Of a stretch of 55,434 nucleotides of DNA, positions 1 through 55,434 are shown piece after piece (positions within the stretch are counted from its first letter, which is position 1; each line of letters begins with the position of its first letter). Under the pieces are notes generated by a model. It was not told the DNA's origin. It searched no databases and was given only the letters and a program-made list of their open reading frames with translations. The DNA lies in assembly GCA_002104895.1 (NCBI GenBank), contig MCFG01000426.1, positions 1-55,434 of the forward strand, in the 5' to 3' direction. The translations under genes and the position numbers were made by a program. This stretch comes from Anaeromyces robustus (lineage: Eukaryota > Neocallimastigomycota > Neocallimastigomycetes > Neocallimastigales > Neocallimastigaceae).

Positions 1-143
1 AGCTGAATGTAGGACTTACGTCTGAGCCTACCAGCGAGGGCCAATGTGAAACTCGAAATTTAATTATAAAAGAAAAAAGACAGTATAAAAATAAGGATCC
101 TCAGAATGATTCTCCTTATTAAAAATTTTATTAAGTTTATAAA

Positions 144-180
<37 letters not shown>

Positions 181-241
181 ACTAGAAAAAATTTTTTTGA
201 AAAATAATTTAATTTATCTATTCTATAATTTATTCATTCAC
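1..241 (-). mobile_element. Ty3/gypsy leader fragment (gypsy-2 type)
   Basis: This stretch matches, base for base over most of its length, the leader of gypsy-2 at about 11508-11744 and the equivalent gypsy-1 leader near 33183-33384. It includes the conserved block with the inverted repeat GTAGG...CCTAC and a long T tract at 148-179 (poly-A on the element strand). The match stops at about 241, where copia sequence begins, so this is the broken edge of an element lying outside the window. Confidence 0.8.
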
Positions 242-634
242 CTAACCCTAAATTGATATGGATTAGATCAAAAAGTTGTTTAGATGTATTTGTAACAGGA
301 AAATAAGGATTATTTTTTAATTTGGGTTTAATGCAGATTTTACATTTATCAGTTATATTGATTTTAGGCAATTTGTTTATAATTTTATCTATTTTAAAAT
401 GACAGAGTCTACGGTGCCATAAATTATATTGTTCATCGATATTAGTATAGTTTTCAAGAGAGAAAACATTGTTTTGTAGTTGATTTGCATCCATATTAAT
501 TTTATTGCTAGTAATCCATATGTGGTAAGTGTTGTTTACTTCTCTGGAATATGTTGATATAATTCTTTTACCTTCAGGAGAATATAATATGGCTTGGGGT
601 GTATTATTATTTCTAGTAAATATTATTTTATAAT
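242..634 (-). pseudogene. copia pol fragment: GAG-pre-integrase domain
   Basis: The minus-strand frame shows LWHRRLCHF followed by a CKIC pair, the signature of the copia GAG-pre-integrase/zinc region that precedes the integrase core. Copia B at 48634-53169 has the very similar LWHRRLGHF and CKICIKSK. The catalytic integrase core and polymerase are absent from this copy. The hydrophobic N-terminus of the open frame that covers this region comes from the inserted LTR, not from copia. Confidence 0.85.
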
Positions 635-1247
635 TGTAACGGAACGGTAGTTCCAATATTACAATTGACACCAATATTGAAAACGTACACGAAAAGAAAA
701 TAAAATAAAAGAAAGTTAATTGTACTTTGTAATATCGGAACACCTTTCCTTTGTTAACCCGGAAGGTCGGCGTCGATATATATTAGTATAATTTTAATTT
801 ATTTTTTATTTAAAATTTGTTTTATTAGAATATAGTTTTATTAATTATTAAAAATTAATAATAACTAATCTTTGTAGTATTTCAAACTACTTATGAATTA
901 ATTATCACTAATATATATAAAGTTATAAAAGAATAAAAGCACAAAGAAAAATATTTTAACTAAAAGTTTTACACCTATTTATACTTTTTGCGGAAAAATA
1001 GTTTTAAAAATAAAAGTTCATAAAAATAATAAAAAATTGCTAGAAACTAAGATATTTTGATATAAAATGAATCTCATAGAAAAATAAAGAAATATTATAT
1101 AATTTTTTTCTTAAAGTTTCTAATTTTATTCCATGTAATTCTATAAAGAAATACAGAAATAAAATACAGAAACAAATACAGAATAAAATACAGAAATTTA
1201 TAATAAATAAATTTAAAATAAAATTTTTATAAAATTTGGAACAAGAT

Positions 1248-1310
1248 GTGAGTCGAACCCAGAGTGTTCGCCCAGATGGTCATAGTTACTAACCACTAGA
1301 CCATGGTTAC
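1248..1310 (-). other. tRNA-like module in A2 LTR
   Basis: On the minus strand the sequence has a box A match (TGGTCTAGTGG) and, 44 bp further on, a box B match (GGTTCGACTCA). This is the spacing of a real tRNA gene. The acceptor and anticodon arms do not pair well, so it is a tRNA mimic or decayed tRNA, not a functional tRNA gene. Confidence 0.75.
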
Positions 1311-1325
1311 TATTTTACTAATTGA

Positions 1326-1839
1326 TGATACAAGATAGTTATATAAAGAATGAGTATATGGTTCTATAAATAAATATTCAATCATATTATTGGATAATAA
1401 TATGTAAATGATTTGATAAATAATTAAAATATAGATATAAAAGAAAAATAATAATAATAAAATTAAACGAGGACTTTTCCTGAGTTAGGGAATTGCTCCA
1501 GATAAGTATAAAAGAATTTTTAGAAGAATTTTATTATCAATATTTTATAATTTAAAAGAATTATTATTTTCAACACAAGGTTTTCAATATTAATTTTCAG
1601 AAATAGTTATTATTGTCATTATAAACATGTTTTAAATAGAATTAATATTATATTTAATTATTGGAATAAATATATTTTATTTATAATTATAATTTAAATG
1701 TAATTAATTATTTTTAAATAAATAAATAGTCTATTAAAACATAAAATAAATATCTTATTATGAAAATATTATATTGTCGTGTTCCCCAACTGTCGCGTTC
1801 CTAAAATATATTAAAGATACAAAATAAATATCAGTATCA
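1326..1839 (+). repeat. Group-B1 solo LTR nested in the A2 LTR
   Basis: TGATACAAGATAG...AGTATCA, flanked by the 4-bp duplication TTGA (1322-1325 and 1840-1843). The reverse complement of this unit recurs at 24616-25128. TATAAAAG boxes near 1437 and 1508 read in the plus direction. Its first base lies 23 bp upstream of box A of the tRNA-like module, and it points away from that module. Confidence 0.9.
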
Positions 1840-1861
1840 TTGAGAGATTCGTTACAATAAT

Positions 1862-2926
1862 TTTGTTTTATTAGCTTAGAAAGAGATATTATATTTCTTT
1901 TGACGCTTGAAATATATAGAACATTTTTAAGTATTATTTTATTATTATTAATAAATCCATCGTAGTTTCCTATATACTTTGAATATTTTTTTTGCCATCT
2001 GCAAAGCTTATAGAGTCAGAATGTGGTTTAACGTTTTTCAATAATTCAAGTTTGTAAGTAATATGAACTGATATTCCTGAATCTATAACCCAATTTGTGA
2101 TATTGTTTGAATTGTCATTGTTGATAATTGCTTTAACCTCTTCAATATCATTGTCCTTTTGTATATAATAAGTGTGGTATTCTGTGTCCGAATTATAGTC
2201 TTTGGTAAATGCTTCTTCGTATATATTCTTTGGTTCGGAGTTTTTTACAAGGAGGGCGTGTTTGTTTCCTTTATAGTTAGAGCGTGTCGTTTTATTGTTT
2301 TTGAATTTATTGGATTGTTTTCTATTGTTGAAGGATTTCTTGAATTTGAAATGTTTAAATTTTTTGTTTTTGTAATTTTTATTTGTGATCCTTTTATTAA
2401 ATTTGCATTCATAGGCGAAGTGTCCAAATTTTTTGCAGATATAACACTTTCCGTTTCTTTTCTTGTGATTCCTAATTGTGGCTTAGTACTTCTTTGTTTT
2501 CTGAATTAATCTTCATTAATCGATTTTCTTTTCTGTAGGAATAGATGGTATCGGGAATCACTTTAGTGATATATTTGGTACAATTCTTCCAATTATCTCG
2601 AAATTTAAAAAAATTGATCCAACGTAGATTTTCGGGTAGTGACCTATTTAGAATTCCAACTTTGGCGTCGTCTGGAATGTTGTAATCCAAAAGTTCTAAT
2701 TCATCGAAAATATTTTCTATGTAGGAAATGAAACTGTTTATGTCAAATGAAGTGTCAAATTTGAGTTTTTCTAGTTTTTCTTTTAATTCTGATTTTAATT
2801 GTTCTTTTCCTTTGGTGAACGAGTTCTCAAGGATCTTCCAGACTTCGTAGGCAGTCTTCCCTTTATTCTCAATAATCTTTCTAGTTTCTTCATTAAAAGA
2901 ATTTAAAATTACCCATTTTGTAGTGT
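1862..2926 (-). pseudogene. copia gag C-terminus, CCHC knuckle and protease relic
   Basis: Reading leftward on the minus strand, the region first shows a UBN2-type copia gag segment (about 2472-2926, with ILNRSLPENLRW). Next comes a CCHC zinc knuckle (CYICKKFGHFAYEC, about 2400-2450), which binds nucleic acid in this family, and then a retropepsin-like VIDSG motif near 2085. The order gag, knuckle, protease is normal for Ty1/copia. The region is decayed, with several breaks. Confidence 0.8.
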
Positions 2927-3429
2927 TGTAACGGATTGTTACAACACTGAAATACTAATTAATACATATTTTTTAATTTTTTATTTTTTATTTTATTCTA
3001 ATTTTGCTGTAACACCAAGTCCAAGGGTTGGTGTGTTTATAATTAAATTTTATTTTAATTATAGTTTTTTAATTTAATTTTTTATTAAAATAACAACTTA
3101 GTGATTTTCACTTTTACAGTGAAAATCGTTCTTATTTATACTAATTTTATTTTTAATAGAATACAATAGAATAAATTTAATAATCCAATCAATTTTAAAA
3201 TTTAACTTAAATTATTCCGTAAATTCAGTAAATAATTTAACCGAATAAATTTTATATCTAGATTATTCTCGAACTATCTAAATTTTTACATGTGACTTTT
3301 AATTTTTACATGTGACTTTAATTTTTTAACTAATTAATTATTAAAAATTTATTACTAAGTATATAATATAAAATATTAATAATAAAATAAAGTAAAAAAT
3401 AAAATTATAATAGGATGAATTCTATTACA
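2927..3429. repeat. Group-A6 solo LTR
   Basis: TGTAACGG...TATTACA with a perfect 5-bp duplication AGTGT at 2922-2926 and 3430-3434, splitting the copia gag. It contains a direct repeat of about 20 bp (around 3283-3322, core TTTTTACATGTGACTTT) and a hairpin near 3102-3130 (GATTTTCAC...GTGAAAATC). I see no tRNA-like module in it. Confidence 0.85.
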
Positions 3430-3543
3430 AGTGTTGTCGTTTTTAATATCTAGTAATTGAGTAGACTTGTGGTAAGCAACCGAAGGATCTAATTTGTCAA
3501 TAATGTAATCTTCAGGATTATTGATTTTATTTCTTTTAATTTA
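3430..3543 (-). pseudogene. copia gag N-terminal fragment
   Basis: A minus-strand segment just right of the A6 LTR continues the copia gag sequence seen to the left of that LTR. The AGTGT duplication at 2922-2926 and 3430-3434 shows that the two were contiguous before the LTR inserted. It ends in A+T-rich leader sequence near 3540. Confidence 0.65.
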
Positions 3544-3691
3544 ATTGGTGTATTTCATGAATATAAATTTTAATTTTTATTAATTTTCAATTAAAATCAT
3601 TTAATATAGCTGAAATTTTATTTAAATTTTAACTTATTTTATTTATTTCAGCTCTTTTTATTTATATAGCTTACTGTAACGAATCCCTCAA

Positions 3692-4265
3692 TGAAACAAT
3701 GTTGAAATTATCTTAATTCTATTAAATAGAAAGTGATAACTTCATTGTTCAAATATATGATTGTCTAAATCATATTTAGTTATAAATTTAAAAGAAATTT
3801 ATTAAGTTTAATATTTTAGTTTTAAAATTATTTTTATTAAAATTATAAATTTATTTAATACATCTCGTTTATGTATTAAAAATATTAAAATCTAGTTATT
3901 AAAAACATTATAAAATTTGTTATTATAATCTTTAATTATTATTAATCTAGTAGTTATTTTAAATATTATTATTCTAATTATTATTATTATTATTATTCTA
4001 ATTTTTATGGATAATTAGTAACAATTTTTAAAAATATTAATTTTTCATTTTCCTTTTATATTATTTTCTTATTTTTAAGTTTGTTTATAAATAAAATATT
4101 AATTTATTAAAATTAAGAACATTAAATAGTTAAAATAAATAATTTGTTTATATTAAATATTATTTAAATAATTAAATATTTTATAATTTATATTTAAATA
4201 ATTTTATAATATTTTTGAAATTCAGCAAATATTAATTATATTTTTATAAATTTCATTCTTTATCA
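3692..4265 (-). repeat. Group-B3 LTR nested in the A5 left LTR
   Basis: TGAAACAATG...CATTCTTTATCA, matching LTRs at 15886, 26433 and 35310. It begins on the plus strand with the group-B hairpin (AACAATG...CATTGTT). It separates the first 17 bp of the A5 LTR from the rest and ends 23 bp upstream of box A of that LTR's plus-strand tRNA-like module. A clean target duplication is not readable here. Confidence 0.8.
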
Positions 4266-4287
4266 ACAACGATATTAAGGAACTTCG

Positions 4288-4345
4288 TGGCTCAACGGTA
4301 ACTACTTCTACCTTTATCATAGATATCACTGGTTCGAATCCTACT
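4288..4345 (+). other. tRNA-like module in A5 left LTR
   Basis: Box A TGGCTCAACGG begins at 4288, and a perfect consensus box B (GGTTCGAATCC) begins at 4331, 43 bp later. A short anticodon-like stem (TCTA...TAGA) lies between them, and T runs follow near 4352. This is the best Pol III internal promoter in the window. The acceptor arm does not close, so it is not called a tRNA gene. A second copy lies at 5373-5430. Confidence 0.75.
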
Positions 4346-4619
4346 TTTACCTTTTTGATTTGGAAAATTATTCATTTATTTAGTTATTAATACATTTGTT
4401 CATTTACTTATTTTATTAATAGAATTATTTAGTCTATAATTATTCATTCACTTAGTTAGATTTACTTAGATATTAGTTATTCGTTCACTTAGATATAAAT
4501 ACGATTTTATTTAGATACTAATTATGTATTCACTTAATTATAGTAATAGTTAAATAATTAAATATTTTGTTATTTAAATAAGTAAACCAATCACGTAATG
4601 ATATAGAATAAGTCTTGAA

Positions 4620-4627
4620 TATAAAAG
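4620..4627 (+). promoter_or_regulatory. A5 LTR TATA box
   Basis: TATAAAAG lies 35 bp upstream of the GGAGTCATTAT sequence that pairs with the primer site. That is the expected place for the TATA box of the LTR promoter if transcription starts at that G. Confidence 0.6.
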
Positions 4628-4654
4628 AAATGTATTAATATTATTTTTACTCTT

Positions 4655-4665
4655 GGAGTCATTAT
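4655..4665 (+). promoter_or_regulatory. Predicted transcript 5' end / self-primer of A5
   Basis: GGAGTCATTAT is the exact reverse complement of the 11 nt that follow the left LTR (4825-4835). In Tf1-type elements the first 11 nt of the RNA fold back to the primer site, so this marks the likely start of R. Confidence 0.7.
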
Positions 4666-4824
4666 TAATAAGAAAAATATTAAATATTTAAATATTAAAT
4701 AAAATACAAAATAAATCCATAAACATTATGTTTTAATATTGTGTTATTTATTTTGTTTGTTTATTTTATTTTAATTATTGAAATACTACAACAACCTAGT
4801 GAATTTCTCACTAAGTTCGTTACA

Positions 4825-4835
4825 ATAATGACTCC
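4825..4835 (+). other. Primer-binding site, self-priming type (A5)
   Basis: ATAATGACTCC starts at the first base after the left LTR. It is complementary over all 11 nt to 4655-4665 in the LTR and does not resemble a tRNA 3' end. Confidence 0.75.
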
Positions 4836-5337
4836 CGTTGCAAAACATTCACTACCTTGTTGTAGTATCCCTTTGTCAACGTAACCATTGTTAACATTAT
4901 TAATTTTATTATTTAATATTAAAATTTAGAAATTTCAATAATTATGAAAATTTTTCTGAACGATAATGCATCCATCGAGCTTTGGACCTAAAGGTTTTGA
5001 ATGCACTCATCCATCAAGAATTAAGGAAAAAGTCATCAAAATAAGTGCATTTCTATCAAGAGGAGGATGTTAGCTACTTTTTGGACTATTAAACTCTCTG
5101 ATATCGCTCTTGAATCGCTAGAAACTACCTTTTTTAGATTTTGGAAACTACTTCTTAGCATACAACTCGCTTGCATTGGACAGCTCTTAGTGTGAATAAT
5201 ATTTTTGTTTTTTCTTAGTTTTCTTTAGTTTTCGTTATAGTTTTCGGTTATTCGCAACTTACAGATTCTGATTTCCATTTTAGACAAGGTTTTCTATTCT
5301 ATTGATCGTCTGGAATCCGATCTTCGAAGGGGGGTAT
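4836..5337 (+). other. Non-coding core of the A5 element
   Basis: About 500 bp without a convincing frame. It is less A+T-rich than its surroundings and ends in GAAGGGGGGTAT at 5326-5337, the polypurine tract before the 3' LTR. The last part resembles the end of a Ty3 pol region only loosely, so I assign no product. Confidence 0.6.
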
Positions 5338-6444
5338 TGTAACGGTATCAACAACGACATTAAGGAACTTCGTGGCTCAACGGTAACTACTTCTACCTTT
5401 ATCATAGATATCACTGGTTCGAATCCTACTTTTACCTTTTTGATTTGGAAAATTATTCATTTATTTAGTTATTAATACATTTGTTCATTTACTTATTTTA
5501 TTAATAGAATTATTTAGTCTATAATTATTCATTCACTTAGTTAGATTTATTTAGATATTAGTTATTCGTTCACTTAGATATAAATACGATTTTATTTAGA
5601 TACTAATTATGTATTCACTTAATTATAGTAATAGTTAAATAATTAAATATTTTGTTATTTAAATAAGTAAACCAATCATGTAATGATTTAGAATAAGTCT
5701 TGAATATAAAAGAAATGTATTAATATTATTTTTACTCTTTGAGTCATTATTAATAAGAAAAATATTAAATATTTAAATATTAAATAAAATACAAAATAAA
5801 TCCATAAACATTATGTTTTTGTAACGTTTGCTTTTACACAATAGGTTTATAAACAATAAAGTAATTTAAAATAAATATGTTTTGTTAGAAATAAGTTTTA
5901 TTAATTTTAAAGTATAAATATTAATTATTAATTAGTTATTATAATATTTCAAATTACTTATAAACTAATTAATAAAAGCACGAATTTAAAAATATTTTAT
6001 TAATGAATTTTACACCTATTTATATTTTTTTCTGAAAATAATAAAAATATCTAAAAAGTTCTCGAAACTTAAATTTTTTTGATAAAAAAGAATCTTATGG
6101 AAAAAGGATAAATTATAAAAAATTTTTATCCGAAAATTTCTGATTTTATTCTATTAATTTCTATGATAAAATACAGAAATAAAATACAGAAATAAAATAC
6201 AGAAATTAATAATAAATTTTTCTTAAAATAAAAAATTTTTTATAAATTGAGAATGAGTGTGAGTCGAACCCAAGGAGTTCAGCTCGATGGTCATAGTATT
6301 TAACCACTAAACCATGGTTACTAATTTACTGATTATGAGTTTCGTTACAGTTTTAATATTGTGTTGTTTATTTTGTTTGTTTATTTTATTTTAATTATTG
6401 AAATACTACAACAACCTAGTGAATTTCTCACTAAGTTCGTTACA
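5338..6444 (+). repeat. A5 right LTR with nested A3 LTR
   Basis: TGTAACGGTATC...AAGTTCGTTACA, a close copy of the left LTR. It includes a tRNA-like module at 5373-5430 and a terminal hairpin (TAGTGA, loop ATTTC, TCACTA) just before its end. An A3 LTR interrupts it at 5820-6349. Confidence 0.85.
5820..6349 (-). repeat. Group-A3 solo LTR
   Basis: TGTAACGTTTG...TTTCGTTACA with the 5-bp duplication GTTTT (5815-5819 and 6350-6354), so it is a solo LTR inserted in the A5 right LTR. On the minus strand it carries a tRNA-like module (6259-6321), TTCTGTATTT repeats and TATAAATAGGTG. The self-primer predicted from its R start would be GTGCTTTTAT. Confidence 0.9.
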
Positions 6445-6918
6445 GTTTGTAAAAGTTAATGAATAACTTGAATCTTTCTTTTTTAAATTTTTTTTTGTAT
6501 TTTTTTGTATTTTTTTTTCAATTCTTTGATTTTATTATAATTTTTTTAATTATTTTTATTTCATTTTATTTCATTTTTTAATTTGTAATTATTAATTATA
6601 ATTTATAATTATTATTTATTTATTTATTCATTTATTTAATAAATAAAATTTCATGCGCCACAGATTCCGAAATGCACAATTCCGAAATGCACGATTGCGA
6701 AATGCACCACATTCCGTAAATATACAAGCCACCAAAAATTTCGTCAAATACAACTAATAAATAATAATTAATTAAAAATATAATTCATTATTTTATTTAT
6801 TTGTTAATTAAAAAAAAACTGAATCATTAACATTAAATAATCATATAAATAATAATTAAAAAATAGCATTTAAAAGTATATTTATTAAAATATTTAAATT
6901 GAAAATTTTTAATTACCA
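6445..6918. other. Non-coding A+T-rich DNA with 15-bp iterons
   Basis: No gene is seen. T-rich tracts lead to three exact-period 15-bp units at 6663-6707 (core ATTCCGAAATGCAC), followed by CACATTCC. A related unit (ATTGCGAAATGCAACACATTCC-like) lies on the minus strand in the copia B LTR near 48092-48113. Confidence 0.7.
6663..6707 (+). repeat. Three tandem 15-bp iterons
   Basis: GATTCCGAAATGCAC, AATTCCGAAATGCAC and GATTGCGAAATGCAC follow each other with no gap. Their G+C content stands out from the flanking A+T-rich DNA. They may be a transposase- or factor-binding array upstream of the MULE relic at 6919. Confidence 0.75.
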
Positions 6919-7660
6919 ATGGAGGACAATATAGAAATTGAAATAAGTGAAACAAATAGAGGAAATGAACAAATTATTAAAAATATATGAAAGTTTACAT
7001 AACCATCTCGAAGAAGAAATTAATGTATCTATATCAGTAACAAAACATAAAATTTAGGAAGAAATTAGGAAAAATTCAATTTTTTTGGATATAAAACCTA
7101 AACATATATTTAATGACGTTTCTCAAGAAATGAGACTTATATGACCCGAATATAGTACAATTAAATCTCAAATAATAAGAAATATAAAAACAATTACCTC
7201 CAGACATAAAATTTCGATGATATTCCCATTGAATCAGAATATTATAAAACAAAAAAAAAGAAATGAAAATTTTATGATATTTAAAAAATCAGATCTAATA
7301 ATCTTTCAATCATCATTCCAAGCATATTTATTTTCGAATTATCATGAAAATATATTCGCCGAGCACCGAAATTTAGTTATCAGTTATTTATAACAAGAAC
7401 TTATGTTGAACAATTTAATATGCTTTACACTACTTCCATTTCTATATTAAAAATAAAAAACAAGCTACATATGAAAAAACCTTTATTTATAAATTAATAT
7501 ATATATTAAAAGAAGAAAACTTATTTTTTAATGATTACGAAAGGAGAACTAAAGGAATTGGAAAAAAAAATATTTAGTAAAACTGATGAAATTAAAATTT
7601 TAATTGAAAATTACAAAAATAAAGAAATTTATTTTATAATGGATGTAACAGAAATGAATT
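6919..7660 (+). pseudogene. Mutator-like (MULE) transposase pseudogene with FLYWCH tail
   Basis: Plus-strand reading from ATG 6919 gives an acidic start (MEDNIEIEISE) and then sequence typical of FLYWCH-MULE proteins. HNHLEEEINVSISVTKHKI is the histidine end of the FLYWCH zinc motif. SQIIRNI, FKKSDLIIFQSSFQAYLFSNY and APKFSYQLFITRTYVEQF follow; the last is the start of the MULE DDE domain, normally preceded by FADGTF. In-frame stops occur near 7057 and 7142. Frame shifts occur near 6985, 7208, 7252 and 7363, and the catalytic DGT is lost. The C-terminal half of the transposase is absent. This is a dead DNA transposon. Confidence 0.75.
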
Positions 7661-7981
7661 AGTTAAATTATAGAAAGATTGTTTGATTTAAACAATAAAT
7701 AAATATTAATTTAAAATAAATAAATTAGTATTTTTCTAGTATTTTTTAAGATTATTTAATTATTGTGTTTTAATAATCATAGAAATTATCTATTAGTTAT
7801 TTTATTAAGTAATATATAACTAAAACCGATTTATATTAAAATTTTATTATTAAAGAAAATTCCCTATATAACCTACTAGTTATAATTGATTTGATGTAAA
7901 AGATTTATTTGAAATAGATTACAATAATACAAACACTAAAATAAAAAAATAAAATAACGAAATAAAAATTTGTTTTATTAT
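7661..7981. other. Non-coding flank of MULE relic, shared repeat at its end
   Basis: No gene is seen. The last ~85 bp (about 7895-7981) recur in reverse complement at 24459-24540, so they belong to a dispersed repeat, perhaps the 3' part of the MULE. The gypsy-2 LTR starts at 7982. Confidence 0.6.
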
Positions 7982-8696
7982 TGTAACGGAACGGTAGTTC
8001 CAATATTACAATTGACACCAAAATCTGAAGTAAACACAAACAAAATAAAATTTAAAATAAAAGATACTTATTGCAATATCAGAACACCTTTCCTTTGTTA
8101 ACCTGAAAGGTCGGTGTCGAGATATATATATTAGTAAGATTTAGTTTTAAGTTTTATTTTATTTTTATTTAAAATATGTTTTATTAGAATTTAGTTTTAT
8201 TAATTATTAAAAATTAATAATAACTAATCTTTGTAGTATTTCGAACTACTTATGAATTAATTATTACTAATATATATAAAGTTATAAAAGAATAAAAGCA
8301 CAAAGAAAAATATTTTAACTAAAGATTTTACACCTATTTATACTTTTTGCGGAAAAATAGTTTTAAAAATAAAAGTTCATAAAAAATAATAAAAATTACT
8401 AGAAACTAAGATATTTTGTTATAAAATGAATCTCATAGAAAAATAAAGAAATATTATATAATTTTTTCTTAAAGTTTCTAATTCTATTCCATGTAATTCT
8501 ATAAAGAAATACAGAAATAAAATACAGAAACAAATACAGAATAAAATACAGAAATTTATAATAAATAAATTTAAAATAAAATTTTTATAAAATTTGGAAC
8601 AAGGTGTGAGTCGAACCCAGAGTGTTCGCCCAGATGGTCATAGTTACTAACCACTAGACCATGGTTACTATTTTACTAATTGAGAGATTCGTTACA
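7982..8696 (-). repeat. gypsy-2 3' LTR (A2)
   Basis: TGTAACGG...GATTCGTTACA. On the minus strand it carries the tRNA-like module at 8606-8668, TTCTGTATTT repeats at about 8512-8560 and a TATAAATAGGTG box. It is not interrupted, unlike two other A2 copies in the window. Confidence 0.95.
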
Positions 8697-8711
8697 TGGT
8701 CCTCCTTCAGG
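8697..8711 (-). other. gypsy-2 polypurine tract
   Basis: Read on the minus strand this is GAAGGAGGACCA, directly before the 3' LTR. It is the usual plus-strand primer of LTR elements. Gypsy-1 has AGAGGAGGACCA at the same place. Confidence 0.8.
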
Positions 8712-9003
8712 ATTCGGATACCAGACGAATCTTAAGACTAGGCTAAACTATACTAAGAAAAGTTTTGACTATATTTAAACTATACTATATAGGTGTAAAA
8801 TAAAATAATTTGATATTAATAAAAATACATAAATATTAATAAAATACATGAATATTAATAAAGTTTACATGATATTAATAATAATAATAAGCTAAACTAA
8901 GCTAAACTAAACTAAGATTTAAACTAATAATAATACTAAGTTTGATAAAAATATTGATAAAATAGGTTTAATAGTTGAGATTCATTATTTAAGTTTTTCT
9001 TTT

Positions 9004-10940
9004 TCATTTTGATTTGTTTTTAACAAAATAACAGGGTAAATTTTCAGGTGGTTTATCTTCATAAGGGAGGTATGCATCAACTTTAAATTCTTTGAATTTG
9101 TTGTTTTGTTTTCTTTTGTATTTAATTGATTTTGAATTACAGATTGCAAAGTATGAAGAGTTGTTAATAATTTCTTTTGAATTTGCTAAGAAAAAATTTT
9201 GACATGTAGAATATTTATTTGATTTTGAATAAAAATTTGAATTTGATTTGTTCTTATCATTCCACACTCTCCTTCGAAAAGATTGGATTATTGGGTTTTG
9301 AAAAATTAATATTTTGAATAGGTTGATTTGAAGAATTTGATTTTGAGCAAGAATTAGGATTGCCAGAGGAAACAGATTGATTACCAGATTTCAGATTATT
9401 ACAAGAATTATTATTAAAAGAATCGTTACTAAGATTAACAGAATTACAAGGAGAATTACTAGAGTTAACAGGATTACAAGAATTTGTACTAAGATTAACA
9501 GGATTATTACAAGAATTTTTTCTAGGAAGTACACAAGAGTTAGAAACATAAGTTGGTTTATTATTATTTTTCAAAGGTTGTGAATTAATTGATTTTGTAC
9601 GTTCAGAGTGGAAACAAGAAGTATTACAGAAAGATTTATTGCCAGAGTGATTATCAAGATTATTATTATTTTTAGAATGAGGTTTACAAGATTTATCAGA
9701 TTTTGTATTTTGAGAATTCGTCACGAATGAATTTGGGAGTATTAAACAATTTGAAAGACAGTAATTTGAATTGAAAGTTATTTCTTTAGTTGTAAAATTG
9801 ATAGTGGGATTGTGAGTTACGAGCCAATCTATTCCAAGAATACCACAATACGAAGGTAGATCCACAATATAGAATTCTGTTTTACAAAGGTGATTTTTAT
9901 ATTTCAACGAGATGGGAAACGTTTTACCAAAAATTGTTTGATTTCCGGCTACTCCAGAAACGGCAGGAAAAGTAGAATCAGAATCAAAAGGAATATTGTT
10001 TTCTTTAGCAAAGTGTATATCCATAAGATTTAATTGAGAACCTGAATCGATGAGTAGTTTAGCATTGCAAGAAGAGTTTAAAGTTTGTAGATTGAATTCG
10101 GCAACTGGAGCATTCAAAGATGGATCATCAGAAAGTCTAGGTCTTGATTTTGGTTTGGATTCTGGATTAGAAATAAAAGCATTGCTGGAAGAGGGTTTAT
10201 TGTCATCTTCATTCACTTTATTCTTTAAAGGGCAATTATTAACTTGATGATTTTTTGATCCACAGTAGAAACAAAGATGTTCTTTTCTTCTTCTTTCTTT
10301 TTCTTCACGAGTTATTGTTTCATTAGATTTATTCGAAGCAAAATTGAAAAGAGTTAGCATGACGACCAAAAGAATGATTACTTGAATTATTTGATTTAAA
10401 ATATTGATTATGCGTAGAAAGTCTTAAATCTATACGAGAAGCTATGGTTTGAAGAGAGAATAAGGATTGTGGTCCAGGAAACATTTCTAAGATTCTGGTT
10501 GCAATATTGTCGTTTAATCCTGCGAGAAAAGCATCCATTTTAGCAGCTTCATTCCAAGAAGAGTCATCTGCGTATTTATTGAACTCCAGGATGTAGCTTC
10601 TTACATCTCCAAGACGTCTCTGTTTAATGGTTCTGAGCTTTTGGTTTGCTATGAAGGTTGAATCATAATTTCCAAAGGTAGCTTTAAACTTGGATATAAA
10701 CGCTTCATAGTCATCTAAACATGGGTCCACATTTTCAATTAAAGTTGCGGCCCAATTCATTGCAGAACCGTAAAGTCTGGAAATGATGTATGCAACCTTA
10801 ACTGGATCTTCAGAAAATTTTTCTGGTTGCAACATGAAGACAAGGTTCATTTTTGCAAGGAAGCCTTTAAAGAAACGACGGTCTCCAGCGAATCCATCTT
10901 TGTACATAACGTTTAAATTAAGAAAGTTATCTTCGTTCAT
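9004..10940 (-). pseudogene. gypsy-2 gag-protease region, broken
   Basis: Minus-strand gag begins at 10940 (MNEDNFLNLN) and matches gypsy-1 gag closely (DGFAGDRR, FKGFLAKM, YGSAMNWAATL, ILEMFPGP). A CCHC knuckle (CFYCGSKNHQVNNC) lies near 10250, and an aspartic protease with LLIDSGSQLNLMD near 10050. An Asn/Ser-rich tail follows where gypsy-1 has its polymerase. The copy has a few breaks. Gag would form the particle, and the protease would process it. Confidence 0.9.
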
Positions 10941-11019
10941 TTTTGTTTGATTAATTTATTATTGGTCTCGACTAGGAATTCAAATTGTTTATTAAGGTAA
11001 ATTTAAATTTTAATTTCGC

Positions 11020-11560
11020 TTTTTATGCCTTACAACTCAAAAATAAACCGGCAAAAGCTACTAACTAGAGGTATATACTAGACCTCGAAATAAATATTAA
11101 AACTATATAATTAAAGTCGCTTCACCTTCACGACCAACCTCCAGCCTTCGGTGACTGAAGTTCCTTATTTGCCAGAGCTTACGAAGGTATTGAACTTGAA
11201 CGTCCGATATTGCAGTGCTTTTTATCACACAACAATTCCTTCCCCCAAGAAAGCGTGCTTTTCACACTACCCACTTTTATCAATACCTAAGTAACTAATT
11301 GACTATAGTTTCTTAACCTACTAGAAACTAGTTACTTACGCCAAACACTCTGTATATGAGCTCTAAACGCTCCTAGTATATTTTATAATTAATTTACCTT
11401 AAGAATTTAATAAGTATTTAATTACACAGAATTTACAAAGATGTTTTTCTTTTAATAATTTTTTCTATTTCACACTGCTGTTCTTTCAGTTTATCAACTT
11501 ACTCGAGCTGAATGTAGGACTTACGTCTGAGCCTACCAGCGAGGGCCAATGTGAAACTCG
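11020..11560 (-). other. Conserved non-coding leader of gypsy-2
   Basis: The block 11027-11375 is nearly identical to 32699-33047 in gypsy-1, and a second block at 11505-11565 matches 33180-33240 and window positions 1-60. The coding parts of the two elements are clearly more diverged. On the element strand it holds stem-loops (CTTC...GAAG; GTAGG...CCTAC) and GTAAGT donor-like sequences. A packaging, splicing or translation signal is possible. Confidence 0.75.
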
Positions 11561-11650
11561 AAATTTAATTATAAAAGAAAAAAGACAGTATAAAAATAAG
11601 GATCCTCAGAATGATTCTCCTTATTAAAAATTTTATTAAGTTTATAAATA

Positions 11651-11681
<31 letters not shown>

Positions 11682-12487
11682 GACTAGAAAAAATTTTTTT
11701 GAAAAATAATTTAATTTATCTATTCTATAATTTATTCATTCACTTATTTTTTTATATTAATTTATTTAATTTATTAATATTCATTCACTTAATTTAATTT
11801 ATTTAATTTTTTAATTTAATTTTATTAATTTTCCGAAAATATCACTGGCAAGGTAGTACAAAATCTTTTCCAAATGCTATGGGGTACACTATTTTTATCT
11901 TTGGGTAGTACAAGGAAAATTTTTCAAAATGTTACACAAGGAAAATTTTTTAACTATTCTAGGGTGGTACAAAATTTCCAATAACTAAGGTTTCTAAGTA
12001 GTTCAAAGGCAATTCAAAGTAAAGTAGCTAAGACTAAGGAGAGAAACTAGGCGGTAGTTCTAAGAACTTGGTTAAACTAAGGACGGGTGGAATCTGGGTG
12101 CTTTATTTTTTTTTACTTTATCAAGAAAAATTTTTATTCGAGAAAGATACTTGATAGGATGGATACTAGAATTATTCAAGAAAAGTAGACAAAGGGTAAA
12201 CAAGAAGTAGACAAGACTAAGACAAGACTAAAAACTAAGGATTATACAAGGTAGATAACTGGTAATCAAAAACTAGGATAGAAGTATTCAAGGGATTAGG
12301 AGATTATTACTAGAACAGGTAGTATCCAGAAGCTAAGAAAAGTAGTATTCTAAGATTAAAATTAAAGGAGGTAGTATCCAAAGGTAGACCTAAAAGGCGG
12401 TAGAATCCAAGAAAAGTAGAAACTAAAAATTGGTAGCAGATTCCGAATCCTCGACACTAAGGTTCCAGGCGGTGTTTCTTTTGTTGG
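11561..12487. other. Rest of gypsy-2 leader, A+T-rich, no gene
   Basis: A T tract at 11655-11683 (poly-A on the element strand) is followed by non-coding DNA. No frame or recognised motif appears before the primer site at 12488. Confidence 0.6.
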
Positions 12488-12497
12488 GTGCTTTTAT
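12488..12497 (-). other. Primer-binding site, self-priming type (gypsy-2)
   Basis: On the minus strand ATAAAAGCAC follows the 5' LTR with no gap. It is an exact complement of GTGCTTTTAT at 12808-12817 inside the same LTR, as in Tf1/sushi elements. Confidence 0.8.
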
Positions 12498-12807
12498 TGT
12501 AACGGAACGGTAGTTCCAATATTACAATTGACACCAAAATCTGAAGTAAACACAAACAAAATAAAATTTAAAATAAAAGATACTTATTGCAATATCAGAA
12601 CACCTTTCCTTTGTTAACCTGAAAGGTCGGTGTCGAGATATATATATTAGTAAGATTTAGTTTTAAGTTTTATTTTATTTTTATTTAAAATATGTTTTAT
12701 TAGAATTTAGTTTTATTAATTATTAAAAATTAATAATAACTAATCTTTGTAGTATTTCAAACTACTTATGAATTAATTATTACTAATATATATAAAGTTA
12801 TAAAAGA

Positions 12808-12817
12808 ATAAAAGCAC
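12808..12817 (-). promoter_or_regulatory. Predicted RNA 5' end / self-primer of gypsy-2
   Basis: GTGCTTTTAT on the minus strand begins about 41 bp downstream of the TATAAATA box and complements the primer site at 12488-12497. Confidence 0.7.
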
Positions 12818-12850
12818 AAAGAAAAATATTTTAAATAAAGATTTTACACC

Positions 12851-12858
12851 TATTTATA
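12851..12858 (-). promoter_or_regulatory. gypsy-2 LTR TATA box
   Basis: TATAAATA within the block TATAAATAGGTGTAAAA, which is nearly invariant across LTR families A1-A4. Confidence 0.7.
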
Positions 12859-13212
12859 CTTTTTGCGGAAAAATAGTTTTAAAAATAAAAGTTCATAAAA
12901 ATAATAAAAAATTGCTAGAGACTAAGATATTTTGATATAAAATGAATCTCATAGAAAAATAAAGAAATATTATATAATTTTTTCTTAAAGTTTCTAATTT
13001 TATTCCATGTAATTCTATAAAGAAATACAGAAATAAAATACAGAAACAAATACAGAATAAAATACAGAAATTTATAATAAATAAATTTAAAATAAAATTT
13101 TTATAAAATTTGGAACAATGTGTGAGTCGAACCCAGAGTGTTCGCCCAGATGGTCATAGTTACTAACCACTAGACCATGGTTACTATTTTACTAATTGAG
13201 GGATTCGTTACA

Positions 13213-13547
13213 ATCACTGAACCGTTTCTGTTATTACCAAAAATTCTTCTGATAAATCTCCTCCCTCTTGAATTAAATGATAGTTGACTTGAATTAATCG
13301 ACATCGAATCTAAACTGTGATTCCGATTACTACCTGAACTAATTGTTATCGGAGTTCTAACTGAACCTGTAAATCTAAAAAATCTATCTGGATTAGAATC
13401 TGGTGTATAACTTGGTAATCTACCTCTACTACTAATATCACTATATGGTGGTGGTGGGTTACCTGGATAATATCTCGGTGGTGGTGAATTATTTCTTATT
13501 ACTTCAAACTCACCTGTATCGCGGTTATATCTATAATTTCTATTCAT
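13213..13547 (-). pseudogene. Unknown proline/serine/arginine-rich frame cut by gypsy-2 LTR
   Basis: From ATG 13547 the minus strand encodes about 111 residues before the LTR boundary at 13212/13213. The open frame continues into LTR sequence and then stops. The start MNRNYRYNRDTGEFEV is followed by PPPRYYPGNPPPPYSDI, which contains a PPxY-type WW-ligand motif, and by a Ser/Arg-rich stretch. There is no signal peptide or membrane segment. A TATA-like GTATATAAAG lies about 45 bp upstream of the ATG. It sits on the same strand as, and downstream of, a Ty3 integrase remnant, so it could be an extra element ORF, the start of another gag, or the only host-gene fragment here. I do not recognise the family. 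Confidence 0.5.
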
Positions 13548-13589
13548 TTTAAATTTTAAAATTAAAACACTAAAATAACACAAAACACT

Positions 13590-13599
13590 CTTTATATAC
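13590..13599 (-). promoter_or_regulatory. Possible TATA box for the 13547 frame
   Basis: GTATATAAAG on the minus strand, about 45 bp upstream of the ATG at 13547. In DNA this A+T-rich a chance match is possible. Confidence 0.35.
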
Positions 13600-13654
13600 T
13601 TTTTAACTATCCTTTATTTATTAAATTATTTAATCATACATTTATTATTTAAAT

Positions 13655-14945
13655 TTATTGACCAAATACAAATCTATATTTAGTTTTACTTAATTTCAAA
13701 TATGACTCCGTTCGTTGTAATGTTGTACTAGGTGCTAACCCAGTTGGAGATCCGTTATCTGTAATTAGAATTTCAGGAACTCCATGACGACAGAAAACTT
13801 CTCTCAAAAACTCTATAATATTACTGGATTCGATCTTTTCTAAAGCTTTAGCCTCTACCCAACTGGTAAAATAGTCAACCAAAACTACTAAGTACTGATT
13901 ACCTTTTTGAGTAAGTGGTAGTGGTCCCACCAAATCTAAGCCTACTCTTACGAAGGGTGCTTCTGCAGGAGTTCTATGAGTTTCTTCCTTTGGGTATGGT
14001 CTTGGTCTAAACACTTGTAATCATTCCAAGCCAACAGTAGTCTCGAATCAAACGGCTATAAGTTTGATTCGAGACTACTGTTGGAAGACTCCCTCATGAC
14101 CTACAGAATGAGCCTGATTTAATAAAGAATTCTTGGTATCCTTTCAATTAACTTCGGTAGACGACCGTGATCGTTGTAATATTTAATGCCATCTACTTTC
14201 TGTATCTTAGACTCTATGAATCTATTCATAATTTGAGTTGTATTAATTGTAACTACTTTACCTTCATTCAAGTTTTCTTCCTTCTCGGCATTCGTGGTAA
14301 CTAGATAACGCGTCTGCTATTACATTCTTTTTACCTTCTTAACTTTTTAACATACTAAAGGTTAATATCCAATTGGTTAGCTGTTTATCATGATTTACTG
14401 GTTGTTTGTTCTTAAACAATCCCACTAATGGTTTGTGGTCCATTAATAAGAGAATATCCATATCGTTCCCAGTGATAAAAGGTTTGAACTTCATTACACT
14501 AAAATAAGCAGCAGCTCCTAATTTGGTAATGGCATAATTCTTTTCTTTCTTCTTCAGAGTGCGGCTTACATAATGAACAGGAAATTCGTTCTTATCATGT
14601 TTTTGAATGAGGACTCCTCCAAAACCTTCATAAGAAGCGTCAGTTCTGATGATGAATGGTTTTGAGAAATCTGGAAAATTTTAAAATAGGGTCCCTAATT
14701 AAATAGTCCTTTAACTCTTTAAAGCTTCCTTGATGGATCTTCTGCCAGTCATAATCTTGTCCCTTCTTTAACAAACCATATAGAATAGCAGCACTTTTCG
14801 CAAAGTTTGGAATAAACTTGCGGTAGTAACCCACTGTACCTAGGAAGGAACGTAACTGTGTAATATTTTGTGGAGTGTGCCAATTTTGGATAGCCTTGAT
14901 CTTGTCCGAAGTAGGTTTTATTCCATTGGTAGTTAATAGTTATTC
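13655..14945 (-). pseudogene. Ty3/gypsy pol remnant, broken
   Basis: Minus-strand islands encode the integrase core start (VGLDLVGPLP, VLVDYFTSWVEA, ITDNGSPT; 13655-14014) and the RT-connection/RNase H region (MGYYRKFIPNFAKSAAIL; about 14290-14834). The closest relative in the window is gypsy-3, not gypsy-1. The region has several breaks, and no gag or LTR of its own is visible. It joins an LTR-like repeat near 14946. Confidence 0.8.
14031..14084. repeat. Perfect 23-bp inverted repeat with 8-bp loop
   Basis: Arms 14031-14053 and 14062-14084 are exact reverse complements around GGCTATAA. The related gypsy-3 sequence near 20060-20110 has no such palindrome, so it arose in this copy. Confidence 0.95.
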
Positions 14946-15881
14946 TTCAAATAGTTATAATTGGAAACACTAAAAAATTGTTTTATAAAAACTCAAGTTT
15001 TATTATTAAGTTTAAAATGTAAATTTATTTATTGAAATTTATTAAATTTATGATTATTTATTAAATAGTAGTTTTATATTTGATTTAACTAAGCTATTAT
15101 TATATATTTTAATCTAACTAATTTATTCTAGTAATTATTAGTTTATTATTATATTTAATTTTTAATATAATAATAAACTAATAATTACTACAAATAATGC
15201 TATTTATTTTAAATGGTAGTAAAGAACTAATTTACATAAAAATATTTACATGTATTTATATTTTTCTTTAAAATTAAACTATTTACAATAATAAATAAAA
15301 TAATACAAGTATTTATAAAAATAATAATAAAATAAATAATAAAAATAAATAATAAAAATAAATAATATTATTAATAAAATTATAAAAATAAACAGTTTAT
15401 TTATTTATAAAGTAAATAAAATTAATTGTTATTTCTAATTTAGAAATGTTTGAGTGTAAAGAATAATTAAAAAGTATTTAGAGAGTATTTAAAAGTGTTT
15501 TTAGAAACTATTTTCGAGTTTATTTAATTAAAATATTTTAGAATCTTTTATTATTTTTACAATATTAATTATAAATTGTTTATAATTTATATAAATTTAA
15601 TATTTAATAATATTTTTAAGAATTGATTTAGTTTAAGATAATAATGATAAAGATATTGTTTAAGAATATAATTTTATAATCTTATTGTTTTTATTAATAT
15701 TATTAATTATTTTAAATGATAATTCAATATAATATTAAAATTTATTAATTATTTGAAGTTTAGAAAATAATTATAATTAAAGTAAATTAATAATAAATTA
15801 TAGAGAATAATAATAAATAAAAATTATTAAAATTTTTAAAATATTATAATTAAAAGTAATATAAAATTTCATTATTTATCA
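14946..15881 (-). repeat. Group-B6 LTR piece
   Basis: Matches, in reverse complement, about 43318-44215. Its right end ATTTATCA corresponds to a minus-strand start TGATAAAT, like other group-B LTRs. The left end is fused to the Ty3 pol remnant, so the LTR is incomplete. It is followed by AAAA and then a B3 LTR. Confidence 0.7.
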
Positions 15882-15963
15882 AAAATGAAACAATGTTGAA
15901 ATTATCTTAATTCTATAAAATAGAAAGTGATAACTTCATTGTTCAAAGATATGAATATAATAA

Positions 15964-16705
15964 ATTAAAAGGCCAAATAATCTTAACGAACTACAAAAAG
16001 TCTTAGGATTACTTAATTGGTTTGCCGATTCTATTCCGAAATTCACCGAAAAAATTTTACCCCTTATGAATTGTCTTTCTAACTATGATCAAGAAACTAT
16101 TGACAAAAATTTTGGTCACTGCCTCAACAGTCTTAAATTCTTTCCTAAAACCTATTTCAACTTAAATAGTGAATTCTTCCTTATTTCCGATGCTTCGGAA
16201 TTTTCCGGCTCTGCTATCCTCTTTCAAACCTTTTCCGGGGGGAAAGATTCGAATAAAACGGATAAAAACTATTTATCCATTAAAGAAGTGATTAAAAGGA
16301 TTGAAAAAGAAAAAAGTTCATGGAAAGTAATCGAAGAATTAATTAAAAACAAATCGATTGGTGCTGTATCATGTTTTAGCCACAAATTTAATGAAACAGA
16401 AATCCATTATTCCGCATTCGACAAAGAATTATTAACCATAATAAAGGGTCTAGAACATAACAGATATTTCCTTAGAAATTACCCAAAAACAATATACGTA
16501 TTAACGGATAACGCTCCATCCAGTCAAATCCTAAAGGGACAAAGCCAAAAAGTGGTTGATAACAGAAGATTACGATATTTGGAAAGACTTCAACCATTCA
16601 AATTAAAAGGAATATACTTAAGAGGTAAACAAAATGATTTACTTGATTGGCTTTCAAGAAATTTATCCGAGAATGATATCATGGAAAATGATGGAAAACA
16701 GAATT
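15964..16705 (+). pseudogene. Ty3-type RT-thumb/RNase H fragment inside an LTR
   Basis: An uninterrupted plus-strand frame, with ATG at 16066 and sequence open from 15964, encodes the end of an RT (LNELQKVLGLLNWF) and an RNase H domain. Visible motifs are LISDASEFSGSAIL (first acidic residue), FDKELLTIIKGLEH, VLTDNAPSS, and a closing GKQNDLLDWLSRNL. No RT palm, gag or integrase adjoins it. It lies antisense to the surrounding B3 LTR. It is about 248 codons long and is not closely similar to gypsy-1 or gypsy-3, so it comes from a third lineage. Treated as a captured fossil piece. Confidence 0.8.
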
Positions 16706-17224
16706 AAATATTATAACCTATGAAATACTTCTGTTAAATAAACATAGTCACAGGAATCAAAATAAAATAAATAATTCAATAATTCACAAATTAAATATTT
16801 CTGATTGTAAATTTTAAAAGTAATTCATTTTGTTTAATATTTTAGTTTTAAAATTAGTTTTATTAAAATTATAAGATAATTAATACATCTTGTTTATGTA
16901 TTAAAAATATTAAAATTCAGTTATTAAAAACATTATAAAATTTATTATTATAATCTCTAATTAAAATTATTCTAGTTATTATTTTATTAATATTATTATT
17001 ATTCTAATTTTTATGGATAATTAGTAACAATTTTTAAAAATATTATTTTTACATTTTCTTATATATTATTTTCTTATTTTAAAGTTTGTTTATAAATAAA
17101 ATATTAATTTATTAAAATTAGGAATGTTAAATAGTTAAAATAAATAATTTGTTTATATTTAATACTATTTTAAATAATTAAATATTTTAATTTTTATTTT
17201 AAATAATTTTATAATATTTTTTGT

Positions 17225-17671
17225 AAAGTTTTGATTTGGTTTAAAAGGTAACTTAGTCAGAATATACAATAATCTAATACGTAGGGTGTACAACTTTAAT
17301 TATTTTTATTATAAATTTTAATATAAATATTATTTCTTTATTTAATTTTATTTAAATATTTATTATTATATGTTATTAGATTATTATTAGTTTAATAATC
17401 TTACAAAGAATGCAAGAATATATATTTCATCAATCTTTTATACATCATTGAACAATACAATAATATAAGTAAATTAATATTTATATTAAGTATAATAATA
17501 TATATTAAAAATAATATAAGATAAGAATATAATTTGTTAATAAAATAAAAGTATAATTTATATTCAACTGCATTATTTATAAAATTAATAATAATTAAAT
17601 TGTTTAAGGATTTTGAGTGCATGATCATGCTGAATAATAATTATTTAATAGATATAATTCAAACCCTTAAC
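17225..17671. repeat. Group-A7 solo LTR
   Basis: TGTAAAGTTTTG...CCCTTAACA inserted in the B3 LTR, with TTTTT on both sides, consistent with a 5-bp duplication. A second, right-truncated copy lies at about 47637-48069. It contains no tRNA-like module. Confidence 0.75.
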
Positions 17672-17729
17672 ATTTTTGAAATTCAGCTAATATTAATTAT
17701 ATTTTTATAAATTTCATTTTTTATCAAAA

Positions 17730-19084
17730 TGTTACTGTTCATAACAATTACTTATGGATTATAACAAGATTTATTTTACACTCAAAATTAGTTAAGACAA
17801 AATTTTTATTAGGTTTAATTTTTAGTTTATTTATAAAAGTTTTAAAATGAATAGTAAAGATAAAGATTACAAGATTATAGAATAATTCAAAAATTATTTT
17901 AAAAATTACATGTATTTATATTTTTTTACAAAGTTAAAATTTGTTAAGCCTATCTAACATTTTCTAACTAATTTAAAATATAATTACTAAGTAAAATTGA
18001 AAATAAATTGAATTGAAATTGTTAATAAAATTATAAGTTAATTATTATAAATATTTATTATATAATAATTAATTACTATCTATTTATTATTATTATAATT
18101 ATTAATATATTTAAAAGAATATTTTTGAATTATAACAGATAATTTACTAAACTAATTACTAATAGAATTATAAAAAAAATGTTTTAAATTGATTTTAAAA
18201 TTGTTAATATAATTATCATTTTATTATTATAAATAATAATTATATATTATTTAATTATTTATTATTTATTATTATTATAAAAATAATATAAGTAACTGAA
18301 AATTTATAAAATATTTTTGTGGTGGTTTAGTTAAGTATTAGTAATAAATTTTTGTAAAAATAGTTTTGTATTGTTAATATAAATTTTTATAATCAATTGA
18401 AATAAAAAAAATTTTTATTAATATAATATAAAATAATTGTAATTTTAATATATATTAGTGCATAATTTTGTTGTAGCATTGCCAATAATTATTGAATTTG
18501 GGGTGTAATTTGGTAGGGACTATTACTAATTATTACATGGCAAGGAATTTGGTTATACTAAAAAAAAGAATTGTAATTAGTAATTTTTGGCTAATTTTAT
18601 TAGTAATTTGAAATAAGAATTGATTTTATCTTATAATTATTATTTATAATATATTGATTTAAAAATAATATAATTGATTTAATTATTTATAATAATTGAC
18701 TTTAATAAATATTTTGATATTGATAATAAATTTTATATTAATAATTTTATAAGTGATTTTAATAAAAAGTGGCTGGTATTAATAATAAATTTATAATTTT
18801 TATAATTTTTATATTGATATTAATAATTTTTGTTTTGATATTAATAATAAAATATGGTATTAATAATAATATATATATTTAAATTGATATTAATAATTTT
18901 TATATTGATTTTTAATAATAATATATTGAATTTTTATATTAATAATATAATTTAATATTAATAAATTTATATTGGTTATATATATTGGAAATTTCAATTT
19001 AATATAGAATGTAGGAAAGTTCTACAAGCCACAAAGAATCCAGTAATCTTAATGAATTTAAGATTAATTGTTCATTCTTTATCA
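17730..19084 (-). repeat. gypsy-3 3' LTR (B5)
   Basis: TGTTACTG...TTCTTTATCA, about 1.36 kb. On the minus strand it starts TGATAAAGAATGAA, the same U3 start as B3 and B4. A TATAAATA box reads on the minus strand near 17910. A solo relative is split at 35872-36752 and 44327-44710. Confidence 0.85.
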
Positions 19085-19096
19085 AGATGCCCCCAC
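19085..19096 (-). other. gypsy-3 polypurine tract
   Basis: TGGGGGCATCT on the minus strand, immediately before the 3' LTR. Confidence 0.7.
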
Positions 19097-19201
19097 TAAG
19101 ATTCAAGCTACACTAGAGTTGAGTTAAACTTGACTATATTCTTCAAGTGAGCATTTCTGTTCATTAATATACCAGAAGCAGGGTCAGCTAACGTAACAGT
19201 A

Positions 19202-20057
19202 TTATTGTTTCTTGATTACTCTTAAGGGTCCAACAAAATATGGTTCTAACTTTGTTCGGCTGAAGTTTCTTACTAACACTAAGTCACCAGGTTTAATTCT
19301 TTTTCCTTGGTTCATACTATTCTTTTCTTCTCTTCGGGTAGCCCAATACTTAGATGCATTTTTAATATTAGCGGCAGCTTCCATAACCCATTGGTAGTGG
19401 AGATTCAAATTTTTCAAGCAGAATTTCATCTGAGGATTTCTTTACTCCTTTGGTTGGTCTTGCAGCTATATCAAATGGTTGCTGATCTTCTCTTCCATAG
19501 ACTAACTCAAAGCTAGAATGGTTAGTAACTGAATTTTTCGTGGTTCTTAGAGCCCAAAGAGCGGATGGTAATATTTCATCCCAGTCTTTGTATTTTTGTC
19601 CCAGTAATCTTAATAATTTACCGATTTCTTTATTTCGGTTTTCTACCAATCCATTACTTTCCGGATGGTAAGTAGAAACAAACTTGACGTAAACATCATA
19701 TAAGTCAAGAAATACCTTGGTCATGTCTGAGGTAAATTGGGTACCATTATCTGTCGTGATAACTTGATGTACTCCATTCATGGCAAAAACATTGATTAAG
19801 AATTTAGTAACATCTTTAGAGGTAATGTTTTCAGTGGGTTCAGCTTCTACCCACTTTGTAAAATAATCTACAACAACTATAATATATTGGTTGTTATTTT
19901 TGGTCTTTTCCAGAGGTCTTATGATATCTAAAGCTAAGTGAGTGAATGGTTCTTCAACTTCAGATGGAATATCTTCAGTTTGTAGTGGATATGGTTGAGG
20001 TCTATTTAATTGACATTTTTCACATTTGCTAATTATTCGTTTAATGTCGTTAACCAT
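19202..20057 (-). pseudogene. gypsy-3 integrase region
   Basis: The minus strand shows the zinc-binding tail CEKCQLNRPQPYP, then core residues in LALDIIRPLEK, ITTDNGTQF and HPESNGLVENRNKEIG (the D, D and E positions). A C-terminal basic segment (KPGDLVLVRNFSRTKLEPYFVGPLRV) follows. The enzyme would insert the cDNA. The copy is broken. Confidence 0.85.
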
Positions 20058-20137
20058 ATCATTCCAGTAATAACTTTTCTTTAATCTCTGATAAGTTTTA
20101 TAGTATCCTTCATGACCGATACTATGAGCTTCGAAAA

Positions 20138-21430
20138 TTAACTCAACTTTTTCTTTGTATCAGTTACTAATTTTCGATAATTTTTTCCATCAATAAAATA
20201 ATCGATACCATCAATTGTGGTAAACTTTTCTTCAATGAATTCCTTTAGTACTTTGGATAAAAGATTTTCATCAATTTCCTTAATAACTTTAGTAGCTAGA
20301 ACTACTTTGTCTTCATTTCTTTTCATTCTTGACAAAGCATCGGCTACAACATTCTTTTTACCAGTTTCATATCTAAGGTCTACTTGCAATGTACTTACTG
20401 TTAAACACCATCTTGTATGTCTAGCAGTTTGGGGTTCCTTATTCTTAAGAAGTCCAATTAAGGGTCGATGATCAGTATACATTATGGTTGGAATAGGATT
20501 GCCCATAATGTATGATTCTAATTTCTTTATGCAATAAATTAGAGCTGTTCCTTCTAAATCAGTAATACCATAATTCTTTTCTGATTTAGTTAAAGTTCTA
20601 CTAATGAAATGAACTGGATGTTCAATGTCATTATCGTCATTCTTTTGAAGAAGTACTCCACCAACACCATCATAAAAAGCATCAGTTCTAATTATAAACT
20701 CTTTATCAAATTCTGGATACTTCAATATTGGAGCATTTATTAACTTTTCCTTGAGTTTTTGAAAACTTTCTTCTTGTTCAGTACTCCATATATACTTGGC
20801 TTTCTTCCTTAATAACTTGCACAATGGAGCTGAAGTTTTTGCATATTGGTCTATGAATTTTCTATAGTACCCAATAGCGCCTAGAAATGATCTTAGCTCA
20901 TGAACATTGGTTGGAGCTTTCCATTCACGGATAGACTTTACTTTTTCGTCTATCGGTTTGAGTCCTTGATCTGTTACTTTATGTCCTAATACTTCAACTT
21001 CGGTTTGCATAAAGCAACATTTTTCAATATTTATTTTTAGTTTATGTTTTTTAAATATTTCTAACACTTGTTTGATGTGAACCAAGTGTTCTTCGACAGT
21101 TTTAGAGTAAATTACAATATCGTCTATGAAATTATACACGCATTTTCCTATTAATGGAAAAAGAATGCGGTTCATTTCTCTTTGAAATGTAGCTGGTACA
21201 CCTGTTAGTCCAAAAGGCATAACTTTAAATTGGTAGTTACCAAATTTTATAGTAAATGTTGTAATTTCGATACTATCATCATCTATACGAATTTGATGAT
21301 AGCCAGAGTATAAGTCCGTAGTTGTAAAAATTTTTGCACCTGCTAAGTTATAGAAAATTTCATCGATATTTGGTAGTGGGTATGCATCCTTTTTAGTAGA
21401 GTCATTGACATTTCTATAGTCAATACACAT
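20138..21430 (-). pseudogene. gypsy-3 reverse transcriptase and RNase H
   Basis: A 430-residue minus-strand island starts inside the RT fingers (CIDYRNVNDSTKKDAYPLPNIDEI). It contains YNFIDDIVIYS (the YxDD-type catalytic box), a thumb/connection (LRSFLGAIGYYRKFI), RNase H motifs (IIRTDAFYDGVGGVL, ITDLEGTAL, TDHRPL) and NVVADALSRM at its end. The polymerase copies the RNA to DNA. It is part of a broken element. Confidence 0.9.
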
Positions 21431-21475
21431 TCTCCATTTACCGTTCGTTTTAGGAACTAAAACGATAGGAGATGA

Positions 21476-22489
21476 CTATTCAGAACTAGAAGGTTCAATT
21501 AATCTCTGTTCAACAAGTTTTACAATTATTTCTTGCAATATATTAGACTTTAATTTAGTAAGTCTGTAAAATTTTTGCTTAATTGGCTTTGCACCTTCTT
21601 TAAGTATTATTTTGTGAGGAGATAAATCTGAAGGTGTCAATTCTTCAGTAGAAGTTGCAATAATATCAAGATATTCTTGAAGTAATTTAACAATTTTATC
21701 ACCAAAGAGAGGATTTAAAGTTTCGTAAAATTGTTTATTTTGAATATATTCTTTAGGAGGTAGTCCTTCAATTCTCTTTAAATTTTTCTTAGCTTCACGG
21801 CGATCTAATGCCTTAATCATACATAGTAATTTCTCTTCATTATTATATTCATTATTAATAGTAGCTATTACGTCTACTAAACCTTTATTATTGAATTTAC
21901 ATAGACTATATAATATTGGATGAATAAATAAATGATTATCAATCTGAGTTTTTAAGTTAATCAAAACATCGTAAAATGGATTTTCATTTTCAACTACTCT
22001 ACAAATAACCGTTAGTTTAAGATTATTAATATTTATTGGTAACTCTATAACTATATCTTCCGAATAAATGTCATTCATAGTTGCTAAGCGTATTCGTCCT
22101 GAACTAAATCCAATTGGTTCGTTTTTATTTGGTAATTTATGTAAATATTGTTTCGTAACTATACTTAAGTTACTACAAGAATCAATTAACGCTTTTCCAG
22201 GAATACTGTCTACTGTTATATCAACCATAGTTATATCATCTTCTTTTGGCTCATGCCATTTCTTTTTGTAAGTATGGTTGCAATTGTTTACTATGATAGT
22301 AGAGGCACAGACATTATCCACAATACTGGAAACTCTTGGTTGGCTCCTATCCAATTTTTCCAATTTAAGACCTTGAGAAACAAGCGATCGAATTTTTGGA
22401 GATACATCTAGTAATTGGCCAAACGTGATGTTACAATTAATTGAATTTAAATCCTTAAGTACATCATAACCGTCACAATTAGTTTGCAT
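21476..22489 (-). pseudogene. gypsy-3 protease and RT N-terminal region
   Basis: The frame includes a retropepsin-like segment (ALIDSCSNLSIVTKQYL, with DSC where DSG or DTG is usual). Further on it has the RT entry motif (LSPHKIILKEGAKPIKQKFYRL) that precedes the RT palm. Low similarity to the gypsy-1 protease supports a separate lineage. Confidence 0.75.
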
Positions 22490-22570
22490 TTGTATTTTTC
22501 GAGGAACTTTAGCTGTTGAATTTTCCGTTTCAGTTGATTTGGATTTTTCATTTAGAAGTTTAGTTAAGGT

Positions 22571-23753
22571 TTACTTGGTTTTGTTGGAACTATTTTCAGA
22601 ATCTTCATCAATTTCAATTACGTCCGAAGTATTGTTTTGTTTATCTTCTTTTGAAGTACTAGCTTTACTTCTTTCCTTATCACGTAGATCCTTTTCAATT
22701 TGTTTTCCAATTCTAGGTTGAGCAGCAATCGAAGGATGAATTTGAGGAGTAAGTTCTTTAGCTTGACTTGGTTTTTCTCTCAATTCATTTTCTTTTCTTT
22801 TCCGTAAAGCTGGAGTAGCAATTGTTCTAGGATCATCCTGAAGACTTCGGTGGACTCTCTTTTCTTTTGGAGATTCATTTTCTTCGCTATCATTTTGAGC
22901 TTTTCTTTTGATAGCATTAACTAAGAATTCCACGGCATCATTTAATGAATTGTCTGAGTCAGAAAATTTTTCTTCTTCAAACTTTTCTTCTATTTGTTCA
23001 ACTGATTCTGGCTGACAAAGAATTGAAGCAGTTTTATTGACGACGGGAGTGCTTCCTCTTCCCTTTAATGATTTAAACGCTTGTTTTCAAAATAATTTTC
23101 ACGGTTTTCGTCAATAATTGCCTTTAGTTTAGGACATTCTGGTAGATAGTGTCCTTCTTCCTTACAAAAGAAACATACATTAATGGACAAGTTTTGCATC
23201 TTCTTGGTGAGTTCATCTACATTGGTGTCATTACTTCTTTTGTGATCATGAAAATTCTTCTTATTGAAATTAGTTTTGCGAGAATTAAATTGTGCTTGCT
23301 CAGAGTAATCATCATCCGACTTAGTGATAAGACGATCAACTTTTTCCGCAATTTCAAAGACTTTGCGAAGGGAATTATCATCCTTGAGTGATAACTTTTT
23401 CCATGCTTCCTTATTATTTTGTAAAGAGTCTTCCTTAATTCCATAGAAGATTTCAAGTTCATTTACTATTTCTGCAAGAGATGGATAATGGTTATGTTCT
23501 TCGTCAAGGTCATCTTCGTCTTCATCATCACTATCGTTATCCATAGCCTTAAGTCAGAAGCCCATGATCTAATGTCTAAAGTTTCTTTCTTAAGTTTTTC
23601 AATGCCTTTTAGTTCCTTCTTAAGTTCCCTGAAATTAAGTCTTGGCTGGTTGGTGTTGTTTAATGGACTTGGTAATGAAGTGGTAGTTGGAGTTGATTCT
23701 GGAGTGTCTGAATCCATGTTGATAGTTTTGATTAATTTAAATATATATAACAA
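22571..23753 (-). pseudogene. gypsy-3 gag region
   Basis: Starting at 23718 (MDSDTPESTP) the minus strand encodes a Ser/Thr/Pro-rich start and LNFRELKKELKGIEKL. An acidic run (DNDSDDEDEDDLDEEHN) and a CCHC knuckle (CFFCKEEGHYLPEC, near 23150-23190) come next. A charged Lys/Glu-rich region at 22571-22933 ends it. The islands lie in more than one frame. This matches a Ty3 gag, the particle protein, in a broken copy. Confidence 0.75.
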
Positions 23754-24540
23754 TATAAAAATATAAACTGAGAATTGATAATAAGATTGTAGAGTTTTTC
23801 AAATTAACTAAGAATATAAATTGATTGATAATTGTTGTTGTTAAGTTGTTGTTAAGCTCGAACTCTCTTCGACCCACGTAACTTATAAAATATTAGTAAT
23901 ATCTAAGCTCTAATACATAATTATATTATGTAAATATAGTCCTGTAATGATATTTAACGCCACAGCGTAAAATTCTTAAATGTAATTTAAGCCACTATAC
24001 GTAGTGATTAAAATTACATAAAATAATTCTGTAAAATTATTGTGAAACAATAATTTAAATCAATTAAATAAAGTTCAAAACAAAATAATTATTAAATTTT
24101 AATTTTTAATTTATAAAATTTTTCATTGTTTTTAAATTTAAAATATATAATAAATATATTATTAATATTAGAATAATAAATAAATAATAAATGAATTCAA
24201 TTGAAATTATTTAGTCTTAGTTTTAATAGTTAATTTAAAATTTCTATTTTTAGAAATAATAAATAAATTTATTAAATAATAAAGTTTAGTTAGTTAGATA
24301 GTCCGTATATAAATAAAAATTAAATATAAATAAATTAATATAATAATTATGAAAAAATATAAAAATACTTCAAAATTTCTTAAATTTTGAAAGGTGTAAT
24401 TGTTATTACATGACTATAAAATTTTAATTATTTAAATATTAATAAAAAATTATTTTAAAACAAATTTTTATTTCGTTATTTTATTTTTTTATTTTAGTGT
24501 TTGTGTTATTGTAATCTATTTCTTATCAATCTTTTACAGT
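23754..24540. other. gypsy-3 leader and inserted repeat, no gene
   Basis: A+T-rich DNA without a frame. The segment 24459-24540 is the reverse complement of 7895-7981 beside the MULE relic, and it abuts the surviving 72 bp of the gypsy-3 right LTR. A repeat insertion or rearrangement probably replaced most of that LTR. Confidence 0.6.
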
Positions 24541-24615
24541 AGGAAAGTTCTACAAGCCACAAAGAATCTAGTAATTTTAATGAAATTAAGATTAATTGTT
24601 CATTCTTTATCAAAA

Positions 24616-25128
24616 TGATACAAGTATTTATTTTGTATCTTTAGTATTATTTAGGAAACGCGACAGTTGAGGAACACGACAATATAATATTTTCATAATA
24701 ATATATTTATTTTATGCTATAATAGATTATTTATTTATTTAAAAATAATTAATTACATTTAAGTTATAATTATAAATAAAATATATTTATTCTAATAATT
24801 AAATATAATATTAATTCTATTTAAAACATGTTTATAATTGCACTAATAACTATTTCTGAAAATTAATATGAAAACATTTGTGTTGAAAATAATAATTCCT
24901 TTAAATTATAAAATAATGATAATAAAAATTATTCTGAAAATTCTTTTATACTTATCTGGAGCAATTCCCTAACTCAGGAAAAGTCCTCGTTTAATTTTAT
25001 TATTATTATTTTTCTTTTATATCTACATTTTAATTATTTATCCAATCATTTACATCTTATCCAATAATATGATTGAATATTTATTTATAGAACCATATAC
25101 TCATTCTTTATATAACTATCTTGTATCA
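24616..25128 (-). repeat. Group-B1 LTR in the chain
   Basis: Reverse complement of the B1 LTR at 1326-1839, 513 bp. AAA precedes it (four A's counting the last base of the neighbouring LTR), and AAAA follows it at 25129-25132. It abuts gypsy-3 on the left and a B2 LTR on the right. Confidence 0.85.
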
Positions 25129-25132
25129 AAAA

Positions 25133-26427
25133 TGATGCAGGAAACAGTATATTCATAAACAATAAAATATATAACTTATATCAAATAATTATTACATGGA
25201 TTCAATAAAATTAAAGATAAAATAATCTTATTTTAAACTCTTCTTTATTTATTATTCTTATTTTTAAATATAAATTATTGATCGTTTTTATAAAAGAAAG
25301 AAAAATTATCCTCCTTTTATAATACATGAATTTTTATTATTATAGTCTTTCGACTATTATTATTATTATTATTTATTTAATTAATCTAATTATTATTATT
25401 TATTTTATAATATAATTCACTATTCTAAATATTATATTCTAAGATTTATTTTAATATTAATTATTATTGTTATTATTATTTATTAATATTTTCTATTCTA
25501 ATTATTAAATATTTTATTTATTTATTTAGTGTTTTAAATAAAAATTAAAAATAAATATTATACTTTTATACAGAAATACATTTAACTTCTGTATTATACA
25601 TTTTATATTTGATTCATTTATTTTATAATTAATTTTTATTATTTTATTTATTTTATTTTAATATTATACAGAATATTTATTTTCTGTATTTATCCAGGGT
25701 TTTTAAGTTGGAGGGAAAGAATAAGGGAAAAAGGGAAAAGAGTGCATAAAACTATTATTTGAATTATAATTATTTATATTTATTATTATAAATATTTATT
25801 ATTATAATTATATTAAAGTATTAAATTTATTAAAGGTTAATAATAGAAATATTAATAATTATTGTTATAAGAATATAAATAATATATATTAATAAAGTAT
25901 TATAAAATATTTGATATTGATATAATAATTATTATAAGATATTAATATAATATTATTTAGGATATTATTTATTATATATAAAATTTATTATAAAATATTA
26001 ATAAGATTTATTTAAATTATTAATAAAGATATAAAATTTATTATAAGATTATTAATAAGATTTATTTAATATTGAATTTATATAAGATATTTATATAATA
26101 AATAAATAAAATTTATTTATAAGAATATTAATAATATTTATTATAAGAATATTTATTATAAGAATATTGATAAAATTTATTATAAGAATATTTATTATAA
26201 AGTATTAATAAAATTTATTTGATATTAATAAAATATTTATAATTTATTATAAGATATTAATAAAATATTGATAATATAAGAATAATTATTAATATAGATA
26301 AAATTATTATGTTTTAAGATTTTAATAATATTGTAAAGAAGTTTTATTTAATGTTAGTTTATGTGGAATAAAAGGTTTAAAAAATATGGATTCAGAAATA
26401 ATGTGTATATAATGAAATATTGTATCA
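25133..26427 (-). repeat. Group-B2 LTR in the chain
   Basis: TGATGCAGGAAAC...TATTGTATCA, about 1.3 kb, the reverse complement of the copies at 41196 and 53848. AAAA flanks it on both sides (25129-25132 and the start of 26428-26432), consistent with a 4-bp duplication. The interior has long A+T-rich imperfect repeats. Confidence 0.85.
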
Positions 26428-26432
26428 AAAAA

Positions 26433-26992
26433 TGAAACAATGTTGAAATTATCTTAATTCTATAAAATAGAAAGTGATAACTTCATTGTTCAAAAGATAT
26501 GATTGTATAAATCATATTTAATTATAAAATTTAAAAGAAAGTCATTAAGTTTAATATTTCAGAGTTTAAAATTAGTTTTATTAAAATTATAAATTTATTT
26601 AATACATCTCGTTTATGTATTAAAAATATTAAAATCTAGTTATTAAAAACATTATAAAATTTATTATTATAATCTTTAATTATTATTAATCTAGTTGTTA
26701 TTTTAATTAATATTATTATTATTATTCTAATTTTTGTGGATAATTAGTAACAATTTTTAAAATATTATTTTTACATTTTCTTTTATATTATTTTTTATTT
26801 TAAAGTTTGTTTATAAATAAAATATTAATTTATTAAAATTAAGAATGTTAAATATTAAAATAAATAATTTGTTTATATTAAATACTATTTTAAATAACTA
26901 AATATTTTATAATTTATATTTTAAATAATTTTATAATATTTTTGAAATTCAGCTGATATTAATTATATTTTTATAAATTTCATTCTTTATTA
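26433..26992 (-). repeat. B3 LTR, 3' LTR of the non-autonomous element
   Basis: Starts TGAAACAATG on the plus strand with the terminal hairpin (AACAATG...CATTGTT) and ends CATTCTTTATTA. It matches 35310-35868 along its length with few differences. Confidence 0.85.
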
Positions 26993-27404
26993 ATTTGTTT
27001 TATATTCCGAGTTAAGACTTTAAGTATTCATTATTAATCCTTTTTAAGTTCAAGCAATGATACTATCCACAATTCATAAAATATTATTAGTTTTAATTAT
27101 TATTTAAAGTTCTTTTTATTTTTCTTTCTTTAAATATATCCACAATTAATTTATTTTTGGAGATTTCTCTTAAGTAATTATTATATTTTATTATAGAACT
27201 ATTCTTCTCAGTAAAAATTATAGAGCATTGTTTCATTTAAAAGTTACTTCTTGTAGATTTTATTAATTAATTTTTCATTGTAATTAACTTTTGTAATATA
27301 ATATTATAAATAGAGACTTGTTATATATTATATTACTATGGCTTTATAATATTATTCATATAGAATATTTAATATTATAAATTTTCGGCTTTAATTTGAG
27401 TTAT
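26993..27404. other. Internal DNA of the B3 element, no gene
   Basis: A+T-rich, with no frame or clear motif. It runs up to the gypsy-1 insertion; the GTTAT duplication occupies 27400-27404. Confidence 0.6.
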
Positions 27405-28002
27405 TGTAACAATCCTAATGGAATAAGATTGTCTTTTGTTTTGTAACACAATAGGTTCGTAATAATATTTATAAGTAATTGAATTTGTTTTTTGAGATCT
27501 TGTTTTATTAATTTATTAAATTATTAAAATATTATTTATTAACAATTAGTAATGTAATATTTCAAATTACTTATAAACTAATTAGTTAATAAAAGTGCGA
27601 TTTTAAAAAATATTTTCTTTGTAAAATTTTACACCTATTTATAGTTTTTTCGGAAAAATAGTTTTAAAAATAAAAGTATATAAAAAATAATGAAAAATGC
27701 TAGAAACTTAGATTTTTCGATTGAAAATGAATCTTATAGAAAAATAAAGAAATATTATAAAATTTTTTCTTAAAGTTTCTAATTTTATTCCATGCAATTC
27801 TATGAAGAAATACAGAAATAAAATACAGAAACAAATACAGAATAAAATACAGAAATTTGTAATTAAATTTTAAAATAAAAATTTTTTTTTTTTATAAAAT
27901 TTGGAACTAGTGTGGGTCGAACCCAGAGCGTTTGCCCTGATGGTCCTAGTGACTAACCACTAGGCCATGGTTACTATTTTACTAATTCTAGGATTCGTTA
28001 CA
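27405..28002 (-). repeat. gypsy-1 3' LTR (A1)
   Basis: TGTAACAATCC...GGATTCGTTACA. A tRNA-like module lies at 27912-27974 and TTCTGTATTT repeats at about 27808-27856, on the minus strand. Confidence 0.95.
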
Positions 28003-28016
28003 TGGTCCTCCTCTAG
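28003..28016 (-). other. gypsy-1 polypurine tract
   Basis: AGAGGAGGACCA on the minus strand, directly before the 3' LTR. Confidence 0.8.
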
Positions 28017-28317
28017 GATTCGGATACCAGACGAATCTTAAAATTAGGCTAAACTAAACTAAGAAAATTTTAAACAAAAATTTTAAAACTATAGGTGTAA
28101 AAATTGATACATGAATATTGATAAGTTACATGGATATTAATAAAGAATACATGAATATAAATAGGAAAATATTGATATTGATAAATTTATTGATATTAGT
28201 AAGTAATAATTAAATATTGATATTAATAGTTTTGATATTGATATTAATAATAAAATTAATGTATAATAATAATAATCATATATTTTTTAAAGATTCATTT
28301 TCGAAGTTTTAAGTTTC
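28017..28317. other. gypsy-1 3' untranslated region
   Basis: About 300 bp of A+T-rich DNA between the stop codon and the polypurine tract, with repeated ATTGATATTAATA-like units. No gene is seen. Confidence 0.6.
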
Positions 28318-31300
28318 CTAATTCGATTTGTTAAAGCTTCTGAGTAATTCTGGGCAATTCAGGTTTGATTCTGGTTCCCAAGATGCTTCAGACAAAGGAT
28401 AACCTTTCCATTTTATAAGATATTGGATTTTACCATAATGTTTTCTTTTATCAAGGATTTCTTCGACTTCGTATTCTTCTTCTTCGTTTATTTTAATTGG
28501 TGGTGGAGGTTTTTGTTTTCGGCCAAATTTATCTTCGTAATAAGGTTCAAGTTCGGAGACATGGATGACTGGGTGGATTCTAATATCATTAGGAAGTTTT
28601 ATTTTATATGAAACAGGGGAAATTTTCTTTATGATTTTGTAGGGTCCTAATTTTCTTGGTTTTAACTTTTTGTTTTTGTTTCGAATGATAAGAGAACTAT
28701 TAACCCAGACCTTGTCGTTTACTTTAAATTCTGGAGGTTGAATTCTGTGCTTATTAGCGAATTTTTCTTGTTTTGCGCTTGCTTCTTTTAAATTTTCCTT
28801 AAGTTGTTTGAATAGCTCAGATAAGTTTGTTGTTAATTCTTCTGCACGAGGTACGTCAATAGGGCTTGGTACAGCCGGAGAGAAACGGGGGTTATAACCA
28901 TAATTTGCATAAAAGGGAGAAATTTTTAGTGATTCTTGGATTGTATTATTGTAACAGAATTCAGCTAGGAATAGATAATCATACCAGTTTGAACCTTTAA
29001 AGTTTGAATAGCATCTCAAAAATTGTTCAACAACGGAGTTCACCCTCTCCGTTAAACCGTTGGTTTGATGATGAAATGGTGAAGAAAAAGTTGTAGAGAT
29101 TTTTAGAGATTTACAAATGGAAGTCCAGAATTTAGAGGTGAATTGGGTGCCTCTATCAGTTAAAATTTCATTAGGAAGTCCATGAAGTCGAAATACTGAG
29201 TTCATAAAAGCTTTAGCAGTGTCTTCAGAAGAAGGAACATTAGAGAAAGGGATAAAATGACCCATTTTAGTGAACCTGTCTACTATAACAAGAATACAAG
29301 TAAATCCATTAGAAGTGGGAAGATCTGTTATGAAGTCCATTGAAATGCAAGTCCAAGGGCGGTCTGGAATTTCCAAAGGTTTTAAAAATCCATAAGGTTT
29401 GTGTTTAGTATCTTTTGAGCGGCAACAAATTTCGCAAGAACGCACATAGTCCTTAATATCTTCTTTTATTGAGGGCCACCAAAAATCACGGTTTGTTAGA
29501 AAGAATGTTTTCTTAAAACCAAAATGTCCAGCGGAAGGCGAATCGTGGCAAGTATTTAAAACAGAAGAACGGCAGTTTGGAGGAACATAGATTTTACCTT
29601 TAAAAAGTAGGAAGTTATTACTGATAGAGAATCCGTTTGATTTGGTAGAATTTTGTCCAGAATTAAGTTTAGAAAGGTTTTCTTGATAAAATTTATCGTT
29701 TTTGTATTCGTTAAGGATTTGGTCATTTAGGGAAACAAAAGCAATCATAGTACAAAAGTTTTCGGGGCGGAGAACTGTAAAAGGAATGTCACTGGCTAAC
29801 TCTTCTTCGTTGGAAGCGTAATCCGGTCTTCGTGAAAGAGCATCGGCTTTACCATTAGCAGATCCAGCACGATAAGTGATCTTAAAGTTAAATTCGGAGA
29901 GAAATAAAGCCCAACGAACAAGTCTCTGAGACATCTTTTCTGGTTTCTTTTGGTAGAGTAGGTTTTGATGGTCGGAAAAAATTGTAAAGGGTTTTGATGT
30001 ACCTTTTAATAAATGCCTCCAATGTTCTAAGGATTCTACAATAGCCAAAAGTTCCTTGTCATAAATAGGGTAGTTCTTTTCTGATGCAGTAAGGGATCTA
30101 GAGAAGAAAGCTACGGGATGAATTTTATTATCATTTGATGAAGTTTGTGAAAGGATGGCTCCAATAGCGAAGTTACTACTATCAGTTTCAACGATAAAAG
30201 GAATATCACGATTTGGGTAGGCCAGAACAGGAGCAGTAGCAAATTTCAATTTTATTTCATCAAAGGCTTTTTGAGTTTCGGGTGACCAGATAAATTTAGC
30301 TTGTTTTTTGAGTAAAGAGTGTAAAGGGTGAGTTATTGCAGCGAAACCGGGAATAAATCTACGATAATAATTGGCTAGACCAAGAAAAGATTGAAGTTGT
30401 TTAACGTTCATTGGAATAGGCCATTCTAAAATTGAGGATACTTTCTTAGGGTCCATGAATATTCCCTCAGAAGAGATTCTATGTCCAAGGAAGTCAAGAT
30501 AAGGAACACAAAATTCGCATTTTTCTAATTTGGCAAATAACCCTGCGTTTCTAAGTCTTTTAAGAACTTCAGAAAGATGCTTGTAATGTGAATCTAAGTC
30601 TGGAGAAAATATTATAATATCGTCTATATAGCAAAAGACGAATACACCGATAATATCTTCAAGAACGTCGTTTATAAAGTGTTGGAAAACGGCAGGAGCA
30701 TTCTTCAACCCAAAAGGCATCACCAAATATTCGAAGTGTCCATATTTGCATGTAAAGGCGGTTTTGTATTCGTCCCCTTTTTTAATTCTTACTAGATTGT
30801 AAGCCGAACGAAGATCAAGTTTAGAGAATATTTTCCCGTTTACCAAATGTTCTAGCATATCATTAATTAGTGGTAGTGGATAAGAATCACGAATTGTGAT
30901 TTCATTTAGGTGTCGATAATCTACCACCATTCTAAGTTCACCATTCTTTTTGAGGACAAAAAAGACAGGAGCACCACCAGGAGATTTCGATTTTCTTATA
31001 AATCCTTTGGCTAAGTTTTCTTCAATGTATTCTTTGAGTGTTTTGGATTCTTTTTCGGTTAGAGGGTAAATAGGTCCATAAAATAATTGAGTATTTGGAA
31101 GAAGATTGATTTCACAATCGTAGAGTCTATGAGGAGGTAGTTCGTTCGCATAGATTTCGCTAAATACATCCTTATATGGGCGAAGCTTAGTTGGTAGTGA
31201 CCTATTAATTTTATTATTTAATTCATCATTCTTCTTAAGTTCTTCAGGTTTTTCAGATTTTGGTGGGATAAAGGTAGTGAATGTACTGGGAAGAATCAGA

Positions 31301-32490
31301 CAGTTGGATATACAGTGATTGGATTTGAAAGAAAGTTCTTTATTGGTGAAATTTATCGTGGGATTGTGAGTATAAAGCCAGTCAGTACCGAGTATAGCGC
31401 AATATGAGGGTAGATCGACTATATAAAATTTGGTTTTACAATTATGATTTTTGTATTTTAAAGAGATTGGAAGAGTTTCACCAAGAATTGATTGATTACC
31501 TCCAATGCCAGCTACTTTAGGAAGATTAGTTTCAGAGTTATAGGGGATGTTGTTTTGTTTGGCAAAATATAGATCCATTAGGTTAAGTTGAGAGCCCGAA
31601 TCGAGTAGTATTTTAGTCTTGACGGAAATGTTTGAAACTTTGAGTTGAAATTCGAAAATAGGAAGTTTTAAATCTGGCTGGTCTGAGATTCTTGGTCTTA
31701 ATACTGGTTTTGATTCTATATTGGTTATATGACTGGTAGAAGAAGTTTTATTTTTGTTCTTTCGTGTACAGTTATCCAAGGAATGATCAGGAGACCCACA
31801 ATAAGCACAAAGGTTTTCTCTTTTTCTTCTTTCTTTTTCTTCGGTTGACAAAGGACCATGAAATTTAAAGCTATTAGTTTTCTTATTGGATGGATTTTTC
31901 TTCTTGTTAAAGTGTTTATTATTATTATTATTAGTCGATTTATTTTGTTGATTGAAAAATTGTCGGTGAGTAGAGAGACGGCAATCAATCCTTGAGGCTA
32001 TTGTTTGCATATCGAATAAGGATCTTGGACCAGGAAACATTTCGAGAATTCTAGTAGCAATTTGGTCGTTAAGTCCATTTAAGAATGCATCCATTTTAGC
32101 TTCTTCATTCCAAGACGATTCATCAGCATATCTATTGAATTCCAGAATGTATTCTCTTGCATTTCCAAGCCTTTTTTGTCTAACAGTTCTTAATTTTTGA
32201 TTGGCAACAAAAGTGGAGTCATAGGTTCCAAAGGTAGCTTTAAACCTTGTAATAAATTCTTCATAGTTATCCAGACAAGGTTCGTGGTTTTCGAGTAAGG
32301 TAGCTGCCCAATTCATTGCTGATCCATATAATCTGGAAATAATGTATGCCACTTTTAAAGAGTCTTCAGAGAATTTCTCAGGATAAAGCATAAAAATAAG
32401 ATCCATTTTTGCGAGAAATCCCTTGAAATAACGACGATCACCGGCAAACCCATCCTTGAATGTGGGGTTGTTGAAGCTTTCTTCTTCCAT
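28318..32490 (-). CDS. gypsy-1 Gag-Pol polyprotein with chromodomain
   Basis: One 1390-residue frame from ATG 32490. Domains in order, with rough residues: gag capsid-like region 10-190 (DGFAGDRRYFKGFLAKM); CCHC knuckle about 230 (CAYCGSPDHSLDNC); aspartic protease about 295 (LLDSGSQLNLMD); RT about 490-690 with CYIDDIIIFS near 621; RNase H about 765-890 (VETDSSNFAIGAIL, SDHQNLLY, NGKADALSRR). Integrase follows, with its HHCC module near 985-1030 and core D, D, E near 1052, 1112 and 1147. A chromodomain closes it, about 1342-1390 (VEEILDKRKHYG, YLIKWKGYP, SWEPESNL). In chromoviruses this last domain steers insertion to marked chromatin. Gag and Pol share a frame with no internal stop, as in Tf1-like elements. 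Confidence 0.95.
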   Translation of the reverse strand: MEEESFNNPTFKDGFAGDRRYFKGFLAKMDLIFMLYPEKFSEDSLKVAYIISRLYGSAMNWAATLLENHEPCLDNYEEFITRFKATFGTYDSTFVANQKLRTVRQKRLGNAREYILEFNRYADESSWNEEAKMDAFLNGLNDQIATRILEMFPGPRSLFDMQTIASRIDCRLSTHRQFFNQQNKSTNNNNNKHFNKKKNPSNKKTNSFKFHGPLSTEEKERRKRENLCAYCGSPDHSLDNCTRKNKNKTSSTSHITNIESKPVLRPRISDQPDLKLPIFEFQLKVSNISVKTKILLDSGSQLNLMDLYFAKQNNIPYNSETNLPKVAGIGGNQSILGETLPISLKYKNHNCKTKFYIVDLPSYCAILGTDWLYTHNPTINFTNKELSFKSNHCISNCLILPSTFTTFIPPKSEKPEELKKNDELNNKINRSLPTKLRPYKDVFSEIYANELPPHRLYDCEINLLPNTQLFYGPIYPLTEKESKTLKEYIEENLAKGFIRKSKSPGGAPVFFVLKKNGELRMVVDYRHLNEITIRDSYPLPLINDMLEHLVNGKIFSKLDLRSAYNLVRIKKGDEYKTAFTCKYGHFEYLVMPFGLKNAPAVFQHFINDVLEDIIGVFVFCYIDDIIIFSPDLDSHYKHLSEVLKRLRNAGLFAKLEKCEFCVPYLDFLGHRISSEGIFMDPKKVSSILEWPIPMNVKQLQSFLGLANYYRRFIPGFAAITHPLHSLLKKQAKFIWSPETQKAFDEIKLKFATAPVLAYPNRDIPFIVETDSSNFAIGAILSQTSSNDNKIHPVAFFSRSLTASEKNYPIYDKELLAIVESLEHWRHLLKGTSKPFTIFSDHQNLLYQKKPEKMSQRLVRWALFLSEFNFKITYRAGSANGKADALSRRPDYASNEEELASDIPFTVLRPENFCTMIAFVSLNDQILNEYKNDKFYQENLSKLNSGQNSTKSNGFSISNNFLLFKGKIYVPPNCRSSVLNTCHDSPSAGHFGFKKTFFLTNRDFWWPSIKEDIKDYVRSCEICCRSKDTKHKPYGFLKPLEIPDRPWTCISMDFITDLPTSNGFTCILVIVDRFTKMGHFIPFSNVPSSEDTAKAFMNSVFRLHGLPNEILTDRGTQFTSKFWTSICKSLKISTTFSSPFHHQTNGLTERVNSVVEQFLRCYSNFKGSNWYDYLFLAEFCYNNTIQESLKISPFYANYGYNPRFSPAVPSPIDVPRAEELTTNLSELFKQLKENLKEASAKQEKFANKHRIQPPEFKVNDKVWVNSSLIIRNKNKKLKPRKLGPYKIIKKISPVSYKIKLPNDIRIHPVIHVSELEPYYEDKFGRKQKPPPPIKINEEEEYEVEEILDKRKHYGKIQYLIKWKGYPLSEASWEPESNLNCPELLRSFNKSN

Positions 32491-33332
32491 ATTTTTTAAT
32501 CTTTATTTTTTGTAGAATAAATTATTAATTATTTTTAGTATTCTAAGTAGCACCGCAACGATAATTAATTGTATTTCTAAGTTTATTATTCTAATAATTA
32601 TTGGTATGAGATTGGATTTCATTAGACGGACTAATTTTTTAATTTTAGATTTTAATTTTGGACGATTTATTTAAGGTAATTTAAAATTTCGCTTTTTTAT
32701 GCCTTACAACAATAAATAACCGGCAAAAGCTACTAACTAGAGGTATATACTGGACCTCAAAGTAAATATTAAAACTATATAATTAAAGTCGCTTCACCTT
32801 CACGACCAACCTCCAGCCTTCGGTGACTGAAGTTCCTTATTTGCCAGAGCTTACGAAGGTATTGAACTTGAACGTCCGATATTGCGTGCTTTTTATCACA
32901 CAACAATTCCTTCCCCCAAGAAAGCGTGCTTTTCACACTACCCACTTTTATCAATACCTAAGTAACTAATTGACTATAGTTTCTTAACCTACTAGAAACT
33001 AGTTACTTACGCCAAACACTCTGTATATGAGCTCTAAACGCTCCTAGTATATTTTTTTTTTTTTTAAAAATTACCTTAAAAATTTAATTTAGTTACACAA
33101 AAGAAACTTTTTAGGATTATTTTACTTTTTAATAATTCTTTTCTATTTCACACTGCTGTTCTTTCAGTTTATCAACTTACTCGAGCTGAATGTAGGACTT
33201 ACGTCTGAGCCTACCAGCGAGGGCCAATGTGAAACTCGAAAGGAATTAAAAGAAGCGAAAGAAAGTATAGAAATAAGGATCCTCAGTATTGATTCTCCTT
33301 ATTGCAAAATTTTATTAAATTTATTATAACAG

Positions 33333-33385
<53 letters not shown>

Positions 33386-34101
33386 TAATAATAATTAAAT
33401 TATTTATCTAGTTACTAATTAATTTATTCACTTAGATTTATTATTGAAATTTATCTAATTACTAATTAATTTATTCACTTAAATATTTTTATCGAGGTTT
33501 ATCTAAAATAGATTTTATTTACTTAGATTTACTATTGAGTTTATCTAAATACTATTTATTTATCCACTTGATTATATTATAGGATTTATTTAATTTACTA
33601 ATTGTTATTCATTAAAATATAATATATGATTTATTTATTTACTATCACTATTCATTTATTTATAGAATTTTTTAAATTTTCCTTTAATAAATAATTCATG
33701 GAAACAGAGACCAAAAATAGGAATAGGTAATATTAAGAGAGTCTAAAAGTTTTGGAATGTTTTTATTTTATATCGGTTATTGAGAGATTCCAGGACGGTA
33801 TAAAAAGAATTCGAGAGTAGTATATATTTGACTAAAACTATAAGGAGTGACTAGTAAAGACTAAAGAACTAGTTGAGAAAGTAGCTAAGAAAACGGAAAG
33901 TCAGCTAGAATGGTTTGTATAAGTATTAACTAAGAAAATAAAGTAGTATCAAAAGGTAGCTGACTAATTAAGGTAGATTATAATAAGAATTGACTGAGCA
34001 AGGTAGATTCCTAGAAAAAGGTAGCCGAGAATTCAGAATAAGGTACTAGTCTTTAGGTAGCTTTGATTACGAAGGTATTGTGTTTGTTTCTTCCAATTTG
34101 G
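32491..34101 (-). other. gypsy-1 long leader with conserved non-coding block
   Basis: A leader of about 1.6 kb between primer site and gag. The parts 32699-33047 and 33180-33240 are almost identical to gypsy-2. A T tract of about 50 lies at 33335-33384 (poly-A on the element strand). No frame of note is present. GTAAGT donor-like sites on the minus strand near 33177 and 33205 leave room for a spliced leader, which I cannot confirm. Confidence 0.7.
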
Positions 34102-34111
34102 GCACTTTTAT
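34102..34111 (-). other. Primer-binding site, self-priming type (gypsy-1)
   Basis: ATAAAAGTGC on the minus strand abuts the 5' LTR and is the exact complement of GCACTTTTAT at 34296-34305. Gypsy-2 has ATAAAAGCAC with GTGCTTTTAT, so two positions changed together on both sides. Confidence 0.85.
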
Positions 34112-34295
34112 TGTAACAATCCTAATGGAATAAGATTGTCTTTTGTTTTGTAACACAATAGGTTCGTAATAATATTTATAAGTAATTGAATTTGTTTTTT
34201 GAGATCTTGTTTTATTAATTTATTAAATTATTAAAATATTATTTATTAACAATTAGTAATGTAATATTTCAAATTACTTATAAACTAATTAGTTA

Positions 34296-34305
34296 ATAAA
34301 AGTGC
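34296..34305 (-). promoter_or_regulatory. Predicted RNA 5' end / self-primer of gypsy-1
   Basis: GCACTTTTAT on the minus strand, about 45 bp downstream of TATAAATA, pairs perfectly with the primer site at 34102-34111. Confidence 0.75.
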
Positions 34306-34342
34306 GATTTTAAAAAATATTTTCTTTGTAAAATTTTACACC

Positions 34343-34350
34343 TATTTATA
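34343..34350 (-). promoter_or_regulatory. gypsy-1 LTR TATA box
   Basis: TATAAATA within TATAAATAGGTGTAAAA on the minus strand. Confidence 0.7.
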
Positions 34351-34617
34351 GTTTTTTCGGAAAAATAGTTTTAAAAATAAAAGTATATAAAAAATAATGA
34401 AAAATGCTAGAAACTTAGATTTTTCGATTGAAAATGAATCTTATAGAAAAATAAAGAAATATTATAAAATTTTTTCTTAAAGTTTCTAATTTTATTCCAT
34501 GCAATTCTATGAAGAAATACAGAAATAAAATACAGAAACAAATACAGAATAAAATACAGAAATTTGTAATTAAATTTTAAAATAAAAATTTTTTTTTTTA
34601 TAAAATTTGGAACTAGT

Positions 34618-34680
34618 GTGGGTCGAACCCAGAGCGTTTGCCCTGATGGTCCTAGTGACTAACCACTAGGCCATGGTTAC
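34618..34680 (-). other. tRNA-like module in A1 LTR
   Basis: Box A-like TGGCCTAGTGG and box B GGTTCGACCCA at tRNA spacing on the minus strand. A T-arm-like TGGG...CCCA can form, but the other arms do not close. Copies lie at 27912-27974 and 53769-53831. Confidence 0.7.
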
Positions 34681-34713
34681 TATTTTACTAATTCTAGGAT
34701 TCGTTACAGTTAT

Positions 34714-35289
34714 TATAATATATGTAGAATACCTAATATTATAATTAATATTTTAGAAACATTAGTAAAAATATTTTATAATATTTTATATGGATTATTT
34801 CTGAATAAATTTGATATTATATTTTTAATATATATTATTTTAAATATATATTATATTATATTTTAACAATATATTTTAATATATTTTAATATATGGTGTA
34901 ATATATTTAGTTTTCAATTTTCATAATTTGTAATAATTAAATGGTTAAATATTATTATTTTATATAATTATATAGTCATTGGCTAGCTGTTGGGAGTAAT
35001 TATAACTTCACATCTAGTATAACTATATATTCGATTAACTGTTGGAAATATTAGGCATATTTCACATTTAATCTACTTTTTATTATATAATTTATAATAA
35101 TATTTATTATATGTAATTATTATATTATTGTTGTATTATTCATAGAGAGTCTGTGAGTTGCTTTTGGGGAACAAGAGAGATATATAAGGTTCCTTATATA
35201 TTTCTCAAGCCTAAAAGTTAGCTACACAGTAGATTAAAAAGGCTAAAAAGGCTAGAGGATTATCCACAGTCATAGGAAGTAATCCACAT
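34714..35289 (-). other. Leader of the B3 element, no gene
   Basis: A+T-rich DNA, then a more balanced block at 35140-35289. It includes a TATATAAGG-like inverted repeat (35190-35215) and repeated AAAAGGCTA units (about 35236-35260). No frame is seen. Confidence 0.55.
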
Positions 35290-35308
35290 CCGCCCGGATT
35301 CTCCACCA
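35290..35308 (-). other. tRNA-type primer-binding site (B3)
   Basis: On the minus strand TGGTGGAGAATCCGGGCGG starts 2 nt after the B3 5' LTR. It ends in the complement of CCA, as tRNA primer sites do. The same 19-mer follows the B2 LTR at 55042-55060. Confidence 0.75.
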
Positions 35309-35309
35309 T

Positions 35310-35868
35310 TGAAACAATGTTGAAATTATCTTAATTCTATAAAATAGAAAGTGATAACTTCATTGTTCAAAAGATATGATTGTATAAATCATATTTAATT
35401 ATAAATTTAAAAGAAATTCATTTAGTCTAATATTTCAGTTTTAAAATTAGTTTTATTAAAATTATAAATTTTTTTAATACATCTCGTTTATGTATTAAAA
35501 ATATTAAAATCTAGTTATTAAAAACATTATAAAATTTATTATTATAATCTTTAATTATTATTAATCTAGTTGTTATTTTAATTAATATTATTATTATTAT
35601 TCTAATTTTTGTGGATAATTAGTAACAATTTTTAAAATATTATTTTTACATTTTCTTTTATATTATTTTTTATTTTAAAGTTTGTTTATAAATAAAATAT
35701 TAATTTATTAAAATTAAGAATGTTAAATAGTTAAAATAAATAATTTGTTTATATTAAATACTATTTTAAATAACTAAATATTTTATAATTTATATTTTAA
35801 ATAATTTTATAATATTTTTGAAATTCAGCTGATATTAATTATATTTTTATAAATTTCATTCTTTATCA
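35310..35868 (-). repeat. B3 LTR, 5' LTR of the non-autonomous element
   Basis: TGAAACAATG...CATTCTTTATCA. Its U5 end, on the minus strand, holds the AACAATG/CATTGTT hairpin next to the primer site. Confidence 0.85.
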
Positions 35869-37341
35869 AAATGTTACGGTTCATAACACTAATACAATGG
35901 ATTATAACAAGAATAAATTTTTACACTTCAAGAATTGTTAACCAAAATTTTTATTAGGTTTAATTTTTTCTTTTATTTATAAAAGTTTTAAATTGAATAA
36001 TATGATGAATTATTAAAATTAGAAAAAAGAATAAAGAATAATTCAAAAATTACATGCATTTATATTTTTTTACAAAGTTAAAATTTGTTAAGCCTATCTA
36101 ATATTTTCTAACTAATTCTAAATATAATTACTAAGTAAAATAAAAATAAATTGAATTTAAATTGTTAATAAAATTATAAGTTAATTATTATAAATATTTA
36201 TTACATAAAAATTAATTACTATCTATTTATTATTATTATAATTATTAATATATTTAAAAGAATATTTTAGAATTATAACAGAAAATTTACTAAACTATTA
36301 CTAATAGAATTATAAAAAAAATGTTTTAAATTGATTTTAAATTGTTAATATAATTATAATTTTATTATTATAAATAATAATTATATATTATTTAATTATT
36401 TATTATTTATTATTATTATAAAAATAATATAAGTAACTGAAAAGTTATAAAATATTTTTGTGGTGGTTTAGTTAAGTATTATTAATAAATTTCTGTAAAA
36501 GTAGTTTTGTATTGTTAATATAAATTTTCATAATCAATTGAATTAAAAATAATTTTCATTAATATATAATAGTATAAAATAATTGTAATTTTAATATATT
36601 TTAGTGCATAAATTTATTGTAGTATTACTAATAATTATTGAATTTGGGGTGTAATTTGGTAGGGGCTATTACTAATTATTATATGGCAAGGAATTTGGTT
36701 ATACTTAAAATTGAATTTTAATTAGTAATTTTTGGCTAATTTATTTTGTAAGTGTAATGATAGAGTGGAGTTTATTAGCAACAGGCCCGCAAGCTTGAGT
36801 AACTCGAAATAATGGACAACACGAAAGATCTAAGAAAGATAAAAGACACAGTTAATTAAAAATATGTTTTATAATAAAATGTTTTATTAATTTTTATTAA
36901 ATTTAAAATATAATAATTTATTAATTAGTTAGTGTAATATTTCGAATTACTTATTTAACTAGTTAATAAAAACGCGAAGAAAAAATATTTCTTTTGTCGA
37001 AATTTTACACGTATTTATACTTTTTACGGAAAAATAGTTTTCGTTTGTAAAAAGTATTAAAAGTTCTAGAAACTTAGATTTTTTGATTTAAAATGAATCT
37101 CGGATAAATAAAATTTAAAATAAAAAGAAAAACTAGAATCTTTTAGAATTTAATCGATAAGATTTTATCGATTAAATTCGAGTAATTTCTACAACAAGGA
37201 AAAGTGTAGAAAATTTTGATAATAAATTTTTAAAATAAAATTTTTCCAAAATCGGAAAGAGTGAAAGTCGAACCCGAGAGGTTCGGCCTGATGGTTCTAG
37301 TGTCTGACCACTAGACCATGGTTACTATTTTACTAATTCTG

Positions 37342-38382
37342 TGTTAAGAAATGAACTTAAAATGTGATTCTAGTTAAAATCATAGTATTTTACTAATCAC
37401 ATAATTATTTCTTATTATTATTGTCTTTACAATATTTTATTAAAATATTATTCTTATGGTTCAGTTATTATTCTTATTTTATTTTTTTTTATATTTTTAT
37501 TATATTATATTTTTATTAAACTTATATATTCTTATTATAATATCAATATTATTTTATATTATTGTTTTATATAATTAAAATATATTATTTTATATTATTA
37601 TTTTATATAATTAAAATGTATTATTTTATATTATTATTTTATAACTTAAAATATGTTATTTTATATTTTTATTCTGTATAATTATCAATATTTTATACAC
37701 TATATTTTTATTCTTATATTTTTATTAATATTTTATTATATATTTTTATTACATTAATGTATATTTACAAATACAAAAATTAATTTATAACTGAACTTAT
37801 ATTTTATTTTTATATACTGAATTAACCACTTAAGCCAGCAAATTAATTTTTCTATTAATATATGATTTAACCACAATTAAATTTAAAATTTATTTCTAAA
37901 AGATTCTAATTATAAACTAAACCATGTAAAAAATTAGAAATTTACATATAATTAAAATATACTTTATTAAATTTAATAATATAATAATATTATTTATACA
38001 AATAATAATTAAAATGTATTATTAATTCAATTTCTAATTAAAATATTAAATAAATAAACCACTATTTTGTTACGCCATCTTATTTATGCTTCTTCCAAAA
38101 AGTATAAATAGAGGACAAATAATCAATAATTGAAACGATATCAATATATCAATATAATTAATATAATTTTTATAATTAGTATAAGTAAATAAATTATTTA
38201 TAAAATAAATTTATTAGTAATAGTAAAAACTTTAGTATAGTTTAATAAAAATTTACGAGTGATTCATATTATTAATAAAAGTTATAAATAAACCCTTAAT
38301 CCTTTATAGTATACTTCTTATAATTAAAGTGTTAATAGTGTGAATTATTTCCTTCAATATAAAATTTTTATGGACCGTAACA
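37342..38382 (+). repeat. Group-B8 solo LTR
   Basis: TGTTAAGAAATG...GGACCGTAACA with the 4-bp duplication TCTG (37338-37341 and 38383-38386). A plus-strand TATA box (AGTATAAATAGAGG, near 38100) gives its orientation. It begins 24 bp upstream of box A of the A4 tRNA-like module. Confidence 0.85.
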
Positions 38383-38386
38383 TCTG

Positions 38387-39508
38387 TGTTATAAAACAAA
38401 ATGAAAAATAGAAAATTAAATAAATTAGAGAATTAATGTAATTCATAAAATTAAATTAATATTTCTATTTTAGTTATTAATTAAAATTTTCTAAATAGGT
38501 TAAATTAAAATTTAGTTTAGTATAAAAAGAAAAATTATTAAAAATAAATTTAAAAAAAAAAAGTGATCAAATTGATCATTGAGATTTAAAATTGAAATTA
38601 AAATGAGATTTCAATTTGTAACCAAAATGTATAAAAATAATAATTAAATAAAAAATTAAAAACATCTTAACAAATAATAACTATATTTAACCTTTCTTAC
38701 TTTTAAAGAATATTAAGAATTTACAAAAATTTTCAAATATTCACTAACACCTATAACATTCTGATGATAAATAATGAAATTTTTATAGTACTTTTAATTA
38801 TAATATTAACTTTTTGTCAAGACATCAAGTGCAATTGAAATTAGAATTTATAATTTCAATTATTTTGATATATAATATTATTATTTATTATAATAATTAT
38901 TAATAATTTTTTATAATAATTATATATAATAATTATTATTATAATATTTTATTTTAAATATTATAATTTAAGATTATTTAAATAATCTAATAATATATTT
39001 TAATATATATATTATTTATATATATTCAATTATATTGAATAATATATTAATTTTATTACTATTTAATATCGATATTAATAACTTATTATATTACAAATTA
39101 TTAATTATATTATACGTTAACGTATCACTTTAAATTAATGTATTAAATTAATGTATTAATATTTTATATTATATTTTATATTATTATTATCAAACTTACA
39201 AAGTATAAAAGAACATAACATTAAGTTATATTTAATGTTCTTTGTAAGGTTATTAACACCTGAATTATATAGTTATATTAATATTATCAATATCTTATTT
39301 TTAAATAAAATTTACTATTAAAAAGTTAATCTTAAAGTGTTATTATTATTATTAAATAAATATTGTGTTATTTGCATTACAATTAATTTAGTTATTATTT
39401 AAATATTATTTAATTATAAAAACTATTTAATTATAAAAACTATATAATTAGTCATTCGACCTAGTAGACTTATTTAAATTAGAAAATAATCCAGTTGGAA
39501 ACTTAACA
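38387..39508 (+). repeat. Probable group-B9 LTR
   Basis: It opens TGTTATAAAAC beside the TCTG repeat and closes AAACTTAACA. A plus-strand TATA (AGTATAAAAGAAC, near 39200) is followed by CTTTGTAAGGTTATTAA. Similar promoter and end sequences recur at about 43020-43317, which may be the second LTR of the same element. Confidence 0.5.
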
Positions 39509-40494
39509 CTTTTTGTGTCGCGAATATTAGTGGATTTAAAATTGAAATTCACTAATAGATCAATTACATTTAAATTTCGTTATTGACTAAATCACTTAAA
39601 ATTCGATTTTCAATAAAATAAACAAATATTAAAAAGTAATTAAATTGATATTGTAAAAGGTTTGGACAAATTAAATAAATATTAATCAACTTAATTTAAC
39701 CCTTAAGATGTTAGTAAAAATAATACGAAGAAAAATAACGATAACTCACCAAATATTGAAGATTTCCTCCGCTTCACTTTGATTTTATGCTCATTGAGAA
39801 GCTCTGCTCAAGAGCTACAACATATCTGAATTTCAGCCCATTTGGACCACTGGTTGGCGAGATATTGGACTTTAAAGATTTACACAATATAAAAATATAA
39901 TTAAATATTTACAAGGATCCATAAATAAATAATTATAAAATTTATATAGATAAAATCTTTTTATTTCAATAATTATATTATAATTTATAATAATAATAAT
40001 TCATTCAGATATACAGAAAACGCCTTCAAATAATTTATGAAATATTAATTAGAATAATAATAATAATTTATATAATATATTATAATAATTGTTAATTATT
40101 TTTATAAAAAATTAGAATAGTTGATTATTATATTAATTTACAGAAATTCTTAGAATTCCAAAAAATCTCAAAAAGATTTAAAATTTACTTAAGATCTTAA
40201 ATAATTAAAAATATCCCATTTTATCTATAATAATTAATTATACAGAAAAGATTATAAAAATCCAAAGATAAAAATAATTAATATATAGATAAATAATTAA
40301 ATAGTATACTAAACAATTAAATAATTAAATAGTTAACTAGTTAGATAATTAGAATAGTTATAAATCTAAATCTTAGATTATAAATTCTTATCATTAAATT
40401 TATTAATAGTTTATATAGTTTTATATTAGTTTTATATAGTTAGATTTTTATCAATATTATTTTATTCATATATTTTATTTAAAATTATACATGT
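39509..40494. other. Internal DNA of a B9-type element, no gene
   Basis: No frame is seen. A less A+T-rich block at 39750-39890 contains hairpins (AGCTCT...AGAGCT) and CAAATATTGAAGATTT. That 16-mer recurs in the group-B leader at 55372-55387, so this is probably leader sequence. The rest is A+T-rich. Confidence 0.5.
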
Positions 40495-41195
40495 TGTAAC
40501 GGAACGGTTGTTCCAATATTACAATTGACACCAAAATTTGAAGTAAACACAAACAAAATAAAATTTAAAATAAAAGATACTTATTGCAATATCAGAACAC
40601 CTTTCCTTTGTTAACCTGAAAGGTCGGTGTCGAGATATATATATTAGTAAGATTTAGTTTTAAGTTTTATTTTATTTTTATTTAAAATATGTTTTATTAG
40701 AATTTAGTTTTATTAATTATTAAAAATTAATAATAACTAACCTTTGTAGTATTTCGAACTACTTATGAATTAATTATTACTAATATATATAAAGTTATAA
40801 AAGAATAAAAGCACAAAGAAAAATATTTTAACTAAAAGTTTTACACCTATTTATACTTTTTGCGGAAAAATAGTTTTAAAAATAAAAGTTCATAAAAAAT
40901 AATAAAAATTGCTAGAAACTAAGATATTTTGTTATAAAATGAATCTCATAGAAAAATAAAGAAATATTATATAATTTTTTCTTAAAGTTTCTAATTCTAT
41001 TCCATGTAATTCTATAAAGAAATACAGAAATAAAATACAGAATAAAATACAGAATAAAATACAGAAATTTATAATAAATAAATTTAAAATAAAATTTTTA
41101 TAAAATTTGGAACAAGGTGTGAGTCGAACCCAGAGTGTTCGCCCAGATGGTCATAGTTACTAACCACTAGACCATGGTTACTATTTTGCTAATTG

Positions 41196-42409
41196 TGATA
41201 CAATATTCCCTTATATACACATTATTTCTAAACCCATATTTTTAAACCTTTTATCCCATATAAACTAACATTTAATAAAACTTCTTTATAATATTATTAA
41301 TATCTTAAAACATAATAATTTTATCTATATTAAAAATTATTTTTATATTATCAATATTTTATTAATATCTTAAAATAAATTATAAATATTTTATTAATAT
41401 CAAATAAATTTTATCAATACTTTATAATTAATATTATAATAAATTTTATCAATATTCTTATAATAAATAAATATTATTAATATTTTATATTAAATAAATC
41501 CTATTAATATCTTATAATAAATTCTATATCTTTATTAATATTTTAAATAAATCTTATTAATATTTTATAATAAACTTTATATATAATAAATAATATTTTA
41601 AATAATATTTTATCAATATCAAATATTTTATAACACTTTATTAATACATTTTATTTATATTCTTATAACAATAATTATTAATATTTCTAATTCTAACCTT
41701 TAATAAATTTAATACTTCAATATAATTATAATAATAAATATTTATAATAATAAATATATAAATAATTATAATTAAATAATACTATCCACTCTTTTCCCTT
41801 TTTCCCTTATCCTTTCCCTCCAACTTAAAAACCCTGGACAAATACAGAAAATAAATATTCTGTATATTATTAAAATAAAATAAAATAAATAAAATAATAA
41901 AAATTAATTATAAAATAAATGAATTATTTATAAAATGTATAATACAGAAGTTAAATGTATTTCTGTATAAAAGTATAATATTTATTTTTAATTTTTATTT
42001 AAAACACTAAATAGATTAATAAAATAATTAATAATTAGAATAGAAAATATTAATAAATAATAATAACAATAATAATTAATATTAAAATAAATCTTAGAAA
42101 ATAATGTTTAGAATAGAGAATTATATTATAAAATAAATAATAATAATTAGATTAATTAAATAAATAATAATAATAATAATAGTCGAAAGACTATAATAAT
42201 AAAATTCATGTATTATAAAAAGAGGATAATTTTTCTTTCTTTTATAAGACGATCAATAATTTGTATTTAAAAATAAGAATAATAAAAATAAAAGAAGAGT
42301 TAAACAAAAGATTATTTTATTTTTAATTTTATTGATTCATTAGTAATAATTATTTAGTATATAAGTTAATTATATTTATTGTTTATGAATATACATGTTT
42401 CCTGCATCA
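41196..42409 (+). repeat. Group-B2 solo LTR nested in A2
   Basis: TGATACAATATTCCC...TTTCCTGCATCA with duplication ATTG (41192-41195 and 42410-42413). It inserts 22 bp upstream of box A. A plus-strand TATAAAAG lies near 41967. Confidence 0.9.
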
Positions 42410-42415
42410 ATTGAG

Positions 42416-42937
42416 TGATACAAGATAAACTTATATCTAATTATTTTATTTAAAGACAAGACAGCAGGGAAATATTAACAAAACAATATATTCTAATATA
42501 ACACAATTTATAATAATTATTTCATGTTTAATATAATAGTTTATTTATTTATTATTATTTATTATTACATTTTATTATAATTATAATTGAATTTATCTAA
42601 CTAATATTAATATCTAAACTAAACTTTATTATATAAACACTATTCCTTATTAATCTATATATTAACCTAGGAAATTCTCAAATAAAATATTAAATTATTA
42701 AACTAAATATTAATTAAACCATTATAAAAATCTCTAAACTATATTATAAAAAACTCACTTGGGATTAACTTTCTCTCCATAGAAAGATCAAATATTAAAA
42801 ATATAATAATAATAATTTCTTTTATATGTATTATTTAGTTATTTAGCCAATCAGAATTATTTATTTTTTCTTCTTAATACATGTTCAATCACCTGGTAGT
42901 AATAATATAAATCTCTATTTATATTGAGTCTGTATCA
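42416..42937. repeat. Group-B7 solo LTR nested in A2
   Basis: TGATACAAGATAAAC...GTCTGTATCA with duplication TGAG (42412-42415 and 42938-42941). It shares only its first ten bases with B1. In the uninterrupted LTR its target lies 24 bp upstream of box A, overlapping the B2 target. Confidence 0.9.
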
Positions 42938-42958
42938 TGAGAGATTCGTTACACATGT

Positions 42959-44310
42959 ATAAATATATTATCAATAGATTATAATAATTAAATGTATTAA
43001 TAATTATTAGATTTAGAAAAAGTATAAATAAGGATTGAAATTACAATTCCTTTTAATCTTTGTAAGATTATTAATCTAAAATTGAATTAATGACTTAATA
43101 ATCTAATTATTATTTAAACTTTTCTTAATTAATTATTAATAAAAAATATTATTATAAAACTTAATTATTTTAAAAAGTGTTCTTTTAATTAATTAATTTA
43201 TTGTGTATTAATAAATAAATTTGCCTATTAATTATATATTTGTTTAATTAGTTATTTTGTTATTAATTAAACATCTTGACCTGACCATTATTAAACCAAA
43301 ACTACCCACATTTAACACTTTTAAAAATTCTAATTAGTTTTATTTATTATTATTCTCTATAATTTATTATTAATTTACTTTAATTATAATTATTTTCTAA
43401 ACTTCAAATAATTAATAAATTTTAATATTATATTGAATTATCATTTAAAATAATTAATAACATTAATAAAAAAATAATAAGATTATTAAATTATATTTTA
43501 AAACAATATCTTTATCATTATTATCTTAAACTAAATCAATTCTTAAAAATATTATTGAATATTAAATTTATATAAATTATAAACAATTTATAATTAATAT
43601 TATAAAAATAATAAACGATTCTAAAATATTTTAATTAAATAATATGACTCGAAAATAGTTTCTAAAAACACTTTTAAAATACCTTCTAAATACTTTTTAA
43701 ATATTCTTTACACTTAAACATTTCTAAATTAGAAATAACAACTAATTTTATTTACTTTATAAATAAATAAACAGTTTATCTTTATAATTTTATTAATAAT
43801 ATTATTTATTTTTATTATTTATTTTATTATTATTTTTATACATTTTTACTTATTTTATTCAATAATTTTTAATTATTTTATTTATATTTTTATAAATACT
43901 TGTATTATTTTATTTATTATTGTAAATAGTTTAATTTTAAAGAAAAATATAAATACATGTAAATATTTTTATGTAAATTAATTCTTTACTACTATTTTTA
44001 ATAATAGCTTAGTCATAAATATAATGAATTAATAATTATTAGAATAAATTACTAAATTAAAATATATAATCAACATAAAATAGTTTAGTTAAGAATAAAA
44101 CTACTATTTAATAAATAATAATAAATTTAATAAAATTTTAATAAATAAAGTTTATATTTTAAACTTAATAATAAAACTGTGTTTTTATAAAACAATTTTA
44201 GTGTTTAAATTTACAATCTACTGGAAAATAACTTAGACAGTTATTCTGAAAATACATAGGTAATATCACTTTCTTCCCTATAAAGAATTAAGATATTACC
44301 ATTTTGTATT
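42959..44310. repeat. Fused LTR pieces (B9-like, then B6)
   Basis: 42959-43317 resembles the B9 LTR end (AGTATAAATAAGG, CTTTGTAAGATTATTAA, TTTAACA). 43318-44310 is the reverse complement of the B6 piece at 14946-15881 plus its hairpin end (GGTAATATCTTAATTC on the minus strand). No gene is seen. Confidence 0.55.
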
Positions 44311-44715
44311 ACTGAGTTTCGTTACAGTAAGGTAAAATAATAATTCTTTAATTTTTATAATTATTATTCATAATATATTGATTTAATATTAATATAATTG
44401 ATTTAATTATTTATTATAATTGACTTTAATAAATATTTTGATATTAATAATAAAATATTTGGTATTAATAATAAAATATTTGGTATTAATAATAATATAT
44501 ATATTTAAATTGATATTAATAATTTTTATATTGATTTATAGTAATAATATATTGAATATTTATATTAATAATATAATTTAATATTAATAAATTTATAATT
44601 ATAATATATATTGGAAATTTCAATTTAATATAGAATGTAGGAAAGTTCTACAAACCACAAAGAATTTAGTAATCTTGATGAAATTAAGATTAATTGTTCA
44701 TTCTTTATCAAAAAA

Positions 44716-45327
44716 TGATACATTATGGTAAATATCTTAATTCTAAATAGGCTTAGAAAGTGATATCTACCTGTATTCAAATATTAATTATAGTAAATAA
44801 ATTTTATAAATTGTTTTATAAGAAAAATTTAAATATGTTTTATTATAAATATCTTTATTTATTAATTATTAATATAATACATCTTGTTATGTATTATTAC
44901 ATGAGATTTTATTAAAAAATTAAAATATAATACTTCTAGTAAGTGTTATTACTAATAATATCTAATTTAGGCTAATTAGTAACCATTTTATAATTTAAAA
45001 TTAATCTAAAAATATTATTAATTATTAATTTTTTTAATATCTAATTTTTATGGCTAATTAGGAACATTTTTAAAAGAATGTTTTATAATTTATTTTTATA
45101 CTAATTTCTAAAATTAAGCTATGTTTATAAACAATTATTAAAGTATTTAACAATAAATTGTTAAATAATTATTTTATTTTTAATATTTATAAATTTAATA
45201 TAATTATTATTATTTTATAATATTTTAAATAATTAAATATTTTATAATTAATACTTAATTTAATATTGATAATTTTCAAAATCAGCTAAATTATTATTTT
45301 ATTATTTAAAAATTTCATTCTTTATCA
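44716..45327 (-). repeat. Group-B4 LTR, first copy
   Basis: TGATACATTATGG...CATTCTTTATCA. The plus-strand left end holds the hairpin GGTAAATATCTT...AAGTGATATCTACC. A3-A5 spacers lie on both sides. Confidence 0.8.
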
Positions 45328-45330
45328 AAA

Positions 45331-46539
45331 TGATGCAGGAAACAGTATATTCATAAACAATAAAATATATAACTTATATCAAATAATTATTACATGGATT
45401 CAATAAAATTAAAAATAAAATAATCTTATTTTAAACTCTTCTTTATTTATTATTCTTATTTTTAAATACAAATTATTGATCGTTTTTATAAAAGAAAGAA
45501 AAATTATCCTCCTTTTATAATACATGAATTTTTATTATTATAGTCTTTCGACTATTATTATTATTATTATTTATTTATTTAATCTAATTATTATTATTTA
45601 TTTTATAATATAACTCACTATTCTAAATATTATTTTCTAAGATTTATTTTAATATTAATTATTATTGTTATTATTATTTATTAATATTTTCTATTCTAAT
45701 TATTAAATATTTTATTAATCTATTTAGTGTTTTAAATAAAAATTAAAAATAAATATTATATACAGAAATACATTTAACTTCTGTATTATACATTTTATAA
45801 ATAATTCATTTATTTTATAATTAATTTTTATTATTTTATTTATTTTATTTTATTTTAATAATATATAGAATATTTATTTTCTGTATTTATCCAGGGTTTT
45901 TAAGTTGGAGGGAAAGAATAAGGGAAAAGGGAAAAGGATGGATAATATTTAATTATATTTATTATTATAATTATATTAAAGTATTAAAATTATTAAAGGT
46001 TAGGAATAGAAATATTAATAATTATTGTTATAAGAATATAAATAAGATATATTAATAAAGTATTATAAAATATTTGATATTAATAAAATAATATTATAAA
46101 ATATTAATAAAATACTATTTAAGATATTATTTATTATATATATAAAGTTTATTATAAAATATTAATAAGATTTATTTAAAATATTAATAAAGATATAGAA
46201 TTTATTATAAGCTATTAATAAGATTTATTTAATATTGAATTTATATAAGATATTAATAAAATTTATTTATTATAAGAATATTAATAAAATTTATTATAAG
46301 AATATTTATTATAAATTTTAATAAAATTTATTTGATATTAATAAAATATTTATAATTTATTATAAGATATTAATAAAATATTGATAATATAAGAATAATT
46401 ATTAATATAGATAAAATTATTATGTTTTAAGATTTTAATAATATTATAAAGAAGTTTTATTTAATGTTAGTTTATATGGAATAAAAGGTTTAAAAATATG
46501 GGTTTAGAAATAATGTGTATTTAAGGGAATATTGTATCA
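45331..46539 (-). repeat. Group-B2 LTR in the chain
   Basis: TGATGCAGGAAAC...TATTGTATCA, close to 25133-26427. Flanked by AAA and AAAAAT. Confidence 0.85.
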
Positions 46540-46545
46540 AAAAAT

Positions 46546-47254
46546 TGATACATATGGTAAATACCTTAATTCTAAATAGGCTTAGAAAGTGTTATTTACC
46601 TTTATTCAAATATATATTATAGTAAATAAATTTAAAAATTGTTTTATAAGAAAAATTTAAATATGTTTTATTATAAAAAGAAATCTTTATTTATTAATTA
46701 TTAATTTAATACATCTTGTTATGTATTATTACATGAAATTTTATTAAAAATACTTCTAGTAAGTATTATTACTAATAATATCTAATTTAGGCTATTAACA
46801 TAATACTTCTAGTAAGTATTATTACTAATAATATCTAATTTAGGCTATTAATATAATACTTCTAGTAAGTGTTATTACTAATAATATCTAATTTAGGCTA
46901 ATTAGTAACCATTTTATAATTTAAAATTAATCTAAAAATATTATTAATTATTAATTATTTTAATATCTAATTTTTATGGCTAATTAGGAACAATTTTAAA
47001 AGAATATTTATTAATTTATTTTTATACTAATTTCTAAAATTAAACTATGTTTATAAACAATTATTAAAGTATTTAACAATAAATTGTTAAATAATTATTT
47101 TATTTTTAATATTTATAAATTTAATATAATTATTATTATTTTATAATATTTTAAATAATTAAATATTTTATAATTTAACACTTAATTTAATATTGATAAT
47201 TTTTAAAATCAGCTAAATTATTATTTTATTATTTAAAAATTTCATTCTTTATCA
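46546..47254 (-). repeat. Group-B4 LTR, second copy
   Basis: Same ends and hairpin as 44716-45327, but longer because one internal unit is present three times (46751-46909). Confidence 0.8.
46751..46909. repeat. 53-bp tandem repeat, three copies
   Basis: Units start at 46751, 46804 and 46857 with TACTTCTAGTAAG. The sister LTR at 44716 has a single copy. Confidence 0.9.
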
Positions 47255-47258
47255 AAAA

Positions 47259-47636
47259 TGATAAGCGTTGATTATTATCTTAATTTAGAATCAAATTCTT
47301 AAAGTGATAATAAACTTATCAATAAACTCTAAAATGAAGAGTAGATAATTTTTAAAGAAAAAGTTTTATTAGAAACAGTTGTAAATATGTTTTATTAACA
47401 CAAAATTAAGAACATTTAATATTTATTATAAGAATATTTATAATAAAGTATTAATAAAATTTACTTGATAATAATAAAATATTTATAATTTGTTATAAGA
47501 TTTTAATAAAATATTGATAATATAAGAATAATTTTTAATATAGATAAAATTATTATGTTTTAAGATTTTAATAATATTGTAAAGAAGTTTTATTAAGTGT
47601 TGGTTTATATGGAATAAAAGGTTTAATGTAAAGTTT
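47259..47636 (-). repeat. LTR mosaic: B10 start fused to B2 tail
   Basis: It opens TGATAAGCGTTG with a hairpin (ATTATTATCTT...AAGTGATAATAA) like other group-B ends. From about 47415 it continues with sequence that matches the B2 tail (about 46285-46490). It stops where an A7 LTR begins. Confidence 0.6.
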
Positions 47637-48069
47637 TAACTTGGTTTAAAGATTAACTTGTTCGGAATACTCAATAATCTAATACGTAGGGTGTACAAAA
47701 TATATTTATTTTTATTATAAGACTTAATATAAATTTTATTTCTTTATTTAGTTTTATTTAATTATTTTTATTATTATATTTTATTAGATTATTATTAGGT
47801 TAATAATCTTACAAAGAATGTAAGAATACATATTTCATCAATCTTTTATACATTTTCATTGAACAATACAATAATATAAGTAAATTAATATTTATATTAA
47901 TTATAATAATATATATTAAAAATAAAATAAGATAAGAATATAATTTGTTAATAAAATAAAAGTATAATTTATATTCAACTATATTATTAATAAAATTAAT
48001 AATAATTAAATTGTTTAAGGATTTGGGGCGCATAAACATGCTTAATAATAATTATTTAATAGATATAAT
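47637..48069. repeat. Group-A7 LTR, right end missing
   Basis: Starts TGTAAAGTTTTAAC and matches 17225-17671 nearly to its end, then diverges. Confidence 0.7.
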
Positions 48070-48082
48070 GTGGCTTATATCT

Positions 48083-48614
48083 TGTTGAAGGAATGTGTTG
48101 CATTTCGCAATATGATATGGGGCGCATATTAAATTTTTGCAATGAGGCGCATAAAAAACAAATAAAAAAATGAAAAATTTTTTAACACAAATTATGAAAG
48201 TCACGTTATGAAATAAAATAAAATAGAATTTAAAAAAATTAAATAAATAAATAAAAAATATATATATAAATAAATGAATAGAAAATAAACAAATAAATAA
48301 ATATTTCTTTTTTTATTTTTAAAAAAATATTTTTTTGTTGAAATGAGATGATCTCGATTCTTGTTATATTTTATTTATATTTTTATTAATAAATTTTTCT
48401 CTAACAATTAATATTATTACATTACATGTATATATATATTATATCTTGTTATATTAGTATAATATATTGTATATGTAAAATTTAATGTACGTCATACATG
48501 CGCCACATATTATTTACATACCAATATTACAAATCATATAATTTAAATAATATAAATATATTATAAGTTATTACTATGATAAAATATTTATAATATTAAA
48601 CTTTATTTCTAACA
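48083..48614 (-). repeat. copia B 3' LTR
   Basis: Bounded by TGTTGAAGG on the left and TTTCTAACA next to the polypurine tract. The left limit is set by the TG end and is less certain. It contains several GGCGCAT/ATGCGCC motifs and one unit related to the 6663 iterons. Confidence 0.65.
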
Positions 48615-48626
48615 TTCCCCCTAAAG
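48615..48626 (-). other. copia B polypurine tract
   Basis: TTTAGGGGGAA on the minus strand, directly before the 3' LTR. Confidence 0.75.
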
Positions 48627-48633
48627 TTTAAGA

Positions 48634-50709
48634 TTACTTAAAGCTAGAAAGAATGCTTTCTCTAAATTTATTCATTAATGTAGTATTTAAATATTTTGTA
48701 AAACCATCAGATAAATTATTTTCTGATTTTACATAACTTAATTTTATATGTTTTCTTTTTATAAGTTCTCTAATACTATGATATTTTAAATCTATGTGTT
48801 TTGACTTTGGGTTAATAGTTTCGTTTTCACAGTTGTATATAGCTGCTTTATTATCAGTGTTGATTGTAATTGTTTTATAATTAAATCCTAATTCTTTAAA
48901 AATATTTTTATACCATAAACAATGCCTAGCACATTCATGTATTCCATAATATTCACTTTCGGCAGTAGAAGTAGCTACACAATGCTGTAATTTTGAATAC
49001 CAACTTGTAGGAGCAGAGTTCATCATCATTAGGAAGCCTGTAGTAGATCTTCTTGTTTCTTTATCTCCACCTAAATCTGAATCAACATATACTTTTAAAT
49101 TTAATTTATCATTATATGAAAATTTTATTCCATAATTTGGTTTACCTTTAAGATATCTAAAAATTTTTACTAAGTTGTACCAATCCTCATATGTGGGATT
49201 ATCAGATTTTCTTGAAGCTTTACTTACGGAGAAAAGAATATCCGGTCTTGTACCTAAAGCGAGATAAAGTAGACTTCCAATAGCTTGCTTGTATTTTGTT
49301 GAATTAAATTTTTTGTTTCTTAAATTTTTATATTCTATTGGTATGGTATTAGATACTGGAGTATACTTATCTATACCAAATTTATTTAATATTTCGTCTA
49401 AATACCTTTTCTGGTGAATAAGATAACCATCTTTACATTTTACAAATTTTATTCCAATAATAAAATCTACTTCACCTGTATCGGTAGCTTCAAAATTCTT
49501 TTTTATTTGCCTTTTTGTTTCACTAATTTCCTCTTTTGTACCGGCTATAATAATATCGTCAACATATACTGCTAAAATACATGTTATTTTATTGTTTTTA
49601 TTTCTTTTTATGTATAAACAAGGATCACTTATAAATCTAGTAAAATTTAATTTTATTAATACCTTATTCAAAGTTTCATTCCACATTCTACCAGATTGTT
49701 TAAGTCCATATAATGCTCTGTTTAATTTACAATAACCTTTTATCCCTAACCCTTCTGGTAGTTCCATATATATCTCTTTATCTAGCTTTGCGTTAAGATA
49801 GGCTGCCTTTATATCCATTTGATGTATGTCAAATTTATAATAGACTGCTGTAGATATAAATATCTTCAACGAATCTTGTTTAAGGGTAGGCGAAAAAGTA
49901 TATATAAAATCTATACCTAATACTTGTTTATAACCTTTAGCAACTAATCTAGCTTTATATTTTATTATGTTACCTTCGGCATCTCTTTTATATTTTAAAA
50001 CCCATCTTGTTGAAATGATATTAGCATTTTTAGGTAATCTATTAACTATTGTAAATACGTTCATCTTCTTCATATTATTCAATTCCTCTTCAACAGCCTT
50101 TAACCATTCATCTTTATCTGGAAGATTAAAAATATCCTGGTAGCAACTTGGTTCTCTAAAATTATAGTTGTCAATAGATAAGAACGCAAAAGCAAATGCA
50201 CTTGTTGTACTATCAGTATCGTGTGGGAATTTCAAAATCTTCCTAGGACGTACTGAATAATCTTCGTCACTTTCGTAATCAAGTTTGTGTTTTAGATTTT
50301 GTATTAATAAAGTTTGTATTCCCTGTTTATTATTATTATATCTTTTTGGAGGATAATGTTTATTTAAATAGTTATCATTATCTCCACGTTTACGTTTAAT
50401 ATTTAGAGAAGAGTTTGTTTTATATTCATATTTATTCTTATTTATTCGTTCTCTTTCTCTTTTATTAATCTGTTCCTTTTTATTTATTTCTTTTAATTTA
50501 TTAATTAATTTATCATACTTATTATTACTATTTTTAGAATCATTTATTTTATTTTTATTATCATTTTTATTACCTTTTTTATTTAATTTATTTTTATTTG
50601 AATTTAAATTACCATTTATTTTTACAACATAAAAATCCTTTTTAAGATTTTCAATTAATTCATTTTTATCATTTTTATTAATTACAACATTTTTATTTGT
50701 AATTTCATA

Positions 50710-50769
<60 letters not shown>

Positions 50770-53258
50770 TATTTCTTCATTTAAATTTGGATTATTATTC
50801 AATTTTAGTAATTCTGTATAAATGTTATTACTATCATAAAAATCATCATTAATTTCTTCATCCAATTTATTTTTAGCCAAATTATTTAAATTAGCATTAT
50901 TTACATTTTCATTATTTAAATTATTATCAGAAATTTTATTTAAATTCTCATTATTTATATTATCATTGTTTAAATTATTTTCAGAATTACTATTTGAATA
51001 AGAATTATTAACTTTTACAGTACCTTTGTTTACATTACTTACTTTTGGATTGTTATTATTATTAATTTCCTGTATATTTTTATCCATCTTGTCATTAATA
51101 TCTTCATTATTTTTATTTATTTCACTTTTAATTTCATCATTGTTTTCAATTACTCCATTTTTAATGTTTGAATTATAATTATCATTCTCATGATTTACAT
51201 CCTTGTTATCATTAATTGAATCATTACTTTGAATTAAATCTTTATTATTTTGATTATTAACAATTAAAGAAAGTTTCCTAATTAAGTCATTTATTTTGTC
51301 ATTATTATTTAAATTATTTAAATTATTTAATTGGTTGTTTATAATTAAAATAAATTTTTGAATTAAATCATTTAATTCACCAATTTGATTCGATTTATTT
51401 GAATTGTTTAAATTACTTAATTTGTTTTCATTATTTAAAATATTTAATTTATTTTCATAATTTAAATTAATTAATTTGTTTTCATTATTTGAATTATTTA
51501 AATTGTCAATTAAATTTTTATTATTACTTAAAACATTAATTAAATTTTCAATTGAGTTTTTTTTATCATTTAAATTGTTAATTAAATTATAAGTAATTAA
51601 TTCATTTGAATTATTTAAATTGTTAATTAAATTATTATTATTTAAATCAATGGCTAATTTGTTGTCTAAAAGTGCACTTTTAAAATTTTCTATACTAGGA
51701 ATATTATTAATTTTGTTTGTGGATATTAAATAATTTTTATCTTCTATATTATTGTTATTATTATTAGAAATATTTAAATTATTATTGTTTGTATTGTCAA
51801 TATTATTATTAATTGAAATAATTTCTTTTGTATTTTCATTTAATTTATTATTATTATCATTGTCATTTTCCATATCACAATATGGAATAAAGTTTCTAAA
51901 ATTTGGAATATTAGAAGGGGCATCTATGTTTCCAGGTTCATCTTCATTAAACGAAACTGCTCTAGAAAGTATAACTTTATTATTAGTAATATCGTATATC
52001 CTGTAAGCAGTGTGGTTTGTTTCATCATATCCTAATAATATTCCAGGTAAGGTAGTGTTAGAATATTTTTCTCTAAATTGCTTAGGAACAAAGAAGTAAG
52101 CTGCACAACCAAAAACTCTAAACTTATTGTAGTTTACCTTTTCTTTATATAAAACTTCAAAGGGTACTTTGTTGTTAATACCTTTATGAGGTAGTCGGTT
52201 ATGTATATAGTTAGCTGTCCTTATAGCGTCTTCCCAAAACTTATGATTTAACTTTGCATCTTCTAGCATTGCATTTGCATTTGATATTAATGTTCCATGA
52301 AGACGTTCTACTCTACCGTTCTGTTGGGGGTTGTAAGGAACTGTTGTTTGATGTATTATTCCAGTTTCGTTAAAGAAGTTATTAAAATTGCTGTTAACAA
52401 ATTCAGTTCCATTATCAGTCCTAATATTTTTAATTGATTTGTTGAAATAATTCTTTACCATACTAAACCAGATAGTAAATTTATTAAAGGTTTCACCTTT
52501 ATTCCTTAGAAAGTATACCCAACTATATCTTGAGTAATCATCTAATATTGTTAATATATATTTATTACCATATATGGAATAGTCTGGAATATAGACTAAA
52601 TCCATATGTATTAATTCAAATATATCTTTACTTTTATTTTCAGAAAGCGGATATGGGAAATTCTTTAGTTTAGACTTAATACAAATCTTACAGTTTTTAT
52701 TTATACTAATTTTCTTTAATTTATCTTTAATTTTATCGATATTAAAGTGACCCAGTCTTCTATGCCAAAGTCTAAGATCTGAGTCCTCTATAGCTTCTTC
52801 TATGTTATAACAGGACACTCCATTATCGAAATTTATATTCTTATTTGAAATAATGATTTTATATACTTTTGTTTTACTCGCTTGCGAAGTGAATATTCTT
52901 TTATTTTTATTATTATATAAGGCTGCATAATTTTTATCTTTGTATTTATAAAATACAGTTTTATAGTTATCTTCACTTAGGTGGTTTATTGAAAGAAGAC
53001 ATCTTTTGAATGTAGGTATATATAGAACATCATTTAAAATAATTTCGTGCCCATTGATGTGTCCTATAAATTTACCTATCTTTTTCGAAGTTACAAAACC
53101 ACCATCTGCAAAATGTATATTTATGATATGATCTTTTATGTTGGTTAGTTTATTTATATCATTGATCATATGGTATGACGCACCAGAATCTAGAGTCCAA
53201 ACTGTTACGTCATTTTTATAAGGATAATAAATATCCTTTTCTTGAATATTATCGGCAG
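48634..53258 (-). CDS. copia B Pol: protease end, integrase, RT, RNase H
   Basis: The first ATG in this stretch is at 53169 (1511 residues), but the frame is open to 53258 and includes the protease DSGA, so this ATG is probably internal. Counting from 53169, rough residues are: GAG-pre-integrase about 130-170 (LWHRRLGHF, CKIC); integrase core about 190-330 (HMDLVYI, RTDNGTEF, NGRVERLHG); a huge Asn-rich linker about 430-1000; RT about 1030-1270 with AVYVDDIIIA near 1202. RNase H follows (VYVDSDLGGD, ATSTAESEYYG, TDNKAAIY) to the end. The order integrase before RT is diagnostic of Ty1/copia. Confidence 0.95.
50711..50769. repeat. (ATT)n microsatellite in copia B linker
   Basis: About 20 ATT units, read as AAT (Asn) codons on the minus strand, giving a pure Asn run near residues 800-820 of the Pol frame. 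Confidence 0.9.
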
Positions 53259-53847
53259 TGTAACAATCCTAATGGAATAAGATTGTCTTTTGTTTTGTAA
53301 CACAATAGGTTCGTAATAATATTTATAAGTAATTGAATTTGTTTTTTGAGATCTTGTTTTATTAATTTATTAAATTATTAAAATATTATTTATTAACAAT
53401 TAGTAATGTAATATTTCAAATTACTTATAAACTAATTAGTTAATAAAAGTGCGATTTTAAAAAATATTTTCTTTGTAAAATTTTACACCTATTTATAGTT
53501 TTTTCGGAAAAATAGTTTTAAAAATAAAAGTATATAAAAAATAATGAAAAATGCTAGAAACTTAGATTTTTCGATTGAAAATGAATCTTATAGAAAAATA
53601 AAGAAATATTATAAAATTTTTTCTTAAAGTTTCTAATTTTATTCCATGCAATTCTATGAAGAAATACAGAAATAAAATACAGAAACAAATACAGAATAAA
53701 ATACAGAAATTTGTAATTAAATTTTAAAATAAAAAATTTTTTTTTTTTTTATAAAATTTGGAACTAGTGTGGGTCGAACCCAGAGCGTTTGCCCTGATGG
53801 TCCTAGTGACTAACCACTAGGCCATGGTTACTATTTTACTAATTCTA
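53259..53847 (-). repeat. Group-A1 LTR in copia B, interrupted
   Basis: Nearly identical to the gypsy-1 LTRs, with a longer T run. It stops at ACTAATTCTA, 24 bp upstream of box A, where a B2 LTR starts. The missing end (GGATTCGTTACA in gypsy-1) should lie beyond the window. It may be a solo LTR or one end of a full element. Confidence 0.85.
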
Positions 53848-55032
53848 TGATACAATATTCCCTTATATACACATTATTTCTAAACCCATATTTTTAAACC
53901 TTTTATCCCATATAAACTAACATTTAATAAAACTTCTTTATAATATTATTAATATCTTAAAACATAATAATTTTATCTATATTAAAAATTATTTTTATAT
54001 TATCAATATTTTATTAATATCAAATAAATTTTATCAATACTTTATAATTAATATTCTTATAATAAATTTTATCAATATTCTTATAATAAATAAATATTAT
54101 TAATATTTTATATTAAATAAATCCTATTAATATCTTATAATAAATTCTATATCTTTATTAATATTTTAAATAAATCTTATTAATATTTTATAATAAACTT
54201 TATATATAATAAATAATATTTTAAATAATATTTTATCAATATCAAATATTTTATAACACTTTATTAATACATTTTATTTATATTCTTATAACAATAATTA
54301 TTAATATTTCTAATTCTAACCTTTAATAAATTTAATACTTCAATATAATTATAATAATAAATATTTATAATAATAAATATATAAATAATTATAATTAAAT
54401 AATACTATCCACTCTTTTCCCTTTTTCCCTTATCCTTTCCCTCCAACTTAAAAACCCTGGACAAATACAGAAAATAAATATTCTGTATATTATTAAAATA
54501 AAATAAAATAAATAAAATAATAAAAATTAATTATAAAATAAATGAATTATTTATAAAATGTATAATACAGAAGTTAAATGTATTTCTGTATAAAAGTATA
54601 ATATTTATTTTTAATTTTTATTTAAAACACTAAATAGATTAATAAAATATTTAATAATTAGAATAGAAAATATTAATAAATAATAATAACAATAATAATT
54701 AATATTAAAATAAATCTTAGAAAATAATGTTTAGAATAGAGAATTATATTATAAAATAAATAATAATAATTAGATTAATTAAATAAATAATAATAATAAT
54801 AATAGTCGAAAGACTATAATAATAAAATTCATGTATTATAAAAGGAGGATAATTTTTCTTTCTTTTATAAAACGATCAATAATTTGTATTTAAAAATAAG
54901 AATAATAAAAATAAAAGAAGAGTTAAACAAAAGATTATTTTATTTTTAATTTTATTGATTCATTAGTAATAATTATTTAGTATATAAGTTAATTATATTT
55001 ATTGTTTATGAATATACATGTTTCCTGCATCA
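53848..55032 (+). repeat. Group-B2 LTR, probable 5' LTR of an element leaving the window
   Basis: TGATACAATATTCCC...TTTCCTGCATCA, like 41196-42409. A tRNA-type primer site follows after 9 nt, so this is likely a 5' LTR and not a solo copy. Confidence 0.8.
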
Positions 55033-55041
55033 AGAAAAATT

Positions 55042-55060
55042 TGGTGGAGAATCCGGGCGG
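55042..55060 (+). other. tRNA-type primer-binding site (B2)
   Basis: TGGTGGAGAATCCGGGCGG, identical to the site beside the B3 5' LTR (35290-35308, minus strand). Confidence 0.75.
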
Positions 55061-55434
55061 GAACAAAAAGTATGAAAAATAAACAATAAATTAACATAAG
55101 TAAAAATAATTATTACTAAATTTGAGATATTGGTTTTAAATTTTTTTTTTGAGATATATTTTTTTATTTGATAATAATAAAAGAATTTTATAATAAAACA
55201 TATTTATTTAAAGAATTAATTATTTAAAAGAATTTTATAATAAAACATATTTATTTGAAGATTTAATTATTTAAATAAAAATTTTAAAAATTTATATAAT
55301 AATAATAGTAAAAATTAATATTAATAGTACTATTGTTATTATAAATAAGTATTACAAAAAGAAAACGTTACACAAATATTGAAGATTTGTGAAACGTTAA
55401 AATTATTTATTTGTTTATTTATATATATACTATT
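55061..55434 (+). other. Leader of the B2 element, no gene, strong hairpin
   Basis: A+T-rich DNA without a frame. A hairpin at 55364-55398 has 14-bp arms with one mismatch (AACGTTACACAAAT and its partner) around ATTGAAG. Confidence 0.65.

Follow-up and report, generated by a model that had tools for sequence, protein, structure and literature searches.

Group-A LTRs with a tRNA-like module as probable mobile targets for two other groups of LTR retrotransposons

How do retrotransposons of different families come to lie at nearly the same place inside the LTRs of other retrotransposons? The question is raised by a stretch of 55,434 nt (the window) in a 70.2-Mb AT-rich assembly, probably that of an anaerobic gut fungus. 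An earlier note had described six insertions of group-B elements in it, all close to box A of a tRNA-like module in group-A LTRs, and had proposed that these LTRs are mobile landing pads. All six junctions are present on re-reading, and the proposal is supported by a sample of copies, in which a second group, C, hits the same targets. Judging from sequence and position, it is highly probable that A LTRs assemble TFIIIC and TFIIIB and act as mobile targets for groups B and C. Group C and its second distance are additional to what was first observed.

Group-A LTRs contain a box A and a box B. The window has 10 such pairs, more than chance would give, since 20 random sequences of order 1 averaged 0.05. 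In seven of the 10, the scan printed an equally scoring TAGTAAAA or TAGCAAAA further up as box A; we took box A to be TGG[TC]CTAGTGG, partly by eye, because of its tRNA-like spacing to box B and its match to A3, A5 and A6. This box A is at +35 bp of the LTR in five of the six A families measured, a position common to A1–A3 and the differently built A5–A6. When the LTR is read in its own direction, as judged from the PPT and the ORFs, the module falls close to the 5′-end of U3. Most modules of the window are on the minus strand. Uninterrupted A1 LTRs carry them at 8607–8661 (LTR 7982–8697; box scan, +35 measurement) and 13123–13177 (LTR 12494–13212; box scan), and uninterrupted A2 LTRs at 27913–27967 (LTR 27404–28003; box scan, +35 measurement) and 34619–34673 (LTR 34111–34708; box scan). 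Others on that strand are in an A1 LTR at 1249–1303 (box scan, position from the +35 rule), in an A3 LTR (5821–6350) at 6260–6314 (box scan, +35 measurement), in an A4 LTR at 37264–37318 (read by eye and absent from the scan pairs, the end of box B being approximate), in an A1 LTR interrupted by B inserts at 41120–41174 and in an A2 LTR interrupted by B2 at 53770–53824 (both box scan). The plus strand has two A5 modules, one beside B3 at 4288–4341 (box scan) and one at 5373–5426 in the LTR that starts at 5338 (box scan, +35 measurement).

Could the modules simply be tRNA genes? Genuine tRNA genes within the window are ruled out, since both ARAGORN and Rfam found none there. At E ≤ 1, a tRNA match was also absent from six module-bearing A-type loci (L175, L184, L092, L180, L133 and L176); two tRNA genes included in the same search do match. 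The A modules are not tRNA genes, as they do not score as a tRNA fold. Exact modules of the A1/A2/A4 type numbered 200 in a pattern search, and the module patterns occurred 0 times in each of two separate collections, one of viral contigs and one of genome contigs.

At the six junctions, the end of the insert and the start of box A (TGG..) are 21–23 bp apart. The position given earlier thus holds; the distances of 22–24 bp were about 1 too high from a counting convention. A B1 solo LTR (1326–1839, plus strand) lies 22 bp upstream of box A and is flanked by TTGA, a B2 LTR (41196–42409, plus) lies 21 bp upstream of an A1 box A and is flanked by ATTG, and a B5 insert (37342–38382, plus) lies 23 bp upstream of the A4 box A and is flanked by TCTG. 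These three 4-bp target-site duplications (TSDs) are clean; the fourth one claimed, TGAG, is not secure, because past the 42416 insert the remaining piece of LTR (CTGAGTTTCGTTACAG, near 44309) resembles A3 rather than A1. That insert is older group-B material (42416–44308, plus; right boundary approximate) that starts with TGATACAAGATAAAC and has a B8-like right end; its two ends are not of one LTR. It was displaced outward by B2, and its distance is 23 bp by eye in the original LTR. At 53848–55032 (plus), a B2 5′ LTR followed by a TGG-type PBS lies 23 bp upstream of an A2 box A, with its distal end beyond the window. The sixth insert, a B3 LTR (3692–4265, minus), is 22 bp upstream of an A5 box A. 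Its near side is the A5 LTR and its far side an A1-like LTR start (TGTAACGAATCCCTCA, 3676), and the flanks TTGT and TTGA differ; with flanks from two A families that do not match, this copy looks recombinant. The B duplications are of 4 bp, against 5 bp in Ty3.

All three groups belong to Ty3/gypsy (Metaviridae). Reverse transcriptase and RNase H of the Ty3 type and an integrase were found in A, B and C (Pfam and PDB; A2, B2, B6 and C1 examined), and the Ty3 polyprotein was the first or second PDB match for the pol of both A2 and B6. The A2 element (27404–34708, minus) is 7.3 kb long with LTRs 99.8% identical and an uninterrupted gag-pol frame of 1390 aa; in A2, the A family examined, the integrase C-terminus carries a chromodomain (PF00385, E 5.6e-17). 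In group B, the B6 element (18791–24613, minus; boundaries approximate) has gag-pol in separate frames over 19368–23544, with an rve domain in its window ORF (Pfam), and the B2 integrase (L149) is split across two frames, its zinc-binding part being matched (Pfam). No chromodomain was found in the B2 and B6 ORFs by Pfam at E ≤ 0.01; since the frames are broken, a piece may have been missed. C1, like A2, has the chromodomain of a chromovirus at the integrase C-terminus (PF00385, E 2.6e-07). Aligned to A2, its cage positions one and three, which we take from HP1, are not aromatic, and the two cage residues seem to have been lost.

Does the placement extend beyond the window? We read 83 group-B 5′-ends, 17 of which adjoin a PPT, i.e., their own element at the inner side of 3′ LTRs. 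Among the remaining 66, 47 face a target, which is a genuine tRNA gene in 21 and a tRNA-like module in 26 (23 by measurement and three, L093, L005 and L069, by eye). The ends at tRNA genes of several isotypes are 19–28 bp from box A (mean 21.8), the farthest being at a tRNA-Ser, and those at A-LTR modules are at 21–23 bp, except for one A5 at 32. At M6 modules the distance is 27–29 bp from the scanned motif, or 22–24 if box A starts at TATCC, as assigned by eye against tRNA-Ser. Besides A LTRs and tRNA genes, other tRNA-like repeats are targets. Another LTR is adjoined by 18 of the 66, and one (L006) is reversed. The 40 B2 matches are all accounted for, with 13 at tRNA genes, 14 at a module or mimic, five at a PPT and eight at another LTR. 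In the pattern search, 18 of the 200 modules were followed by TGATA within 8 bp; two are intact LTRs with a base change, leaving 16 insertions, which represent seven LTR types and, once offset is taken into account, 12 different combinations (the window included). Viewed from the other side, a B-type end occurs at 13–16 bp in 10 of 42 distinct tRNA upstream regions, many of them from related tRNA-Arg copies and scored with terminal motifs written after the first loci had been seen.

Neither of the patterns named earlier as speaking against targeting is seen in the sampled copies. B ends are not spread evenly along A LTRs, there being none elsewhere within the LTR among those read that abut one, and true tRNA genes are among the sites hit. 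The earlier note also had the inserts pointing away from the module. This survives as a strong bias; a fixed orientation is ruled out by the reversed L006, and L156 and L179 look reversed too. The census is incomplete: the searches score the best candidates only, so that the sample consists of young copies that resemble one another, and a single event may lie behind some of the inserts. For B3, 22 of 61 matches were selected because their 5′-end is intact, and a few more such were left out; 12 of 18 B5 matches were left out of the reading, as were some further B1 matches, and L076–L078 (B1) were excluded because another LTR cuts the 5′-end. The 42 tRNA loci exclude 16 of 63 rows, and L031 was merged with L021, its far-window end being uncounted.

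Group C has the same targets as B, about 50 bp further out. The search query was the C1 LTR terminus at 39516–39640 (plus), whose TGTCGCG end faces the targets. That this end is the LTR 5′-end is ruled out, as the L206 ORF reads away from it; it is therefore the 3′-end, and the C1 junctions with the own element are on the PBS side rather than at a PPT. Of 40 C1 copies, six run into their own element and one is too short, leaving 33. A fit was found for 24, mostly at 70–74 bp from box A: eight are at tRNA genes (two from coordinates alone), 11 at A modules (three with B between), three reach A6/M6 through a B remnant and one is at M6; L007, we infer, belongs to a tRNA-Ser beyond a B1 array. Outliers in distance are a tRNA-Val at 79, an A3 at 67 and an A1 at 76 bp. 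The copies that do not fit adjoin other LTRs (8 of 33) or have no recognised target (L166). C1 sits outside the A LTR, with a peak at 38–39 bp from the LTR start; 23 of 31 gaps are within 36–41 bp (P = 6e-11 against a uniform 22–52, the cases being treated as independent) and eight fall outside. In the tRNA search, a C-type end occurs at 63–68 bp in 12 of the 42 upstream regions, two further motif matches (2 and 3 bp) being chance. Groups B and C are thus tRNA-gene-targeting LTR retrotransposons, each with a narrow upstream window.

The A elements themselves behave otherwise. The flanks of 33 A1 elements (≤250 bp) contained no tRNA gene and a single tRNA-like box, which is from another LTR. 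A1 elements have no tRNA-gene preference, and targeting of Pol III genes by A elements is ruled out for A1. An A7-type LTR (labelled C4) is an exception among A elements, as it occurs at the far distance in both L031 and L062.

A mechanism can be proposed along the following lines. Close to where U3 begins, the A LTR would have a tRNA-like type-2 Pol III promoter, whose module would bind TFIIIC and have TFIIIB placed upstream of box A, as at a tRNA gene. Group B would integrate beside this complex at a point some 22 bp before box A, near the expected Pol III start, and group C about 50 bp beyond. We infer that, in the cell, TFIIIC and TFIIIB are present on A LTRs and act as the tether. As B and C use tRNA genes and modules alike, each new A copy with a working module would be a new target. 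When one target is hit repeatedly, an array of LTRs would arise in which the most recent B copy is closest to the module, an order observed at one locus.

Might the integrases of B instead choose DNA of a certain sequence or shape (AT-rich, TTTTACTAATT-like) that chances to lie upstream of box A, with Pol III factors uninvolved? The landing sequence is indeed nearly identical in A1, A2 and A4 LTRs, and B ends also adjoin AAAA between older B LTRs. Since the A1/A2/A4 site is one repeated sequence, the B data alone could reflect local DNA, and the tRNA-gene and C data are therefore needed. Against a sequence preference, 21 B ends keep a similar distance to tRNA genes that belong to several isotypes and differ in upstream sequence, A5 and A6 LTRs differ in landing sequence yet are struck at the same offset, and C1 inserts within a narrow range outside the A LTR. 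It is strongly disfavoured and very unlikely. As improbable is that recombination or gene conversion between LTRs, or the copying of a few insertions along with A elements, made the shared positions. Recombination does occur, since the far flanks mismatch in two of the six window cases; there are duplicate loci (C219/C378, L145/L146), and type and offset are the same in several inserts. The variety of inserts at A modules (12 LTR-type and offset combinations), the differing 4-bp duplications, the C1-to-A gaps that look different by eye and the copies at unrelated tRNA genes argue otherwise, and the location of C1 outside the A LTR makes both LTR sequence and recombination insufficient as causes. 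Random insertion followed by selection elsewhere has the least to commend it and is scarcely credible: purifying selection against insertions is indeed known from compact genomes, but of the informative B ends none (0/66) is in anonymous AT-rich DNA away from a target or LTR, apart from the reversed copy L006 on its 5′ side; A1 flanks of this genome do lie in such DNA. As sole causes, all three are ruled out by the tRNA-gene and C1 data and the B-end census.

Two further alternatives concern the module itself. It may bind TFIIIC alone, as extra TFIIIC sites do, with the B and C integrases using TFIIIC or local chromatin rather than TFIIIB. Yeast TFIIIC touches the Ty3 integrase, but in the same source extra TFIIIC sites without TFIIIB are described as not being Ty3 targets (PMC5911963); as both boxes of the A module are kept at tRNA-like spacing, we regard this as improbable. 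More serious, though still doubtful, is that the modules are passenger SINE relics without function for A, the landing-pad effect being a by-product. SINE insertion has been proposed as the origin of tRNA-like LTR sequences (PMC10886601), the predicted Pol III transcript (about 76–98 nt in the four LTRs measured) is too short for an A genome, and the conservation of the module (73%, against 70, 67 and 63% in other LTR blocks) is only slightly in excess. Upkeep is suggested, on the other hand, by box A being at +35 in five families and in two clearly different module types (A1–A3 and A5–A6). The SINE reading bears on why A has the module, not on the module as a target. Returning to A LTRs as Pol III-type targets, a wider formulation is tentative, with slightly less than an even chance in our estimate: they would be mobile Pol III promoters inside autonomous chromodomain elements and a moving substrate on which two or more integration systems act, their windows separated by 50 bp, the module being kept for a non-template role, e.g., as a chromatin boundary. 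A may tolerate or even gain from being a target, because a B insert at about +13 of the 5′ LTR lies outside the predicted A genomic RNA.

Several known systems share parts of this arrangement. DGLT-A of Dictyostelium, an amoeba, is like B a Ty3/gypsy element without chromodomain and inserts about 15 bp (13–33) upstream of the mature tRNA, to be compared with 13–16 bp for B-type ends in our tRNA sample; the words tRNA-like, pseudogene and nested are absent from the main text of that report (PMC5006619). Ty3 of yeast, likewise Ty3/gypsy, integrates at the Pol III start via TFIIIB, but the wild type does so in both orientations (PMC5911963, PMC5006619), whereas B is strongly biased. Tj1 of Schizosaccharomyces japonicus is an LTR element that inserts upstream of Pol III genes in a single orientation, with transcription in the direction of the target gene (PMC4600332); the sampled B families mostly point away. 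Skipper-2 of Dictyostelium seemingly resembles C1 in targeting tRNA genes with a chromodomain that is without the first and third cage residues, but it lands downstream (PMC5006619) and C1 upstream, at about 66 bp. TRE5-A, a non-LTR element, inserts upstream of non-tRNA box A/box B pairs in Dictyostelium rDNA, which was read as a sign of TFIIIC/TFIIIB, but that target is not a mobile element (PMC5391098). The Helenus and Cassandra TRIMs have, as A has, a tRNA-like or 5S-like Pol III promoter sequence within the LTR; they are short and non-autonomous, with a module believed to direct synthesis of the template RNA (PMC10886601). Group A thus shares with Helenus/TRIMp3 the tRNA-like sequence in the LTR, and A2 differs in its 7.3 kb, intact gag-pol frame, short predicted Pol III transcript and separate TATA-like box. 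The portion covered of a choanoflagellate survey contained nothing relevant (PMC6875170). None of the literature matches listed concerned retrotransposons beside tRNA genes in anaerobic fungi.

Insertion at Pol III genes is regarded as a way of sparing the host. In the present case the target would be mobile too, so that the number and place of safe sites would change as A spreads, and one retrotransposon would set out safe harbours for others. Old insertions would then be a genomic record of LTRs that recruited Pol III factors, and thereby testable evidence that tRNA-like LTR modules function as promoters, a function still to be validated for Helenus (PMC10886601). With one group inserting about 22 bp and the other about 72 bp from box A, the first without a chromodomain and the second with an altered one, B and C provide natural material on what sets the integration distance. 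Within group C, the C8 LTR terminus (47628–47700, plus; right boundary provisional) cuts into a B2 LTR some 50 bp inside its 5′-end; by a coding check (C8 and C2 neighbours), C8 seems to be read in the opposite sense.

All six junctions described in the earlier note, at which LTR elements of group B adjoin the tRNA-like module (box A plus box B) in LTRs of group A, are present where it placed them. Five have 22, 21, 23, 22 and 23 bases between insert and box A; the insert at 42416 has 23 by eye. Of the four clean 4-bp duplications it had claimed, those at 1326, 41196 and 37342 hold, but the one at 42416 is uncertain, as the far flank there resembles another A family. The B3 copy at 3692–4265 also has such a far flank, so both it and the 42416 insert are either recombinant or uncertain. 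Between 41196 and 42416, the module-proximal B2 element cuts the LTR stretch left behind by the outer insert, an order that would result from successive copies all entering at one site and displacing their predecessors outward. Stacks of group-B LTRs with AAAA-type spacers between them are found at 24300–27000 and 44375–47262.

The assembly surveyed comprises 70.17 Mb in 769 contigs; the window (contig C364) has a G+C content of 21%. Outside DNA was read for 83 group-B LTR 5′ ends: 60 from B2, B3 and B5, 14 B1 copies, four further B2 loci and the five window cases. In 17 the sequence leads on into a PPT, which marks them as 3′ LTRs. The remaining 66 include 21 that lie upstream of tRNA genes, 26 that lie upstream of modules (23 recognized by motif, three by eye) and 18 that adjoin another LTR, which fit the same process of repeated entry; one (L006) turns its 3′ end to the module of M6, a dispersed repeat. 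With the window cases removed, 42 of 61 ends other than 3′ LTRs face a target, compared to 47 of 66 with them. The distance to box A is 19–28 bp (mean 21.8) at tRNA genes and 21–23 bp at A-LTR modules, save one A5 at 32, and none of the ends read lies elsewhere within an A LTR. All 40 B2 matches could be assigned (13 to tRNA genes, 14 to modules or mimics, five to a PPT and eight, including C367, to another LTR). A pattern search found 200 exact modules of the A1/A2/A4 type, 18 followed by TGATA within 8 bp. Two of these proved to be uninterrupted LTRs carrying a base change; the other 16 are insertions (two lie in the window) and represent seven LTR types and 12 type/offset combinations.

No reversed B2 or B3 was found at these exact modules (eight pattern matches, none starting TGATGC or TGAAAC); L156 and L179 appear reversed and belong to other B families. 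By eye, up to seven of the 66 ends could be reversed: L006, and L095, L106, L113, L118, L141 and L144, which face either the 5′ end of a neighbor or an end of unknown kind. The M6 repeat (L004, L107, L109, L119, L121, L185, L198), whose tRNA-like head reads TATCCTGGTTGTTAAGG ... GGTTCGA or GGATCGA, is a target of both B and the group-C element C1, and is perhaps a SINE.

The upstream regions of tRNA genes revealed this other set of LTR ends, the C type. Among 42 distinct regions (from 47 loci of the tRNA search, many being related tRNA-Arg copies), the B-type terminal motif occurs at 13–16 bp in 10 and the C-type at 63–68 bp in 12, both motifs having been defined only after the first loci had been viewed. 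Two further C-motif matches, 2 and 3 bp from the tRNA, are chance. At several loci (L009, L010, L012–L014, L032), tRNA-Glu and tRNA-Arg(TCT) genes occur in close pairs, about 6–12 bp apart. All 40 C1 matches were followed, of which six enter their own interior (PBS side) and one is too short. The 33 informative ones lie at tRNA genes (eight, C589 and C39 from coordinates alone), at A modules (eight), at A LTRs with B in between (three), at A6 or M6 across about 51 bp of B LTR (three), directly at M6 (one) or beside other LTRs (eight); one (L007) we infer to belong to a tRNA-Ser past a B1 array, and one (L166) is without explanation. At L007, L008 and L070 (G000:C151, 24993–27624), three tandem B1 LTRs about 1058 bp apart stand between a C1 end and tRNA-Ser.

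From box A, C1 lies 70–74 bp away at tRNA genes (79 bp at a single tRNA-Val) and 67–76 bp away at A modules. Beside A LTRs it is outside the LTR, with gaps of 31–47 bp in 31 cases; 23 fall within 36–41 bp (P = 6e-11 against a uniform 22–52, treating cases as independent), and the gap sequences, by eye, differ from each other. Adding 35 bp to the 23 clustered gaps puts C1 at 71–76 bp from box A. Two of the 31 gaps (C324:38943 and C409, of 31 and 45 bp) include the A PPT; therefore C1 there is inside the A element, before its 3′ LTR.

A box scan detected 10 box A–box B pairs in the window; 20 random sequences averaged 0.05. In seven of the 10, the scan reported a TAGTAAAA-type box A that lies further up and scores equally well; box A was taken as TGG[TC]CTAGTGG by spacing and comparison with A3, A5 and A6. 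The module is near the 5′ end of the LTR, in the LTR's own sense (set by the A1 PPT and ORFs). The first base of box A has index 35 in A1, A2, A3, A5 and A6 but 21 in A7; box B follows at a spacing of 43–44 bp, or 55 in A7. In A1, A2, A3 and A5, the predicted transcript would be 76–98 nt, ending at the first TTTT past box B, and TATAAATA occurs at 241–359 of the LTR. The modules of A1–A3 and A5–A6 are of two clearly different types, and tRNA searches of the window and module-bearing loci identified no tRNA in A modules. In the A1–A4 alignment, invariant columns are most frequent in the 30-column block containing box A (73%); since other blocks reach 70, 67 and 63%, module conservation is weak evidence.

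A1 is a target and not a lander, because none of its 33 flanks (14 at 5′, 19 at 3′), each covering 250 bp or less, contains a tRNA gene; the one tRNA-like box in them belongs to an A7-type LTR. At L047 and L062, the other A1 flank is likewise without a tRNA gene, which argues that the C-type LTRs moved to A, not A to C. The A7-type LTR (TGTAATGATATGG, A1-like PPT; L176, L031, L062) is both target and lander: it carries a tRNA-like module, and it also sits at the farther, C-type landing distance upstream of both tRNA-Arg and an A1 LTR.

Chance or local sequence as the cause is very unlikely, since a second element keeps to a different, characteristic distance from these modules. The landing point of B, some 22 bp upstream of box A in DNA that varies by target, is what a TFIIIB-type tether would predict, and we infer that Pol III factors occupy the modules. 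According to PMC5911963, Ty3 is tethered by TFIIIB and does not use extra TFIIIC sites that lack TFIIIB. Targeting of tRNA genes is already known, as are LTRs that carry Pol III promoters; among the entries listed by searches of an open-access library, we found no description of an LTR as a target of other retrotransposons via such a promoter, nor of these elements in anaerobic fungi.

A2 belongs to Ty3/gypsy: its gag-pol frame is 1390 aa long, it has a chromodomain, and its two LTRs are 99.8% alike. The pol copies of group B, from B6 in the window and B2 at L149, are Ty3/gypsy as well; their frames are broken and no chromodomain was found in them at E ≤ 0.01. B1 and B3 seem, from the spacing of their LTRs, to be short non-autonomous forms. 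C1 (L206, L207), another Ty3/gypsy element, has a chromodomain too, a weaker one (E 2.6e-07), and aligns to A2 at 43% identity over 527 columns. At what would be the cage positions, as placed in HP1, the first and third are non-aromatic in C1. The same loss of cage residues, together with landing near tRNA genes, is described for Skipper-2 in PMC5006619.

The best named matches of B6 pol are Orpinomyces proteins (72% identity). A2 pol matches one Orpinomyces protein at 74%, with animal, plant and fungal names in the same listing at 54% or less. These matches point to a host that is probably an anaerobic gut fungus (Neocallimastigomycota). A relative of the A2 polyprotein in a bacterial MAG (Erysipelotrichaceae, P0055) is probably fungal contamination. 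The window also holds a Ty1/copia frame of 1511 aa (48634–53169), uninterrupted and containing long stretches of asparagine, and a repeat common to 1–244, 11506–11746 and 33184–33434.
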